This document shows, one piece after another, positions 1 through 64,000 of a DNA stretch of 64,000 bases. Under the pieces are notes generated by a model. The model ran no database searches, was not told the DNA's origin, and saw only the letters and a list, made by a program, of their open reading frames with translations. Made by a program: the position numbers and the translations under genes. This DNA is from Echinarachnius parma (lineage: Eukaryota > Echinodermata > Echinoidea > Clypeasteroida > Echinarachniidae): NCBI GenBank assembly GCA_037951105.1, contig JBAMJV010009356.1, positions 60,937-124,936 of the forward strand, read 5' to 3'. Each line of letters opens with the position of its first letter. Position 1 is the stretch's first letter.

Positions 1-326
1 ATGACTTCAACCATTGGTGTTACTTTGAATTATATTTTTATATAAGTTTATCTTTATATCAGCGTATTTTTTTCCTAAAGATTGATACAAATATTGATAC
101 GATATTACAAAGCTGGTGTAACAAAGGTCGCCCTTTGATTAGAAAATATCAGTCTGAGGGTCAATTTGGGGCAATATCTTGCGTACGTACTTTCTAGTTG
201 GTCCCTCAGAGTTAATCTGTGGTAAATGTGTTCAATACATACGTCCTTTTTTAGGAAAGGCAATATAATGTTGTTTAGCATTAAAAACGGATGTTGGCAA
301 TTGTCTAAAAGTGTGTTATTGTTTAC
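1..326. other. Intron sequence, decayed start of an EGF module
   Basis: No exon is seen. Positions 1-100 match the intron sequence at about 954-1050 and 2718-2800, which there lies just upstream (plus-strand sense) of a 117-bp EGF exon. Here the match ends near 100 and no EGF exon follows, so an EGF exon has probably been lost from this copy of the module. From about 270 the sequence again matches the flank of the next linker exon. Confidence 0.5.
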
Positions 327-368
327 CTGTTGTCCTAACAGTTGACGAAGCCGTAGCTGTGGTAGGAT
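327..368 (-). CDS. Thr/Pro-rich linker exon (gene 1)
   Basis: A 42-bp exon between an AG acceptor (after ATATCC) and a GT donor (CAG/GTAAAC). It encodes a short Pro/Thr/Ser linker ([13 protein letters not shown]). Both flanking introns are phase 1, like its three sister exons. It is the last exon of gene 1 in the window; the coding sequence continues to the left. Confidence 0.65.
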
Positions 369-3300
369 CTGGATATCAAAGAAGATAAATGCTACATGTT
401 GTGTAAATTAAACAACTGCACAATGTGTCTATTTCTTCTATTAGCTGGTATACAAACTTAATAATTGGAAAACTAATGAATATTAAAATTATTTTCAACA
501 AAATTTGAATTATAAAAATGCTGAAAAAATAATGATTTTTAGCAATCACGGCAGTCAATCCCATCTTCTTAAAAGATATGTTCAAATGTTAGTTACCTGG
601 AGTCTCGCAATGGTCTCCTGAAAAGCCACTAGTACACGTGCAATCATAGTCTGAATCCCCTCGTGCAACACAGGTGCCTCCATTCATACAGGGATACGAG
701 ATACATAGGCCATCAGGAATGGTAGTTGTTACAGTTGGACCAGGCGTAGTACCAGTAGTTACAGTTGGGACATTCGTGACGACTGAAGGTTTGATTGAAT
801 ATACATGTAGATGTTATATGAAACGCTGGATGTTTCTTCAATACTCCTTGGATGCAGAATAACAATAAATACAAGTGTGATTTACATTGGGCAAAATAGA
901 AATGGATGACATGAGCCATTGCATAAGTACATTCTGATGTAGCGCACGCAATGAATACAACCATTGGTATTACTTTGAATTATGTATTTATATCAGGTAA
1001 TCTTTATATCAGGGTATTTTTTCCTAAAGATTGATACAAATATTTATCTTAAAAGATGTGTTCAAATGTTAGTTACCTGGCAACTGGCAATCGTCTCCTG
1101 TAAAGCCACTATGACACGCGCAATCATGCGATCCATCCCCTCGCATGGAATCCGTACAAGTGCCTCCATTCATACAGGGATTTGGACTACACACTGTATA
1201 TTCGTTCAGGTACTAATTTTTACTTATTCTTCCAATTAGAATTTGAGCAAAACAAATTTTTGGATTGCCTACTCGCTCAATTTAAGTTCTACAAACTTAA
1301 ACGTAACAACTCAATAAATTCATATAAAAATGACATTACGAAATTAAGTGGGAAAATAAACTTGATACATTTGAGTAATTTGAACAAATAAATACAAATA
1401 ATTAAATAATGTCTACTTAATCGGCCACACCGAACAAATTGAGTAACATTAACAGAAGAAAATCGTAGAAATTCAGTTAACTTTAATTCATGAATCAGAG
1501 TGAAAGATATCAAACATTTACAATTTTCAACTAATAATCTGATAGTATATTAAGACATTTTTATGACTATAACTGAAATTAATACTTACGATGAATAATC
1601 AGTGTAATGTTCATTTTCTGGAAATCAAAGCTTGTAAAAGTTGTCTCGGTTCTCTTTTTGTTTTGTTACGAATATTAACCGTAAAATATCCATCCAAGGA
1701 CTCACGATTATATAAGTTAATCATGAATGTCTACGGTTTAGGAAGAGCGAAGGCTATAGCCTATAGGAACTTAGGTTTAGGAATGAGGGATACTATGTTC
1801 CGAATGTATGAGTTAATGTTAGCAATGGTCTAAAAGTGTGTTTTTTCTTTACCTGTTGGCATATCAGTTGTCGAAGCCGTAGGTGTGGTAGAATCTGGAT
1901 ATCAAATAAGTTAAATGTTACATGTTGTCAAAAATCATTATGATAAAGATTGTGTAAATTATACAATAATATTGTACAATGCATCAATTTCTACTATGAG
2001 CAGGTACACAAACTTCAACATTAATGGAAAACTAATGAAAATCATGATTATACAAAATTGAAATATAACAAAGCTAACAAAATAAATGAATACTTACAAA
2101 AAAACATAAACATAAAACAGTATATGGTATAGTTATATGATAGTATCAGTTATAATAGGTAATGCTACGTTTTGCTGAGAATAGTACTAAAAGTGATTGC
2201 GAATTGAAAGTTGTATAATAATGATAGTATTATTTGTTGTGACAGGCGTATTAATAGTCTTATATGACCTTAATGTGTTAACATATTGATTTTCTAACAA
2301 TCACGGCAGTTAATCTTGTCTTTTAAAAAGATATGTGTTCAAATGTTAGTTACCTGGAGTCTCGCAATTGTCTCCTGAAAAGCCACTAGTACACGTGCAA
2401 TCATAAAATGTATCCCCTCGTGCAGCACAGGTGGCTCCATTCATACAGGGATGCGAGATACATCCGCCCTCAGGAATGGCAGTTGTTACAGTTGGACCAG
2501 TCGTAGTGCCAGTAGTTACAGTTGGGACAGTCGTGACGACTGAAAGAGGTTTGATTGAATATATATGTAGATGTTATATAAAACGCTGGATGTTTCTTCA
2601 ATATTCTTCGGATGCAGAATAACAATAACATTAATACAAGTGTGATTTACATTGGGCAAAATAGAAATGGATGGCATATTAAGCCATTTCATAAGTACAT
2701 TCTGATGTAGCGCACGCAATGACTACAACCATTGGTATTACTTTGAATTATATCTTTATATCAGGTAATCGTTATATCAGGGTATCTTTTCCTTAACATT
2801 GATACAAATATTCATCTTAAAAGATGTGTTCAAATGTTAGTCACCTGGCAACTGGCAATCGTCTCCTGTAAAGCCACTAGGACACGGGCAATCATGCGAT
2901 CCATCCCCTCGCATGGAATCCGTACAAGTGCCTCCATATATAAAGACACTTTTATGATTATAACTGAAATTAACACTTACGATGAATAATCAGTGTAATG
3001 TTAATTTTCTGGAAAAAAAAGCTTGTACAAGTTTTTGTCGGTTCTCTTTTTGTCTTTTTACGAATATTAGCCGTAAAATGTCCATCCAAAGACTCACGAT
3101 TATATAACTTAATCATGCATGTCTACGGTTTAGGAAGAGCGAATAATAAAGCGAAGCCTTAAGGAACTTAGGTTTAGGGATGAGGGATTCTGTGTTCCGA
3201 ATAAATGAGTTAATGTTAGCAATGGTCTAAAAGTGTTTTTTTGTTTAACCTGTTGTTATATCAGTTGTCGAATCCGTAGTTGTGGTAGGATCTGGATATC

Positions 3301-6300
3301 AAAGAAGATAAATGTTACATGTTGTCTACAATCATTATGATAAAGATTGTGTAAATTATACAATTGTACAATTTATCTATTTTTTACTATTAGCAGATAC
3401 GCAAACTTCACAATTTCAAAACTAATGAATATCATAATTATTTGTAACAAAATTGGAATTATAACATTGCTAAACAAATAAATGAATGCTTACAATAAGC
3501 ATAACAATACAACATTGCATGGTATATGAGTGTGATGGTATCAGTAATGCTACGTATTGCTGAGAATAGTACTAAAAGTGATATAAAGATGTATAATGAT
3601 GATAATATTATATTTATGACAGGCGTATTAATGGTCTTATATGACTTTTAACATGCTAAAATATTGATTTATAGCAATCGCGGCAGTTAATCCTGTCTTT
3701 CAAAAAGATGCGTTTAAATGTTAGTTACCTGGAAACTGGCAATCGTCTCCTGTAAAGCCACTAGGACACGCGCAATCAAAAGCACCATCCCCTCGACCGG
3801 TATCCGTACAGGTACCTCCATTCATACAGGGGTTCGGGTTACACACTGTACAAAATATTCTCTCAGTAAGTCATTATTACTTATTTGTTCAATCAAAATT
3901 TAAGAAAAAATACATTTTTGTCCTGCCTACTTGCTCAATTTAAGTTCTACAAACTTAAACAAAACAATTCAATAAATTCATATAAAAAAGACATTACGAA
4001 ATTAAGTGGAAAAATAACAAGATACATTGAAGTAATTTGAACAAAAACAAATTTGAATAATTATGTAATTTCTACTTAAATGATCACATCGAACAATTTG
4101 AGTAACAGTAACAGAAGAAAAGCGTAGATTAAAGTAAACTTTAACTCATGAATATACATGAATCAGATTTGAAAGATGTAAAACATTTACATTTTGAACT
4201 AATAATCTGATAGTATATTAAGACACTTTTATGATTAACACTGAAATTAACAATTACGATGAATAATCAGTGGAATGTTCGTTCTCTGGAAATAAAAGCT
4301 TGTACAAGTTTGTGTTAGCAATGTGTGTCTTTTCTTTACCTGTTGGTATATCAGTTGTGGACGCCGTAGGTGTGGTAGGATCTGGATATCAAAGAAGATA
4401 CATATTAAATATTGTCTAAAATCATTATGATAAAGATTGTGTACATTATGAAATTGTATATTTGATCTAGTTCTAGACTTCAGCATGTTAAAATATTGAT
4501 TTTGTTTAGAAACACGGAAGTTAATTCTGTCTTTTTAAAAGAGGTGTTCGAATGTTAGTTACCTGGAAACTGGCAATCGTCTGCAAAAAAGCCACTAGGA
4601 AACGCGCAATCATGCGATCCATCCCCTCGCATGGTACAAGTGCCTCCATTCATACAGGGGTTTGGGTAACATGACCCAGATTGTCGGGCATGTCTGACTA
4701 GTAAAAACTGCACAAATGTGTGACAATTAGTTGACGTTGGGGCTATCACGGCGGTCAAACCGGTCTTTCAAAAGAATTATTCAAATGTAAGTATCCTAAC
4801 TGGCAATCATCCCCATAAAAGCCACTAGTACATGTGCAATCATAGTCTGCATTCCCTCTATAGAGCATGGGGAGGATGGGGAACATGACGTTGGAGCTTG
4901 TCGGGCATGTCTGTATAAAACTGCACAAATGTGTGAAAAATACGAAAGTTTGGGATATCACGACCGTCAAGCCGGTCTTGCAAAATATATTTTCAAATGT
5001 TACTTACTTGGAGACTCGCAATAGTCTCCTGGAAAGCCAGTATGACACGTGCACTCAACCGTACCATCCCCTCGTAGAACACAGGTGCCATTATTCATAC
5101 AGGGATTTGGGGTACATGACGTCGGAGCTTGTCGGGCATGTCTGCTCAAGGCTGCACAAAATTGTGAAAATATATCTTATAGTCAATTTCATTGTTCACG
5201 TTCAAATGACGTTGCATAAAGAATCAACAAAAGCGGGTTGCGTAACCGCTGTTGTTGATTCCGCTGCTATATCAGTAGTTATGTAACCCGTATCCAACAT
5301 TAAAACATGACAACCCCTAGTGGGCGGTTGACGGAGAACAGTGGTTACAACAAAAAAAAATTTATTTTCATTAAAATATGTAGGTGACATGATTTATGCT
5401 TTTATCAGTGCCAGTTTGTGAAGGAGCAACGTTGACAATATCATCCCTTTAAAGCGGCCGGCAAATTAAATGTATTTATTAATTTTTACATTTAAATATC
5501 CTTTTTGGTCAATATTCTTGCCTGATCTGCTTTTAAAAAATAGCTACAATAACAAACAATGACACATTGTGACCAATTTCAAAGCCTTCCGTGACTGTCC
5601 ATCCCCGCCCCTGAAAATTTCAGAAGCATGGCCAAGTTGTATCATTGCAGGCGGAAGTTGCATTTATCCATACAGACAAAAGCGAACTCCCGCCTGCAAT
5701 AACGTCCCTTGCCTTTTGTGTAATGCGGACTGCGTTCGGGTTAAATCAAGGGGGCGTTCCTAATGGTGATTTTAGAGTTAGATTTTCTTTCAAACGCATT
5801 TTTTCGAAGACAAACTGTTATCATATTTGCATTTTCTGTGGGAGATTACAAAAGTCATTATAAAAGTCTAAATTTGAGCCCTTTTGATGTCTGGGCAATA
5901 ATAAGGGTAAGTGCCAAGAGGTTCACCGAGCTGGTAGGGAAAGCACAAAAAGGTAAATGGGAATTCACCGCAATCATGACAATTAGCTAGTAAAACTTAA
6001 CTACTTGTCATCTGTACATATATTAAATTAGATGAAATGGTTATGAAAACATTCATTGAATAATGCGACCCTTCTTTTACGAAATGTAATCAGTGTAAAT
6101 CCCTCAAGTACGCAGACAGGGGATAACACGCAAGGTGTTACACGAATGAAGTTACACCGCATACAAATAACCCAAACTTACTTATCCACGAGGACTTTAG
6201 TTCCTTCTGCGAATTCTCCATATAGAAGACTAGGAAGAGAGTGGTGCAACACCTGGGATAATCCAGCAGGTTTTAACCTCCCCAGAAAGCAATTGGTGAC

Positions 6301-9300
6301 TAAGAATACGGTGCGAACACTTCATGCACGGACCATCGTTTGGAAAATGAAAGTCGAAACCAGACCAAAACATGCAGTATGTCGTAAATGACTGCCCTCT
6401 TCGATGTTTCCCCAATGGGCTAATCAAACAACTGACCTGTCTAACAAATTTAACTCGACATTATAAATTATCCATATGTCATACGAAACAAACAAACACT
6501 GTAATGATTAAAGGCTAACGTACCTCGCATGTGAGATTTCTTCTTGCTAACCACCATCGTGTTGTCGCTCTTTGCAAAGGTCGCTCTGGAAAGAGACAAA
6601 GGTTTCATAGTTGACCGATGTAACATTTGACACATAATATATTTAATTTAATAACTAAGCAATATATATGCAGGCATCATTTTGTGACTGGATAGAGCAA
6701 AATCCTGCACTTGTCGGTAATTCATGTTTTGAAGAAATGGGTATTTTAAGTTCTTATCATGTATGTAACAAGTGAAACATTCTTTTGATAACACAACATT
6801 TTCGTTTTGAAAAGCGCAAATATATATAATTCTTGAAAAGTTAACTAATTAGGGACATTTTTAAGTGTATTTGAATATATCTGTCATGCTCCTCAAAACT
6901 GACAGGACAGATGCAGGAACTACATGTAATCACATACAAATGAAGTGGTGATGACTAAAAAAAGAGGATGCTCACATCAAACGTATGTGACATGCTATGA
7001 AATGTGTCTTGATGATGAACGACATTAGAATAACAAGTTAAATGTCACACAATATCCCTACAATATGTATTTTTTTTATTTTAGAGAAATGGCTTACGAT
7101 ATGCTGACTTCTTGAACATCTACACTCAATGGCGGCGTCCATGTAAATGTACTAGATCTCGGGTTATCGCCAATATTTGTACTGGTCACTGCAGAATCAC
7201 TCAATCCTCCGCAACGAATAGTCTGAAAGTAGTGGTCCGAGTCTGATGTCGACCACTTCCCCACGATGCTACCAGTGTCCGTGTCTCGTGCTTGCAGGAG
7301 GATACCCCTCAATGGCACCGTATCTAACGTAGTTACGATGACTACGTGATATCGAATAAACAGGAGGGCATGATTCCAATAAAATATGACTTGGACGTAA
7401 GGGTCTGTTTTAACTGTTACATTTTCATACAATAATAAAAGGGGATCTATTGATTCCTAGTATATTCTTGTAGGCATGATTCTAGGTGGATATTATTCAC
7501 TGGATAATTCATCTTTAGCGATCATCTTTTATGGAAAAATTAGATTTCAAGAATCATTTGACCAAGTTCTTTTGAAAAGTTTACATGAATGGCTTAATAT
7601 CAAACTTTCATCTACAATCGATAGAACAGAAATTATGTTATATGCAATTAATTAAAAATGTATTTATTGTGTGCAATTATGAGCAACTCAACAAATCTTA
7701 TTCTATGATTATTGAGACTTCAGTCGAACGTTAGACTCAAAGGGTTAACTTTCTCATTTGAAGGTCGTGTCTTAAATTTATTGTTGGATACCCTTTTTCC
7801 TAAAGTAAATGATTTGAATTGATCATTAAATATGAACTAATTTTCTCTATCAGGTTTCCAGAAATTTGTGTATCAAGTTAAGGTTCAGTTTAATCAACAC
7901 TTTATAGAAACGACAAATTGACAACAGTAAACAGGTAAAATGACAAAGATATACAATGTCATGCACGCATACAAAGTTAAATTATTATGAAGTGTTAGAA
8001 GTCTGTATAGAAATGTTGGCAAGAACCTTTTACAAATCTGATTTGTAAATATTGTAATGTTTTCATAGACATGATAGAGTGGGGATTGTTCTTATAGTCA
8101 TACACACACATGCCAATTATCAATATAATATTACACGATGTAAACATATCAATGAATAGTGTTTTCACTGCATGGATGCCTATACAAATGCGTTCATCCG
8201 AAAGTATAACAATATAATGTCTCGTTTTTTTCCAACTGATCAAGCATATCGCATTTTAAAACGAGATATGGAAAGGTATCGGGATAATGTAATTCGCATG
8301 CAGTGCTTTTCCGTGTACCATGCACCTATGATGGCATGACACGAACAAGGAGAATGTACAGGGTTGAGTATTAATTGGTTATGTGGCGTAGCTACGAGGT
8401 GGGGGGGGGGGGGGGGGGGGGGGGGGGGTCGGAGGCACGTTCTGCCCACGCCCCCAATAAATTTCTCAGAAGCAAAAGAAAACATCGTAGAAAAGCCTTT
8501 TTTTTTTAAATACACGAATTACTTAATGTTTGCCCCGACCCCCCCCCCCCCCCCCCCCCCCCCCTCCTCGTACGATCAGTCCGACCATGCTAGTACTGTT
8601 GGCACATGTACACTGTATTACAGGGATTCGATTTATGTAATACTGCTGATACAATAACTCCAGTCAAACGAGTACTGAATAATCATGACAACTTCCCTTT
8701 TAGTGAAAACAGTCGGATCGGCATTAAAGGGATTTAGTAACTTTGTTGAAATTGCAAAAAGCGATGGGTGGTTGATACAATGTATATTGTTGTTATATGA
8801 TATGTCCACTGGGTGTTGTGTGAACATTTCAAGTTGAATGGACTTTATATGGCCAAGTAATGAGCAAAAATGCAAAGTGACATTCACTAACTCATTGCAC
8901 TCACTTTGTACATGGTTCTGACGATCCATTGGATAATTTGACATCTGAACACTTCAATCGTAAATATCTTTTTAACGAAAGGGAACTCAAAAAAAACAAA
9001 ACCTGTCCCATGCTTTTTTTGTTAATAAGAATACAACAAGGTATGAGGGAACCGCTAAAAAATTCAATTGGATTTTTAGGATTTGGACAATGTTACTAAG
9101 TCCCTTTAATATGTCTGACCTGTTGCAATATGACTTATTTGATGTCCTCTGCAACTGAATGTATTGAATGATAACTACACACAAATATATATATACGCAT
9201 TCTATATTTCCATAAACTCAGTTGGTCAAATTGTTAGCAATTTTGTGCACGGACTATCATTTACAAAAAAAGTGATGTCTGGGAAGACATGCAATCAATA

Positions 9301-12300
9301 AGGATGGGCCGACATAAATAATTGATTTGCCTAAAGCATGTAAGGCAACACATATTAAAGTTTGCTGAATACGACATCGCTCATATTTAACAAATATATA
9401 TGCCTGATGTTCGTTTCTCTTCAACAATAAGAAGTTTGGAGTTGCAATGTTCTTCAGGAGCAGAATAGGTCCGTATTTGAGGGATATTTGAGTTTCGGTA
9501 CAGAAAGTGCAGTTTTGGTCAAACTGAATATTAGTAACCAAAACCTGCACCATTACATTACAAACTAATAGTTCTAACTCCACCATGCTCGAAAGATATA
9601 CACAAATTACAAACGACTTAGTAATTAGCCTGTTATCGTTCAAAAAGAGCTGTTAAAACACAAGATGGCGCTCTCTAAAAGCGCATTGATTTCAACCATT
9701 TTAAAATAAAAAATTGTGCTTGTGATGTTTTGTTAAAATAATGATTAAAAAGAGAAATCATCAACATCTATTTAAAAACCTCTTTTTAAATAATATGAAA
9801 GGTGTATTTTTTATTTATCGGGTAGGTCAAAATTTTAGGTCAGAATTATTGTGGGGCCCCACAATAATTACAAATGGTTATATTTATGGATATTTCAGCT
9901 GTATGATCTGAACCGATTTTGATCAAATAAAGTTCTGTTATTAAAATTGTATGTTCCTGCAAATTTGACACTCAATTTGTCATTATCTCAGAATTTTTTT
10001 TAAATTTGTGTAGTGCCCTCTATACCAAAACTCAACTATCCCTTTAAAGGTAATCCTGGTCAAATATTGTATGTGCTTATTTGACATTTGATTGCGTTCT
10101 ATGAGATAATTTCCTGTAGCGCCCTCTTGTGTCGATTGAGCAACAAATGCCATCATAATAAACATTCCTTTCAAGGAATGTGAAAAGTAAGTTAATCCAT
10201 CAATCAATACAACAATCACAAATATTAGTGATAAACAAATACAAATTATATTTCCCAACTAGGCTAATCTACTACGCCTTGAGATGATTAGGGTAATCCA
10301 ATCTATAATTCATAATACTAGGCGAGAACAAGGTCCCAACAATTCTTATCCAATCATGCCTTGATCCCAGCCAGTGATCCCTATTAAAGGCTTTCGCGAG
10401 GGAACTCCAAACCATCTCCTATCTGTTTCCGCTCCCAAGAGAATGTCACTGACTGGATAAATCGTTCTCTTAGAATAACAGGGAGGTACCAAAATCAATA
10501 AACAACTCCATCCTCGCGGAACTAAATGACCTGTCTCGCTATCATTTCCAAATCCACAAAATAATTAACTCAATAATCCCTACATTCATCTCAAGTCGCC
10601 TCAATACCACATCATAAATATACTATCAAAGCGGCCTAATATAGCATATTACCGCCCTAAGACTGTGATCTCGGTATAGCACGCAATATCCGAGATCGCG
10701 TCCCAATAGTTCCGGAACCGTCTTTTAAGGGTGAACAACATCCAAGCAGGAGCGAAAAAACACCGCCCGAAACCCCAGAAGGGGAAAAATGGGTCGATGA
10801 AAAAAAAACCTGCGGACCCCATAATATGGGCAACCAAGCATACACTCTTGGATGTTGAAATACACAAATGAACAAATAACATTATTGCATCCATTATCAT
10901 TTCATATCGACAACTCTAATGTACGGCGAATTAACCAAATATAAATGCATCTTAATATATGTTACACGAAAACATCAGCATGTATAATCTTCTACATTTT
11001 ATCGTATATTCTCTAAAATACAAGTTCTATAATTTCATCCTCTCGATTTATCTTAAACAAATATTTAAGTACATTCATATACCCCCAGTAGCAAATCAAA
11101 TTATTCTACCAACTATTCTAAATCAAAACGTAAAGCCATCCAATATCGCGTTATTCATTACGCCCAACACAAAAATCAAAATCACATGGACCCTAAATAC
11201 AATGAATGGGGCCACAAATAAAACAGCGACTAATATTTATCACCACCATTCGGCAGCGTAAATTTTCTAGTGGTGATAGGGGTGGTGGCGGGAAATAAAT
11301 TTACATTTTCGTTCCACGTGTTGCTCAATCGACATCAACCACGAATATGACTGGGGTAAGCACTCATTCTCTTGCATGCCCCCAAACTTTCCACTCCTCA
11401 ATTATACCGCGTGTCTGGGTGGCGTGGGGTGTCACCGTTACACCTGTTCGCACTCGTCTTGACCAGCGTCGAGGAAAGCCCGCCCGGGCTGCCCCCATTG
11501 ACCCCACGCTCACCACAGACGCTTCGGTGTTACCTAAGAGTAAACTGTTTTAACTACCAATGAATTGTCTGTTAAAACTTATTACTCTTTACTTCACACT
11601 GAAGGACTCACAAACAACAACTAAAGCCAATAATTGCAGTTTTGGTGGTTTATTGTGTCAATTGAGCAACAAATGCCATCATAATAAACATTCCTTTCGA
11701 GGAATGTGAAAAGTAAGTTAATCCATCAATCAATACAACAATCACAAATATTAGTGATAAACAAATACAAATTATATTTCCCAACTAGGCTAATCTACTA
11801 CGCCTTGAGATGATTAGGGTAATCCAATCTATAATTCATAATACTAGGCGAGAACAAGGTCCCAACAATTCTTATCCAATATGCCTTGATCCCAGCCAGT
11901 GATCTCTATTAAAGGCCTTCGCGAGGGAACTCACAAATCCAAACCATCTCCTATCTGTTTCCGCTCCCAAGAGAATGTCACTGACTGGATAAATCGTTCT
12001 CTTAGAATAACAGGGAGGTACCAAAATCAATAAACAACTCCATCCTCGCGGAACTAAATGACCTGTCTCGCTATCATTTCCAAATCCACAAAATAATTAA
12101 CTCAATAATCCCTACATTCATCTCAAGTCGCCTCAATACCACATCATAAATATACTATCAAACTGGTTGGCCTATATAAAGCGGCCTAATATACCGCCAC
12201 ACGGGCTGGCACAGCCCGCCGCCACTATATAGGCTAAACCTACAGGGTCTCACCCCCCAACGTTAATATTCTTATAGAGAAACGTAACACCTTTAAACTT

Positions 12301-14053
12301 CGATTCCTTCAACAAGTCCACAAAACTATGTGTCAACAACAATTCATGTATATACACTATAATAAAAAATAAAAATAAAAAACGCATCGCCATTCTAAGC
12401 ATGTGTTCATGAGTTTAAATTACGAAAACTAATCTGTCCACAGCGAACGAAGCATCGTGGATTCTATTGTCTCCAAACGTACGCATGAACCGCATAAGCT
12501 TGGCTCGCACGACAGTAAAAAACAATAGTGGTTCCATAAATAATAGTAATTAAATACTATATTTATAAACTACCCAACCATTCACAAAATATTTAGTATC
12601 CTTACTTAATATCACATACCAAATCATACGACTATATAGTTTTCTTTGCCCGGTGTTCCCCTTTAAGCTTGAGGACACGCAACTACCGACACCATTCCAA
12701 AAAGAGGGGCAGTACATGATAAAAGCATGTCTTCTATAAACCATTATTTTAACAAAATAACACCTCACTCCATTGACATCTAAATACCATATTACCTATA
12801 ATCCTTACATGTTCCCCTTTTTATTTATTTTTACCTCCCTGTTATTCTAAGAGAACGATTTATCCAGTCAGTGACATTCTCTTGGGAGCGGAAACAGATA
12901 GGAGATGGTTTGGATTTGTGAGTTCCCTCGCGAAGGCCTTTAATAGGGATCACTGGCTGGGATCAAGGCATGATTGGATAAGGATTGTTGGGACCTTGTT
13001 CTCGCCTAGTATTATGAATTATAGATTGGATTACCCTAATCATCTCAAGGCGTAGTAGATTAGCCTAGTTGGGAAATATAATTTGTATTTGTTTATCACT
13101 AATATTTGTGATTGTTGTATTGATTGATGGATTAACTTACTTTTCACATTCCTTGAAAGGAATGTTTATTATGATGGCATTTGTTGCTCAATCGACACAA
13201 TAAACCACCAAAACTGCAATTATTGGCTTTAGTTGTTGTTTGTGAGTCCTTCAGTGTGAAGTAAAGAGTAAAACGATAATGTAATGAATACAAACAAATG
13301 CACAATAACAAGCTGTACACAATGCTTGTGCACTTTAAAAAGCTACTATATTTTATTTACTGTTACGCTGAATTATTTATTCAAATTACATACTATGTTG
13401 CTATTGAAATATGATTCAAAATAATTTCATTTTAATGTCAGTTAGTTACTAAATTAAGTGTTAAGCCCGGCGCAGACAGAGCCGACTCGACTGGTTGTCA
13501 TTCCGATCGGCTCAGTTTTCAGTGCCTCGCGACACATATTTTGCCAGTCGAGAGACAGTCGGATGCCAGTTGGGGCCAATTCAACACGATAAATCTGCTC
13601 GGACCGACCGGGCCCAACTCTAGCCTGACTGAAACCAGTCGGATCGGGTCGAGTCGGCTCTGTCTGCGCCGGGCTTTAGATATCTTTTGTAAAGCATTCT
13701 ATATTGTTCATTATATTATTTTACTGCCCTGCGCTGGCAATTATATGCCAGTGTCCTGGGATGTGTATTTCCTTTTATTTGTTGGCGAAATTCGCCTAAT
13801 AAAGTGATGATTTAAAAATTGCTATGTTTGTACCTGTGAGTTCCTCCCCTGGTTTGTAGTATTCAGGCATATGTAGGAAGTAGGAGTCGGTATCCATATT
13901 GGATCGGGCTGAGCTGCTTTGCTGAGGTCGACCAACAAAGTTCACCATCTCCCAATCCTCGCATGTCACTGGCGCCATATGTCCCATTGCTCGGACCTCA
14001 ACGCCATGCATACAAATGCAAATAAAGCATAATGCTGCCACTACAACATCCAT
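327..14053 (-). CDS. Reeler domain plus tandem EGF-like protein (gene 1, 3' end outside window)
   Basis: Joined minus-strand exons: 13834-14053, 7098-7341, 6524-6585, 5008-5151, 4563-4697, 4340-4381, 3729-3845, 3250-3291, 2354-2539, 1853-1894, 1077-1193, 597-782, 327-368. All junctions have GT/AG and matching phases, giving one frame of about 526 codons that continues left of the window. The product starts with a signal peptide, then a Reeler domain (GILLQAR, SIVGKWS and CGGLSDS are visible), then six intact EGF-like domains separated by Thr/Pro-rich linkers. No transmembrane segment is seen within the window; the paralogue at 25866-54064 has one. Reeler domains occur in reelin, spondins, ferric-chelate reductase-like proteins and insect immune proteins; EGF repeats usually mediate extracellular binding. 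An adhesion or receptor role is inferred. The exon list is inferred from splice sites and phase, without transcript support. Confidence 0.75.
597..782 (-). CDS. EGF-like exon with Thr-rich linker (gene 1)
   Basis: The exon is 186 bp, phase 1 at both ends. It starts with about 25 residues rich in Val and Thr ([17 protein letters not shown]). An EGF-like domain follows, with [15 protein letters not shown] and SGFSGDHC in canonical six-cysteine spacing. Its sister copy is 2354-2539, the same length. Confidence 0.8.
1077..1193 (-). CDS. EGF-like exon (gene 1)
   Basis: The exon is 117 bp, phase 1-1, and encodes one complete EGF-like domain: [12 protein letters not shown], then C-A-C and SGFTGDDC. 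Donor CCAG/GTAACT and acceptor ATACAG are intact. Sister copies are 3729-3845 (intact) and 2845-2937 (truncated). Confidence 0.8.
1853..1894 (-). CDS. Thr/Pro-rich linker exon (gene 1)
   Basis: A 42-bp phase 1-1 exon encoding [13 protein letters not shown]. The acceptor (GATATCCAG) and donor (CAACAG/GTAAAG) are intact. The flanking intron matches that of the 327-368 exon. Confidence 0.65.
2354..2539 (-). CDS. EGF-like exon with Thr-rich linker (gene 1)
   Basis: A 186-bp phase 1-1 exon and close copy of 597-782. A Val/Thr linker precedes an EGF-like domain ([23 protein letters not shown]). All six cysteines and both splice sites are kept. Confidence 0.8.
2845..2937 (-). pseudogene. Truncated EGF-like exon copy
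   Basis: This copy of the 117-bp EGF exon keeps its donor end and cysteines 3 to 6. It is cut after the codons for GGTC: the part encoding cysteines 1 and 2 and the acceptor is missing. The sequence jumps to intron sequence (compare 1560 onwards), which indicates a deletion of about 0.4 kb. Without an acceptor it should not be spliced in. Because the exon is phase-symmetric, its loss leaves the frame intact. Confidence 0.8.
3250..3291 (-). CDS. Thr-rich linker exon (gene 1)
   Basis: A 42-bp phase 1-1 exon encoding [13 protein letters not shown]. The donor is GTTAAA, weaker than the GTAAA of the sister exons. The acceptor is the same as in the other linker exons. Confidence 0.6.
3729..3845 (-). 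CDS. EGF-like exon (gene 1)
   Basis: A 117-bp phase 1-1 exon encoding a complete EGF-like domain ([23 protein letters not shown]). In this copy of the module the 186-bp exon that would separate it from the linker exon at 3250-3291 is absent. Confidence 0.8.
4340..4381 (-). CDS. Thr/Pro-rich linker exon (gene 1)
   Basis: A 42-bp phase 1-1 exon encoding [13 protein letters not shown], with the same acceptor and donor as its three sister exons. Confidence 0.65.
4563..4697 (-). CDS. Divergent EGF-like exon lacking one cysteine (gene 1)
   Basis: A 135-bp phase 1-1 exon: a short RHARQ linker and an EGF-like domain. The usual CAC is changed to C-A-F, so the fifth cysteine is lost. Six bases are missing after GGTC, and FTGDD has become FFADD. 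The frame is open and splice sites are present, so it may still be used, but the fold would lack one disulfide. Confidence 0.6.
4797..4920 (-). pseudogene. Degenerate EGF-like exon copy
   Basis: The same RHARQ linker is seen as in 4563-4697 and 5008-5151, then an EGF start (CSPSSPC). A deletion removes the NGGTC region and shifts the frame before D-Y-D-C-T-C and SGFYGDDC. The donor GT is also changed (AGG/ATAC). It is a dead exon within the gene 1 array. Confidence 0.75.
5008..5151 (-). CDS. EGF-like exon, first EGF of gene 1
   Basis: A 144-bp phase 1-1 exon with acceptor TTGTGCAG and donor CCAA/GTAAGT. The linker RHARQAPTS leads into a complete EGF domain ([23 protein letters not shown]). 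It directly follows the Reeler exons; phase 1 matches the donor at 6524. Confidence 0.75.
5152..6523. other. Intron of gene 1 between Reeler and first EGF
   Basis: No exon is found. It holds a short inverted-repeat element (5229-5290), a hairpin-forming stretch at about 5644-5700 (GCAGGCGG and its complement) and open frames near 5569-6391. Those frames show no recognisable domain, biased composition or splice consistency, so they are not called. Confidence 0.5.
5229..5290. repeat. Short inverted-repeat element, copy 2
   Basis: AAGCGGGTTGCGTAACCGCT on the left pairs with AGTTATGTAACCCG on the right around a TTGTTGATTCC core. It is a relative of the better kept copy at 31573-31656, so it is probably a very small MITE. 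Confidence 0.5.
6524..6585 (-). CDS. Reeler domain third exon (gene 1)
   Basis: A 62-bp exon, phase 2 to phase 1, with acceptor CTTTCCAG and donor GAG/GTACGT. It encodes [21 protein letters not shown]. The ATFAKS segment is the last strand of the Reeler domain. It converts the phase-2 end of 7098-7341 to the phase-1 start of the EGF exons, as the 59-bp exon 51702-51760 does in the paralogue. Confidence 0.7.
6586..7097. other. Intron of gene 1
   Basis: An AT-rich intron between Reeler exons 2 and 3. Nothing recognisable is seen. Confidence 0.5.
7098..7341 (-). CDS. Reeler domain second exon (gene 1)
   Basis: A 244-bp exon, phase 1 to phase 2, with acceptor CACGTAG and donor ATATC/GTAAGC. It encodes the core of the Reeler domain: [32 protein letters not shown] and STFTWTPP. 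The matching exon in the paralogue (52779-53028) is 250 bp with the same phases and clear residue identity. Confidence 0.85.
8400..8564. repeat. Poly-G run and inverted poly-C run
   Basis: About 28 consecutive G at 8401-8428 and about 25 C at 8540-8564, roughly 110 bp apart. They could pair as a hairpin or form G-quadruplex. The G run follows GTGGCGTAGC, as other G runs in the window follow similar motifs. Confidence 0.8.
8724..9109 (+). mobile_element. TTAA-ended MITE family A, full copy
   Basis: Bounded by TTAA on both sides. The left end AAAGGGATTTAGTAAC and the right end GTTACTAAGTCCCTTT are inverted repeats of about 16 bp. It is 386 bp with no ORF. Other copies: 16411-16590 (partial), 20509-20874 and 37367-37756. 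TTAA target duplication is typical of piggyBac-type elements; the assignment is by that feature only. Confidence 0.75.
9478..10047 (-). mobile_element. TTAA-ended MITE family B, reverse copy
   Basis: It ends at 10044-10047 with AACTCAACTATCCCTTTAA, the terminal repeat of family B. Internal segments (GGTTACTAAAATTCAGTTTG in reverse, GGGGCCCCAC, GAACCGATTTTGATCAAA) match copies at 30418-30980 and 45192-45754. The left end is decayed. Confidence 0.7.
10127..10650 (+). repeat. Partial direct copy of the long-TIR element arm
   Basis: About 520 bp nearly identical to 11655-12200, in the same orientation about 1.5 kb upstream. It covers CAATTGAGCAAC-like sequence through the AAAGCGGCCTAATATA motif. 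It may be half of a second element or part of a tandem rearrangement. Confidence 0.75.
11584..13270. mobile_element. 1.7-kb element with about 435-bp terminal inverted repeats
   Basis: The left arm (about 11584-12018) is the reverse complement of the right arm (about 12833-13270). Outer ends are TACTCTTTACTTCACACTG and its complement. The 0.8-kb centre carries no convincing ORF, so it is a non-autonomous foldback or long-TIR DNA element. Arms differ by only a few bases and small indels, suggesting recent activity or arm gene conversion. Confidence 0.75.
13462..13678. mobile_element. Inverted-repeat MITE (GCCCGGCGCAGACAGAGCC ends), copy 1
   Basis: A 217-bp element. Its left end AAGCCCGGCGCAGACAGAGC pairs with the right end GCTCTGTCTGCGCCGGGCTT, and the pairing extends into ACTCGACTGG. 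It contains several CAGTCGG motifs. A related element lies at 24793-24999. Confidence 0.75.
13834..14053 (-). CDS. First coding exon of gene 1: signal peptide and Reeler start
   Basis: A 220-bp exon from ATG (14051-14053) to donor ACAG/GTACAA, phase 1. The first 22 residues form a hydrophobic signal peptide ([12 protein letters not shown] core) ending near VRA. The rest ([10 protein letters not shown] and YYKPGEEL) begins the Reeler domain. The paralogue's first exon (53845-54064) is also exactly 220 bp with the same phase. The ATG is the first after in-frame stops upstream in the genomic sequence. Confidence 0.75.
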
Positions 14054-15162
14054 AGTGAGCCGCAGTTTAAGGTCAATGTTATTTTGTTAAACAGTTGAAG
14101 TTTGCCACCAGTCCCGTCGATATAACTTGTTGCGCAGTCAAGTCACAGTGAATAATGATAATAACTTATTTTTACATATCAACTTCCCCTTCGAGGTGCT
14201 TCTCTTTGTGTTGCTAAAGGCAATGGAAATGGTATTCAAGTGCACATTCGTTAAATGGCCCCAGGGCCATGACGGATCAACGGATAGTGACGCAAACAGT
14301 GAGGGATCCACAATCTAAAAGCAATTATTTTTTAGTGAATACCTCAATTTTTATTTGAAATATGAATGTATAGCAACATTTGTTATCTGTCTGATTTCGA
14401 TTGTTTGACATAATATCGTATAGTTCCTTGTACTTGAAGTCAATCAAATAAAAAATATTTTTGTCACTCAATTCAAAATAACATGTACTTTAAAAAAAAA
14501 ATAATTTACGTTGTAAAATGTGTCAGTGTTTTATTCATTGTAAAACATTTTGTTGAAAATGGAAATAAATTTGAAACTTCCTCAAGGAGCTTTGCTGGAA
14601 GAATATTTTATATTTATTGATTTCATTATCGTTGTCACAATAATTACTGTAAACTTAATCCCTGGCTTCCGGAACCAGGTTAACTATGTACAAAGAGTAT
14701 GATGTCAGAATCTCGGAGTTAACTTGCATACTAAATAGGTCATGGGCGTAAGCGTACGTTTTTGTAGCTGGGGTAACTATTTCTTGGTATATGTTGCTCA
14801 TGTTTTAGAACTAAAAGATCGCGTATAGTTGCAACCCGAATATTATGAGAATCGCATCAAATCACCATGTTAAAACTTTTTGGAGCGATACTGTCGTCCT
14901 CGAGCCCCTCCCCCAAACCGTATTCCCGCTACGCCCCCCCCCCCCCCTCCTCCATACACTAGCCCCACACAGCATTGACTGCCGATCAGCAAAATTATGA
15001 TTTGCATTAATCATAACTAGCGATATATATTTAGTTTGCTCAATATATTGAACTAGGTGCTAAAAACGATAGAATGATAACACGTTTCATTTATTTGCGT
15101 GTGTCTTTTTCATTCACCCGCCTCTCGTTGGTCAAACAATCCGTTAACCGACGCAGTTCAAG

Positions 15163-15358
15163 TATTATTGAGGATATTCGTAAATATTTGGTCAAACTGA
15201 ATGTTAATAACCAAAACTCGCACCATAATTCGTCACAAACTTTACTTACAATTCCACCATGCATGGTGGAATTGTAAGTAAAGTTTGTGACGATATGGTG
15301 CGAGTTTTGGTTATTAACATTCAGTTTGACCAAATATTTACGAGTATCCTCAATAATG
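15163..15358. repeat. Near-perfect palindrome, about 97-bp arms
   Basis: Arms meet at ACCATGCATGGT (15257-15268) with almost no loop. Outer ends are ATTATTGAGGATA and its complement. The arm sequence (TTTGGTCAAACTGAATGTTA, CCAAAACTCGCACCAT) resembles the right part of MITE family B, so the palindrome may come from two head-to-head ends of that family. Confidence 0.85.
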
Positions 15359-16307
15359 CCCGAAAACTTACAAACGGCTAATGTTAAAATGTAGCTATAA
15401 TTTAAAAAGCAGCCTTTAACAGAAGAGGGCGCTTCTAAAAAATAGTGTACGGAGATCTATGTGTACTTTGTTTTAAATCTTGTTTGTACTTTGACACTGT
15501 TTAATACAAAGGGTTCAAGTATTCCAAAGTGTAATCAGGAGCAGCGCAAGCAAAATCTCAATCAATAACAAATATTTTGAACTTGTGGATGCCGTAGGCC
15601 TGGGTATACACTGGGGATTAGAGTGGCCGAAGTCATGGCCTGTTTTAATCTTTATTGGAATTGGCCTTATTCATAGATCTGTTATGTAATTCAGTACTGC
15701 TGCTGCATTATGCCCCTGTGACACTTCTCCGACTTCATGAATCGGCATGGTTTCCGACTTGACCGAAACCAAGCTGGACGGTTGCGTGGCCCGTATCGTC
15801 ACGTCATGTTTCCGCCCTGTTTCCGACACATTTCGACACTCTTCACGCATTGTCCCGTCATGTTTACGCCACCTTTCCGCATTCGTCGTTTTGGTCATTG
15901 TTCTACGATACTTCTTTCAACTGGTCACCGTTGATCGGTCACAGTGTATCAATCATTCACATAAATGACCATGCAGGTATATAAATGGGCACATCATTTC
16001 ATATAATCTCCAGATGAATTATGACCACCTTTTATTTGATGTCGTGTCCATTAATACCTATTGTTCAGCGGGGGATTAATGAATAGATTACCCCCATTCC
16101 GATCCCGTGAGCAGTATGTCAATTACAAATCGACGCCCATTTTATAGCGTACCCAGGATTTGAAGGGGGGGGGGGGGTTGTTATTTCGTCGGTAAACATT
16201 TCCGAGGCCGAGACCGAGAAGAAGAATACCTAGGGTTATTTTTTTTTGTTGTTGCTTGTTTTGGTTGTTCGTTTGTTTGTTTGTTTGTGTGTTTTTTGTT
16301 TTTGTGA

Positions 16308-16344
16308 GGGGGGGGGGGGGGGGGGGGGAGGGGGGGGGGGGGGT

Positions 16345-16378
<34 letters not shown>
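16308..16378 (+). repeat. Very long poly-G tract
   Basis: About 70 bp almost entirely G with two interruptions, preceded by a T/G-rich stretch (GTTTGTTTGTTT). Likely G-quadruplex former and a risk point for assembly errors. Confidence 0.9.
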
Positions 16379-16410
16379 GTAATCGCCCGGGGATAATAGT
16401 CACATAACCG

Positions 16411-16590
16411 TTAAAGGGATCTAGTAACTTTGTTGACATGTGCAAAAAGTGATGATTGGTTGATATAATGTATATTGTTGTTATCTATTATGTTCACGGG
16501 GTATTGTGTGAACATTTCAAGTCAAATGGATGCCAAATGGCCGAGTAATGAGCAAAAATGCAAAGTGATATTCACTAACTCACAGCACTC
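16411..16590 (+). mobile_element. MITE family A, 3'-truncated copy
   Basis: Starts with TTAAAGGGATCTAGTAACTT and follows the family A consensus for about 180 bp (TGTGCAAAAAGTGATGATTG, GGCCGAGTAATGAGC). It then diverges after TTCACTAACTCA. Confidence 0.65.
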
Positions 16591-17279
16591 AGCAACCCAA
16601 ATCCACCGTGTTTTTTCAGCAATGCATAGGATTTATAAATACATGTCATTAAATAAAAGTGTGGTCTAAACAATAATTCTTATTAATCGCATATATTTAT
16701 GAATATTTCCGCTGTTTCTGATCCGGTTTTGATCAAATTGTTTATTCTGTCTTTTAAATATGTGCCTTTTTTCAAATATAACACATGAGTTGTGATTACC
16801 TTTAAGAAAACAAGGATTTAGAGCGCCCTAAAATCAGAACTGTAGGCTACTATCTATGTAATATTTGTTTCATTTAAACTTGGCCAAAAATAATCATGTC
16901 TTCGTTTCTTGATCAAGTACTGCGAGTGCGTAAACTATTCGGGAACCATGCCGAAACTGTGCGGAGTCATGTCGGAATCTTGTTGGAAACTGTGCGGAAC
17001 CTTGTCGTGAACCAGGCGGGCCACAATGCCGATGATCCGCCTTGTCAAGGCTAGTTTCGGCATAGTTTCGGTATTGTTTCGGCACTGTTCCCGACAAATT
17101 TAGTCGTGAACTAGTCGGGAGCAAATCTTGAACATTTTCAAGATTTCGTTCCGCCTTTCAGCATCCTCCCGACTGGTTTCGGTCAAGTATCCCGCTTCCT
17201 TCCCGCATGGTTTCGGTCAAGTCGGAAACCATGCCGAATCATGAAGTCGGAGAAGTGTCACAGGGGCATTATTCTTAGT

Positions 17280-17700
17280 GGAACCATTTCCCAAAAGCAT
17301 GAATTTTTCTGAAATAATAGGCCTTTCAATATGAAATTGTTGGGGATTAGAGTGGCCGAGGGCCATGTCCTGTTTTAATTGTGATGCTTATTAAAAGTAT
17401 AACATAGAGTAACATGCAATTTATATGGTGCTTGAAAGTTCAGAAACATGCGTGATTCTTTTGTTATTTGTGTAGAAGCTGACACAAATCACAAAAATGC
17501 AAGATTTGTTTTCACACCTTTTGTCATAAAATGCATGATTTCACAGCAACAATGCTATCAATTGGCAAACAAAATAATACCATTCATTTTTGCGTAAGAA
17601 AATTCCATATCCATTACCGTTTGAATGATCAAAATCGGTAAAATACTTGTTGAGATATATGAAAAAATGCTATGGGGGTACTTACTTTTTGTGAGTAGTG
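17280..17700 (+). repeat. Dispersed repeat family C, copy 1
   Basis: Matches 41066-41450 in reverse orientation over about 400 bp, including GGGGATTAGAGTGGCCGA, the AACAGGACATG region, CACAAATCACAAAAATGCAAG and TTACCGTTTGAATGATC. A short third match to its start is at 15612-15655. It is non-coding; class unknown. Confidence 0.65.
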
Positions 17701-17808
17701 TATATCAACAGTGTGGGATCTTGTTAACTGCCAAGACTATGCAGATTGTGACTTCATTATAATGAATGCAATCACATGTTCTGTGGTTAAACATTTCATA
17801 TTATACAG

Positions 17809-17988
17809 TTGTTAACTGGTGGTGGAGGGAAAAGCACGGAATGTTCCACTCCCAAGGGATTTTAAATGCTATTGAGGGAAGAGTAAATAAGTCCCGAGAC
17901 GTAGTCGAGGGATTTATTTTCTTCACGAAATAGCATTTAAAATCCCGAGGGGAACATTCCATGATTTTCCCGACAGCAAAGTTAACAA
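17809..17988. mobile_element. Small MITE with GTTAAC ends (family D), copy 1
   Basis: The left GTTAACTGGTGGTGGAGGGA pairs with the right TCCCGACAGCAAAGTTAAC. The pairing continues through CACGGAATGTTCC and CATTTAAAATCCC. It is about 180 bp with no ORF. A decayed relative is at 61845-61995. Confidence 0.7.
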
Positions 17989-18856
17989 CTGTTTTATCAT
18001 CTGAATTGCCATGTAACAGTGCCATGTAATATCCAAAAATATTACATGGCAGCTGATGTACTGTATTTAACTAAGTCAGGTGATACATCATTTTATAACG
18101 AGCTCGCACAACTCAGGAACAAGTTGAGACTTTGGAAGCACGGCACTCATTTGACATACACATGGGAAAGTCTTTTTTTTAATATACATATGTTTGCATA
18201 GTGTCTTGGTCCAGCGTCGGATTTAGATATTTCACTTGTTGGTGTCATTACATCAATCTCCACACTTAGCCACTGTTCAGTGGCGTAACCAGCAATTCTC
18301 CAATGGGGCGCCAACCTGCGAGCGCTTGGGGTCCAGAGGGCGGAACCCTCGAAAGCTTTTCGATTTGAGCTATTAAAATCCCCAAAATCAAAACTGCCGG
18401 CAAACAAGCAAGCAATAAGCAAACAAACAAAAACGGGCCTGAGGGGATGTGACTAGGGATCCCCTCCCCACATCCCTCGCTTTTCCACTCTCTATGTTTG
18501 CTGTTTAGCTTTATATAGCTTACTATGAACATGTTTACCCAGCAGTATCTTCGTTGTATAATCATATTTTAGCTGGTTATAGGCCTACTGAGTGTAAAGC
18601 ACTGGTGAGGAACTTTGTATTGATATGCCGGAACCGCGAGCCAGATAGGTACTAAACTTCCCAAGGAATTTTGATTTCACAAACTTAGGCCTCATAGTCC
18701 AATTTTCAAGAAGCGGCCTTTGTGTATTCGGACCCAGGATGATAGACATTTGCCTTAACTAGACAATTCAAATTTGATTCATGTACAACAACTTTCGTGT
18801 TGATCATCAGTTTAAGTCTCGCGAGATATAGTGTAGTATCCACCATCCATGCAGTG

Positions 18857-18947
18857 ATGGAGAAATTTCAAAGGAAAAACACAACGCTGAATTTCATTTT
18901 GGGAGTTGGCATTAGTTCTGCATTCATACTTACAGTTATCGTCACAT
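18857..18947 (+). CDS. Sulfotransferase exon 1: signal anchor
   Basis: ATG to donor ACAT/GTAAGT, phase 1. It encodes 30 residues: a short MEKFQRKNTT and then a hydrophobic run (LNFILGVGISSAFILTVIV). The open frame beyond 18947 is low-complexity Gly/Val sequence from a (GTT/GGT)n intron repeat and is not coding. Confidence 0.8.
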
Positions 18948-21900
18948 GTAAGTTAATTTTCGGTTCATTGCTAGGTTTGATTAGTCATTGTCTTGTTAAT
19001 CGGTGTTATGTTATTGGCGTTGCTGCTGTTGGTGCCGTTACTGTTGTTGTTGTTGTTGTTGTTGATTGTGGTGATTGTGGTGAAGGTGGTGGTAATGATG
19101 GTGATTTTGGTGGTGGCGGTGATGTTTGTGGTGTTGGTGTTGGTGACGATAGTGGTAGTAGCGATGGTGGTTGTACTAGTGATTGTGGTGGTGGTGGTGG
19201 TGGCGGTGGCGGCGATAGTGATGGCAGTGGTATAAGCATAAATTTGCATAACATGAACGTTAATTGATATAGCTACGATAGCTACGATAGCTAGATAAAG
19301 CTACGAGGGGCATCGCATGAAAAGAATAGAATGATTGCAATTACAAAATACAATACAATACTCAAATATAAAATGCTTTTAACAAATACCAAACATTACT
19401 CGGCCAAATTACGTTTTTATTAATTAAACGGATTGTACAGTCGTGGTCAAACTGAATTTTAGTAACCAACACTTGCATCATATCATTACAAACTAATAGT
19501 AATAACTCCACCATGCCCGAAAGGTAGAAAAACCTAGAACCGGCCAAGTAAGAAGATCGTTATCATTCATAAAGCAGCCGTTTTAACACTATAGGGCGCT
19601 TTCTAAAAACAAATTGGTTTCAACCATTTTTATAACATTTTGAATGTGTGATTTTGTTAAAATAATGATTCAATTGAGAGATCATCAACAACTATTTTAA
19701 AAGCTCGTTGGTAAATTTTTGCAAAAGTTTAAGCATTATATACATTTTTTCTTAAATCATTTAATAAATGTGCCCTTCCAAGTGTCACTTAGTTTTTCCT
19801 TCCCTCACAAATTAATTATTTCCAGAAGGGCCCTCTAAACCAAAACTGTACTAATTATCCCTTTAACTACATAAGTACAGGACACGATCTTTAAAATAAA
19901 CGGGACTTCAACGTGTGTTTGAATGTTAACCGAGAGGACGATTCAAATTAACGAGCAAGTTATTCCAAAACTTCAGGCAACACAGAAATGTTCGATCACC
20001 TATGGATGAGAATGTTTTTGAAGTGTTTATAGGGGCATGTGATGAAAATTGGGTGTAATAACTGTAATTAATTACTGTATTTGTTTGCATTTAATTGTTT
20101 TTATGGGACAATTAAGCTTTTCTTTCCACCTATCTCAAGCATTCTAAAGTACAAAGAAATGTTTGAAGACTTATTTTATAATTATTTTGTGATTTTCAGA
20201 TGATGATGCATCTACATCATCTAGAACCACCCGTATATGTAAACTGTATCATAGCGTGATGTAACTGGATGTTATTTGACTATTACATCACACGAGCCAT
20301 GCATGCCACGGTTATCCATTATTATTTTGACTGGATTCATTTCGAATCAATTCTATTTTAATTTCATTCTCCATAAGCTTAACATGAATACAATGTACTG
20401 TCAAATAGAACTATCAAGGAATATTAGCAAACACAAAACAATATGTATACAGTTTCATGAAAATGCGGGGTCTGATGAGGCCTGGAAAAATCAACTACGG
20501 TATGCGATTTAAAGGGATCTAGTAACTTTGTTTCCATGTGCAAAGAGTGATGAATGGTTGATACAATGTAGATTGTTGATATTTGATTTGTCCACTGGGT
20601 ATTGTGTGGAAATTTGGACTTTATATGGCCGAGTAATGAGCAACAATGCAAAGTGATATTCACTAACTCATTGCACTGACTTAGTTTATGGTTGATATCC
20701 GGTGGATAGTTCAACATCTGAACACTTCAAACGTAAATATGTTTTTAACGGAAGAGAAATGCGAAAAATCAAAACCTGTGACATGCTTCTATTTTTGATA
20801 CAACAAGGTCCGAGGGAACCGCTAGAATTCCAATTGAATTTTGAGGGTTTGAATGATGTTACTAGATCCATTTGACATAGTTCAGAAATGTTGGTACTGT
20901 CAGTAAACTCCATTTTACTACTACCATGTATGTTGACACGGGATTTTTAAAAAAAGAGCAGAATTTACAGTACGGGTTTGGAGGTGTTTGTGCATGGCTA
21001 TGTAAATACCAACTAGTACTATTTACTTAAACCTTTTACATCTCCCCTCTTTCTGTTTATCTCTTTGTCACTGTGTTTGTTTTCACCCCTGCTTCTATCC
21101 TCTTCTTAAATCCCCTCCCCCTCCCTCTACCCCTCTCATTTCCTTCACCATCACTCCCCTCTCCCCCAGCCTGCTCCCCCTCCTCTCTTTTTCGTTTTTA
21201 GCGCCTTGTCTCTGAAATATTCTTTGAATGGTCTATTGTTTGTATCATTCCAACGCAGGGCGTACTGATGTAAGAAATGTACAAGTTCCGTTCGACAGCA
21301 GCAACGTCATGAGGTATTTATATTTGTATATGCTATTCTATATGTAAAGATACATTCTCAACGCAAACACTTTAATTAAATATGAAGTGATTCGGTCTTG
21401 TTGACATATATCACCTGATGAGTTTGTGTTGCGGGTTTTATTCTCAAACGCAATCGATTCTGTTTGAAGTATTATTCGGCCACCTCGATTTTCGCGACTA
21501 CTCCGAAATGCAAAAATTTCACACATATCCACTTTGTGACTTTTGTTTTGTTTAGTCTTGCGCATCATTTGATACCAAATTTGCGCGTGTCGCGACTTTG
21601 GTTGTGGTGTCACGTGCCATTTTAAAGGTCACATGTCGCACACAAGAATTTATGAAAAGTACAGTTTCCCATTCATATGTGTGTAAGAAAAACTCTCTAT
21701 TTCCATCTGTAAGACCTTTATTAGAAATTGAAATATCCTTTGATAAGCATTTAGTTTAACTGAAAATTAGAACCATAAAACAATAACCAACTGAGCAATA
21801 AATAAAGAAATTAATTTTGTTATGCATTTCATTGTTTTCCTGGTTTTGACAATCCCTTATTTTAGGTGATTCTATCGTTAGTTTGATTTCCACCATCGTG

Positions 21901-23634
21901 GTAATATAATCAACTCGGTCACATTCTTATCAGTTTCTGACAGTTTTATCAACTACTGTCAATAATCCCAGCTGTGTTAACTGCCCCCGAGGCCCAGTGC
22001 TATCACAGAGAGAGGGGCTTGTGATAAAAAAAAGTGTCAAAAGTGATAAAAATCTACTCGATGCAGGCTTGAGACCTGAAATATCATACCGCTTGTCAGG
22101 CCCTGAGAAGCGGTTTTCTCTAAGCGATGGAATCACGTCAGTACTCATTAATTGCATTAAGTATAAGTTGAACCCCAAAACAAGTTTTTACAACATTTGC
22201 ATGTCCCTACAAATGCAAACAAATAAAATAAAAAAATAAAGAAATACATTACAATTAGCATATTCGCATAACTATTTAGCTTTCAGCCCCCCCCCCCCCC
22301 AGTCCTTTGAAGGTCTGAACAATCCTAGTTCTTTTAGGGTTAAGCTTGTTCACACGAAATTTTAGCAACATGATTTAGAACTTTCCAATTGTTTTTCTTT
22401 CCTCCCTAGATCGTTTTACAACGCTAGCACTGGTGAAGATGGACTGCATCTAAAGAAGTCGATGGCGAGGGAGCCTCAAGAGGTGAAAAAGGTGGCAATG
22501 AAGCAGGACATCAGCTGCAGAGAAAAGAGTAAACCATCGCTTACTGGATTACTGAGCAGAGCCAATTACGATTCGCAAATCTACCGTCTTCTGCTTTCGC
22601 TCGAGTACCAAAGGTTTCTCCCTAACTACTACCTGTACAGCAAAGACAACGAAGAGAGGGATAGGGAATACAAGGAGAGTCACGTGGTTTTCATGCATCA
22701 TACCAAGTGCGGTGGAAGCACAGTCAAACTTCTGCTGGAGAGGATCGCCGATGAGCAGAGTCTTCCGATTCACAAGATGTCATTGCCCTACCAAACTAAG
22801 CACGTTTACCACAAGTTTGGTTCCGAAGGCAGGGCTGATTATACTGCTAGTGGTGGGGTTGGCAGTAATCTTGATCGTGGTGGTGGTGATGGTAGATACC
22901 GTCTTGTTGACAGCATCCTGAATAGTGATGCTGGAACCACACATAGTGATGTTGGTACGCCAAGTAGTAATATCAATAGCTCCGTTGCTGGTCGTCGTCG
23001 TCTCCATGGTCACGAACCTAGGCGACGCATCTTCATGGGTGTGTTCTCCTTCGGCGTGTGCGACATCCTGTACGACAGACCGTGTTCGTACTTCACGGTC
23101 ATACGGGACCCTCTCGATCGCATCATCTCCTCCTATTTGTTCTGTCAGGAGAGTGAAGGCAATTGCGCTCAGACTGTGGAGGGCTCCCTCACCGACTGGG
23201 CCATACAGCAAGGGAGCAGGTTCTTCCACCACCTCCTCATCGGTGGTGATATAGCCGCACCATTGGGAGGTTTAATCGGTATGACGAAAGGGCGATTCCA
23301 TTCTGCGACCAAGAAAGCGCAAAGGCGCGCTATTCTAGACTACTTTATCAATAGTCTAGAGCACTGGTTCTCGTTTATAGGCATCACTGATGAGATGGAG
23401 ATGTCAATGAGGATGTTGGAAGACGTGTACGGTCTCCCGGTCAACTATGTCAATCAAAAGAACCAGGGTCAGACAAAGGCCTCCATGGATCAGGTCAAAC
23501 TGGACAACATGAGGACAACGCTGCAGAGGAACTATACCGTCTTGAATGCTCTCCACGAAGACATAATGTTGTATAAGAAGGGGAAGGAACTCTTTGATAT
23601 ACAGCTGAAACAGTTCTTAAACAAGAAGAAATAA
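18857..23634 (+). CDS. Golgi-type membrane carbohydrate sulfotransferase
   Basis: Four exons join in frame: 18857-18947, 20200-20238, 21259-21313 and 22410-23634, giving about 469 residues. Residues 1-10 are a short basic cytoplasmic end and about 11-30 a hydrophobic signal anchor, so topology is type II, as in Golgi enzymes. The last exon carries the catalytic domain. MHHTKCGGST (about 157-166) fits the 5'-phosphosulfate-binding loop of PAPS-dependent sulfotransferases, and VIRDPLDRIISSY (about 292-304) fits the 3'-phosphate-binding motif. The family transfers sulfate from PAPS to sugar hydroxyls. The motif style resembles Sulfotransfer_2-type enzymes (heparan/chondroitin/galactose sulfotransferases), but acceptor sugar and exact subfamily cannot be told. 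A Gly/Ser/Asp-rich low-complexity stretch (about 207-258) lies between the two motifs. The start is the first ATG in frame; the frame upstream has only a GTG. Confidence 0.85.
19017..19232 (+). repeat. Imperfect (GTT/GGT)n trinucleotide tract
   Basis: About 215 bp of degenerate GTT, GGT and GAT triplets. It yields spurious Gly/Val or Thr/Pro open frames in several registers. Confidence 0.85.
19430..19866 (-). mobile_element. MITE family B, partial reverse copy
   Basis: Contains the family B segments GGTCAAACTGAATTTTAGTA, CATTACAAACTAATAGTA and GGGCGCTTTCTAAA. It ends in TATCCCTTTAA at 19863-19866. The central palindrome and left end are missing. Confidence 0.6.
20200..20238 (+). CDS. Sulfotransferase exon 2
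   Basis: A 39-bp phase 1-1 exon with acceptor ATTTTCAG and donor ATAT/GTAAAC. It encodes YDDASTSSRTTRI, the start of the luminal stem. It is included because it links exon 1 and exon 3 in frame. Confidence 0.6.
20509..20874 (+). mobile_element. MITE family A, copy with decayed right end
   Basis: Starts TTAAAGGGATCTAGTAACTT. The body matches 8724-9109 (GAGTAATGAGCAA, AACAAGGTCCGAGGGAACCG). The right end GTTACTAGATCCATTTGAC has lost the TTAA. Confidence 0.7.
21259..21313 (+). CDS. Sulfotransferase exon 3
   Basis: A 55-bp exon, phase 1 to phase 2, with acceptor CAACGCAG and donor ATGAG/GTATTT. It encodes W-RTDVRNVQVPFDSSNVM of the stem region. The C/T-rich stretch just upstream (about 21050-21180) is intronic. 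Confidence 0.65.
22410..23634 (+). CDS. Sulfotransferase exon 4: catalytic domain
   Basis: Acceptor CTCCCTAG; the exon opens 17 codons before the ATG at 22462 and runs to TAA at 23632-23634. It carries both PAPS-binding motifs (FMHHTKCGGST and YFTVIRDPLDRIISSYLF). The conserved VFSFGVCDILYDRPCS lies just before the second motif, and the C-terminal end is Lys-rich. The stop codon overlaps an AATAAA; a cleavage site further downstream is not identified. Confidence 0.9.
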
Positions 23635-24792
23635 AGAATGATATCATATTACTCACGATTGAATTGATGCTCAATATGGTCTACAGACATGACAGACAAA
23701 CCGTGTTTATTCACATGAGTATGCATATTTATATATCCTGACTATAGACATACATAATTATTATTTTAACATAATCATTGTAATTTTTAAGAGTATGGAG
23801 TATATTCTCAGTATAGATAAAATTTGTCTCCAGTTATGTCCCTTTCGCAGCCTCCCTTTAGGCCTTGCCGTAGGAGCCACGTATAATGCATTTTCATGTA
23901 AAGAAAAGAAATGGAGTTATTCCGTGACAATTGTGGCATGTACGGGTTTAGTTATCATGGTTATAGGGTCTCCGTTCCATTTACGGAAGGGAAAGCTGAG
24001 ATTTTCATAAAGTTCACAAATTCGCCAACTAAAATCAGCCATGTTGAGCGATGGCTTTTGTTAAGTGAGTGACCATGGGTATGAGGTGGCTATAGTTATT
24101 TTTCGTGGCTATTCAGTGGCTGTACAAAGCCCGTGTTTTACATGGTGTTTACGGCGCCGTAACATAATCGTTTCTTAATGTGTTTAATATACGTGGCTCT
24201 TACCTTAAGGCTTTACGGGTAAGTGTGACTGCCTGACTGGGATATTACCGAAGCTGTTTTCTTGGAAGAGCATTTCGTTACGGGGCAGTGTTCTATAACA
24301 CGAGTAATTGCCTTCTGCTAGCGTCAGCCTCATAATTATATACAATTTCTATTACATAACCACATTCCCTTGTGCCGGTTGACCGGTTTTGTTCATAGGA
24401 ATATCTTCTTAAACCCTTTGATGTACTAAGTAATTGATATGAAGATAAGTTATCAAACTTTACTAACCATTTCAATTTCAATTTCAATTTCAAATTTTAT
24501 TCAACACTAATCATATATATATATGTACATTTAAAATATACAGATGCAAAATGAGGTACAAAAATTGTTATACATATACAAATAATCATATATGATAGTG
24601 TTTGGGATAGGTAGGAAGGAAGGGTTCCTTATATAAAAACCTATCCCATTTACATACCCATGCAAAATATTAAAAAACAGGTCCTTTAAAAAAACAATGA
24701 ATTTGTCATAGACGTCACGATTGGGATCACGATTATGTGTAAAGCGAAACAGTTTGAAATTCTAAAAATTAAATCTTAACGTGTAGCATGTG

Positions 24793-24999
24793 AAGCCCAA
24801 CACACACATAGTCGATCCGACCCAATCCGACTGGTTTTCAGGATCGGCTGAGAGTGAGTTGCCTCACGAGTCCGATTTCACCAGTCGGGGCCGATTCAAC
24901 ATGTCGAATCGGCTTTGACTGAGTGATACCGATTCTAGACTGACTGAAATCCAGTCGGATCGGATCGACTCGGCACTGGCCACTGTGTGTGTTGGGTTT
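24793..24999. mobile_element. Inverted-repeat MITE (family G), copy 2
   Basis: About 207 bp. The left AAGCCCAACACACACA and right TGTGTGTGTTGGGTTT pair. The interior has GATCCGACCCAATCCGACTGG and its near complement, with the CAGTCGG motifs also seen at 13462-13678. Confidence 0.7.
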
Positions 25000-25330
25000 C
25001 ATGCGCATGACCCGATCTGTTTCTTTTAATGTTGCCATGGTTGCAGAGTACACATAATCGTGACCCCAAAACGACTACTAAGCAATCAGTTAAGACCATC
25101 ATGACAAGAATTTCGATAAACTTTGATAAATTATATTATAATGACATACTTCTAACATTCAGACTATATTCCTAAGCTTTCATTTGAGATCCAAGTTAAA
25201 ACAAGGTGGAACTGACTAGGAATCAATTAAATAAATGAAACCTAGACCTCCGGATAGCTGGACCGGTGCTCTTACCATGCTTACCTTCGGCTACAAGATT
25301 CTTTGATTGTTTTTATAATGGTTAAATAAA

Positions 25331-25378
25331 TTAAATGAAATGAAATGAAATGAAGTGAAATTAAATGAAATGAAATGA
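25331..25378 (+). repeat. ATGAA microsatellite
   Basis: About nine slightly imperfect copies of the 5-bp unit AATGA. Confidence 0.85.
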
Positions 25379-25865
25379 GCGGCACGTGCCTCGTGTCTGT
25401 CATAAGCATCATAAACCCGACTCGAATATGGATATATTCTTCAGCTTCAGCTTCAACAATAGGATAATGATATGGAATGAACATGATAATAGCGAACGTG
25501 AGAAATCACGCGAAGAGATGGCTCTTTCTACTGTATATATCGTTCCTTGTAAGTTTTCCCCTATGTTTGAGTTGATACATACCAGTAATTCCACTCATTT
25601 ATGTTGAATAAGTAAATATTTAAAATTAGCGAAAACACTTTGATTTATTTAATGAATTGTTTCAACTTTTGTTTTCATTATCTTCATTTTTAAAAGGAAT
25701 TCGACCGTGAACCATTCGATGAGATGAACTCTACATAATTATACAAATCACTCGCCATTCAAGTTACAACGAACTGACATGAAACTTCGGCGTTACGAAC
25801 GTCATTCTCGTTTTGTTTTCTTTTTAAAGGGTTAGGGGCTTGGGGCGATAGGCTTGAACAAGAAT

Positions 25866-26172
25866 TCACTCAATATCTTCATACTCATGATACGTGTCCT
25901 CATTTACAACTTCATCATTGCCCTCCTCAGTCACAATGTTTTGCTCGTAAGCATGTCCTCGGCTTTCTTCATGTAACTCATTACCAGTGTTTTGTCCAGG
26001 CGTCGTACAAGTGATCTGGTATGGTTCAGGCAGCGTACGCAAGCCAAGTTCTGAGTAGTTATTACCATCCGTCTGCGATTGAAAGCGGGGTCCTATTTCT
26101 TGAAGTTCGGTAGAGATGTTATGATCTCCCGGGATGGTTGAGCGGGTGGTAGATGAATTGTGCTCCGTTCTC
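25866..26172 (-). CDS. Cytoplasmic tail exon (gene 3)
   Basis: Acceptor AATTTAG, phase 2; 101 residues then stop. The tail is acidic and Asn/Thr/Glu-rich, with tyrosines in [22 protein letters not shown] and [13 protein letters not shown] resembles the pYEEI-type ligand of Src-family SH2 domains, and YSEL with YQIT has near-ITAM spacing but the second lacks the final Leu/Ile. Signalling is an inference from these motifs only. Confidence 0.75.
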
Positions 26173-29100
26173 CTAAATTGAAGACACATACTGATTTACT
26201 GTCGAATTAGAATGTTTACGTCATTCTATGCAAACACTATTCAAACAGTAATTAAAGGGTTACTCAATACACGTTGATGATGATTTCATTATTTGAATTT
26301 ATGATATTACCTTCCACGTTATGAGTGATGAGGAACTCCATAATTCACAACAATGTTTATACAAATGTAACGAATTTATCCTAACAAAATCATCCCAATT
26401 CACAAAAATATATATCACACCCAGTGGCGTACCAAGAAATGTTTTCAAGGGGGGGGGGAGGGGGTTTAATTCGTCAGCCAATTTTCTGTCATTGGGGGGG
26501 GGGGGGGTGTCCGTAGACATTTTTGAAGGCAAGACCGAGAATTGTCAACATTTACGAGGCCGAGACCATCGGTAATGATGGGCGAGACCGCTAAAATGTG
26601 GTCTCGAGACAAGCTACAATTAAGTTGAAAGGGAGGGGGGGGGGGTTCAAATCCCCCAAACAGTAATGTTCTGGTCAAAGGGGGGGGGGGGGGGGGGCTT
26701 CGGTTACCTTTTCCAAATACCGATCACATTGAAGCAAACAACTGCCAACAACATTAGTACTACAGCTACCCCAGCTACAGCAGCGACAGCAAAATATATT
26801 CCAGTCATCGGCGTTGTCGGGATTGTGGACTGCGTCGGGACAAGTGTAGTTATTAGCGTCTCTGGAGTATTGACATAACAACAATATAAGATCCTTTAAA
26901 CGTGCGGTTTATTTAATATGTTTCACATTGAAATAAATTGTATTCCATTCGCCATAATAACACATGCATCAAAATTACACAAACGTTCAAAAACATGCAA
27001 ACCAATACAAACATACCGAAAATTAACTACGACATAGAGTATTATTCATGCAAATTGGGAAAATACTAATTGCTTGTTGCATCGGAGGTGAATTCTATCT
27101 TCCTATGTCTGTCTAAGGTCTATATTGATCATTAGTCTGCGGCAAGTAATCCAGAGTGTGTTTGATCCCATTGGCGGTTTCTCTGATGGATGCACATATA
27201 TAAACAAACGCTAGCTAGATGGATACCCAGATAACAATGCGACGTTGGCGGAACGTAGTCTATAGTCGGCACCGTCGCGGTTGGAAAAACAACGTTTAGC
27301 CAACGTTGGCCTACGGTAAATTCACAACGATATTTTTGCAGTCGGCGAGCTGACGTTAAAACAACGTTAAGCCGACGTTGGCTGTTGACTGTTGGCAAAC
27401 TGGTCGGCAAATGTACGTTGAAACAACGTTGGGTGATAGTTAGACGAACAATCATATTTATATGGTCGAAAAGCAAACGTTGGGCCAACGTTTCGCCTAC
27501 TACGTTGGATATTGGTTGGCTAGTTGACGTCGTACTAACGTTTGACAAACAACCGCATTACGACGGTAGGCAAGCCAACGTAGGGCCAACATTCACTTAT
27601 ATAGTCGTATGAACGTTGGGGTTTAGTCGGCTCAATGTTGGCTTGACGTCAGAAATAGCAAAATAAAAGGTTGGGCAAACGTTGGCGCAACATTGGCAAT
27701 TGACGTTGGCTTATGGGGGTTGGGCCGACAAGGGCCCAGCAGCAAGAATGACGTGGGCAAAACGTCACGTTTTGACGTTGGCCCAACATGACCGCCTACA
27801 TTGGGCCAACGATGGGCCAACGTAGCATTGTTATCTGGGTATGATAGCCAGAAATAACCGACTGTAAATTGGGTTTCTTTTCTATAAATCTATTTCTATT
27901 AATCGGACTTCCTATATACCAAGACGGTCAATGAAGCTAGACCTGATAAATGTCTTCAGGGCTCTCTTAAATTAATCAATTGAGGATATTTTATAATTTG
28001 TCTAAGTCGTGAATCCTAACGTGGAAGTGCTGAATACGGTATATTAAGAGATTATTTGCAAAAATGCCTTAAACGCCAATTCTGAATTCTATTATACAGA
28101 ATAATGCCTTTAAATTGATTCTTTACTCCACTTAATAATAATGAAGATATGCAGTATATTGCACATTTCCTTATTAACTATTTTGTTTTCAACCAGCTTC
28201 AATTGCAAATATTCCTGAATTGGATACAAATTGAGATACATGTATTACTTTTTGCAACATGATGAGGATGATGATGACGATAATTCTAATGCAGGCAATA
28301 GTGATGATGACAATGATGATGATATGATAATGACGACAATAGTAATGATGATGATGATGCTAGTGGTGGTGGTGATGGTGCTGAAAGTTCTGGTGGTGAT
28401 GATGATGACGGTGGTGGTAATTATGATACAAATATTGGTGATGAGTGTGGTGGTGGTGTGGTAACTACGATAGTGATTATGATAGTGCAGTGATAATGGT
28501 CAAAGGAATGATGATGACTACGATAGTGATTATGATAGTGCAGTGATAATGGTCAAAGGGATGATGATGACTAAGATAGTGATTATGATAGTGCAGTGAT
28601 AATGGTCAAAGGAATGATGATGACTAAGATAGTGATTATGATAGTGCAGTGATAATGGTCAAAGGGATGATGATGACTAAGATAGTGATTATGATAGTGC
28701 AGTGATAATGGTCAAAGGAATGATGATGACTAAGATAGTGATTATGATAGTGCAGTGATAATGGTCAAAGGAATGATGATGACTAAGATAGTGATTATGA
28801 TAATGCAGTGATAATGGTCAAAGGGATGATGATGACTAAGATAGTGATTATGATAGTGCAGTGATAATGGTCAAAGGGATGATGATGACTACGATAGTGA
28901 TTATGATAGTGCAGTGATAATGGTCAAAGGGATGATGATGACTACGATAGTGATTATGATAGTGCAGTGATAATGGTCAAAGGGATGATAATGACTACGA
29001 TAGTGATTATGATAGTGCAGTGATAATGGTCAAAGGGATGATGATGACTAAGATAGTGATTATGATAGTGCAGTGATAATGGTCAAAGGGATGATGATGA

Positions 29101-30236
29101 CTAAGATAGTGATTATAATAGTGCAGTGATAATGGTCAAAGGGATGATGATGACTAAGATAGTGATTATGATAGTGCAGTGATAATGGTCAAAGGGATGA
29201 TGATGACTACGATAGTGATTATGATAGTGCAGTGATAATGGTCAAAGGGATGATGATGAATACGATAGTGATTATGATAGTGCAGTGATAATGGTCAAAG
29301 GGATGATGATGACTAAGATAGTGATTATGATAGTGCAGTGATAATGGTCAAAGGGATGATGATGACTACGATAGTAATTATGATAGTGCAGTGATAATGG
29401 TCAAAGGGATGATGATGACTAAGATAGTGATTATGATAGTGCAGTGATAATGGTCAAAGGGATGATGATGACTACGATAGTGATTATGATAGTGCAGTGA
29501 TAATGGTCAAAGGGATGATGATGACTACGATAGTGATTATGATAGTGCAGTGATAATGGTCAAAGGGATGATGATGATCACGAAGACGATAATGATGACT
29601 ACAATAGTAATGATCATGATCATGATGACGATAGTGATGATGATGACGATAATAATAATGAAGATAACAATGATGTCGATATTGATGATCATGATAATGC
29701 TGATGGTTTACCTTCTCTGCATGCGATGCCTATGAAGTTATCCTTGCACACACAGGAGTAGGATGCAAGCAGGTTCAGACACTCCTTTGTACCCACAGGA
29801 TCACAGATGCCAGTTTCGCAATAATCAATAGCTGCAGCACAAAGATGAAACGAGAACATAAAATGAATGCTAGTGTTTAATTTTTTTTACATGACAAGAC
29901 TAAAATCGGGAACTGGCATTAAAACATGAAGAAGTTAATTTCCATTATATTCGAGAGTCCATATCATATGGGGCTGACATTTTCGATCCTAGCAGAATCT
30001 TTTTCAGAGGCAAACTGACCTTGGGTGTTCTTCACGAAGATCCTAATTTGAACTTAAATTCTAGGTTTGACTTTAAAAATATGGAAAGCCATTGTTTCAC
30101 TGAATTTTTTTTCTAAAAGTTATTTTAAAAGGCATACATGTTGATTAAAATATAATCAGGGGATTTCTCTAACAAGCCCAAAGTCAATTTGCCTATATTC
30201 ATTTACATATATCTATTTATATAATCCATATCTATA

Positions 30237-30273
<37 letters not shown>

Positions 30274-33200
30274 GTCTATCTATCTATCTATCTATATATC
30301 TATCTTTCTATATATCTATCTTTCTATCTGTCTTTCAATCTACCTACATATCATTCCACACATCCATCGTTGCTCTGCGTGACTGCGTCGGTGTAGTCGA
30401 ATATAGTAGAATGAAAATTAAAGGGAAAGTTGAGTTTTGGTAGAGAGGGCGCTACACAAAATAATTTTGTTGTGAGATAATACAAAACTGAGTGTCAAAT
30501 TTGAAAGAACATACAATTTGAATGGCAGAATAAACTTTATTTATTGGTTCAGAAACGGCTGAAATATCATAAGCCTAACCATTTGTAATAAATGTGGGGC
30601 CCCACAAGTATTCGATAATTTTGAACCAGCCGTTAAAATTCGTTTTAAAATGCTTCCTCTTTTCAAAAATGTTCAATAAAGGTTTTTAGATAGTTGTTGA
30701 TTATCTCTCTATCTAATCACTATTTCAACAAAAAATCACATGCACAATATTTTATTTAAAATGGTTTAAACAAATGCGTTTTTTGAAAGCGCCCTCTTTA
30801 GTTTAAACAGCTCTTTTTGAATGATAACAGGCATTTTACTTAGTCGTTTGTAATTTTTGTATTCCTTTCGAGCATGGTGGAGTTATAACTATTAGTTTGT
30901 AATGTAATGGTGCAGGTTTTGGTTACTAAAATTCAGTTTGACTAAAACTGTACTCTCTCAGAACTCAACTATCCCTTTAACATAGATATTATAGCTAGCT
31001 AGCCAGCAATCTTGCTATATCTTTCTACGTACCCTCATCACACATCGGCCCGGTAAATCCATCATCACACATGCAATTGAATGTGTCGGTCAGTGGCAGA
31101 CACGTTCCATTCACACAAGGATTCGGAGAACAGAAATCTCCATCTGCCAATGGAAGATAAAATGAGAGAAAAATCACAGCAATAATGGTCAAATGAAACA
31201 TAAAATGTAGCGTATTTACTCTCAAATCTACATGAATGAAGTTTGCACTTACTGGGTAAAGCCGTGCTATAGAGTATTTTACCGTAGAATAGATTTCTAC
31301 TACAAACAGAAAAGATCAAATCACTTTTGTGGATAATTCATATGAAATTTATTATATTCTGACAGAAAGTTATGTTGCTGACACTTGTATAGTTTTAATA
31401 AATCACGTTAATTTGTGTTTTAAACGGGAGCTAAGCGCTGGAATTTTTGCTTACTGTTACTAATAAGTGCATAATTTCCGCCATTTCTCTGGTTATATCA
31501 CTAATAAATGGAGATCAATATTTTTAAAACCACTTTTATCTAGTTTTGACTAAAAACTGGGGCTGCCATGTTGCACTAACACAAGCGGGTTACGTAATCG
31601 CTGACATAGCAACAGATTCAACAACAGCGGTTACATAACCCGCTTTGTGTTAGTGCACACTCAGATTCGCTCATAAAACATGTTAGACGGTACTGTTGGA
31701 AAACATGGCAGCCTCCAGTGGTCAGTCAAATCAGTTGATAGAAGTTTAAACAAAATGATTATTTCCATTATTATAGTGATACCCAAGAGGAAATATACGA
31801 CTAGAAGTGTTTGACAAACAGGCCAGCAAGCAAGACCTGCATTAAATAGCTCTGTAAATTTCGCACAGAATTTGTACCGTCTGTTATTTGTTTGTCACTA
31901 TAAATGTGACTTTTGAGAAAGGACGATTTGGAATAGACTTTAGTGATATTTTTGGTTACTACTCAGCGTCAATTTCAGAGAAACTTGGATTTTCAGTGAT
32001 AACTTTCAAAGAACTTCTGGATCAGTTTAATATCACAGCCCCAGGTTTACTGTTTTATGTGCCTTTTTTACACTTCATACTAAGTAACTCACAATGCCTC
32101 TGAGAAGGAACATGAAAAATAGGCAGCCAGGTCATTTTCTTCCGGGCACTACACATCAAGGCCAGCAAAGCCAGCAACTTCCAACGGCCAGGCAGCCTTT
32201 TACTGTCCACGTGGGAGTTGACCAGGCAGTAAAGGAGAGGAGAGGAATGGTAGCTATGGGGGAAAGTTCTACACTGGGTGGCCCAAGTGGGGGCAGTGGA
32301 ATCCAGCTCAACTTTGATGGGCTTTTGGAGGAGCTGAGGGGGGCGGAGAGTGAGCCTGGGGATGATATCGCCTAGCTTGTTGTTACTGCGGTGGAGAACG
32401 CCGTTAAAGCTGTACTCCCCACCATCATTCAGGCAGCGCGAGATGCCTGCCTTTCCCGATTCAAGGAGGCAGTGAATCCACACCTGCTGCGACTGCAGTT
32501 CAAGCAGGACGAACTAATGCAGGAGCAGAGGAGGGACAACCTGAGACTGACTGGCCTGAAGGAGGAAGAAGAAGAGTCCGAAGATGCTCTTGCAGATAAC
32601 ATCTGCAAGGTGGCAAGGGAGGTCGGGGTCGACATCCAGCCGGCCGACATATCTTCTTGCCATTGGCTCGGGAAGAGGAGAGAAGGTGGGAGGAGCAGGC
32701 AGGCCATCGTCCGATTTGTTTCGCGGAGGACGCGAGACCGTCTCTACGATGGACGGTTCCGGTTGAAGGGGAAGGATGGTATGAGAGGAGTGAAGGAATG
32801 AAGACCTCACATCACTCAGATTCTCTGTCTTGATGAGAGCGAAGGAGTCGCCTGCAGTGAAAAGTGCAACAACCAAGTACGGAAGCATCGTCTGCAAACT
32901 GCAAGATGATGCATACAAGATCATCCGGAGCCCGGATGATCTTTTTTAAAACTCGGAATGGACAATGTCCAATACAGCGACTTTAAGCTCCATTTCTTTG
33001 CCTAGTATGTTTCACTCAATTTTGAGGCTGTTAGATTTCCCAATATTTTATTATGTTAGTAAATGATCATGATGAGAACAATCTTGATCTCAGAACATAT
33101 AGTTTAAATCCTAGTAATTTTTATAATAATATGCAGTCTAAATTTGTTCACTCTTTTAGTGTTACTTATGTTAATATTAGGCCTCTAACTAGGAATATCG

Positions 33201-34182
33201 GAGAACTAACTTTCCTTTATGAATATAGCCTTGCCTCTAAATTTGATGTGATTGCCCTGTCAGAGGTATAGACTGTAATGTTTTGTATCTATTCGATTTT
33301 GAGGTATCAATTTTCCAAAAAATACAAAAGAATACACATAATACATTATTTATACTTTGTCATATAAATAAGATCTACAACGCTAAATGAAGTTCATTTC
33401 CTTGATTGATATTCAGAGAATGCAGATAATTATTCAAATAATTATGATATCTCACCTGGAGTCTCGCAGTTATCTCCCACATAGTCGGAAGGACAGACAC
33501 ACTGGTAGTTGCCATCACCTATGTTATTACAGGTGCCTCCATTAAGGCAAGGATTATCACTGCATGCCACGGGAGACGTAGACACAGGTGCAGTTGTAGT
33601 GGTAGGAGCACGTGTAGTGTTTGGGCCTTTAAAACAAATTCAACCATTTATTTCGTTTATGTAAATATTCATTTTGACGCCTGAGTTTTTCATAAAGTTT
33701 ATTGTTTATTGTTGACTTTAAAATGAATTGCAAACAAGGGGGTGAGGGGAGAAGGGAGTTATATACCGTAAAATACACACGGTGCACCTAATAAGGTGTT
33801 AACATTGATCAATGACAGTTGGTATGTGTGCCTTGACGTAGAGATGTGCGTAGTCTAAAAATGTGAAGAAATTGACTAACGTCTTAAACAAACAAATCAA
33901 CCAATATAGAACAACCGTCATTTATGTAAGTGACCTAGGTCGAACCAGTCAAAAAGAGGTCCCTTACTTCGAGAGTATTTTTGAAGCAAAAATAGAATTA
34001 CGTAATGATTGTCCTAATATTATTATTATATTATTGTTTCTTCATATTGAGCAGTCGTTAATATTTATCCGTTGTTCGAAGTTCATACAAGTTCTAAATC
34101 CTTAATCAATCGTTTACGTTTGACTATTTTGTATCATTAAGGCCAAAACCTTTTGAAAGGTTATAACCCCCCCCCCCCCCCC

Positions 34183-34215
<33 letters not shown>

Positions 34216-37200
34216 GTCCCCCATAATCAAAATAGCGTAACTTTTTAACGAAAAGGTTTTGAGCAAAATAACTTGGCATGATTGTTTCTACACTTATTGA
34301 CTAACTTCTGTTGACACCATAAACAGAAACAGAATTCGCCAAAATCTCGTTTCACAGGCCCCCAAAAATGACTCATGTGACTTTTAAAAAGTGACAATTT
34401 TGCCTTTTGACCAATTTCATTTTCACACAGAAGTAAGTCAATAAGTGGAGGAACAATCCCACCAAGTTATTTTGCTCAAAACCTTTTCTTTAAATAGTTA
34501 CGCTATTTTGATTGGGGACTTTTATTAAAGGACTGTAAAACTTTAAGTCAATTCAAAAGACTATTACAGAAACAATTATTTGTCGATATTGGTAATTGAC
34601 TGTCAAATGATGTGTCATTACATGAAAATGTTTCCTAATTGTAATTTAATAAAACATTTTTTTTTGGCGTGTTTTGTGTTTTTTTTCTTCTTAAATACAA
34701 ATTGTTCTCTTACTTTAATGAATGTTTTTTTATTGTCAATATTCTACAGTATATGCTTTAAAATGAATGCAAGGGATCATTTTTACAAGCCTATATGTGC
34801 TTTTTATGATTCCCCCACTTTTATTTTGTTTATTCATTTAATTGTAACCAATCATGCATTTGATGTTCATGCATATCATATATTGTATATTTGTCATTTA
34901 TACAAGTTGAAATAACGATCAGCTTTGGCGAGAGAGTATCTTCGCCGCTCGCGAACCGTATAGGTTACGTCCATAACTGCACAGTGACTCTAAAAGCGTC
35001 CAATAATTTCCATGTTATGTAATGCGTACGTGCGTAGGGTCCTGTATAACTTGCGCCCTGAATCGTAGAGATTTTTCTCATTATTTGAATGTCGCTCACA
35101 GTGTGTACAAACATATCCGTGATTGACTCGTCAACAATCTTCCCGCGATAGGGATATATAGCGCAATATGGATTTAGACGACACAGAAGATTGGATATAA
35201 TCATACTGTATATTCTGTAGATGTTGGTTCATAATTGTATTAATTACAAATCATTTAGCCTGACACTGCAGCGAAAAAACTATAGGCCTAGGCACATTTG
35301 AGTCAGCTGTGATCGCATTAATCTGACATTGTTAATGGGATGTGATGGGTTAAATCATGATGAAATCTAATCTACAAACAAAAAGGTGCACGATATCATT
35401 AGAATCAAACGCATCGGAAACTTGCAAAATTATACCAGTGTAGATTTAAATAACAGTAGCCTACATCTTCCCGAGCACACGCATTCTTGCGTTTTACTCA
35501 AATGATCATGAGAATGGAATCATGAGGAAATTGCAATGAATGATAGCATACTTGGCGATATGAAATGCATCGAAAACTTGCAAAATTCTAATAATAATAT
35601 ACTCGATTTATATAGCACCTTACATTTGCAATGATATTATTATCCCGGTCATATAGGATACAATGCCAACCAGCACAAATTGTGCGAATCATCTCCACTC
35701 CCTGGGGAGCATTCCTTCCAAAAGGCTCATGTTTCTTGTTTTAAAGGATATAAACTAGAGAGGTGAGATAGGGGTTCTCACGGAAGAGGAGTGGGGTGTT
35801 ACATATCAGAAAAATATTGTTATGTGAGAAGATTTTATCTTGAATCTGAAAAATAAGAAGTCATGTGGCTTGAATTTCAACGCACTAACAGTAGCTCTTT
35901 GTTAATTGGCGTACTCTATAGGCTATCAATCTGATTTTTTTTGACGATTTAGAATGTTTTTTTTTAGATAGACTGTACATGATATCGAACAATATTAATT
36001 TGCTTGGTTATTTTAATTGCAATATGTTAATTGATAATAATCTTTCAAAGAAAGTCAAAGATTTATGTATATCAATGCAAATGAGACAGGTTATATCTCA
36101 GCCTACTAGAGTGACGCCAAACAGCCAAACTTGAATTTATTTAATATGTATCTCTAACTCACTAAGTGATAATGGTATTAATGCTGGAGTACAAACAGCA
36201 GGTTTAAGTGATCACTCCGTGGTATTTACTGTAATTAAAGGTAAATATTAGCCTCTCTCTCCTAAAATAAGTAAATTTCGATCTTTTAAAAAATGTTGAT
36301 AGTGATAAAATTAAAGATGATATAAGTAATATTGATTGGCAAGAATTTTATTCTCATGATTTAGATGTAGAAAAAATGTGGGATCTTCATTTATGAAAAT
36401 TTGTGATAAACATGCCCCTTTTATTTTAGTACGTCAGAAACAGAGAGGTGTACTATGGATAAATGATGATAATTTGTAATTGGCACGTGAACGGGACTAT
36501 TTTCGAAAACAATTTAGAAGGACCAAACTTACTTTACATTGGGAAAAATTCCAATATTTTCGTAATAGGGCAAATAATTTGAATAAAATGTTTAAAAAAA
36601 GTATCATAGGGACAAATTCCAGAGTTGTGGTAATGATATTGGTAAAAATTGGAAGATGTTTTCGAAACTTCTTCCGAAGAAACAGAAAATAAAAGATACA
36701 GATGTAAAACTCAATATGGGTAATGAACAGGTCCCTAACAAACAAATAGCTGATGTTTTGAATAAAGCTTTTAATGAGGCTAGCTTACGTCTGCAAACTC
36801 CTTCGGGTAATACCTCACAAGATGCATTAAATAGTCTGCAAACTTTGTTTATGTTCTTCAGCAACTGCTGAATATAGATTGTTCAAAAGCAGTGGGAGTA
36901 GATGGTATAAATCCAAAGTTTTTAAAGTTAGCAGCAGTTTATATAGCTGATCCAATGACATATTTATTCAATATGTCCTTAAAAACATGCATAATTCCAA
37001 AAGATTTTAAAACGGCATGAATTTCTCCGATACATAAAGGAGAATCCCATGATATTGATAACTTTATGCCCATTTCTATATCATCTTTGTCTGAAATATT
37101 AGAAAGAGCAATCCATAATCAACTTTATATGCACTTAAATGAAACAAACTCCTTGCAAATTGTCAGTCAGGTTTTAGGCCATTATACTCTACTGCTACTT

Positions 37201-40200
37201 GTTTAACTGAAATTACCGATTATTTGCTTGAAAAACTGGATCAGGGAGATTGGAGGCATTTTTCTTGACTTACGCAAAGCTTTCGATGTTATTCCACACA
37301 ATTTTATTCTTAGTAAACTTGTATTTTGGAATAAAGGGAAACGAGTATAATTGGATTGAATCATATTTAAAGGGATCTAGTAACTTTGTTGACATGTGCA
37401 AAAAGTGATGAATGGTTGATGCAATGTATATTGTTGTTATCTGATATGTCCACAGGGTATTGTGTGAAAATTTCAAGTCAAATGGACGTTGCATGGCCGA
37501 GTAATGAGCAAAAATGCAAAGTGATATTCACTAACTCACTGCACTAACTTTGTACACGGTTTCAAAACTCCAACGGAGTTTTTATTATCTGAACACTTCA
37601 ATCGTACATATCTTTATAACGAAAGGCCGGGAAATTTGAAAAACCGAAACCTGTCCCATGATTTTATTGTCAATACGAATACAACAAGGTATGAGGGAAC
37701 CGCTAGAATTCAAATGGGATTTTTAGGATTTGGACAATGTCACTAAGTCCCTTTAATGGAAATGAGACAGTTTGTAACAGTAAATAATTGTATTAGTGAA
37801 TGTGTGAATACTAGATCTGGAGTCCCACAGGGATCTGTTCTAGAACCGTTGATATTTTGCATATTTATGAATGATATTTGCTATTTGAAACTTCATGTTC
37901 ATTCTAAAATGTCTCTTTATGCTGACGACATAGCTATATTTAATTATGGTAAAACGATTAATGATGTACAGATGGTTTTACAAGAGGATTTTGATTTAAT
38001 ATGTAAGTGGCTAGACCTTAATAATATGCATTTACACCCACAAAAGACAAAAGTAATGGCTTTCGGTCAGAGAAAAAAATTGGTAAACGATGTTTTATTA
38101 TTGAAGGATAACAGTCTGCCTATAGAAAATTTAAATGAAATTAAATACTTGGGTGTTATTTTTAACTCTGGCATGACCTGGAGAGAACATGTTTTTAATA
38201 TTGTGCGCAAAATCTCTAGGGCAATAGGTTGTATTATGAGAATCAAACAATTTATTTCACCAAAAATACTAATGAATTTATATTTTGCTTTGATCCTACC
38301 ACATGTTGATTATTGTTGTACATCTTGAGGAAGCTCTGCTAAAATCCACAAAGATAAGATACAAAAACTTCAGAATAAGTATGCACGCGTAATTTTAAAC
38401 GCTGATTAGTATACACCTCAGCGTTCCATGTAATACTTACTCTCGGCTGGCAATCTGTGGTAGAGCGTATAAAATATCGATATTGTGTATTAGTTTATAA
38501 AATACAACACAATCTAGTACCAACTTATTTAGAACCATTTATATGCAAGCGAAATGTAAATTATAAAACTCTTTACACTGTAAAATGTCCCCTCTACGTA
38601 CACGCCCAAAGACTGAATATAAAATAAATTATTGTACATACTGTATATGTTGGAACTAGCCTGTATAATACACTCCCTATATAACAGTACAGTCGTGCAC
38701 ATCCCTATGTACGTTTAAAACACAATATAAAGCTTTATATTGATTTGAATTCTATTTCATAAGTATATGTATATATGCTATATCATTATGCGTGTAAATA
38801 TTAAATGATATCTTGTATTCACTCTCCCCATCATTTACGTTTGTTTTGAATTTTGTATAATGTAATGTATATATGTTTATATATTTTGTTTTTTAACATG
38901 CAAGTTAAACTGCAGGGCGCCTTTGTAAAGCAGTTTTGCATAACTGAACAGGCTTACGCTGCAGTACAAAATAAATAAATGGGCATTGAGAAGATCGTTC
39001 ACATAAAGGTTTTCACCTCCTACCGGGTCCCCATTTATACAACTGGGTAGAGAGCAGCAATGTGGACTAAATGTCTTGCTGAAGGACAAACGCGGGACTC
39101 CGGGTTCGAACTCGGGATATCCCGCTTGGAAAGCGAGCGCTCTACCAATCTTGCCACACCACATCTACTCAGTGCAGATTTTTACTAGTGCAGATTAAAA
39201 AAATAAACAGTACATGTGCATGTGTACATGCGTGTTAACACGCATTCTGAAGAGTCGTGATGATGAAATCGCGTAAAAATTTGCATGGATGATAGCATGT
39301 TATCTATGAAATAAAAATGCATCAGAAAGTTTCCATGTTCTGCCATTATACAGATACAAAGAAGAGAAAACAAAAGTATGTCATGGAAGAGCCACCAGTG
39401 TTTTAATATATCTAAGTAGAGATATAGAGATACATAAATCCCAAATATGAAATTTATGATCGTAAACACGAAAATAGTAAGTAAAAAAACGTGTAAAAAG
39501 AAAATGTCGCCTACATATCAGGAAGTAAAATATGAATGATGCAGCGAGATAGCTAGAAATTGCAATGCGCCCTTGGAATGCGGGAAGAAAATAGGTTGAA
39601 ACACATTACCAGACCAATACCTATCCTATACTAAACGTTGTAGTTATAAAGCATACATGCACAATGAGCTCTAACGGGACTCGAACCTACATCGTCCGAA
39701 TTTAACACCGCTTTCTACCACTGACTTTCTGAGTACCCTAAACGGGAACCATCACCCAAACATAATATTTTGCTACGTTAAATTATGAATTTTAGTTATT
39801 TCTTCCTCCGCCAACCAAAGAGATAATTATGATTTTGTTTTCAAAAATAGTGAACTACAGCGTCTAGATGGCCTAATTTTCACAATTCGGCTCTCTATAT
39901 GTAATTTTTCCCGAAGAAAAAGAATTTGGCAGTCATTTCTCATGAAATCCATCAATTTTGGGGTAATTAGTAAATATCTAATTGTCCTGGGAACGACCCT
40001 TTTAAATCGCCAAAATGTGACGTCATCTAAAGAACGGACTAATGAACTAAATTCTGTAGATGACGCGTCATGACGGTAAGCCAATGAATTGTCAATCACA
40101 TGTCGATCACGCTGCCGATTCCGGACCCTAAATGTGGGTGGGGCGTAAACTGGCTGCTAAGTGAGATTTGGCATCAGAAAACTTAAATCACTACTGTGTT

Positions 40201-43200
40201 TATTTTCATGGATTTTGTTTCGGCAGACCTATGTTTCAAGTCATCAACTATGGAATAAGTGTCAAAGTATGATGTATTCTTTAGGTCCTTTAACCAAACC
40301 TTTTCATCATAAATACTTCTAAGAATCACAGGTGTCTATATGAACAGACTAGTTATATTGTCCTAGGAACTTAACCACCGTTTTCCAAACCAATAAATTT
40401 TACTCTTCTGCAGACCCATACACGCATCATATAGTCTGATGGTGAGTTTTCGAATCATGATAAATTAATTCTGGTAACTTATTTCTCATGAATTTTTTAT
40501 GATGAAACGCACTAAAACTAAAATTGCATTTGTTCGTATTGATGTATTTTAATCATGTCAATATTCTTGTTTTTATGATAAATTGTAAGGTGCAAACGGA
40601 TGATGAAAACAAGGAAACAAAATGAAGACATTATTACCGGTGTATTTCTAGAAAACATAAGAGGAAACATAATATTGCTACAGATATATATGGATAGTTG
40701 AGTTCTGGTAAAGAGAGTACAGTTTTGGTAAAACTTAATTTTAGTAACCCAAACCTGCACCATTACATTACAAACTGATAGTTATAACTACACCATGCTC
40801 GAAAGGAATACAAAATAACAAATGACTTAGTAAAAAGCCTGTTATCATTAAAAAAAGAGCCGTTTAAACTCAAGAGGGCGCTCTCTAAACCCTCATCGGT
40901 TTCAACCATTTTCAGTAAAATATTGTGCATGTGATGTTCTGAACCGAATTTGATCAAATAAAGTTTATTCTGTCATTAAAATTGTATGCTCTTTCAAATT
41001 TGACACTCGGTTTTTCATTATCTCACAACAAAATATTTTGTGTAGCGCCCTCTAAACCCCCCTAAATTTTTTTTCATAAATCTCAAAAAGTATTTTACCG
41101 ATTTTGATCATTCAAACGGTAATGGCTATGTAATTTTCTTATGCAAACATTAATGGTATGTGTCTGCCAATTGATGGCATTGTTGGTGTGAAATTATGCA
41201 TTTTATAACAAAAGGTGTAAACAAAAATCTTGCACTTTTGTGATTTGTGTCAGCTTCTACACGAATAACAAGAGAATCAAGCATGTTGCTGAACTTTCGA
41301 GCACCATTTATTGCATGTCACTCTACGTTTTTACTTTTAATAAGCATCACAATTAAAACAGGACATGACTTCGGCCAATCTAATCCCCAACAATTTCATA
41401 TTGAAAGGCCTATTTTTTCAGAAAAATGCATGCTTTTGGAAAATTATATAACGGTAATTAATTTGTTAGTTGCCCTGACAGTTGTGGGCAAAATATTTCC
41501 ATTCATATGGGTGCCAAGAGTAGGGGTAGTAGGGGTACATTTAAACACTGATCACCCCATCCTTGACTAAGTGGTTCTTCTGAACACGATCTGTTACGAG
41601 TCAACTGATGCTTTCAGATCAGGTTATGTATAGTGTGTACCTCTGCCGCACTGCTCAAGTGTGCTTTGGGGATACAGGGGTTGGCAGCTCTTGTATCCCG
41701 TCATTCTATTGCTAAAAACACAACAAATAAGCCTCGAACGGACGGACCTAAACGGAATCGACCCAAGACCGCCCAACGACTACGAGACAGAAATCTACAA
41801 ATACTAGAGGTTAATATTCGCGGCCTTAGATCCAATATTGGAGAACTAGCCAACTTGTGCAAGGAGAGAGCTCCAACTATTGTCATCGCAGTGGAAACTT
41901 TCCTTGACTCCACCTTTCATGACGGTGCTGACTGCATAGCAATACCAGGTTATACGTACCATGTGCTGTCGCAGAGACAGACCTGTAACAACAGGAGGCG
42001 GTATTGCGGTGTACTGCCTAGAAGGAATAGCGGTCCACCATGACTCAACTCGTGATCCCGAAAATCTTGAACTCATGTGGCTCTCTGTTACCCTGCAATC
42101 CCAGAAGTTACTGATAGGGGCCGCATACAGGCCACCAAGCGCCAATAATGATCTCATCGACTACCTTGACACCTACACCATTTCAAAGATGGAAGAATTC
42201 AGGGCTATCTCTGTGATGTTTGTGGGCGACTTCAACGTTCACCATGAAGAATGGTTGGGCAGCCACAATACAGACAGTTTGGATTCAGACCAGGCCACAG
42301 CACTGCAGACCTTCTCACCATTCTTTCACAAAGTTGGAATAACATCCTAGACAAAGGAGGGGAGGTGTGCGTCGTAGCTTTGGACATCAAGGGAGCGTTC
42401 GACAAGGTGTGGCACAATGGTCTCCTAGCCAAACTTAGGTCCAAGGGTGTCCATGGTAAGCTGCTGACATGGCTACAAAGCTACGTGACGGAAAGAACAA
42501 TCAGAGTCGTCCTATCAGGCCAGACTTCAGATGCCTCACTCATCAACGGTTCTGTTCCCCAGGGATCAATACTTGGGCCTTTGCTTTTCTCAATCTACAT
42601 CAACGATCTTGTAGACAGTTGTGAAAACGATCTCTACCTGTATGCAGACGACTCTACGCTATATGCTCCCATACACTCACCAATAGACACAGATGAAGTA
42701 GCTGCCAGCCTCAACAGGGATCTTGCTAGAATTAGATCATGGGCTGACAAATGGAAAGTTACGTTTGAGCCAAGTAAATGCAAGTCAATGACATTATCAA
42801 GGAAGCGAATTCCGTCAAAACCAAACATCTACTTTGGAAAATGTCTACTTGCCACCAGGGATGAGCTTGAAATCCTGGGCGTCACCTTTGATAGTAAGCT
42901 GACATGGTCAAAACATATCACAGTTGTTGCCTCCAGAGCTGGTAAAAAACAAGGTGCTCTGAGGAGAGTCGCCAGGAAGCTGGACTACAAAGGCAGATCC
43001 ACTGTTTACAAAGCACAAGTCCGCAGCATCATGGAGTACGCTTGTTTGTGCTGGATTAACGCATCTCCAACCACTCTCAGCCAACTAGACAATATCCAGA
43101 AGAAGGCCCTAAAAATCATAGGTGTTGATGAGACTACTGCCTGCACTCAATTGTCCATTCCCAATCTGTCACACAGAAGAAACATAGCAGCAGTATCAGC

Positions 43201-46200
43201 ATTTTACAAAATGCATACCACAACCTGCCCCTGAAGATATGGCCAACTTGCTTCCCCCTCCGTTGGAAAGACGGCGCGTGACTTTGTTAAGTTCATCCAT
43301 GCCCGACCACGCAGTCACTACCCCTGAAGCTAGGACATACTCCTTGGACAGAAGCTTTATCCACTGTGCTGTCCGAATATGGAATTCTCTCCCTGACCAT
43401 GTTGTTGGCAATATTACGAATGTGGGTCTCCAATCCTTCAAAGGCCGTGTACATGAATACCTCTTGTCTAACTAAATTATATTTGTTATTCTATTTTAAT
43501 TATTCTTTATAATTCTTTATTAAATATTCATTTCGTTTGAGCTGCTGTGAACCAATTGATTGGCCCTTAAGAGCTATTAAGATGATCTTGAGGGCTATTG
43601 TTCACTTATGCACTTTATATTTAAAAACAAATTTTAAAAAAGAGCAAAGAGCAAGTGTCAAACTTGGAAGAAACGGACCCATGACATAATTTACAAAGAT
43701 CCCCCATTCTCCATGACCACTGAAGCAAATCGAATAGGGTTTTCTGCAAGATGTAGGTAATAAGTTATAGTTTCATACCCTGAAAAAACATTATGATTTA
43801 TCCACTTCTTTAAAGTTATCGTTGCAGAAAGTCCGATTGTAATTATTGTTGGGACATACGGTAGTAACAAGCTTTGGTTTTGCCACACAGCTACATACGT
43901 AATTTAATGATTGCATGATGATGATGCATGATAATGGATGCATGCTTGCAGGTGAATAGAGATGTGCAAATCATGATGATAAGATGGCAATATACGGCAA
44001 CACCACTCTGATGATTGCGATGACTAATGCTAGCAAAAGTGTTGAATAATTTGTAAACAATTACAAGGTATGCTGCAGACTGTTCCACAGTATCCGTTAT
44101 TGCAACTGCACCGATGACCGCCATTAGCTAGGACGAAACAATCCCCGTTGCCGTTGCAGAGCGTTGTTCCGCTCGGGCACGATTCTGCCTCTGTTTAGTA
44201 TACGTAATACACTTTAACTTTACACTATTATTGTCATATCTAAATTATAGTTTGACAAATAAAATACAATGAGGTGATTTACAAAAGTTAAGTTCATACA
44301 TAATTATAAGCAAAACAGCTATTAAACTCAAGAATCACAAACGTTCAATGTAATAATAAAGAGATTTCTTATTTTGTTGAATAAGGAAAAGAACTCCTTG
44401 TTTCAAGTTTTACGTTTCAAGTTTTGAAATTTCAATATGAAGACCAGAAACAAGATACAATCAATACCTGTGGTGCAGCTGGAAATGGACTATTCAGCCA
44501 TCATTTCTGTAATTTCCCCTTCTATTATTCATAATTAATTGTGTATAAATTGTAATTATATTGCTTTTTTTATTTTGCAAGTTCATACATTTAGGCAATA
44601 TTTGTCTTTCATCTACAGTTCCTTTTGTAACAGAATTAGACCAATCCTATAACTAGAGAAAAAATGTACTTAATTAAACATGTCAAGAGAGAAAATTTAC
44701 CAATTTGACAGGTATTCCCTACGAAACCAGCGGCACAGAGACACCCGGCACCTGCCATATCATTGCTACAGATTCCTCCATTTAAGCAGGATATGGCATC
44801 ACACGGGTTGTAACCTAGGATAGAATTTTCTAAGTAAGTTTTCTTCACAAAACACACCGATTCTTCCTGATTTTATTCAAAATAAAATGAAACTTAACGC
44901 TGCCAAATGTAAGGTTATGCGTATTACAAGATGTAAACAGCCAAATGTACCTATCTATTATATGAATGACTCCCAATTAGAAGTTGTATCTGAATTTAAA
45001 TATCTTGGAATATTTTAAATAATAAGTTGTCATGGAACGATTACGTCAATTATGTAGTGCTTCGAGCAAACAAGATGCTTGGATTTATATTTAGTGTCGC
45101 AAGACATCTTCCTTCTAAGGCTTTGCTTGCCTTGTACAAAAGTATAGTTTTACCTATATTAGAATATGGTCAACCCGTTTGGTATTTGTATTTAAAGGGA
45201 AAGTTGAGTTTTGGTAGAGAGGGCGCTAGACTACTTAATTGGTTTGTGAGGTAATGAAAAACTGAGTGTAAAATTTGAAAGACCATAATATTTAAACAAT
45301 AAAATCATCTTTGTTTGATCAAAATCGGTTCAGAAACGGCTGAAATATCCATAAATATAACAATTTGTAATAAACCCGGGGCCCCGGGTTTATTAGAGAA
45401 TTTTGAACCAGCCGTTAAAAATTCAAAAAAATGCTTCCTCTTTTCAAAAAGTTACAAAATAGGTATTTAAATAGTTGTTGGTTATTTCTCTATCTAATCA
45501 CTATTTCAACAAAGCATCACATGCACAATATTTTATTCAAAATGGTTAAAACCGATGAGTGTTTAGAGAGCACCCTCTTACGTTTTAACGGCTCTTTTTG
45601 AATGATAACATGATCTTTACTACGTCATTTGTAATTTTGTGTTCCTTTCTAGTTATAACTATTAGTTTGTAATGTAATGATGCAGGTTTTGGTTACTAAA
45701 ATTCAGTTTCACTAAAACTGTACTCTCCTTACCAGAACTCAACTATCCCTTTAAAGAAGCATATTGATGCAATAGACCGCTTCTGTAATGTATGCAAATA
45801 ATATACGTATGACGTAAGACTCCCCGTTGGCAAGCTTAACAATAGTAACTAGGTCCGGCAAGCTACGTTTGCCGGAGCTTGCCGGACCTAGTTACTATTG
45901 TTAAGCTTGCCAACGGGGAGTCTGACGTCATACGCATATTATTTGCATACATTACAGAAGCGGTCTATTGAAAAGGTGCAGCGCCGTGCAACGAGGCAAA
46001 TCCTCAAACAAAGAAGGATGGACATGTCATATGACGATCGCCTCAAAACACTCCGCTGGCATACACTTGAAGTGAGAAGGATTTTTCTTCTCATTTGCTA
46101 CTTTCTAAAGGCACTGTTTTTTATAATAAGATGTGACGTAGTTAAGTTAAACATACAAGTAAATGTACGGCATACCGAAACAGTGAAGTTCCGTCACCTT

Positions 46201-49200
46201 CGTGCTCGAACACAAAGCATGCATTGTTCAGCTCTAAACCAGTTTCCGCGTATTTGGGAAAACCTACCCGAATCACTGAAGACTGGGGTGGTGGAACTTT
46301 CACTATCTGCTTGGATTTTTCAATTACGCCGCCATTTATTTGTTAATAATTAGTTAAGCGTCACCCGAGTGGCTCCGCCTCTCGCATTTATAACACACAG
46401 AGACGGAGCCATTCGGGTCGCGTGTATACGATTGTATTTGTATTGCATTTGCATTTTTTCTTTATTTCAGTACTGATTTTGTATATCTTTTATTAATGAA
46501 TGTTTTTGTAACTATAATGATTCCTCATTGTACTGTTATATTTATGTAGGTCACATGAACTGGGAAAGATGACCTTCGGGTTAGAGTTATTCAGTTAATC
46601 TTTTTCTTTCCCTGGCATTCATGTGACCGTTTCTTTATACCTTGTATGATGATTGTTTTTGTATGTTTCATTTGCCGAATAAATAATAATAATAATAATA
46701 ACCGTTTATCTCTTTAATACTAATACGATATAGCATATAGAAAGGCTCATATCGAGAAAGCGCAAAAAAAAATGCAAAACAAATAAGACAAGACACAATA
46801 TTTAACTTGGTAGCCCTTCAATTCTTAACGTAAGATAGAATTTCATAAATTTCGTCTTAATGTCTACTTATAACAATAATTTGGATCAATGTCTAGAAAA
46901 AAAACACGATTTCTCTTACGACAGTTCATGACATTAAAAATGTAATTTCGCTTTAAAACATAATTTACATACTTTACATTATGTACATTCAAATTTACAC
47001 TAAAATACCCGAAAGGAAATCTTAAAGCATTTGCTATACAGGGTGGCCCAATAAAAAACGGAACGGGTCACTTCCCAAAATATAGCAACAAATGTATTAT
47101 GTCCATCGGATAGGGTGTCTTTTCAAATGAACAACATCAAGAACAGTCAATTTGGTCGTGTAGTTTTTGTTTTAGAGCGCTGTAAGATACACCATGTCAG
47201 GTTCTCTTTTTTGTAAATTGTTAACAAGCCACTGCTTGATACATCGCACGTACCGCCTTCCATAGCGCTGAACAAGGCGCGCCATTGTTAGTGTGCACTC
47301 AGCCGTGTACCGAGATAATAGGCATGGTCGATCAATGGTATTACGGGCAGGGAGTGCATATTAAAGGACAATGAAATCCTTACAAATGTTTGTAGGCACT
47401 ATAAGACACTAAATAGGATGAATAGTCCCTGAAAATTTGAGCACAATCGGTCAAGAAATAAGGAAACTATGGCTCTTTGAAAATATCAATTTATTTCTAT
47501 GAGTGACTCAAATTGGCAACCCACTCTGGCAAAGTTGTGGACAACTCCCCATACGTTTTGTACACAAAATTTCAATTTTGTTGAATTTTCTGAAAATATT
47601 TGTTTAACCCTTCGTTTGAGTTCAACGTATGTCTTGTAGAATACATTTATACACACCATATAATGAGTTTGGGGAATGGAAAAGTGTGACTATGAATAAA
47701 AATGTAAAAATGGGGAAAATTTGTGTACAAAACATATGGGGAGTAGTCCACAAACTCAGAATGCATTGCCAATTTGAGTTCCCCATAGGAAATAATAGGC
47801 ATCTTCAAAGAGCCATAGTTTTCTTGTTTATGGCCCGATTTTGCTCTAACTTTCAGAGATTATTCCTCCTAATCTCTTCAAGTCTATGAAATCAACATTC
47901 TGCTTGGGTTTCATTGCCCCTTAACTGGTGCCGACTAGGTACAAATTGACATTAATTGTTACCTGACATGGTCTCACTCGCAGCGTCATAAAACAAAAAC
48001 TACACGACCAAAACTACTGTTCTTGGTATCGTTTTTTAGTGGAATAGACACCCTATCGGATGGACATACACATTTTGGTACTTTATTTCGGGAAGTGCCC
48101 CGTTCCGTTTTTGGGGGGCCACCCTGTATATATATATTCTCTTCCTCCATATATCCATATGTCAATAAATACAATAACAATTCTAATGATATGCATACAT
48201 ACTTAAAATACAAATTAAACCACAAGTTGCAACATAAAATATGTACCCAACATAAGAAAATATTATAATAGTTATTGATAAATCATACAAAATATACTGG
48301 TAAATCAATGTGTGTTTCCATTTAACATGTTCCCTATTATATTTTGTAATCCCCATATAGTAAGTACAGAGCCAACCATGTTCCCGTAGGCAATATATTA
48401 TTCCCGTTAAAGGGACAGTCCCTCTTTTACAAAACGTCTGAACAGTTTCCAGTTGACGGATGGGGATGAATGTAACACACACACACAAACAAATCAGATC
48501 GAACAGCCCTATAATTTGGATTCTACGAATGAAAAAACGAATGCGTCCCTCCATCAGACTATATTATCGGTCAATAAAAGAGTTTAACTGATTTAGCATA
48601 ATATTACAACTATATTGTACTTAATACGTGTGGTTTACGGGTACACCATGTGAGATGGGTGGATTGGTAAGCCCTGAAAAGGACTATGGTAGTCCTAGAA
48701 AGGACTGTTGGTGTAGTTCTGAAAAGAACTGTTGGTATTCTTTCTAGGAGAGTTCTAAAAAGAACTGTTGGTAGTCCTAGAAAGGACTTTTGGTAGTCCT
48801 ATAAAGGACTGTTGGGATATTCCTGAAATAGACTGTTGGTATTCTTTCTAGGAGAGTCCTAAAAAGGACAGTTGGTAGTCCTAGAAAGGACTGTTGATAG
48901 TCCTAGAAAGGACTGTTGGTATTGCGAGGAGAGGGTGGATGGTAGGAGGGACTCGACGTTTCGAATAGGTTGACTATCCGTCGTCAGGACTTATTCTTGT
49001 AAAGGTATTGTGAAGCCGACATTTGTAAAGGTGTGTCACGGAAAAAAATCTAAAAAATGAAGAATATGTAATTACATGTAGTCAGTTTAAGCGAGGTTTG
49101 ATTATTTTGACTAGTGTGCGGTCATGCTATTCTTATTTGTGCGCGGGTCACGTAGCTATCGCGGGTCACGTAGGGTTCACGCATAGCGTTGAGGTACTTC

Positions 49201-52200
49201 GTGGAATCCGTGTACGAATTTCTTCACTGGGTGAATATACGTATAATTCACAATTAATTGTTGGACGACGGTTTATTAGTTTTAGGTCTATAACTCCACG
49301 AAAAAGAAATTTCAAGCCCTAATTTGTTCAGGCATGCTATTAAATGACATTTTCCTTCATATAAGACAATAACCTCGCAACTTTTGAAATTTGGCTTGCA
49401 AAAAAGGGAATGTCCCTTTAATAGGGGATGATAATTTTGTTTACATACTTTGTCCACAGTTCGGTCCAGTATATCCAGGCATACATATGCATGAGTACGA
49501 ATTGACGAGGTCGTTGCAAGTTCCGCCATTTTGACACGGTAAACTATCACATTAATTGATATATGTGGTTAATTAAAAGAAGGGGAGTTTTCAACCCATA
49601 ATATCCATAATGTACGAAGGCGCCATCAGTAGAAAATATTGGATGTAGCAATAAATCCTATATTCATAATGTAGAACTTTCCATCAAATGAACCTATTTA
49701 AAGGACAATGAAATTCGGACACATTGTTGTATGCACTATATAAGACACTAAATAGAAATGTACTGCACCGGCGACCGCCGTCAGCTAGGACGTAATAATT
49801 TCCGTTGCCGTTGCAGAGCGTTGATCCGCTCGGGCATGATTCTGTTCCTGTTTAGTATACGTAATAATAGGCTACGTTAACCTTGACAATTCATTGCATT
49901 TATTTCATTAATTTATTTTCATATTTTCGAGATTCAATTTCAAGGCAAGTGCTCTGCCAATCTTGCCACATGACAATGAGACATCTAACAATAAAGATAA
50001 ACTTTGTAATTTAACTTAGATTCTAATCATATCAGTTCAATACCTTTATTTTGTTTTGTTTTTCGTTTTAATGAACAATTAAGATACAAATACACATAAG
50101 TTGACTTTCCCGTCCTTATTTACAATTTAAGGTCTGACAATTTCCCCTTGTATTTTTCCTCGATATTATTTTGCACTGACACTTTTTACACTGACATTTT
50201 TCACTGACATTTTTTCACTGACATTTTTATCACTTACGTTTTTTCCACTGACATTTTTAATTCTAACATTATTTCATCTGACATTTTCCCGCTAACATTT
50301 TACACGAAACCGTGGACGCAATTCCCCCATCACTTAGCTGTTACACCGCCAAAAATATGATAGGGATCTAAAACTTCGTCTGAATGGACCAACCTCACTT
50401 GCAACTCAAGTTATATTCTTCTAATAAAAGTAGGAAATGTGTTGGCGTTTTTCTAATTTCCACCTCATTATTGATGTTCATTATTCAGTTTGAATAACAA
50501 ATAGTGGATATTACTTCAAATGGGTAGAAACTTTGACAGGCAATGAGTCAGCAAATATTCCTATGCATTTCCGCTCATTACTTTAACACATGGGCAACTC
50601 CAGCGTCACGGACATTACAAACAGACTGTATTTTCATGACTTTCCAATGCCACTACTAATTCATACCTCTACCTAATGTCTAACTTTTATTTTGATTACA
50701 TAGCAATAGCCTGGTTAAGTATGCAACAAAAAGTTTCAGAACATTTATCCAATTCGTTACTGAGTAATTCTGCAAAATGTGCGCCGTCACGGACATTACA
50801 TTTTTTGGACATGACTTTTTGCATCCATATACATCTTTGCAAAAATCTGTGAGTTCTGAGACCTCAAAAAGGTGATTTAGATGTTCAATTATAGACAAGG
50901 CAATGATGAATTGAATCCAAGTTTGATTTTGCAAAACGGGCCAAGTATGTGATCTAGACAACAAAACGTTGCGTCACGGACATTACATTTTTGAGCGTCA
51001 CGGACATTACAGTTTGTCCCGAGGATTTGATCAATTAAAAAATATACTTTAGAGCACTCAAAAGACTGAAATTTTAATCTGAAAAGGTACTTTGATTATC
51101 AGTCATCAAATTTGGTGCCTTAAATAATAAAAATACCAGACAATTTGGAAAATATAAGGATTTTCCTGAAATTTGCACAGGGTAGTCCCATGTGTGGAGT
51201 TTCATGTATGGTTTCCGTTTCTCCTATAAGGAGACACCCGAGAATAAAAAAATCATGTGAACTGAAAGATATAATCATAGGATCATGTTGTATGGAAAAA
51301 TAATCCAGAAAATATCAATAGGATTTGAAATAGAGTCAATTGTTTTTTTAAGTTCATGTCCACTTTTTCGTGGAATTGCCCACATACTTCAATGGACATA
51401 ACGGACCACAAAAATACACATTCACAAGTATCAGCGTTGTCGGTTTGAGGTATGTATCCCCTTAAAGTACACTTCCTCAAAAAGGCATTATCTTACTACA
51501 TGTTAGGGCAAAATAATATGATGACAAAAATATATCATTTACACAAATAGCCAGTACAATTAGAGTTATTGCACATTAGTACCATTATAGCATCTGCAAC
51601 ATATAATAAATTTTCGGAGAACTTGAAAATTGAAACTTTAATGTATTAATATTCACACAAATAAAAAGTATAATTAATTAAACAAGTGTAAAGCATACCA
51701 CTTATATACGATGATCTCATCCCAATCCAATATGTTTCCAAGTCCTGGACAAATGATGCTCTGGAGAAGAATTGCGAGGAAGATTATTTGAGATGTTAGA
51801 TTACACATTCAGAATACACAATGAACAATATTATCCATGCGATACAGAAGGTAAACTAATTTTTAATATACCCTAACTGTTTACAGCGTTTGACTATCTT
51901 TGTAAGAAAAAATGAATGTCAAAATGTTGTCGTTATATATTATACACCTTTTAACAGGAATTTTCTTCAAAGTCATGTCTGTCATGTAATAAAATGTATC
52001 TTGTTAAACCGTCTCACATGTTATGAACTCAGCTGAGCCGGTCAGTTACAGTACGCGGGGGGTGTTCAAAATGTTCATAGCCCGACCTTGAAGGGGTCAA
52101 TGTGCAACATCGAGTAATATAGACAGATGTTCTATTGTCCAAATTATCCTCATCTACAGCCACACAATTGTTGGCATTCTTCCTAAGGGCCTCCAGAACC

Positions 52201-54064
52201 TCCTTGAAGAAGTCTCTTGAAAACCCCTCAGAAACATGTATATTGGCATCTTTTATCTCATTATTCTCCTGAAAAGCACAACCTTGGGATTGTTTCTTCA
52301 TGTGTGGAAAGAGATCTAACGATGCCCGGTTCTTGGAATAGAGAGGAAGCAGCAACATCTCCATCCTCAATCAATGGCTTAGCAGGGTTACCCGGCTCTT
52401 GTAAGCAGGCACATTGTCCTGGAGCAGCACATGCCTCTCACCAACTTGCATCGCTTCAATTTCTAAGTGCTTTTTAATGAACATTGCAACATGAACGGTC
52501 AGTCTAGAACAACAATAGAATACAACTGACCTGACTTTGCATCATTGACCATGTGAAGGATGCACTATTGCATGCACAACATTGGATAACCAAACTTCCT
52601 GTTCGGGCTATGAACTTTTTGAACGCCCGTATTTTGATGATTGTATTATGTAACAAAGCATAGCTTGTTTAAAACACATTACTTTAATTGATCAACTTTG
52701 ACCCAATCTATCCATGTATACTTTATCTACTTATACTTTCCTAGTGTTGATTTGGTTTAATCAAAAGTTAAAACTTACATTAAGTAAATACTCTCCCCAT
52801 TAAACGTTGAAGGCGCCGTCCAAGTGAACGTAAAGGACATCGGTTTGTCAGCAGAGTTGGTATGTCTAACAGTCGAATCACTTTCACCTCCGCAAGCTAT
52901 TGTCTCAAAGTAATTCGAGGCCGGGGATGACACCGACCAAGTTCCTACAATTCCGTCTGTGTCAGATCTTCTTGCCTGAAGTAAGATGCCCTTTAGCGCT
53001 GGCGACCCTTGGGCAGTTGTCACTGTAACTGTATAGAAAAAAACACACACGATAAGAACAACCCTTTACGTAGACCTTTTCATTTATGTTCATTTTCATC
53101 AAGTAGTAAACCGGGGGAGGAATTGTAAGGAACCACAGCGCTTTGGAAGGATCAAGCGTTAAAAAATATACACTTTCAATCATTTTCGCTTTCTTATCAG
53201 TGAAACTATCGAGGCATTAAAGACAATCATAATGACAAACCCCCTCCCTGCCGAATAATGGCACAAATACATAATTTGATAAATAATTACTTTTGAAGCT
53301 AACTTGCTATCGGCTTCCGCACTGTGCCTATTTAGGTATTGAACTCTGCTGCGTCACATGAATAGAGTAGAGTTAAATCATAGTAATCATGAACAATGAT
53401 TTGCATTCATTATGTGCCTAAGCATTTGGGGGACCAGTCATCAACTGGTTCAAGAGTCTACATTGTGATAGTTGAGGACACACTGAAGTGTTGTAGCGTG
53501 GTCGGACTGATAGGAAGCACGATTATTATTGAGGGCACACTTTATGTTTTTAATTTTTTTAAAGAATGTCCCCATTCATTACTTTTGTCGATTTATAAGA
53601 GTACGTGCCCCATCCCCCACCACCAACACCACCACCCGACGAGATGTGATGGATCAAAGACTAGGTCCAGTTTGTAGTGAACCTGGAAGAACATAATCAT
53701 GACGTCAAATAAGCACATATTTGTAAGTTGACTCCCATGAATCGCGTTTAAGCACTCTGAAATTACATGGATCCCCTGGTTTAATCCATAGAAATTGCAT
53801 TCTCGTTATTCCAAACTACCTAAGTACGAGCGTATTGCACTTACCATCCATTGGTTCTAGTACAGTGTAGTACTCAGTTGCGGAGATGGAATAAGGACTG
53901 GTTCCTGTTTGTGTCGACCCAGAGAGTCCGGATGGCATCAATGTATCGCATTCTTCATTTGATTGAGCTATGATGCTCTGGATCTGAAGAAGTACAATCA
54001 CGATCAATGTCACCAACAACATGATGCCGATATTCAAGTAATAACTTTGAACACGCCTAAACAC
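25866..54064 (-). CDS. Reeler-EGF transmembrane receptor-like protein (gene 3)
   Basis: Joined minus-strand exons: 53845-54064, 52779-53028, 51702-51760, 44701-44814, 44065-44190, 33456-33626, 31033-31143, 29712-29831, 26708-26861, 25866-26172. Phases agree at every junction, and the total of 1632 nt is one frame of 543 residues plus stop. Order of parts: signal peptide (about 1-33), Reeler domain (about 34-176), five EGF-like domains (about 177-390), a Thr/Pro stalk, one transmembrane helix (about 415-438) and a 105-residue cytoplasmic tail with five tyrosines. The topology is a type I plasma-membrane protein. Reeler plus EGF recalls reelin, but the membrane anchor and Tyr-rich tail do not. 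Receptor or adhesion function is inferred. A sixth EGF-coding segment at 49449-49547 lacks a canonical acceptor. The introns are full of transposons; no transcript evidence is available. Confidence 0.8.
26173..26707. other. Intron of gene 3 with several G runs
   Basis: Contains GTGGCGTACC (26423) followed by G runs at about 26449-26465, 26494-26508, 26632-26645 and 26679-26698. No exon is seen. Confidence 0.6.
26708..26861 (-). CDS. Stalk and transmembrane exon (gene 3)
   Basis: A 154-bp exon, phase 1 to phase 2, with acceptor ACTCCAG and donor AAAAG/GTAACC. It encodes a Thr/Pro-rich stalk ([13 protein letters not shown]), a hydrophobic helix of about 25 residues ([18 protein letters not shown] onwards) and a WKR stop-transfer signal. 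The next exon continues KRRTEHN. Confidence 0.8.
27226..27839. mobile_element. TA-flanked inverted-repeat element built of AACGTTGG motifs
   Basis: Ends CCCAGATAACAATGC and GCATTGTTATCTGGG are perfect inverted repeats, flanked by TA on both sides. The roughly 600-bp interior is crowded with CAACGTTGG and its variants (GACGTTGGC, GCCAACGT, GGGCCAACG) in both orientations. It has no ORF. The flanking TA suggests a Tc1/mariner-like or related insertion; the class is not certain. Confidence 0.75.
28258..28464 (+). repeat. Degenerate GAT/GGT trinucleotide tract
   Basis: A run of GATGAT, GACGAT and GGTGGT triplets, directly preceding the 53-bp array. Confidence 0.8.
28465..29578 (+). repeat. 53-bp minisatellite, 21 copies
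   Basis: The unit contains GATAGTGATTATGATAGTGC and AGTGATAATGGTCAAAGG, followed by GATGATGATGACTA. The marker TGATAATGGT falls at 28491 and then every 53 bp to 29551, which is exactly 21 copies with no length change. Variation is limited to a few positions (ACTACG/ACTAAG, AAAGGG/AAAGGA). The period is not a multiple of three, so it is not coding. Confidence 0.95.
29712..29831 (-). CDS. EGF-like exon (gene 3, last EGF)
   Basis: A 120-bp phase 1-1 exon with acceptor GTGCTGCAG and donor AGAAG/GTAAAC. It encodes [19 protein letters not shown] and NFIGIAC, a complete though divergent EGF-like domain. Confidence 0.75.
30236..30345 (+). repeat. CTAT microsatellite
   Basis: About 100 bp of ATCT/CTAT units with a few interruptions. 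Confidence 0.9.
30418..30980 (+). mobile_element. TTAA-ended MITE family B, full copy
   Basis: A 563-bp element bounded by TTAA. The left TTAAAGGGAAAGTTGAGTTT and right AACTCAACTATCCCTTTAA are inverted repeats. It has a central GTGGGGCCCCAC palindrome and no ORF. Other copies: 45192-45754 (full), 9478-10047, 19430-19866, 40693-41066 and 62214-62557. Confidence 0.8.
31033..31143 (-). CDS. EGF-like exon (gene 3)
   Basis: A 111-bp phase 1-1 exon with acceptor ATTGGCAG and donor GAGG/GTACGT. It encodes [17 protein letters not shown] and DGFTGPMC, a complete EGF domain. Confidence 0.8.
31573..31656. mobile_element. Very small inverted-repeat element, copy 1
   Basis: 84 bp: GCACTAACACAAGCGGGTTA on the left and its near-perfect complement on the right. 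The loop contains CAACAGATTCAACAAC. It is related to 5229-5290. Confidence 0.7.
32094..33271 (+). mobile_element. LINE 5' fragment: ORF1-like and endonuclease start
   Basis: The frame at about 32391-32801 encodes an ORF1-type nucleic-acid-binding protein: a coiled-coil-like acidic stretch ([13 protein letters not shown]) and then [12 protein letters not shown] and [10 protein letters not shown]. The preceding frame (32094-32375) is separated by a stop. At 33053-33271 a second frame gives the beginning of an endonuclease domain ([25 protein letters not shown]), then a stop. The rest is missing. It is a dead copy, opposite in orientation to gene 3. Confidence 0.7.
33456..33626 (-). CDS. EGF-like exon with Thr/Pro linker (gene 3)
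   Basis: A 171-bp phase 1-1 exon with acceptor TTTAAAG and donor [28 protein letters not shown] linker is followed by a complete EGF domain ([24 protein letters not shown]). The layout matches the 186-bp exons of gene 1. Confidence 0.8.
34168..34211 (+). repeat. Poly-C run followed by poly-A run
   Basis: About 15 C and then about 29 A, directly beside the left arm of the foldback element. Confidence 0.9.
34207..34527. repeat. Foldback element, about 100-bp arms
   Basis: The left arm (GTAAGTCCCCCATAATCAAA, AGGTTTTGAGCAAAATAACTT) is complementary to the right arm ending in TTTTGATTGGGGACTT. The arms are separated by about 120 bp. No ORF is seen. Confidence 0.75.
35590..35720 (+). repeat. Possible SINE-like fragment
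   Basis: TACTCGATTTATATAGCACC followed by CACTCCCTGGGGAGCATTCC resembles short dispersed repeats common in marine invertebrates. There is no second copy in the window, so support is weak. Confidence 0.3.
35905..38480 (+). mobile_element. Decayed LINE: endonuclease end and reverse transcriptase
   Basis: From about 35970 a broken frame reads the end of an endonuclease ([31 protein letters not shown]). Around 36880-37330 it reads reverse-transcriptase blocks ([24 protein letters not shown]). After an inserted MITE, the frame 37756-38328 has [14 protein letters not shown], the catalytic YADD ([10 protein letters not shown]) and KYLGVIF. Stops (such as TGA at 37018) and frameshifts make it inactive. 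It is opposite to gene 3. Confidence 0.75.
37367..37756 (+). mobile_element. MITE family A, full copy inserted in a LINE
   Basis: TTAA at both ends (37367-37370 and 37753-37756), with the same termini as 8724-9109. It splits the reverse-transcriptase frame between its N-terminal blocks and the SGVPQGS block. Confidence 0.8.
38990..39166 (-). mobile_element. tRNA-derived SINE
   Basis: On the minus strand, GGTGTGGCAAGATTGGTAGA looks like an A box and GAGTTCGAACCCGGAG like a B box, within a tRNA-like 75-bp head (about 39090-39166). A body follows with GTCCTTCAGCAAGACATTTA and TATAAATGGGGACCCGG. That body resembles conserved central SINE domains known across animals; which one is not determined. 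Confidence 0.6.
39668..39736 (-). repeat. tRNA-like fragment
   Basis: On the minus strand, AAGTCAGTGGTAGAAAGCGG and GTAGGTTCGAGTCCCG resemble A and B boxes. The acceptor arm does not pair well, so it is probably SINE-derived and not a functional tRNA. Confidence 0.35.
40693..41066 (-). mobile_element. MITE family B, partial reverse copy
   Basis: Family B segments GATAGTTGAGTTCTGGTAA, AACCTGCACCATTACATTAC and GAGGGCGCTCTCTAAAC in reverse order. The inner palindrome is deleted, and the end runs into repeat family C near 41066. Confidence 0.65.
41066..41450 (-). repeat. Dispersed repeat family C, copy 2
   Basis: The reverse complement of 17280-17700. Shared stretches include GATCATTCAAACGGTAATGG, CTTTTGTGATTTGTGTCAGC and ACAGGACATGACTTCGGCCA. 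Confidence 0.65.
41633..43480 (+). mobile_element. LINE (non-LTR retrotransposon) with internal deletion
   Basis: Plus-strand frames give an endonuclease (41633-42043, [13 protein letters not shown]; then 41961-42350, [28 protein letters not shown]). Near 42285 the endonuclease joins directly to reverse transcriptase ([57 protein letters not shown]). A frameshift near 43230 precedes the C-terminal end ([17 protein letters not shown]). Part of the endonuclease and the first RT blocks are deleted. The motif order fits jockey/CR1-like LINEs. Confidence 0.85.
44065..44190 (-). CDS. EGF-like exon (gene 3)
   Basis: A 126-bp phase 1-1 exon with acceptor CTAAACAG and donor CCTT/GTAATT. It encodes [19 protein letters not shown] and NNGYCGTVC, an EGF-like domain with one extra cysteine near its end. 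A partial duplicate is at 49761-49847. Confidence 0.7.
44701..44814 (-). CDS. EGF-like exon (gene 3)
   Basis: A 114-bp phase 1-1 exon with acceptor TATCCTAG and donor AATTG/GTAAAT. It encodes [18 protein letters not shown] and AGFVGNTC, a complete EGF domain. Confidence 0.8.
45192..45754 (+). mobile_element. MITE family B, full copy nested in LINE remnant
   Basis: TTAA at both ends, 563 bp, the same length as 30418-30980. It has the central GGGGCCCCGGG palindrome. It splits the LINE frame between WYLYLK and KKHIDAI. Confidence 0.8.
45773..45971. repeat. Near-perfect palindrome inserted in LINE remnant
   Basis: CAATAGACCGCTTCTGTAAT on the left and its complement on the right, with arms of about 95 bp meeting around CTACGTTTGCCGG. 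Removing it would restore a DAIEK-type LINE reading (gca-att-gaa), so it is an insertion and not LINE sequence. Confidence 0.8.
46679..46701 (+). repeat. AAT microsatellite
   Basis: A short run of AAT/ATA triplets, possibly the tail of the preceding LINE remnant. Confidence 0.7.
47037..48128. mobile_element. TA-flanked element with CAGGGTGG inverted repeats
   Basis: The left TACAGGGTGGCCC and AACGGAACGGG pair with the right CCCGTTCCGTTTTT and GGCCACCCTGTA. Inner pairings (GGTCGTGTAGTTTTTGTTTT and its complement) extend the arms to over 150 bp. It contains no transposase and carries a nested element (47361-47924). Confidence 0.75.
47361..47924. mobile_element. TTAA-ended foldback element nested in 47037-48128
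   Basis: TTAAAGGACAATGAAATCC on the left and GGTTTCATTGCCCCTTAA on the right. Arms are about 210 bp (CATACGTTTTGTACACAAAA and its near complement), with TTAA at both ends. A 60-bp piece of the same end is at 49697-49757. Confidence 0.75.
48407..49421. mobile_element. TTAA-ended element carrying a minisatellite
   Basis: The left TTAAAGGGACAGTCCCTCTT and right AAAAGGGAATGTCCCTTTAA are inverted repeats bounded by TTAA. It is about 1.0 kb; the interior holds the 22-bp array at 48665-48925. No convincing ORF is seen. Confidence 0.65.
48665..48925 (+). repeat. About 22-bp minisatellite
   Basis: Imperfect copies of GTCCTAGAAAGGACTGTTGG. Each unit has a short inverted repeat (GTCCT...AGGAC), so each can form a hairpin. 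Confidence 0.9.
49449..49547 (-). pseudogene. EGF-like exon without a usable acceptor (gene 3)
   Basis: Minus-strand reading gives [17 protein letters not shown] and PGYTGPNC, a complete six-cysteine EGF domain, with a good phase-1 donor (CAAA/GTATGT). The codon just before the first cysteine is TAA, and no AG lies where a phase-1 acceptor is needed; the nearby GATAG would shift the frame. It is either dead or uses an unusual site. Skipping keeps gene 3 in frame. Confidence 0.6.
49697..49757 (+). mobile_element. Fragment of a TTAA foldback element end
   Basis: TTAAAGGACAATGAAATTCG through AAGACACTAAATAG matches the left end of 47361-47924. It abuts the truncated EGF exon at 49761. Confidence 0.65.
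49761..49847 (-). pseudogene. Truncated duplicate of the 44065-44190 EGF exon
   Basis: It keeps the acceptor CTAAACAG and reads [10 protein letters not shown] and NGNG, then Asn-Tyr-Tyr where the parent has Asp-Cys-Phe, so a cysteine is lost. It is cut after CRRCS-type sequence at 49761 and has no donor. Flanking intron sequence (TAGTATACGTAATA) is duplicated too. Confidence 0.75.
50171..50310 (+). repeat. Degenerate CACTGACATTTTT tandem repeat
   Basis: About eight copies of a 15- to 18-bp unit CACTGACATTTTT, drifting to CTAACATT. Confidence 0.75.
50603..51012 (+). repeat. Four dispersed copies of GTCACGGACATTACA
   Basis: The 15-bp motif occurs at about 50605, 50785, 50973 and 50996 in the same orientation within 410 bp, with unrelated sequence between. 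The last two are only 23 bp apart. The origin is unknown. Confidence 0.7.
51702..51760 (-). CDS. Reeler domain third exon (gene 3)
   Basis: A 59-bp exon, phase 2 to phase 1, with acceptor TTCTCCAG and donor ATAA/GTGGTA. It encodes [19 protein letters not shown]. The A-S-F-V-Q and YWIG pattern is the end of a Reeler domain. The donor is weak (GTGGTA). It joins 52779-53028 to the EGF exons and matches 6524-6585 of gene 1. Confidence 0.7.
51761..52778. other. Intron of gene 3 with mariner remnant
   Basis: Contains the deleted mariner-like element (52052-52633). The rest is AT-rich with nothing recognisable. Confidence 0.6.
52052..52633 (-). mobile_element. Internally deleted mariner-like transposon
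   Basis: TIRs GTTCAAAATGTTCATAGCCC (left) and GGGCTATGAACTTTTTGAAC (right) face each other, flanked by TA. Minus-strand frames carry mariner transposase pieces: [13 protein letters not shown], then after a frameshift [21 protein letters not shown] and [17 protein letters not shown]. Only the C-terminal part of the transposase remains, so it is inactive. Confidence 0.75.
52779..53028 (-). CDS. Reeler domain second exon (gene 3)
   Basis: A 250-bp exon, phase 1 to phase 2, with acceptor TATACAG and donor TTAAT/GTAAGT. It encodes [32 protein letters not shown] and [10 protein letters not shown], the Reeler core. It is clearly paralogous to 7098-7341. Confidence 0.85.
53029..53844. other. First intron of gene 3
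   Basis: An 0.8-kb intron. No repeat family or further exon is recognised. Confidence 0.5.
53845..54064 (-). CDS. First coding exon of gene 3: signal peptide and Reeler start
   Basis: A 220-bp exon, donor GATG/GTAAGT, phase 1. From ATG at 54064 there is a basic start (FRRVQ) and a hydrophobic core ([15 protein letters not shown]), with likely cleavage near SIIA/QSNEE. Then comes the Reeler beginning ([22 protein letters not shown]). A second ATG at 54022 would leave a more typical signal peptide. TATAAG on the minus strand near 54090 could be a TATA-like box and, if so, would favour the second ATG. Confidence 0.75.
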
Positions 54065-54589
54065 ATTGCCGTTCAGTCCTTACCAACGCTTATAAAACCC
54101 AGTCAAGAGGTGCATGGTACACAAACAGAATCTAGATTCAAGCCCCATCCAGCACATAAGTGGGTTTTTACCATCTGTATACGTTTAACGCACAAAGAGT
54201 TTTATGAAATAAACGCCACATTATCTTGCATGTCTTTATACACAATTTTAGGGGATAATCATTGAGCCAAATACAACCAGATTCATCGCGTCACGATTTC
54301 TTTTGAGGCGATTTGTTTCAAAGGTAAGCAAACAAAAAAACATGTCATCGTACGTTATGCTTCGTTGCAAATAACAACCGATGTTAACAATAATATCGAT
54401 ATTTGTAGAATCATAATAGTCTTGCTAGAAAAAAACAATGTCAAAGATTAGAAGGCTAAACAGTCCATCCGAGCACAATAAGAATTAACCTTCTCGTGCT
54501 ATTGTTGTTTGAAATAATTTTCCAAGGTTATTAAGATTGGTTGCTTCGTTCATGTGATACATAAAACATAATACACTCTCATAATAGAG

Positions 54590-54690
54590 CGTGTGAGTGT
54601 GTGTGTGTGCGTGTGTGTGTGTGTGTGTTTGCATGTGTGTGTGCGCGTGTGTGCGTCCGTGCGTTTGAATATGTGTGTGTGTTAATGCGT
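54590..54690 (+). repeat. GT microsatellite
   Basis: About 90 bp of imperfect GT/GTGC repeats. Confidence 0.9.
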
Positions 54691-55562
54691 TCGCGAATAT
54701 AATGTGTTGTATTAACGTTATATTATAATTTTATGAAGATTATGAATAAGGCATTATACGATTTCAAGATATACACTCAAGTGAGAAATATCATGTTAAA
54801 GCCGTGCATGACTGTAAAGTCGATCCCTTGTATGTCTGCTTTCCTATCATACACAGGACCTCATGAAGACTCACGCAGCAAGTAGGCATACTCGAAGTGT
54901 AAAGGGTGCATTTAACATTATGTTTGTTGATGCCATAACCCCAACAGACATTCCTATTATATCTAGTTCATGATTTATATGGGCGAGTTATTTCGAGTGC
55001 GCTCAAAAGAATGCACCCCTCATGTTCGGGAACCAGAACACACACACACCAGAGTTATGCACACACAAACAAATCCGATATCACATCGATATTAGACAAC
55101 TAGAAAACAGAATGGGAGATTAGGGTCGATTTTGAGACGGGTTAGTGTCAGTTTGGAGTCAGTTTGCGATCTGTCTGAGATATCGCGGAATACAGACAAA
55201 TACCATAAATACGAGACCCAAAATGTTGTGATGTAATTTCTTACTCCTTTTGTGTCCTAAAATTTGAAGTAGCTATTTCGTCTCTTGTCGATCTTCCAGG
55301 TGTGACTATATAGGGAATACAAACGAACGCATAATGACATCTTGAGTTTAAATGAACAGCGTGTAGATGCTATCACTAGTTATATATCTCGTTTGAAAAC
55401 TGTTTATTCAAGCTTATTATATATGCATTGCCTAAATTTGGTGCGCCTATAACATTCTTTACTTTAACATCTAGTGAATATCACTGTTATCATCAAAATG
55501 TGTTAAGTGTACGATTTTTAATACAATTTTACTAACATTGCCTCTTGCCTCTGATACGTCGT

Positions 55563-55568
<6 letters not shown>

Positions 55569-55600
<32 letters not shown>
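55569..55600 (+). repeat. Poly-A run
   Basis: About 32 consecutive A. There is no obvious retroelement body directly upstream. Confidence 0.9.
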
Positions 55601-55603
<3 letters not shown>

Positions 55604-55961
55604 TGTTTATTAAGAAAGCAAATCATGAACCATGCAGTCAAGGTTAGGAGTCCATTTCAAACTGGGCGAAACCGTGACACGGTGGATTTTCTCACCAAAG
55701 CTTTTTTGTTCTTAAAAAAATGATAGTATGAAGAAGCTGCCATGAAAAAAAAATATAGTCCAGTTATTTTACTTTACAGTATGTCCCAAAAAGAATGGTA
55801 CAGTCAGAACAAAATTAAAATATGAGAGTATGACAAATCTTTTAGTTATTTGGTACAATAGTGAAGAGAAAAAGTTGTGCTTTCAGATACTCTTCTGCGG
55901 ATGCCAAATTATGTTTGATTGTATACGAATATACCAAAAACAAGTTTTTGTGCTGATTAGG

Positions 55962-56281
55962 GGCCTTGCAAAGTTAAACAATTCAAATCATCCAAATAAG
56001 ATTTAGATAGAGCTCACCCCACCCACCCACCCACCCCCCTATCCAAATTTTGTTTGTTGAAAGCAATATCCGACGTGGACAGAAAACTCAAACCATATGA
56101 CTTTTTAAAAGTCATTATATGATTTGAGACGAGTAAAGTGCTTTTTTTTACACTTAATCATTATTTTGGGTGGGGTTTTCCAATTATTTTTGTTTTATCC
56201 AAAATGGCCCTGGACCCACCCACCCACTTCCCAATCTTATTTGGATGGTTTGAATTGTTTTAACTTTGCAAGGCCCCTTAG
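55962..56281. repeat. Inverted-repeat unit, about 45-bp arms
   Basis: TTAGGGGCCTTGCAAAGTTA at the left pairs with AACTTTGCAAGGCCCCTTA at the right. The pairing continues through CATCCAAATAAGATT. Between the arms are CCCACCCACCC and its complement-like GGGTGGGG. Confidence 0.7.
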
Positions 56282-57519
56282 TGTATTTGCACTGAAAATG
56301 GCGATCGAAATTTTGTGCACACAGGTATTGAATTTTGTTTTCATCAAAATTTAGATTTTTATCTTAAAATTATCCATGGATTCTAAGCTTTAAGAAAATA
56401 CATACTTTTTGGGGTAGGGGGTAGCTATTAAAATGACAAATTAAGGATTTGTTATCAATGTTGTACATTTTTGGGGCCGGAAGTGAGTATTTTCCAGCTT
56501 AGATTGGAGAATTTTAATTCTACTTTTCTGAAATAGTCCAAATAAAATTGTCCCAAATAAAAAATTTTACCATCCAAATTGTGTTCCTCTTTTTGCAGAG
56601 TGAAGCAGCAACATCTATCTTCATGCAGAAAATAAACATGGCAGTTTATATGTGATTAACATGCCCCAAACTTCCATTGAACGAACTACTGCTAATTATC
56701 CCGCTATTTCCTTATTTGTATCCATGTCAGTCATCTAACAAATATCAATATTGTATATGACCTTTCAAGCTCATTTGCCGAAAATCTTATTTTTTAGACT
56801 AAAATTCTAAAAACTTGAAAAGTATTTACTCAAATTCAATGAAATTTGGAGGAACTATTCCTTGTTTGTAGATGAACAGATAAATGGTGGCTTTTAGAGG
56901 TAACCCTATTGTAAACCAAAATATGCACATTTCATATGTACATTTCTGAATTTTTGTAAAATTGCATTTTGACTATGAAGATAGCTGAATAATGTAAAAA
57001 GCCATCAATAATTTGTTTGTATAGCATCATAATATATATATGAAAAATGTAGAATGTATACGCCTCTGAGGATATCCGTTTAGAATGTTGACTTGCTAAA
57101 AATCTAACATTTTATTTTTCTCTATATTATTGCTGTTTAAACTCTTATTTAAAGTTCAATATTATTGTCTTTTATTTGGTTTTGTTGGATTCCCCATATT
57201 CTAAGCTCTCCAGAAATGTATGGTTTGTAGGGGGTAGCTTCAATGGTTAGAAAGATATTCCCAATATAGTAAAAGTGTGCAAAAACGTCAAATAATACCC
57301 CACTGGGCCCCTTAATATAAATTATGATGTATAATAACGATATAATAATGGCTAGAGGACAATGAGATTTGTCACCGCTCATGTTGTAAGGGTTAACGAT
57401 GGTTAAATATGGTGAGATCTCACTAAAATGCAAGTTTACTGGATAGAGTTCCTCAACATTTACCTTGTTTCGGGAATGTGATAGCCTCAGATTCCTAGCA
57501 CTTTTCACAGTTCCTAAAG

Positions 57520-57690
57520 GCGTTTGCCTTGTTACTATAACTGGAATCATGGGCGTAAATTTGTTCGGAAAGCACAATGCATTGGGGGGGGGGGGGGGGG
57601 GGGAGCAATTGTTCACAAACAATGCTCGCTCCTCCAATGCATTGTGTTTTCCGAACAGATTTACGCCAGTGACTGGAATCGATTTAAGAC
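57520..57690. repeat. Foldback with poly-G at its centre
   Basis: GGGCGTAAATTTGTTCGGAA and AAGCACAATGCATTGG on the left pair with CCAATGCATTGTGTTTTCCG and CGTAAAT-complement on the right. About 18 G lie at the inner edge of the left arm. Confidence 0.75.
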
Positions 57691-57993
57691 ATTTTCCAGG
57701 CATTGTATTTTCCAGGCATTCAATTTGAAGATTTTGAAAAGCCTCTGTTGGTTCAACAAAATGCGTGCAATCCGTTAAAATGAAATATTTAGTCAATTTA
57801 ATCATAACTTTATACATCTACACTTTTTTGCTCTGAGATTGATTACCTTTTAGTAAGTCTTGAAATGCAAAGAAAGTGAATTTGCGCTAAATGGATTTTC
57901 GATGTAATGCAAACAACAAACGACCACATCACACGACTGACAAACCCAATAAAGCTGAAATAAAAAAACATCAGGAAGCCTGATTATCTGTCC

Positions 57994-58450
57994 TTAAAGG
58001 GGCAGGAAATCCCAGCCGTTTGACTTACTGGATGTGATGAGAGCATATGTCTTGTCATTGCTAGTCACATATTTCCTCTTGATTATTCCCGGTTACAAAA
58101 ATAATCAAAGTTTTATGGACCACTGTCGTCTGCTTTCAATGCACACAAGAGGCGGCCATTTCTTTAACTTCTCGCGTTGAAATGAGGTGGCAGGCGGGGA
58201 AAATAGGCAGAGCACAATAGCATATCGTAGCCCGCTATTGTGTTCTACGCCTGCCACCTCATTTCAACGCGAGAAGTTAAAGAAATGGCCGTCTCCTGTG
58301 TGCTTTGATAGCAGACGACAGTGGTTCATAAAATGTTGATAATTTTTGTAACCGCGAATATTCAAGATGAAATAAGTGACTAGCAATGACAGGAGTTATG
58401 CTCTCCTCACATCCAGTGAGTCAAAATGCTGGGATTTCCTGCCCCTTTAA
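57994..58450. mobile_element. TTAA-ended foldback, about 210-bp arms
   Basis: TTAAAGGGGCAGGAAATCCC on the left and GGGATTTCCTGCCCCTTTAA on the right. Arms stay complementary almost to the centre (TGAGGTGGCAGGCG and CGCCTGCCACCTCA near 58200-58260). TTAA lies at both ends. No ORF is seen. Confidence 0.8.
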
Positions 58451-59532
58451 TATGCCACCAAATATGTATATTTTTGATTTACCTTCAAACCTAAACAAAA
58501 AAGTATATTTTCTAACTGTAACTTTATTTTTGGGACATACTGTATTTTACCATTTTCACCCTTTGTATAGGGGTTCTGCCTATACTCAAAACGATGTCAC
58601 ATATCGCTACGCCCTATGAATCTTTTCACGTGATCATAGCTCAGAAATTGAGAGGATTAAGTAAATATTGAAGGGTATTTTGGATTTTGACAATTAGTCG
58701 GGGAAAGAAGTGGATGTTCACATCCTCCAGAGTAAAACACATTTTCCAACATTCATTACGGGTCGCCATTACGGAGCATTAACGGTCGCAGCCGGCAAGT
58801 AAGGGTTAGGCAATATTTGCGACTAAATGTGGATTTTACTTGTGAATTGTGATATATTTACTTTGTACTTCTATTGTCGTTGTTCAGACATCAGTTATTT
58901 TATACTTAAAATAATAATCATATGAAAAGGATTTGAATACGACAGACAAGGCGGACTTCGGCAAATTCAGACCATTATAATTCTTAGATTACCTGATAGA
59001 GTAATTTACACATAGTTACGTATCACCAATTGATACGATCCTATTCATTTCATTTTTTAACTTCACCTTTGTTGTTACTAATTTGTTATGCAAATTACAT
59101 ATCAATGTTTTTATCCCTTTAGGAAATGCTGTATTTGTTTTATATGGACCTACCTCTAACTGCTAAACATTATAAACATATAACATGCTTGCCTAAGCTA
59201 AGTCGACCGAGGTGAACATTTGTATCGTTTAATTTGATACAAACATTTACAATTTGTACGTTTATTTTCAATGCTTTTATGTTATACCTAAGTGCGCGAA
59301 CAATGGACATCCCACGTGTATTCATAAGTCTTTTAAAGCTACGTATTGATTTTTAGGGACACAGGCCCGATTCGCATCAGCTATCCTGGCTAAAAGGGCA
59401 AAGCTGCAATTCTACGCACGTTTATGGTACTACTACATCAACAATTTTATGTCAAGAGAAAAAGTTAGATATTATTTTGGTCTCTGTGCTCTCACCTATT
59501 ATTTAAGGAAGCTGGCATTGGCAACTCACATC

Positions 59533-59602
59533 ATGAACTCTAGAGGGAAACTTTACGCTTTTCACTCGCGAGGTTTACTTCTCGTCCTTCTCTTGAATTC
59601 AG
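59533..59602 (+). CDS. Gene 4 exon 1: signal peptide
   Basis: ATG to donor TTCAG/GTTGGT, phase 1, 23 codons. The core is LLLVLLLN. Confidence 0.6.
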
Positions 59603-62600
59603 GTTGGTATTAAATATTTGTATCAATGTGGAACATCACTTAATACATTATTACAAAACAGTCGTGAGGGAGCAATTAATACTATGTGACAATTAATCAG
59701 AATCGAATCAATGGGGGATGGCGGGTTATTTAGAGAGTTTTGTCCATGGAACCTTTAAATGCAGCAGCGCATATATAGATGCATGGAAGACAACTCCACC
59801 AACAAATATTTAATCATCCTAAAGCATTGTAAAGTGTGCTATGTAATAGCATGTATCACCTGTTCGCAAAAATCAGTTTAATCACGACATGTAGCATTAT
59901 TTCACCATAAAGAGTAATATTGTCTCATTAGTTATTATCAATAACGTGTTATTGTGATGGACTAAACCAGGCTACTTTCATTTTATTCGCCCCGTATGTC
60001 ACGTCACAGCCATCATGGATTATTACTTTTAATACACTCAATGAGGAAGTATGCATTATTGATAATTTGTACCATTATCATTGATAATTTATATGCAAGC
60101 ATCAAAACCATTTCATCATAGACATGAGGAAACAGATTTTGATATTTGCAAATGGTGTGGTATGCTGCTAAAGTAATTTGAACATGACGAATTCAAGGAC
60201 TTGTATTATGTTGATGTCATTGTCAATTGTTTATACGGTTACGGGCTAATGATCCAACATGGAAAAGAGAAAATTATGCAGTCTGTTGGGATCCTTTTGT
60301 GTAAATACAAAATATATTTGCTACTTCGAATCTTAATTGATAGCACGTTGTAGTATATAGTCAAGTCGTTTAAACGCTAGTAACTATGTAACATACGGTG
60401 TCTAAATTGTAACTTGATCATGTATCAGACACCGACGAAGAAATGTATGGTTAAATTACTTTACTTAGCATTTATAATAATAGAAAATAATCTTCTACTA
60501 ACCATACTAACCTAACAAAACTAATTTTCAAAGATATGATCGTTCAAATTAAAATGCCTGTTTGGACTCCTGTAGCATATTTTACTTTATGCATGTTCCA
60601 CCCTTGCAGCAGTTTGAGATTCATTTTTCTAGGTTTTTTTCTTCTAATTGTTGTCTATAGTACAGTAGAAAAACCCCCAACCATTCCAACATAGGCATAC
60701 ATTACTTATTAAAATAATTTGAGGGTATAATATACCCTCAATATAATCGAATATTATTCCATTTACAACGTTCACATCAAATAGAAATTTCCTTCATAAT
60801 ATTAAACTATCTAAAATATTTTGACAAATCAGATTTTAAAAAGTTGTTTTTATCATCAAACAAGCTAGTTTGTAAATGATAATACTGGGGTGAAAAAATG
60901 AGATAAATTACGATCATTCAAATTTGTATTCTTACTTGGTCGACTAAGGATAATTGCGCCAAGTTTATGAAATACCAATATTGTATCATTTACAGGTGTC
61001 TTATATCAGATTGGCCATGCACAAAATGGACATGGTAAGTGCAGCATTCTGATTAATTCTGATGTGGGATAATGCATTATGATGGGACTGGCTCATGCCA
61101 TGTGTAGTAAACATGCATGGTACGTTGAGAAATATCTTGACACTTGTTTTCTGCATTGTCTTCATATAAAGCCGTTAACCATCAAACGTAATAGAATATA
61201 TGGGGGTACAGGAAAATCTAAATAGTGCATGCTTTGGTCAAATACCATATGAATGCCGAATGCATACAAGAAGTTTACAAAAATAGTTGTGTGTGATAAG
61301 GAAATACTGAATGGTTTTGCATGCAATGTACACAAATATATTCAACGAGGCGCGTGTACGTCACTCATCATGTACCGTGCGATATATGCTCTGTTACTCA
61401 TGAAAGTCTCTTAGATCGTGCAATAGATCGTTAATAATGAATGTCATGTGACTTGAATTCAACCAATCACGTTTCGAGAACACTCATGTCAAAAAGTTTC
61501 GCCCAATTTGATGCTTCTGGATTTGATGGTCTTGGTGTAAAATTCATTAAAATCTCAAATATGCGCATTTTTTATCTTGAATATGTTTCATTCCAAGGCT
61601 TCAAATGGCTTTCCATAACTTTAAGACCAACCTAAATTCAATGTGAACTTGAGTGGGTCCGGGGAGTGGTTTCAGAGAGGAAGCTAAGTATCTTACAAGC
61701 TGGGTCATAATTATTCAATATTAGCTCTCTTCGTGTTTAAACGTGTTTTACCCCCACTGAGGAGGGGGTATCCAAGATCAGGGCTCGGAGTAGAGGATAT
61801 TTATCGATATTGACTTCTGAACGTGGTGGTGTATTTACACATTTGTTAACTTGTGGTGGAGGGAATATCACGGAATGCTTCAATCCGAAGGATTTTAAAT
61901 GCTATTGAGGGAAGATGATAAGTTATATTTTATTCACGAAATAGCATTTTAAATCTTCAGGGAACATTTCATGATTTTCCCGACAACAAAGTTCATCTGG
62001 CTAAATCCGGGGCTATATACACATTCATGCATTGAAACTGAAATTAGTAAAACAAAAAACATATACGGTACGTGTACGGGTGATATTCCTCTCTGGCCAT
62101 GTGATATACAAAATTGACATGGCAACCACGCGACTGTGTTTAGCCAATCATTGACGCGTCAGATGATATATATGATACGTTCAGTAACAGCTAAAATTGC
62201 TATATATATATCCTGGTGGAATAGATCTGGGATCCCACATTTATTCGATTATTTAACCCAAAAATGTATACACTTTTTGATGATCTCGTTATTGAATCAT
62301 TATTCTTTTTTAAACGTAACATGCCATGAATAATGGTTAAAACCATGCGTTTTTAGAGAGCGCCCTTTTGTGTTTTAACAGCTCTTTTGATAATGATAAC
62401 AACGATTTTAATAGCGATAACAGGCTTTTTACCTATTTGTTTGTAATTATGTATACCTTTCAAGGATGGAAGGTTTGTAAGTATTAGTTTGTAACATTAT
62501 GGTGCAGGTTATGGTTACTAGAATTCAGTTTGACCAAAGCTTTACTATCCCTTTAGGTAAATGAAAGAAAAAAATAAATAAAGCATACATATTTCTGAAG

Positions 62601-63611
62601 AAAAAAAATACCCAATTTACCTGTCATTGTTTTTTTCGTAAATATTTCTTTTGAATCATAATTCTTACAGAAACGCAAATTAACAATTCTGATTTTAAAA
62701 TGGTTGAAACTTTCAGGCGTCTTAAAGGGATGCCTGTAAAGTGTCTAACTCCACGAAAAATACTTGGAGCTTCCTCGTTTCTCTTCTGTCGTGTTGTTGA
62801 GAAGAATAAAATAGGGTTAGATTTTTCCCCTTTAGATGTCCCTTTAGTATGAAGATAGTTATCATTGAAAATCATTATTTCAAAAGCGTTAGCTAACGCT
62901 TTTGATAAAAAGTACAATTGCCGTAGATGAACACGTCCGGCCAGCGCGCGTGGGAAACCTTCCCGACCCGACTGAACTTTGTGCCGAGCGCGCGCAAATT
63001 CCATGAATTCTGTACCGTCTGTAAACATACACGGGTGCGGATATCGTCAAACGGATGATTATTACTGCGACAAATGTACGGCAGGCCATCAGTATTCGGT
63101 GATAAAATATGAACTCAATTTTCGTTTTTTTCACTAGGTAAAAGGTGTTCGTTTTCTTTCAAACTTTTACAAATCTTTCAATTGTATTTTACAATGATAT
63201 TGATATAGGATTGAAGTCTCAAATGTTATTTTGTGCAATATCTGACACTTTACAGGTATCACTTTAAGGGCACTCTCTTGCATTAACGACTGCTTATTGA
63301 TTGAGCAACAACCTTGTAACTTTACCAATAAAGTATAGTTCAGCAATAATAGTTATTGTTCATGGTAACGTTTAGGCTACATGGTAAAGAATTAGCGCAA
63401 CTATTCTACTACTTGTATTTGTTGTAGTTTTTATATTAAGTTTCGCTTGCTGTCTCATGATTTACCTTATCTATATCCTATATAGCTGGTGCTTGCTCTT
63501 CGTCTCCTTGCATTAATGGAGGAACGTGTGTTGCGGATCTAGGTGCAAGTAGCTACTTCTGCAAGTGTCCCATTGGACGACAGGGACAAGACTGCGAGCT
63601 ACAGGCTGCAG
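59533..63611 (+). CDS. Secreted or membrane EGF-like protein, N-terminal part (gene 4, 3' end outside window)
   Basis: Plus-strand exons 59533-59602, 60996-61034 and 63486-63611 join in frame with phase-1 introns throughout. The product starts MNSRGKLYAFHSRG and continues as a hydrophobic signal core (LLLVLLLNSGVLY). A short QIGHAQNGHG segment and one EGF-like domain (CSSSPC, INGGTC, YFCKC, IGRQGQDC) follow. No Reeler domain is seen. The 59533 ATG is the first one that gives a signal peptide; earlier ATGs are closed quickly by stops. The role is unknown; the EGF and phase pattern link it to genes 1 and 3 in style, but common ancestry is not shown. Confidence 0.65.
59603..60995. other. Gene 4 intron 1
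   Basis: AT-rich. A small hairpin GAGGGTATAATATACCCTC lies at about 60720-60740. No exon is seen. Confidence 0.5.
60996..61034 (+). CDS. Gene 4 exon 2: short linker
   Basis: A 39-bp phase 1-1 exon with acceptor TTTACAG and donor CATG/GTAAGT. It encodes the end of the signal peptide and AQNGH. It is supported by good splice sites and phase. Confidence 0.6.
61845..61995. mobile_element. MITE family D, copy 2
   Basis: GTTAACTTGTGGTGGAGGGA through TTTTCCCGACAACAAAGTT. It matches 17809-17988 with small deletions. Confidence 0.65.
62214..62557 (+). mobile_element. MITE family B, 5'-truncated copy
   Basis: Follows the second half of family B (GAGAGCGCCCTTTTGTGTTT, TTAGTTTGTAACATTATGG, AATTCAGTTTGACC) and ends TATCCCTTTAGG, with the TTAA decayed. 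Confidence 0.65.
63486..63611 (+). CDS. Gene 4 exon 3: EGF-like domain
   Basis: A 126-bp phase 1-1 exon with acceptor TATATAG and donor GCAG/GTGAGT. It encodes a complete six-cysteine EGF-like domain followed by ELQAA. Confidence 0.8.
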
Positions 63612-64000
63612 GTGAGTTGTTGTTGGTGTTGCTGCTAATGTCAAACAATAGGTTTAACGCTTGACTTTAACTAAAGGGTTCTTGAGCTCGCAAAACATAT
63701 CGGTTGGTTGCTTGTTTTTTCGTTTTGTTAAATTTTTTTTTTCCAGACGCGTTAAATCAATGATTATGGGGGTCCTTGGTCCGCCCTTTATAGTCACCAC
63801 CCGATATACGCAGCCAGGGTTCGAACCCGGAACAATTTAGTCGTAGACCAGAACATCTCTTCACAAAATGTATATTACAGTTATCCATGGACTACTACCC
63901 CCTGGACAACCACCCCCGGACGATTACCCCCCGGACAACTACCCCCCTAGGACAATTACCCCCCGGACAACTACCACCCCGGATTATTACCCCCCGGACA
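63612..64000. other. Gene 4 intron 3 start with tRNA-like piece and minisatellite
   Basis: On the minus strand, CCGGGTTCGAACCCTGGC (about 63810-63830) looks like a tRNA B box and arm, probably a SINE relic. From about 63885 to the edge a GGACAATTACCCCC unit of about 14-17 bp repeats, with variants. Confidence 0.6.
63885..64000 (+). repeat. GGACAATTACCCCC minisatellite
   Basis: At least seven imperfect copies running off the window edge. Confidence 0.85.

Follow-up and report, generated by a model that had tools for sequence, protein, structure and literature searches.

A predicted membrane-anchored Reeler-EGF protein with a modular ectodomain in the echinoid Echinarachnius parma

The genome of Echinarachnius parma carries a ten-exon gene, here called gene A, for a protein with a signal peptide, a Reeler domain, EGF-like modules, a Thr/Pro stalk, a single membrane helix and a tyrosine-bearing tail. 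The gene is confirmed as real: its exons, frame and domains hold up. Its copies differ in their EGF modules, and one of them joins an anciently diverged head to a recently shared tail, so that gene A very probably represents modular variation of the ectodomain above a constant tail. I put at roughly 0.5 the probability that the product is a receptor for recognition or adhesion built in this way, with a ligand and a tail function that I infer.

The gene and its product

Gene A is the Reeler-EGF gene on the minus strand of the window, by which I mean the whole 64,000-nucleotide stretch analysed (C9340:60937-124936); genome searches covered the 1.2-Gb assembly of 14,790 contigs. Spliced at AG acceptors and GT donors, ten exons of the minus strand give a single open frame of 530 codons. 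The earlier note had proposed ten phase-matched exons in one frame, which stands, but it opened that frame at 54064, where there is no ATG; the frame has its first ATG at 54022, and the product has 530 aa rather than 543. The nine junctions have phases 1, 2, 1, 1, 1, 1, 1, 1 and 2, and by my own arithmetic the chance of nine matching phases is about (1/3)^9 = 5e-5.

The first three exons encode the amino-terminal end. E1 (53845..54022) contains the start codon, the signal peptide and the first part of the Reeler domain, ends in phase 1 at a GTAAGT donor, and is also found in the copies of the gene on contigs C747 and C93. E2 (52779..53028; acceptor TATACAG, donor GTAAGT, end phase 2) holds the Reeler core, with a Reeler HMM match at contig positions 113723-113971, and E3 (51699..51760; acceptor CTCCAG, donor GTATGC, end phase 1) completes the domain. 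Five EGF-like exons follow, all of phase 1-1: E5 (44701..44814), which is missing from C747; E6 (44065..44190), which has extra cysteines and an 80% identical amino acid sequence in C747; E7 (33456..33626), a Thr-rich linker plus EGF that gives the best PF00008 stretch and is 100% identical as protein in C747; E8 (31033..31143), 100% identical to C747 as DNA; and E9 (29712..29831), the weakest by Pfam, whose acceptor and first part C747 lacks. The Thr/Pro stalk and membrane helix are encoded by E10 (26708..26861), and the cytoplasmic tail, with five tyrosines and the stop codon, by E11 (25866..26172); each occurs at three places in the genome, in the case of E11 with 100, 97 and 92% identity.

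Two further EGF-like pieces of the minus strand were left out of the model. E4 (49449..49543), an exon that the earlier note does not list, has an acceptor that wants phase 2 where E3 ends in phase 1, has lost its first cysteine, and is readable in frame only via an alternative E3 donor. A truncated, non-coding copy of E6 (49762..49866), comprising only the first part of the EGF, is 87.6% identical to 44105-44209 and 72% identical to E6 as protein.

Evidence that the exons are coding comes from the copies. Eight of the ten recur in C747 with the same splice positions, and the three Reeler exons recur in C93 with 45-55% amino acid identity and dN of 0.35-0.44 against dS >1.

The Reeler domain is complete. 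It spans residues 25-155 and matches the whole Pfam model (PF02014, 1-131 of 131) at 7.6e-21 and 75.4 bits, against a cut-off of 21. The signal peptide, Thr/Pro stalk and single membrane helix are likewise as they had been described before. As to the five EGF-like domains claimed, the five six-cysteine exons are there, but PF00008 alone passes in only two stretches, and E9 reaches 14.7 bits with EGF_CA (cut-off 27) and is also missed by a cysteine-pattern scan. The helix lies at about residues 399-426, with a best 21-residue hydropathy of 2.91; other hydropathy windows outside it and the signal peptide do not exceed 1.6. It is followed by WKRR and a tail of about 103 residues, close to the 105 reported earlier.

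By hydropathy alone, the amino-terminal signal peptide, the one helix and the basic WKRR on its inner side predict a type I single-pass topology, and I take the product to be almost certainly membrane-anchored. The Pfam domains and the helix also bear out the proposal that Reeler and EGF are combined here on a membrane-anchored protein distinct from reelin. Eight Pfam families match the gene A product at E<=0.1, and no reelin repeat (BNR/Asp-box), DOMON, cytochrome b561 or EMI domain is among them. A sequence search of solved structures gave no relative of the tail at E<=10, and two weak matches to the Reeler domain (E 0.46 and 0.77) that I did not accept; an NCBIfam scan of the protein gave one match, below its cut-off.

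An allele-like copy with fewer EGF exons

The copy on C747 encodes 451 aa in frame, with a Reeler domain (1.7e-20), three EGF exons, stalk, helix and tail. Two stretches of its upstream flank, of 3,498 and 2,624 bp, match the window at 99.3% and 98.0% respectively, and identity is still 99% within 54100-55000. Around E1 and E2 (52742-54419) it is 89.4% over 1,798 bp, or 93.0% over 2,831 bp with the flank up to 55450 counted in, and around E3 it is 91%. Further along the gene, identity is 97.5% over 35153-40938, 96.9% over 30194-34171 and 95.6% over 25471-27225, followed by 86-91% over 22142-24836 and 96.0% over 19424-21376.

Two pieces of the window are missing from C747: a block at 44209-49762 that includes E4 and E5, and 29736-30101, with the opening part of E9 and its acceptor. 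Since each EGF exon has phase 1-1, the remaining exons are still in frame. In the C747 copy of E6, the upstream flank is as in the truncated E6 copy (89.6% over 163 bp, 49762-49924) and the downstream part is as in E6 itself; the simplest reading would be recombination between the two copies of E6.

Substitutions were counted with my own script. Between gene A and C747 the Reeler exons have dS 0.055 and dN 0.031, E6 has dS 0.118 and dN 0.101, E7 and E8 show zero differences, and stalk, helix and tail have dS 0.028 and dN 0.015. Because dN exceeds dS in none of the eight exons, positive selection is unsupported.

A 53-bp minisatellite in 21 copies occupies 28464-29577 of the window, in the intron between E9 and E10, and a matching array at about 305189-307702 in C747 spans about 2.5 kb. 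Reverse-transcriptase (RVT_1) fragments lie in gene A introns at 37747-38328 and 42248-43234 (plus strand), the second of them in a stretch that C747 lacks.

A third copy with a diverged head and a recent tail

C93 is collinear with the window on either side of gene A, with 77-91% identity from 62728 to 54527 upstream and 89-98% from 26411 to 18112 on the 3' side, the latter interrupted at 22142-21376. Within the gene body, C93 is mostly unalignable with gene A as DNA, and the exons are nonetheless present. They give a product of 407 aa in frame with a three-exon Reeler domain (1.2e-18), two fitting EGF exons, stalk-helix and tail; in Pfam, Reeler and one EGF stretch pass. A third EGF-like frame, which starts from position 20548 in the joined stretch, was omitted, its acceptor being by my reading out of phase.

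Divergence between gene A and C93 is very uneven along the protein. In the Reeler exons, dS and dN are 1.20 and 0.44 (E1), 3.4, which is saturated, and 0.35 (E2), and 1.10 and 0.36 (E3), as against 0.17 and 0.14 in E10 and 0.10 and 0.04 in E11; in none of the exons compared is dN greater than dS. Since dS is above 1 in the Reeler exons and 0.10 in E11, the head counts as old and, on average, under constraint, and the tail as recent. As far as the alignments can tell, the likeness of the C93 tail reflects recently shared DNA and does not in itself demonstrate selection. Furthermore, a stretch of about 3 kb is common to C747:294936-297971 and C93:104727-107723, within a 6.6-kb match at 95.6%, and is missing from the window between 21376 and 22142. 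To judge from these patterns, the copies on C9340, C747 and C93 are mosaics.

The cytoplasmic tail

The five tyrosines of the gene A tail are all kept in C747 and C93, and C93 has a sixth. An ITAM needs Leu, Ile or Val at the position where the YQIT of gene A has Thr. The near-ITAM spacing reported before is thus YSEL-x8-YQIT with a second site ending in Thr, and a strict Yxx[LIV]-x6-12-Yxx[LIV] is absent; nor could I read an NPxY motif in the tail sequence. In 20,000 shuffles of the tail, at least two Yxx[LIV] sites arose in 13%, a strict ITAM in 2.3% and a relaxed one, with Thr accepted, in 4.4%, while Y[ED][ED][ILV], the pattern of the pYEEI-like YEDI in the tail (a candidate Src-SH2 site), arose in 2.9%; all of these patterns were picked after the sequence was seen. 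The tail motifs of gene A are near chance level.

I considered tail conservation as evidence of function and rejected it: the 92% identity of the gene A and C93 tails sits in a tract of 89-98% that includes non-coding DNA. The two tails differ by ten non-synonymous and six synonymous changes, so replacements are not rare, and with about ten replacements in about 100 residues the odds of keeping five tyrosines by chance are, by my own arithmetic, roughly even. Because the C93 tail falls within the recently shared tract, its kept tyrosines are weak evidence. That the tail serves phosphotyrosine signalling, rather than endocytosis or anchoring alone, can be proposed only tentatively.

Comparison with known proteins

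Several known proteins share parts of this architecture. Reelin has an amino-terminal signal peptide, a Reeler domain and EGF-like modules, all of which gene A also has, but gene A is without the reelin repeats (BNR/Asp-box); and whereas reelin is secreted, the gene A protein ends, after 530 aa, in a predicted membrane helix and tail. FRRS1/SDR2 is a Reeler membrane protein as well, but with a DOMON domain and cytochrome b561 that are absent in gene A. Vertebrate REELD1 combines a Reeler domain with one helix and is not known to have EGF, which gene A has. The phagocytic receptors Draper, CED-1 and MEGF10 resemble gene A in their EGF modules, one helix and tyrosine-bearing tail; gene A differs from them in having no EMI domain, strict ITAM or NPxY.

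In searches of open-access literature pairing Reeler with EGF, the matches listed included no membrane-anchored protein that combines the two. Elsewhere in invertebrates, Reeler is studied as a soluble microbe-binding protein (PMC12113285, PMC10321396): shrimp and crayfish Reeler proteins are described as antibacterial (PMC12113285), and insect ones as binding microbial cell-wall components, with the role of Noduler in nodules called unclear in that review (PMC10321396). Reeler genes also turn up in immune-challenge studies of an annelid (PMC1939704) and a sponge (PMC6208332). The likeness of gene A to Noduler and the insect and crustacean defence proteins lies in the Reeler domain and in the several copies per genome (PMC12113285, PMC10321396). 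As portrayed there, the Noduler type is small and secreted, with a signal peptide and a single Reeler domain, to which gene A adds EGF modules, a helix and a tail.

The PTC2 proteins of the snail Biomphalaria offer a parallel of another kind. In PMC7494358 they are described as hyperdiverse single-pass proteins linked to parasite resistance, and the GRC and PTC2 systems resemble gene A in having single-pass proteins, strongly diverged haplotypes and presence or absence of segments. The helix is given there as the only known domain of PTC2 proteins, hence these have no domain content in common with gene A (PMC7494358).

Proposed function

It is from the immune studies of Reeler proteins and the parallels with snail PTC2 that I infer, by analogy, a recognition or adhesion receptor. 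Gene A is predicted to encode a type I single-pass surface protein whose ectodomain is modular and variable and whose membrane and tail part is constant. Because the EGF exons are symmetrical (phase 1-1), modules could be gained or lost without a break in the frame, and their number does differ, with five against three between the allele-like copies and further differences between paralogues. Stalk, helix and tail are common to all three copies, C93 with its old head included, by recent exchange or duplication of 3' DNA, the exact event being conjectural. Reeler and EGF modules together would form a diversifying surface to which microbial or self glycans bind, and through YSEL and YEDI the tail may couple this to tyrosine-based uptake or SH2 signalling. 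A role in immune or self/non-self recognition I rate at somewhat below an even chance. If it holds, a surface Reeler protein with a tail would be a candidate receptor for innate recognition in a deuterostome, and the variation in EGF number together with the divergent head and common tail would make this a testable case of a diversifying receptor locus.

An adhesive or structural surface protein is the strongest alternative, although a somewhat unlikely one. Such a protein, anchored in the membrane and making contact with mucus, cuticle or matrix through a glycosylated stalk, would use its tail for sorting or anchoring, and its exons would turn over neutrally. The near-chance tail motifs fit this, as does YSEL, which I take to match the YxxPhi sorting motif as well, and so do the long Thr-rich/EGF or EGF arrays of the second Reeler-EGF gene of the window (gene B) and of a paralogue on C4184 (both described below), which look more matrix-like than receptor-like. 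The tail itself, however, is open, with dN < dS in all three pairwise comparisons, though with few changes, and in my judgement some 103 residues bearing Tyr and Glu are more than anchoring requires.

Recognition may go together with variation by design, in which EGF exons are gained, lost or fused between haplotypes, entire Reeler/EGF heads are recombined near the last introns onto a single constant stalk-helix-tail and balancing selection maintains divergent forms, as at allorecognition or parasite-resistance loci; I consider this rather unlikely. A scavenger or endocytic receptor is about as doubtful: Reeler and EGF would bind debris or microbes, and YSEL and YEDI would serve as YxxPhi motifs for clathrin adaptors, with no SH2 signalling involved. 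The tail has two Yxx[LI] sites, and the binding reported for insect Reeler proteins (PMC10321396) agrees with it, but at least two Yxx[LIV] sites are found in the 13% of shuffled tails given above.

The tail exon (E11) and the stalk-helix exon (E10) each occur at C9340, C747 and C93, and the upstream flank of gene A has long matches at three places and also, through a repeat that it contains, numerous matches of some 100 bases (with 40 of 1,025 candidates scored for the flank). On these grounds the copies can be two alleles plus either a duplicate locus homogenised at its 3' end or a very old haplotype. Were C93 instead a very old third haplotype of the gene A locus, the difference in ectodomain would be allelic, as in the hyperdiverse TM1 clusters of the snail. 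Collinearity with the window to either side of gene A and the 89-98% identity downstream suit this, but C9340 and C747 already occupy both haplotypes of a diploid, and the upstream side of C93 is only 77-91% identical, compared with 98-99% for C747; I regard an allelic C93 as unlikely. An assembly of the ten exons by chance or from a pseudogene is very improbable: they extend across 28 kb, have reverse-transcriptase fragments lying among them, and share their stretch with an EGF exon out of phase and the truncated copy of E6, but nine matching junctions, a complete Reeler domain, two more open-frame copies and dN < dS all speak against it.

The Reeler-EGF family

By HMM, Reeler matches 34 places in the genome, and a protein query finds 53, first exons and weak matches included. 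A tree of E2 was built from 28 Reeler places, namely 25 of the 34 HMM places (nine were left out) and three from the protein query. Nineteen of the 28 fall in three clades with confirmed EGF frames: one that unites gene A, C747 and C93 (81/79, a weak support), one of six with gene B (100/100), and one of ten (99/99). Downstream EGF-like frames were present in all six of the 19 places examined (gene A, its C747 copy, C93, gene B, C2522 at 143 kb, and C4184), and several Reeler places are paired or in small groups with long pieces 88-99% identical, like uncollapsed haplotypes. On the evidence of the tree and these frames, gene A is a member of an expanded Reeler-EGF family.

Gene B is a partial Reeler-EGF gene on the minus strand of the window (607..7354) that runs on to the left of it, as far as 44 kb of C9340 and perhaps further. 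Downstream of its Reeler match (7067-7354) stretches a long series of Thr-rich/EGF frames that resemble one another, with EGF-like frames at 5018-5116, 3739-3852, 2364-2462, 1087-1191 and 607-705 on the same strand and 15 EGF-like frames altogether in the 26 kb of C9340:44001-69936. Its counterpart on C747 is 75.8% identical over 724 bp near the Reeler exon. The paralogue at C4184:86036-100600 has 27 EGF-like frames, mostly in tandem units of about 980 bp. No helix exon was recognised in the paralogues, in about 19.5 kb of C2522 and 23 kb of C4184. With E10 at three places and no helix exon recognised in C2522 or C4184, I predict membrane anchoring for the gene A locus and do not extend it to the family.

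The mitochondrial COX1 gene, on contig C14600, was compared codon by codon with its closest match among solved COX1 chains. Its 14 TGA codons encode Trp; the 18 ATA codons align with Ile (12), Leu (3), Met (2) and Val (1); a single AAA falls on a conserved Asn; of four AGA, one falls on a conserved Ser and three on other residues; and AGG does not occur. A code of the echinoderm and hemichordate type fits these positions, AGA less firmly than the others, and points to Ambulacraria. For acorn worms, PMC11175523 mentions haplotig purging in Ptychodera flava and high heterozygosity in the second species that it assembled.

Two other frames of the window may be recorded. Between gene A and gene B, a 422-codon open frame (22366-23634, plus strand) has a weak match to Sulfotransfer_2 (20.6 bits, cut-off 22). 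Near the contig end, an EGF-like open frame (63494-63595, plus strand) is possibly the exon of another gene.
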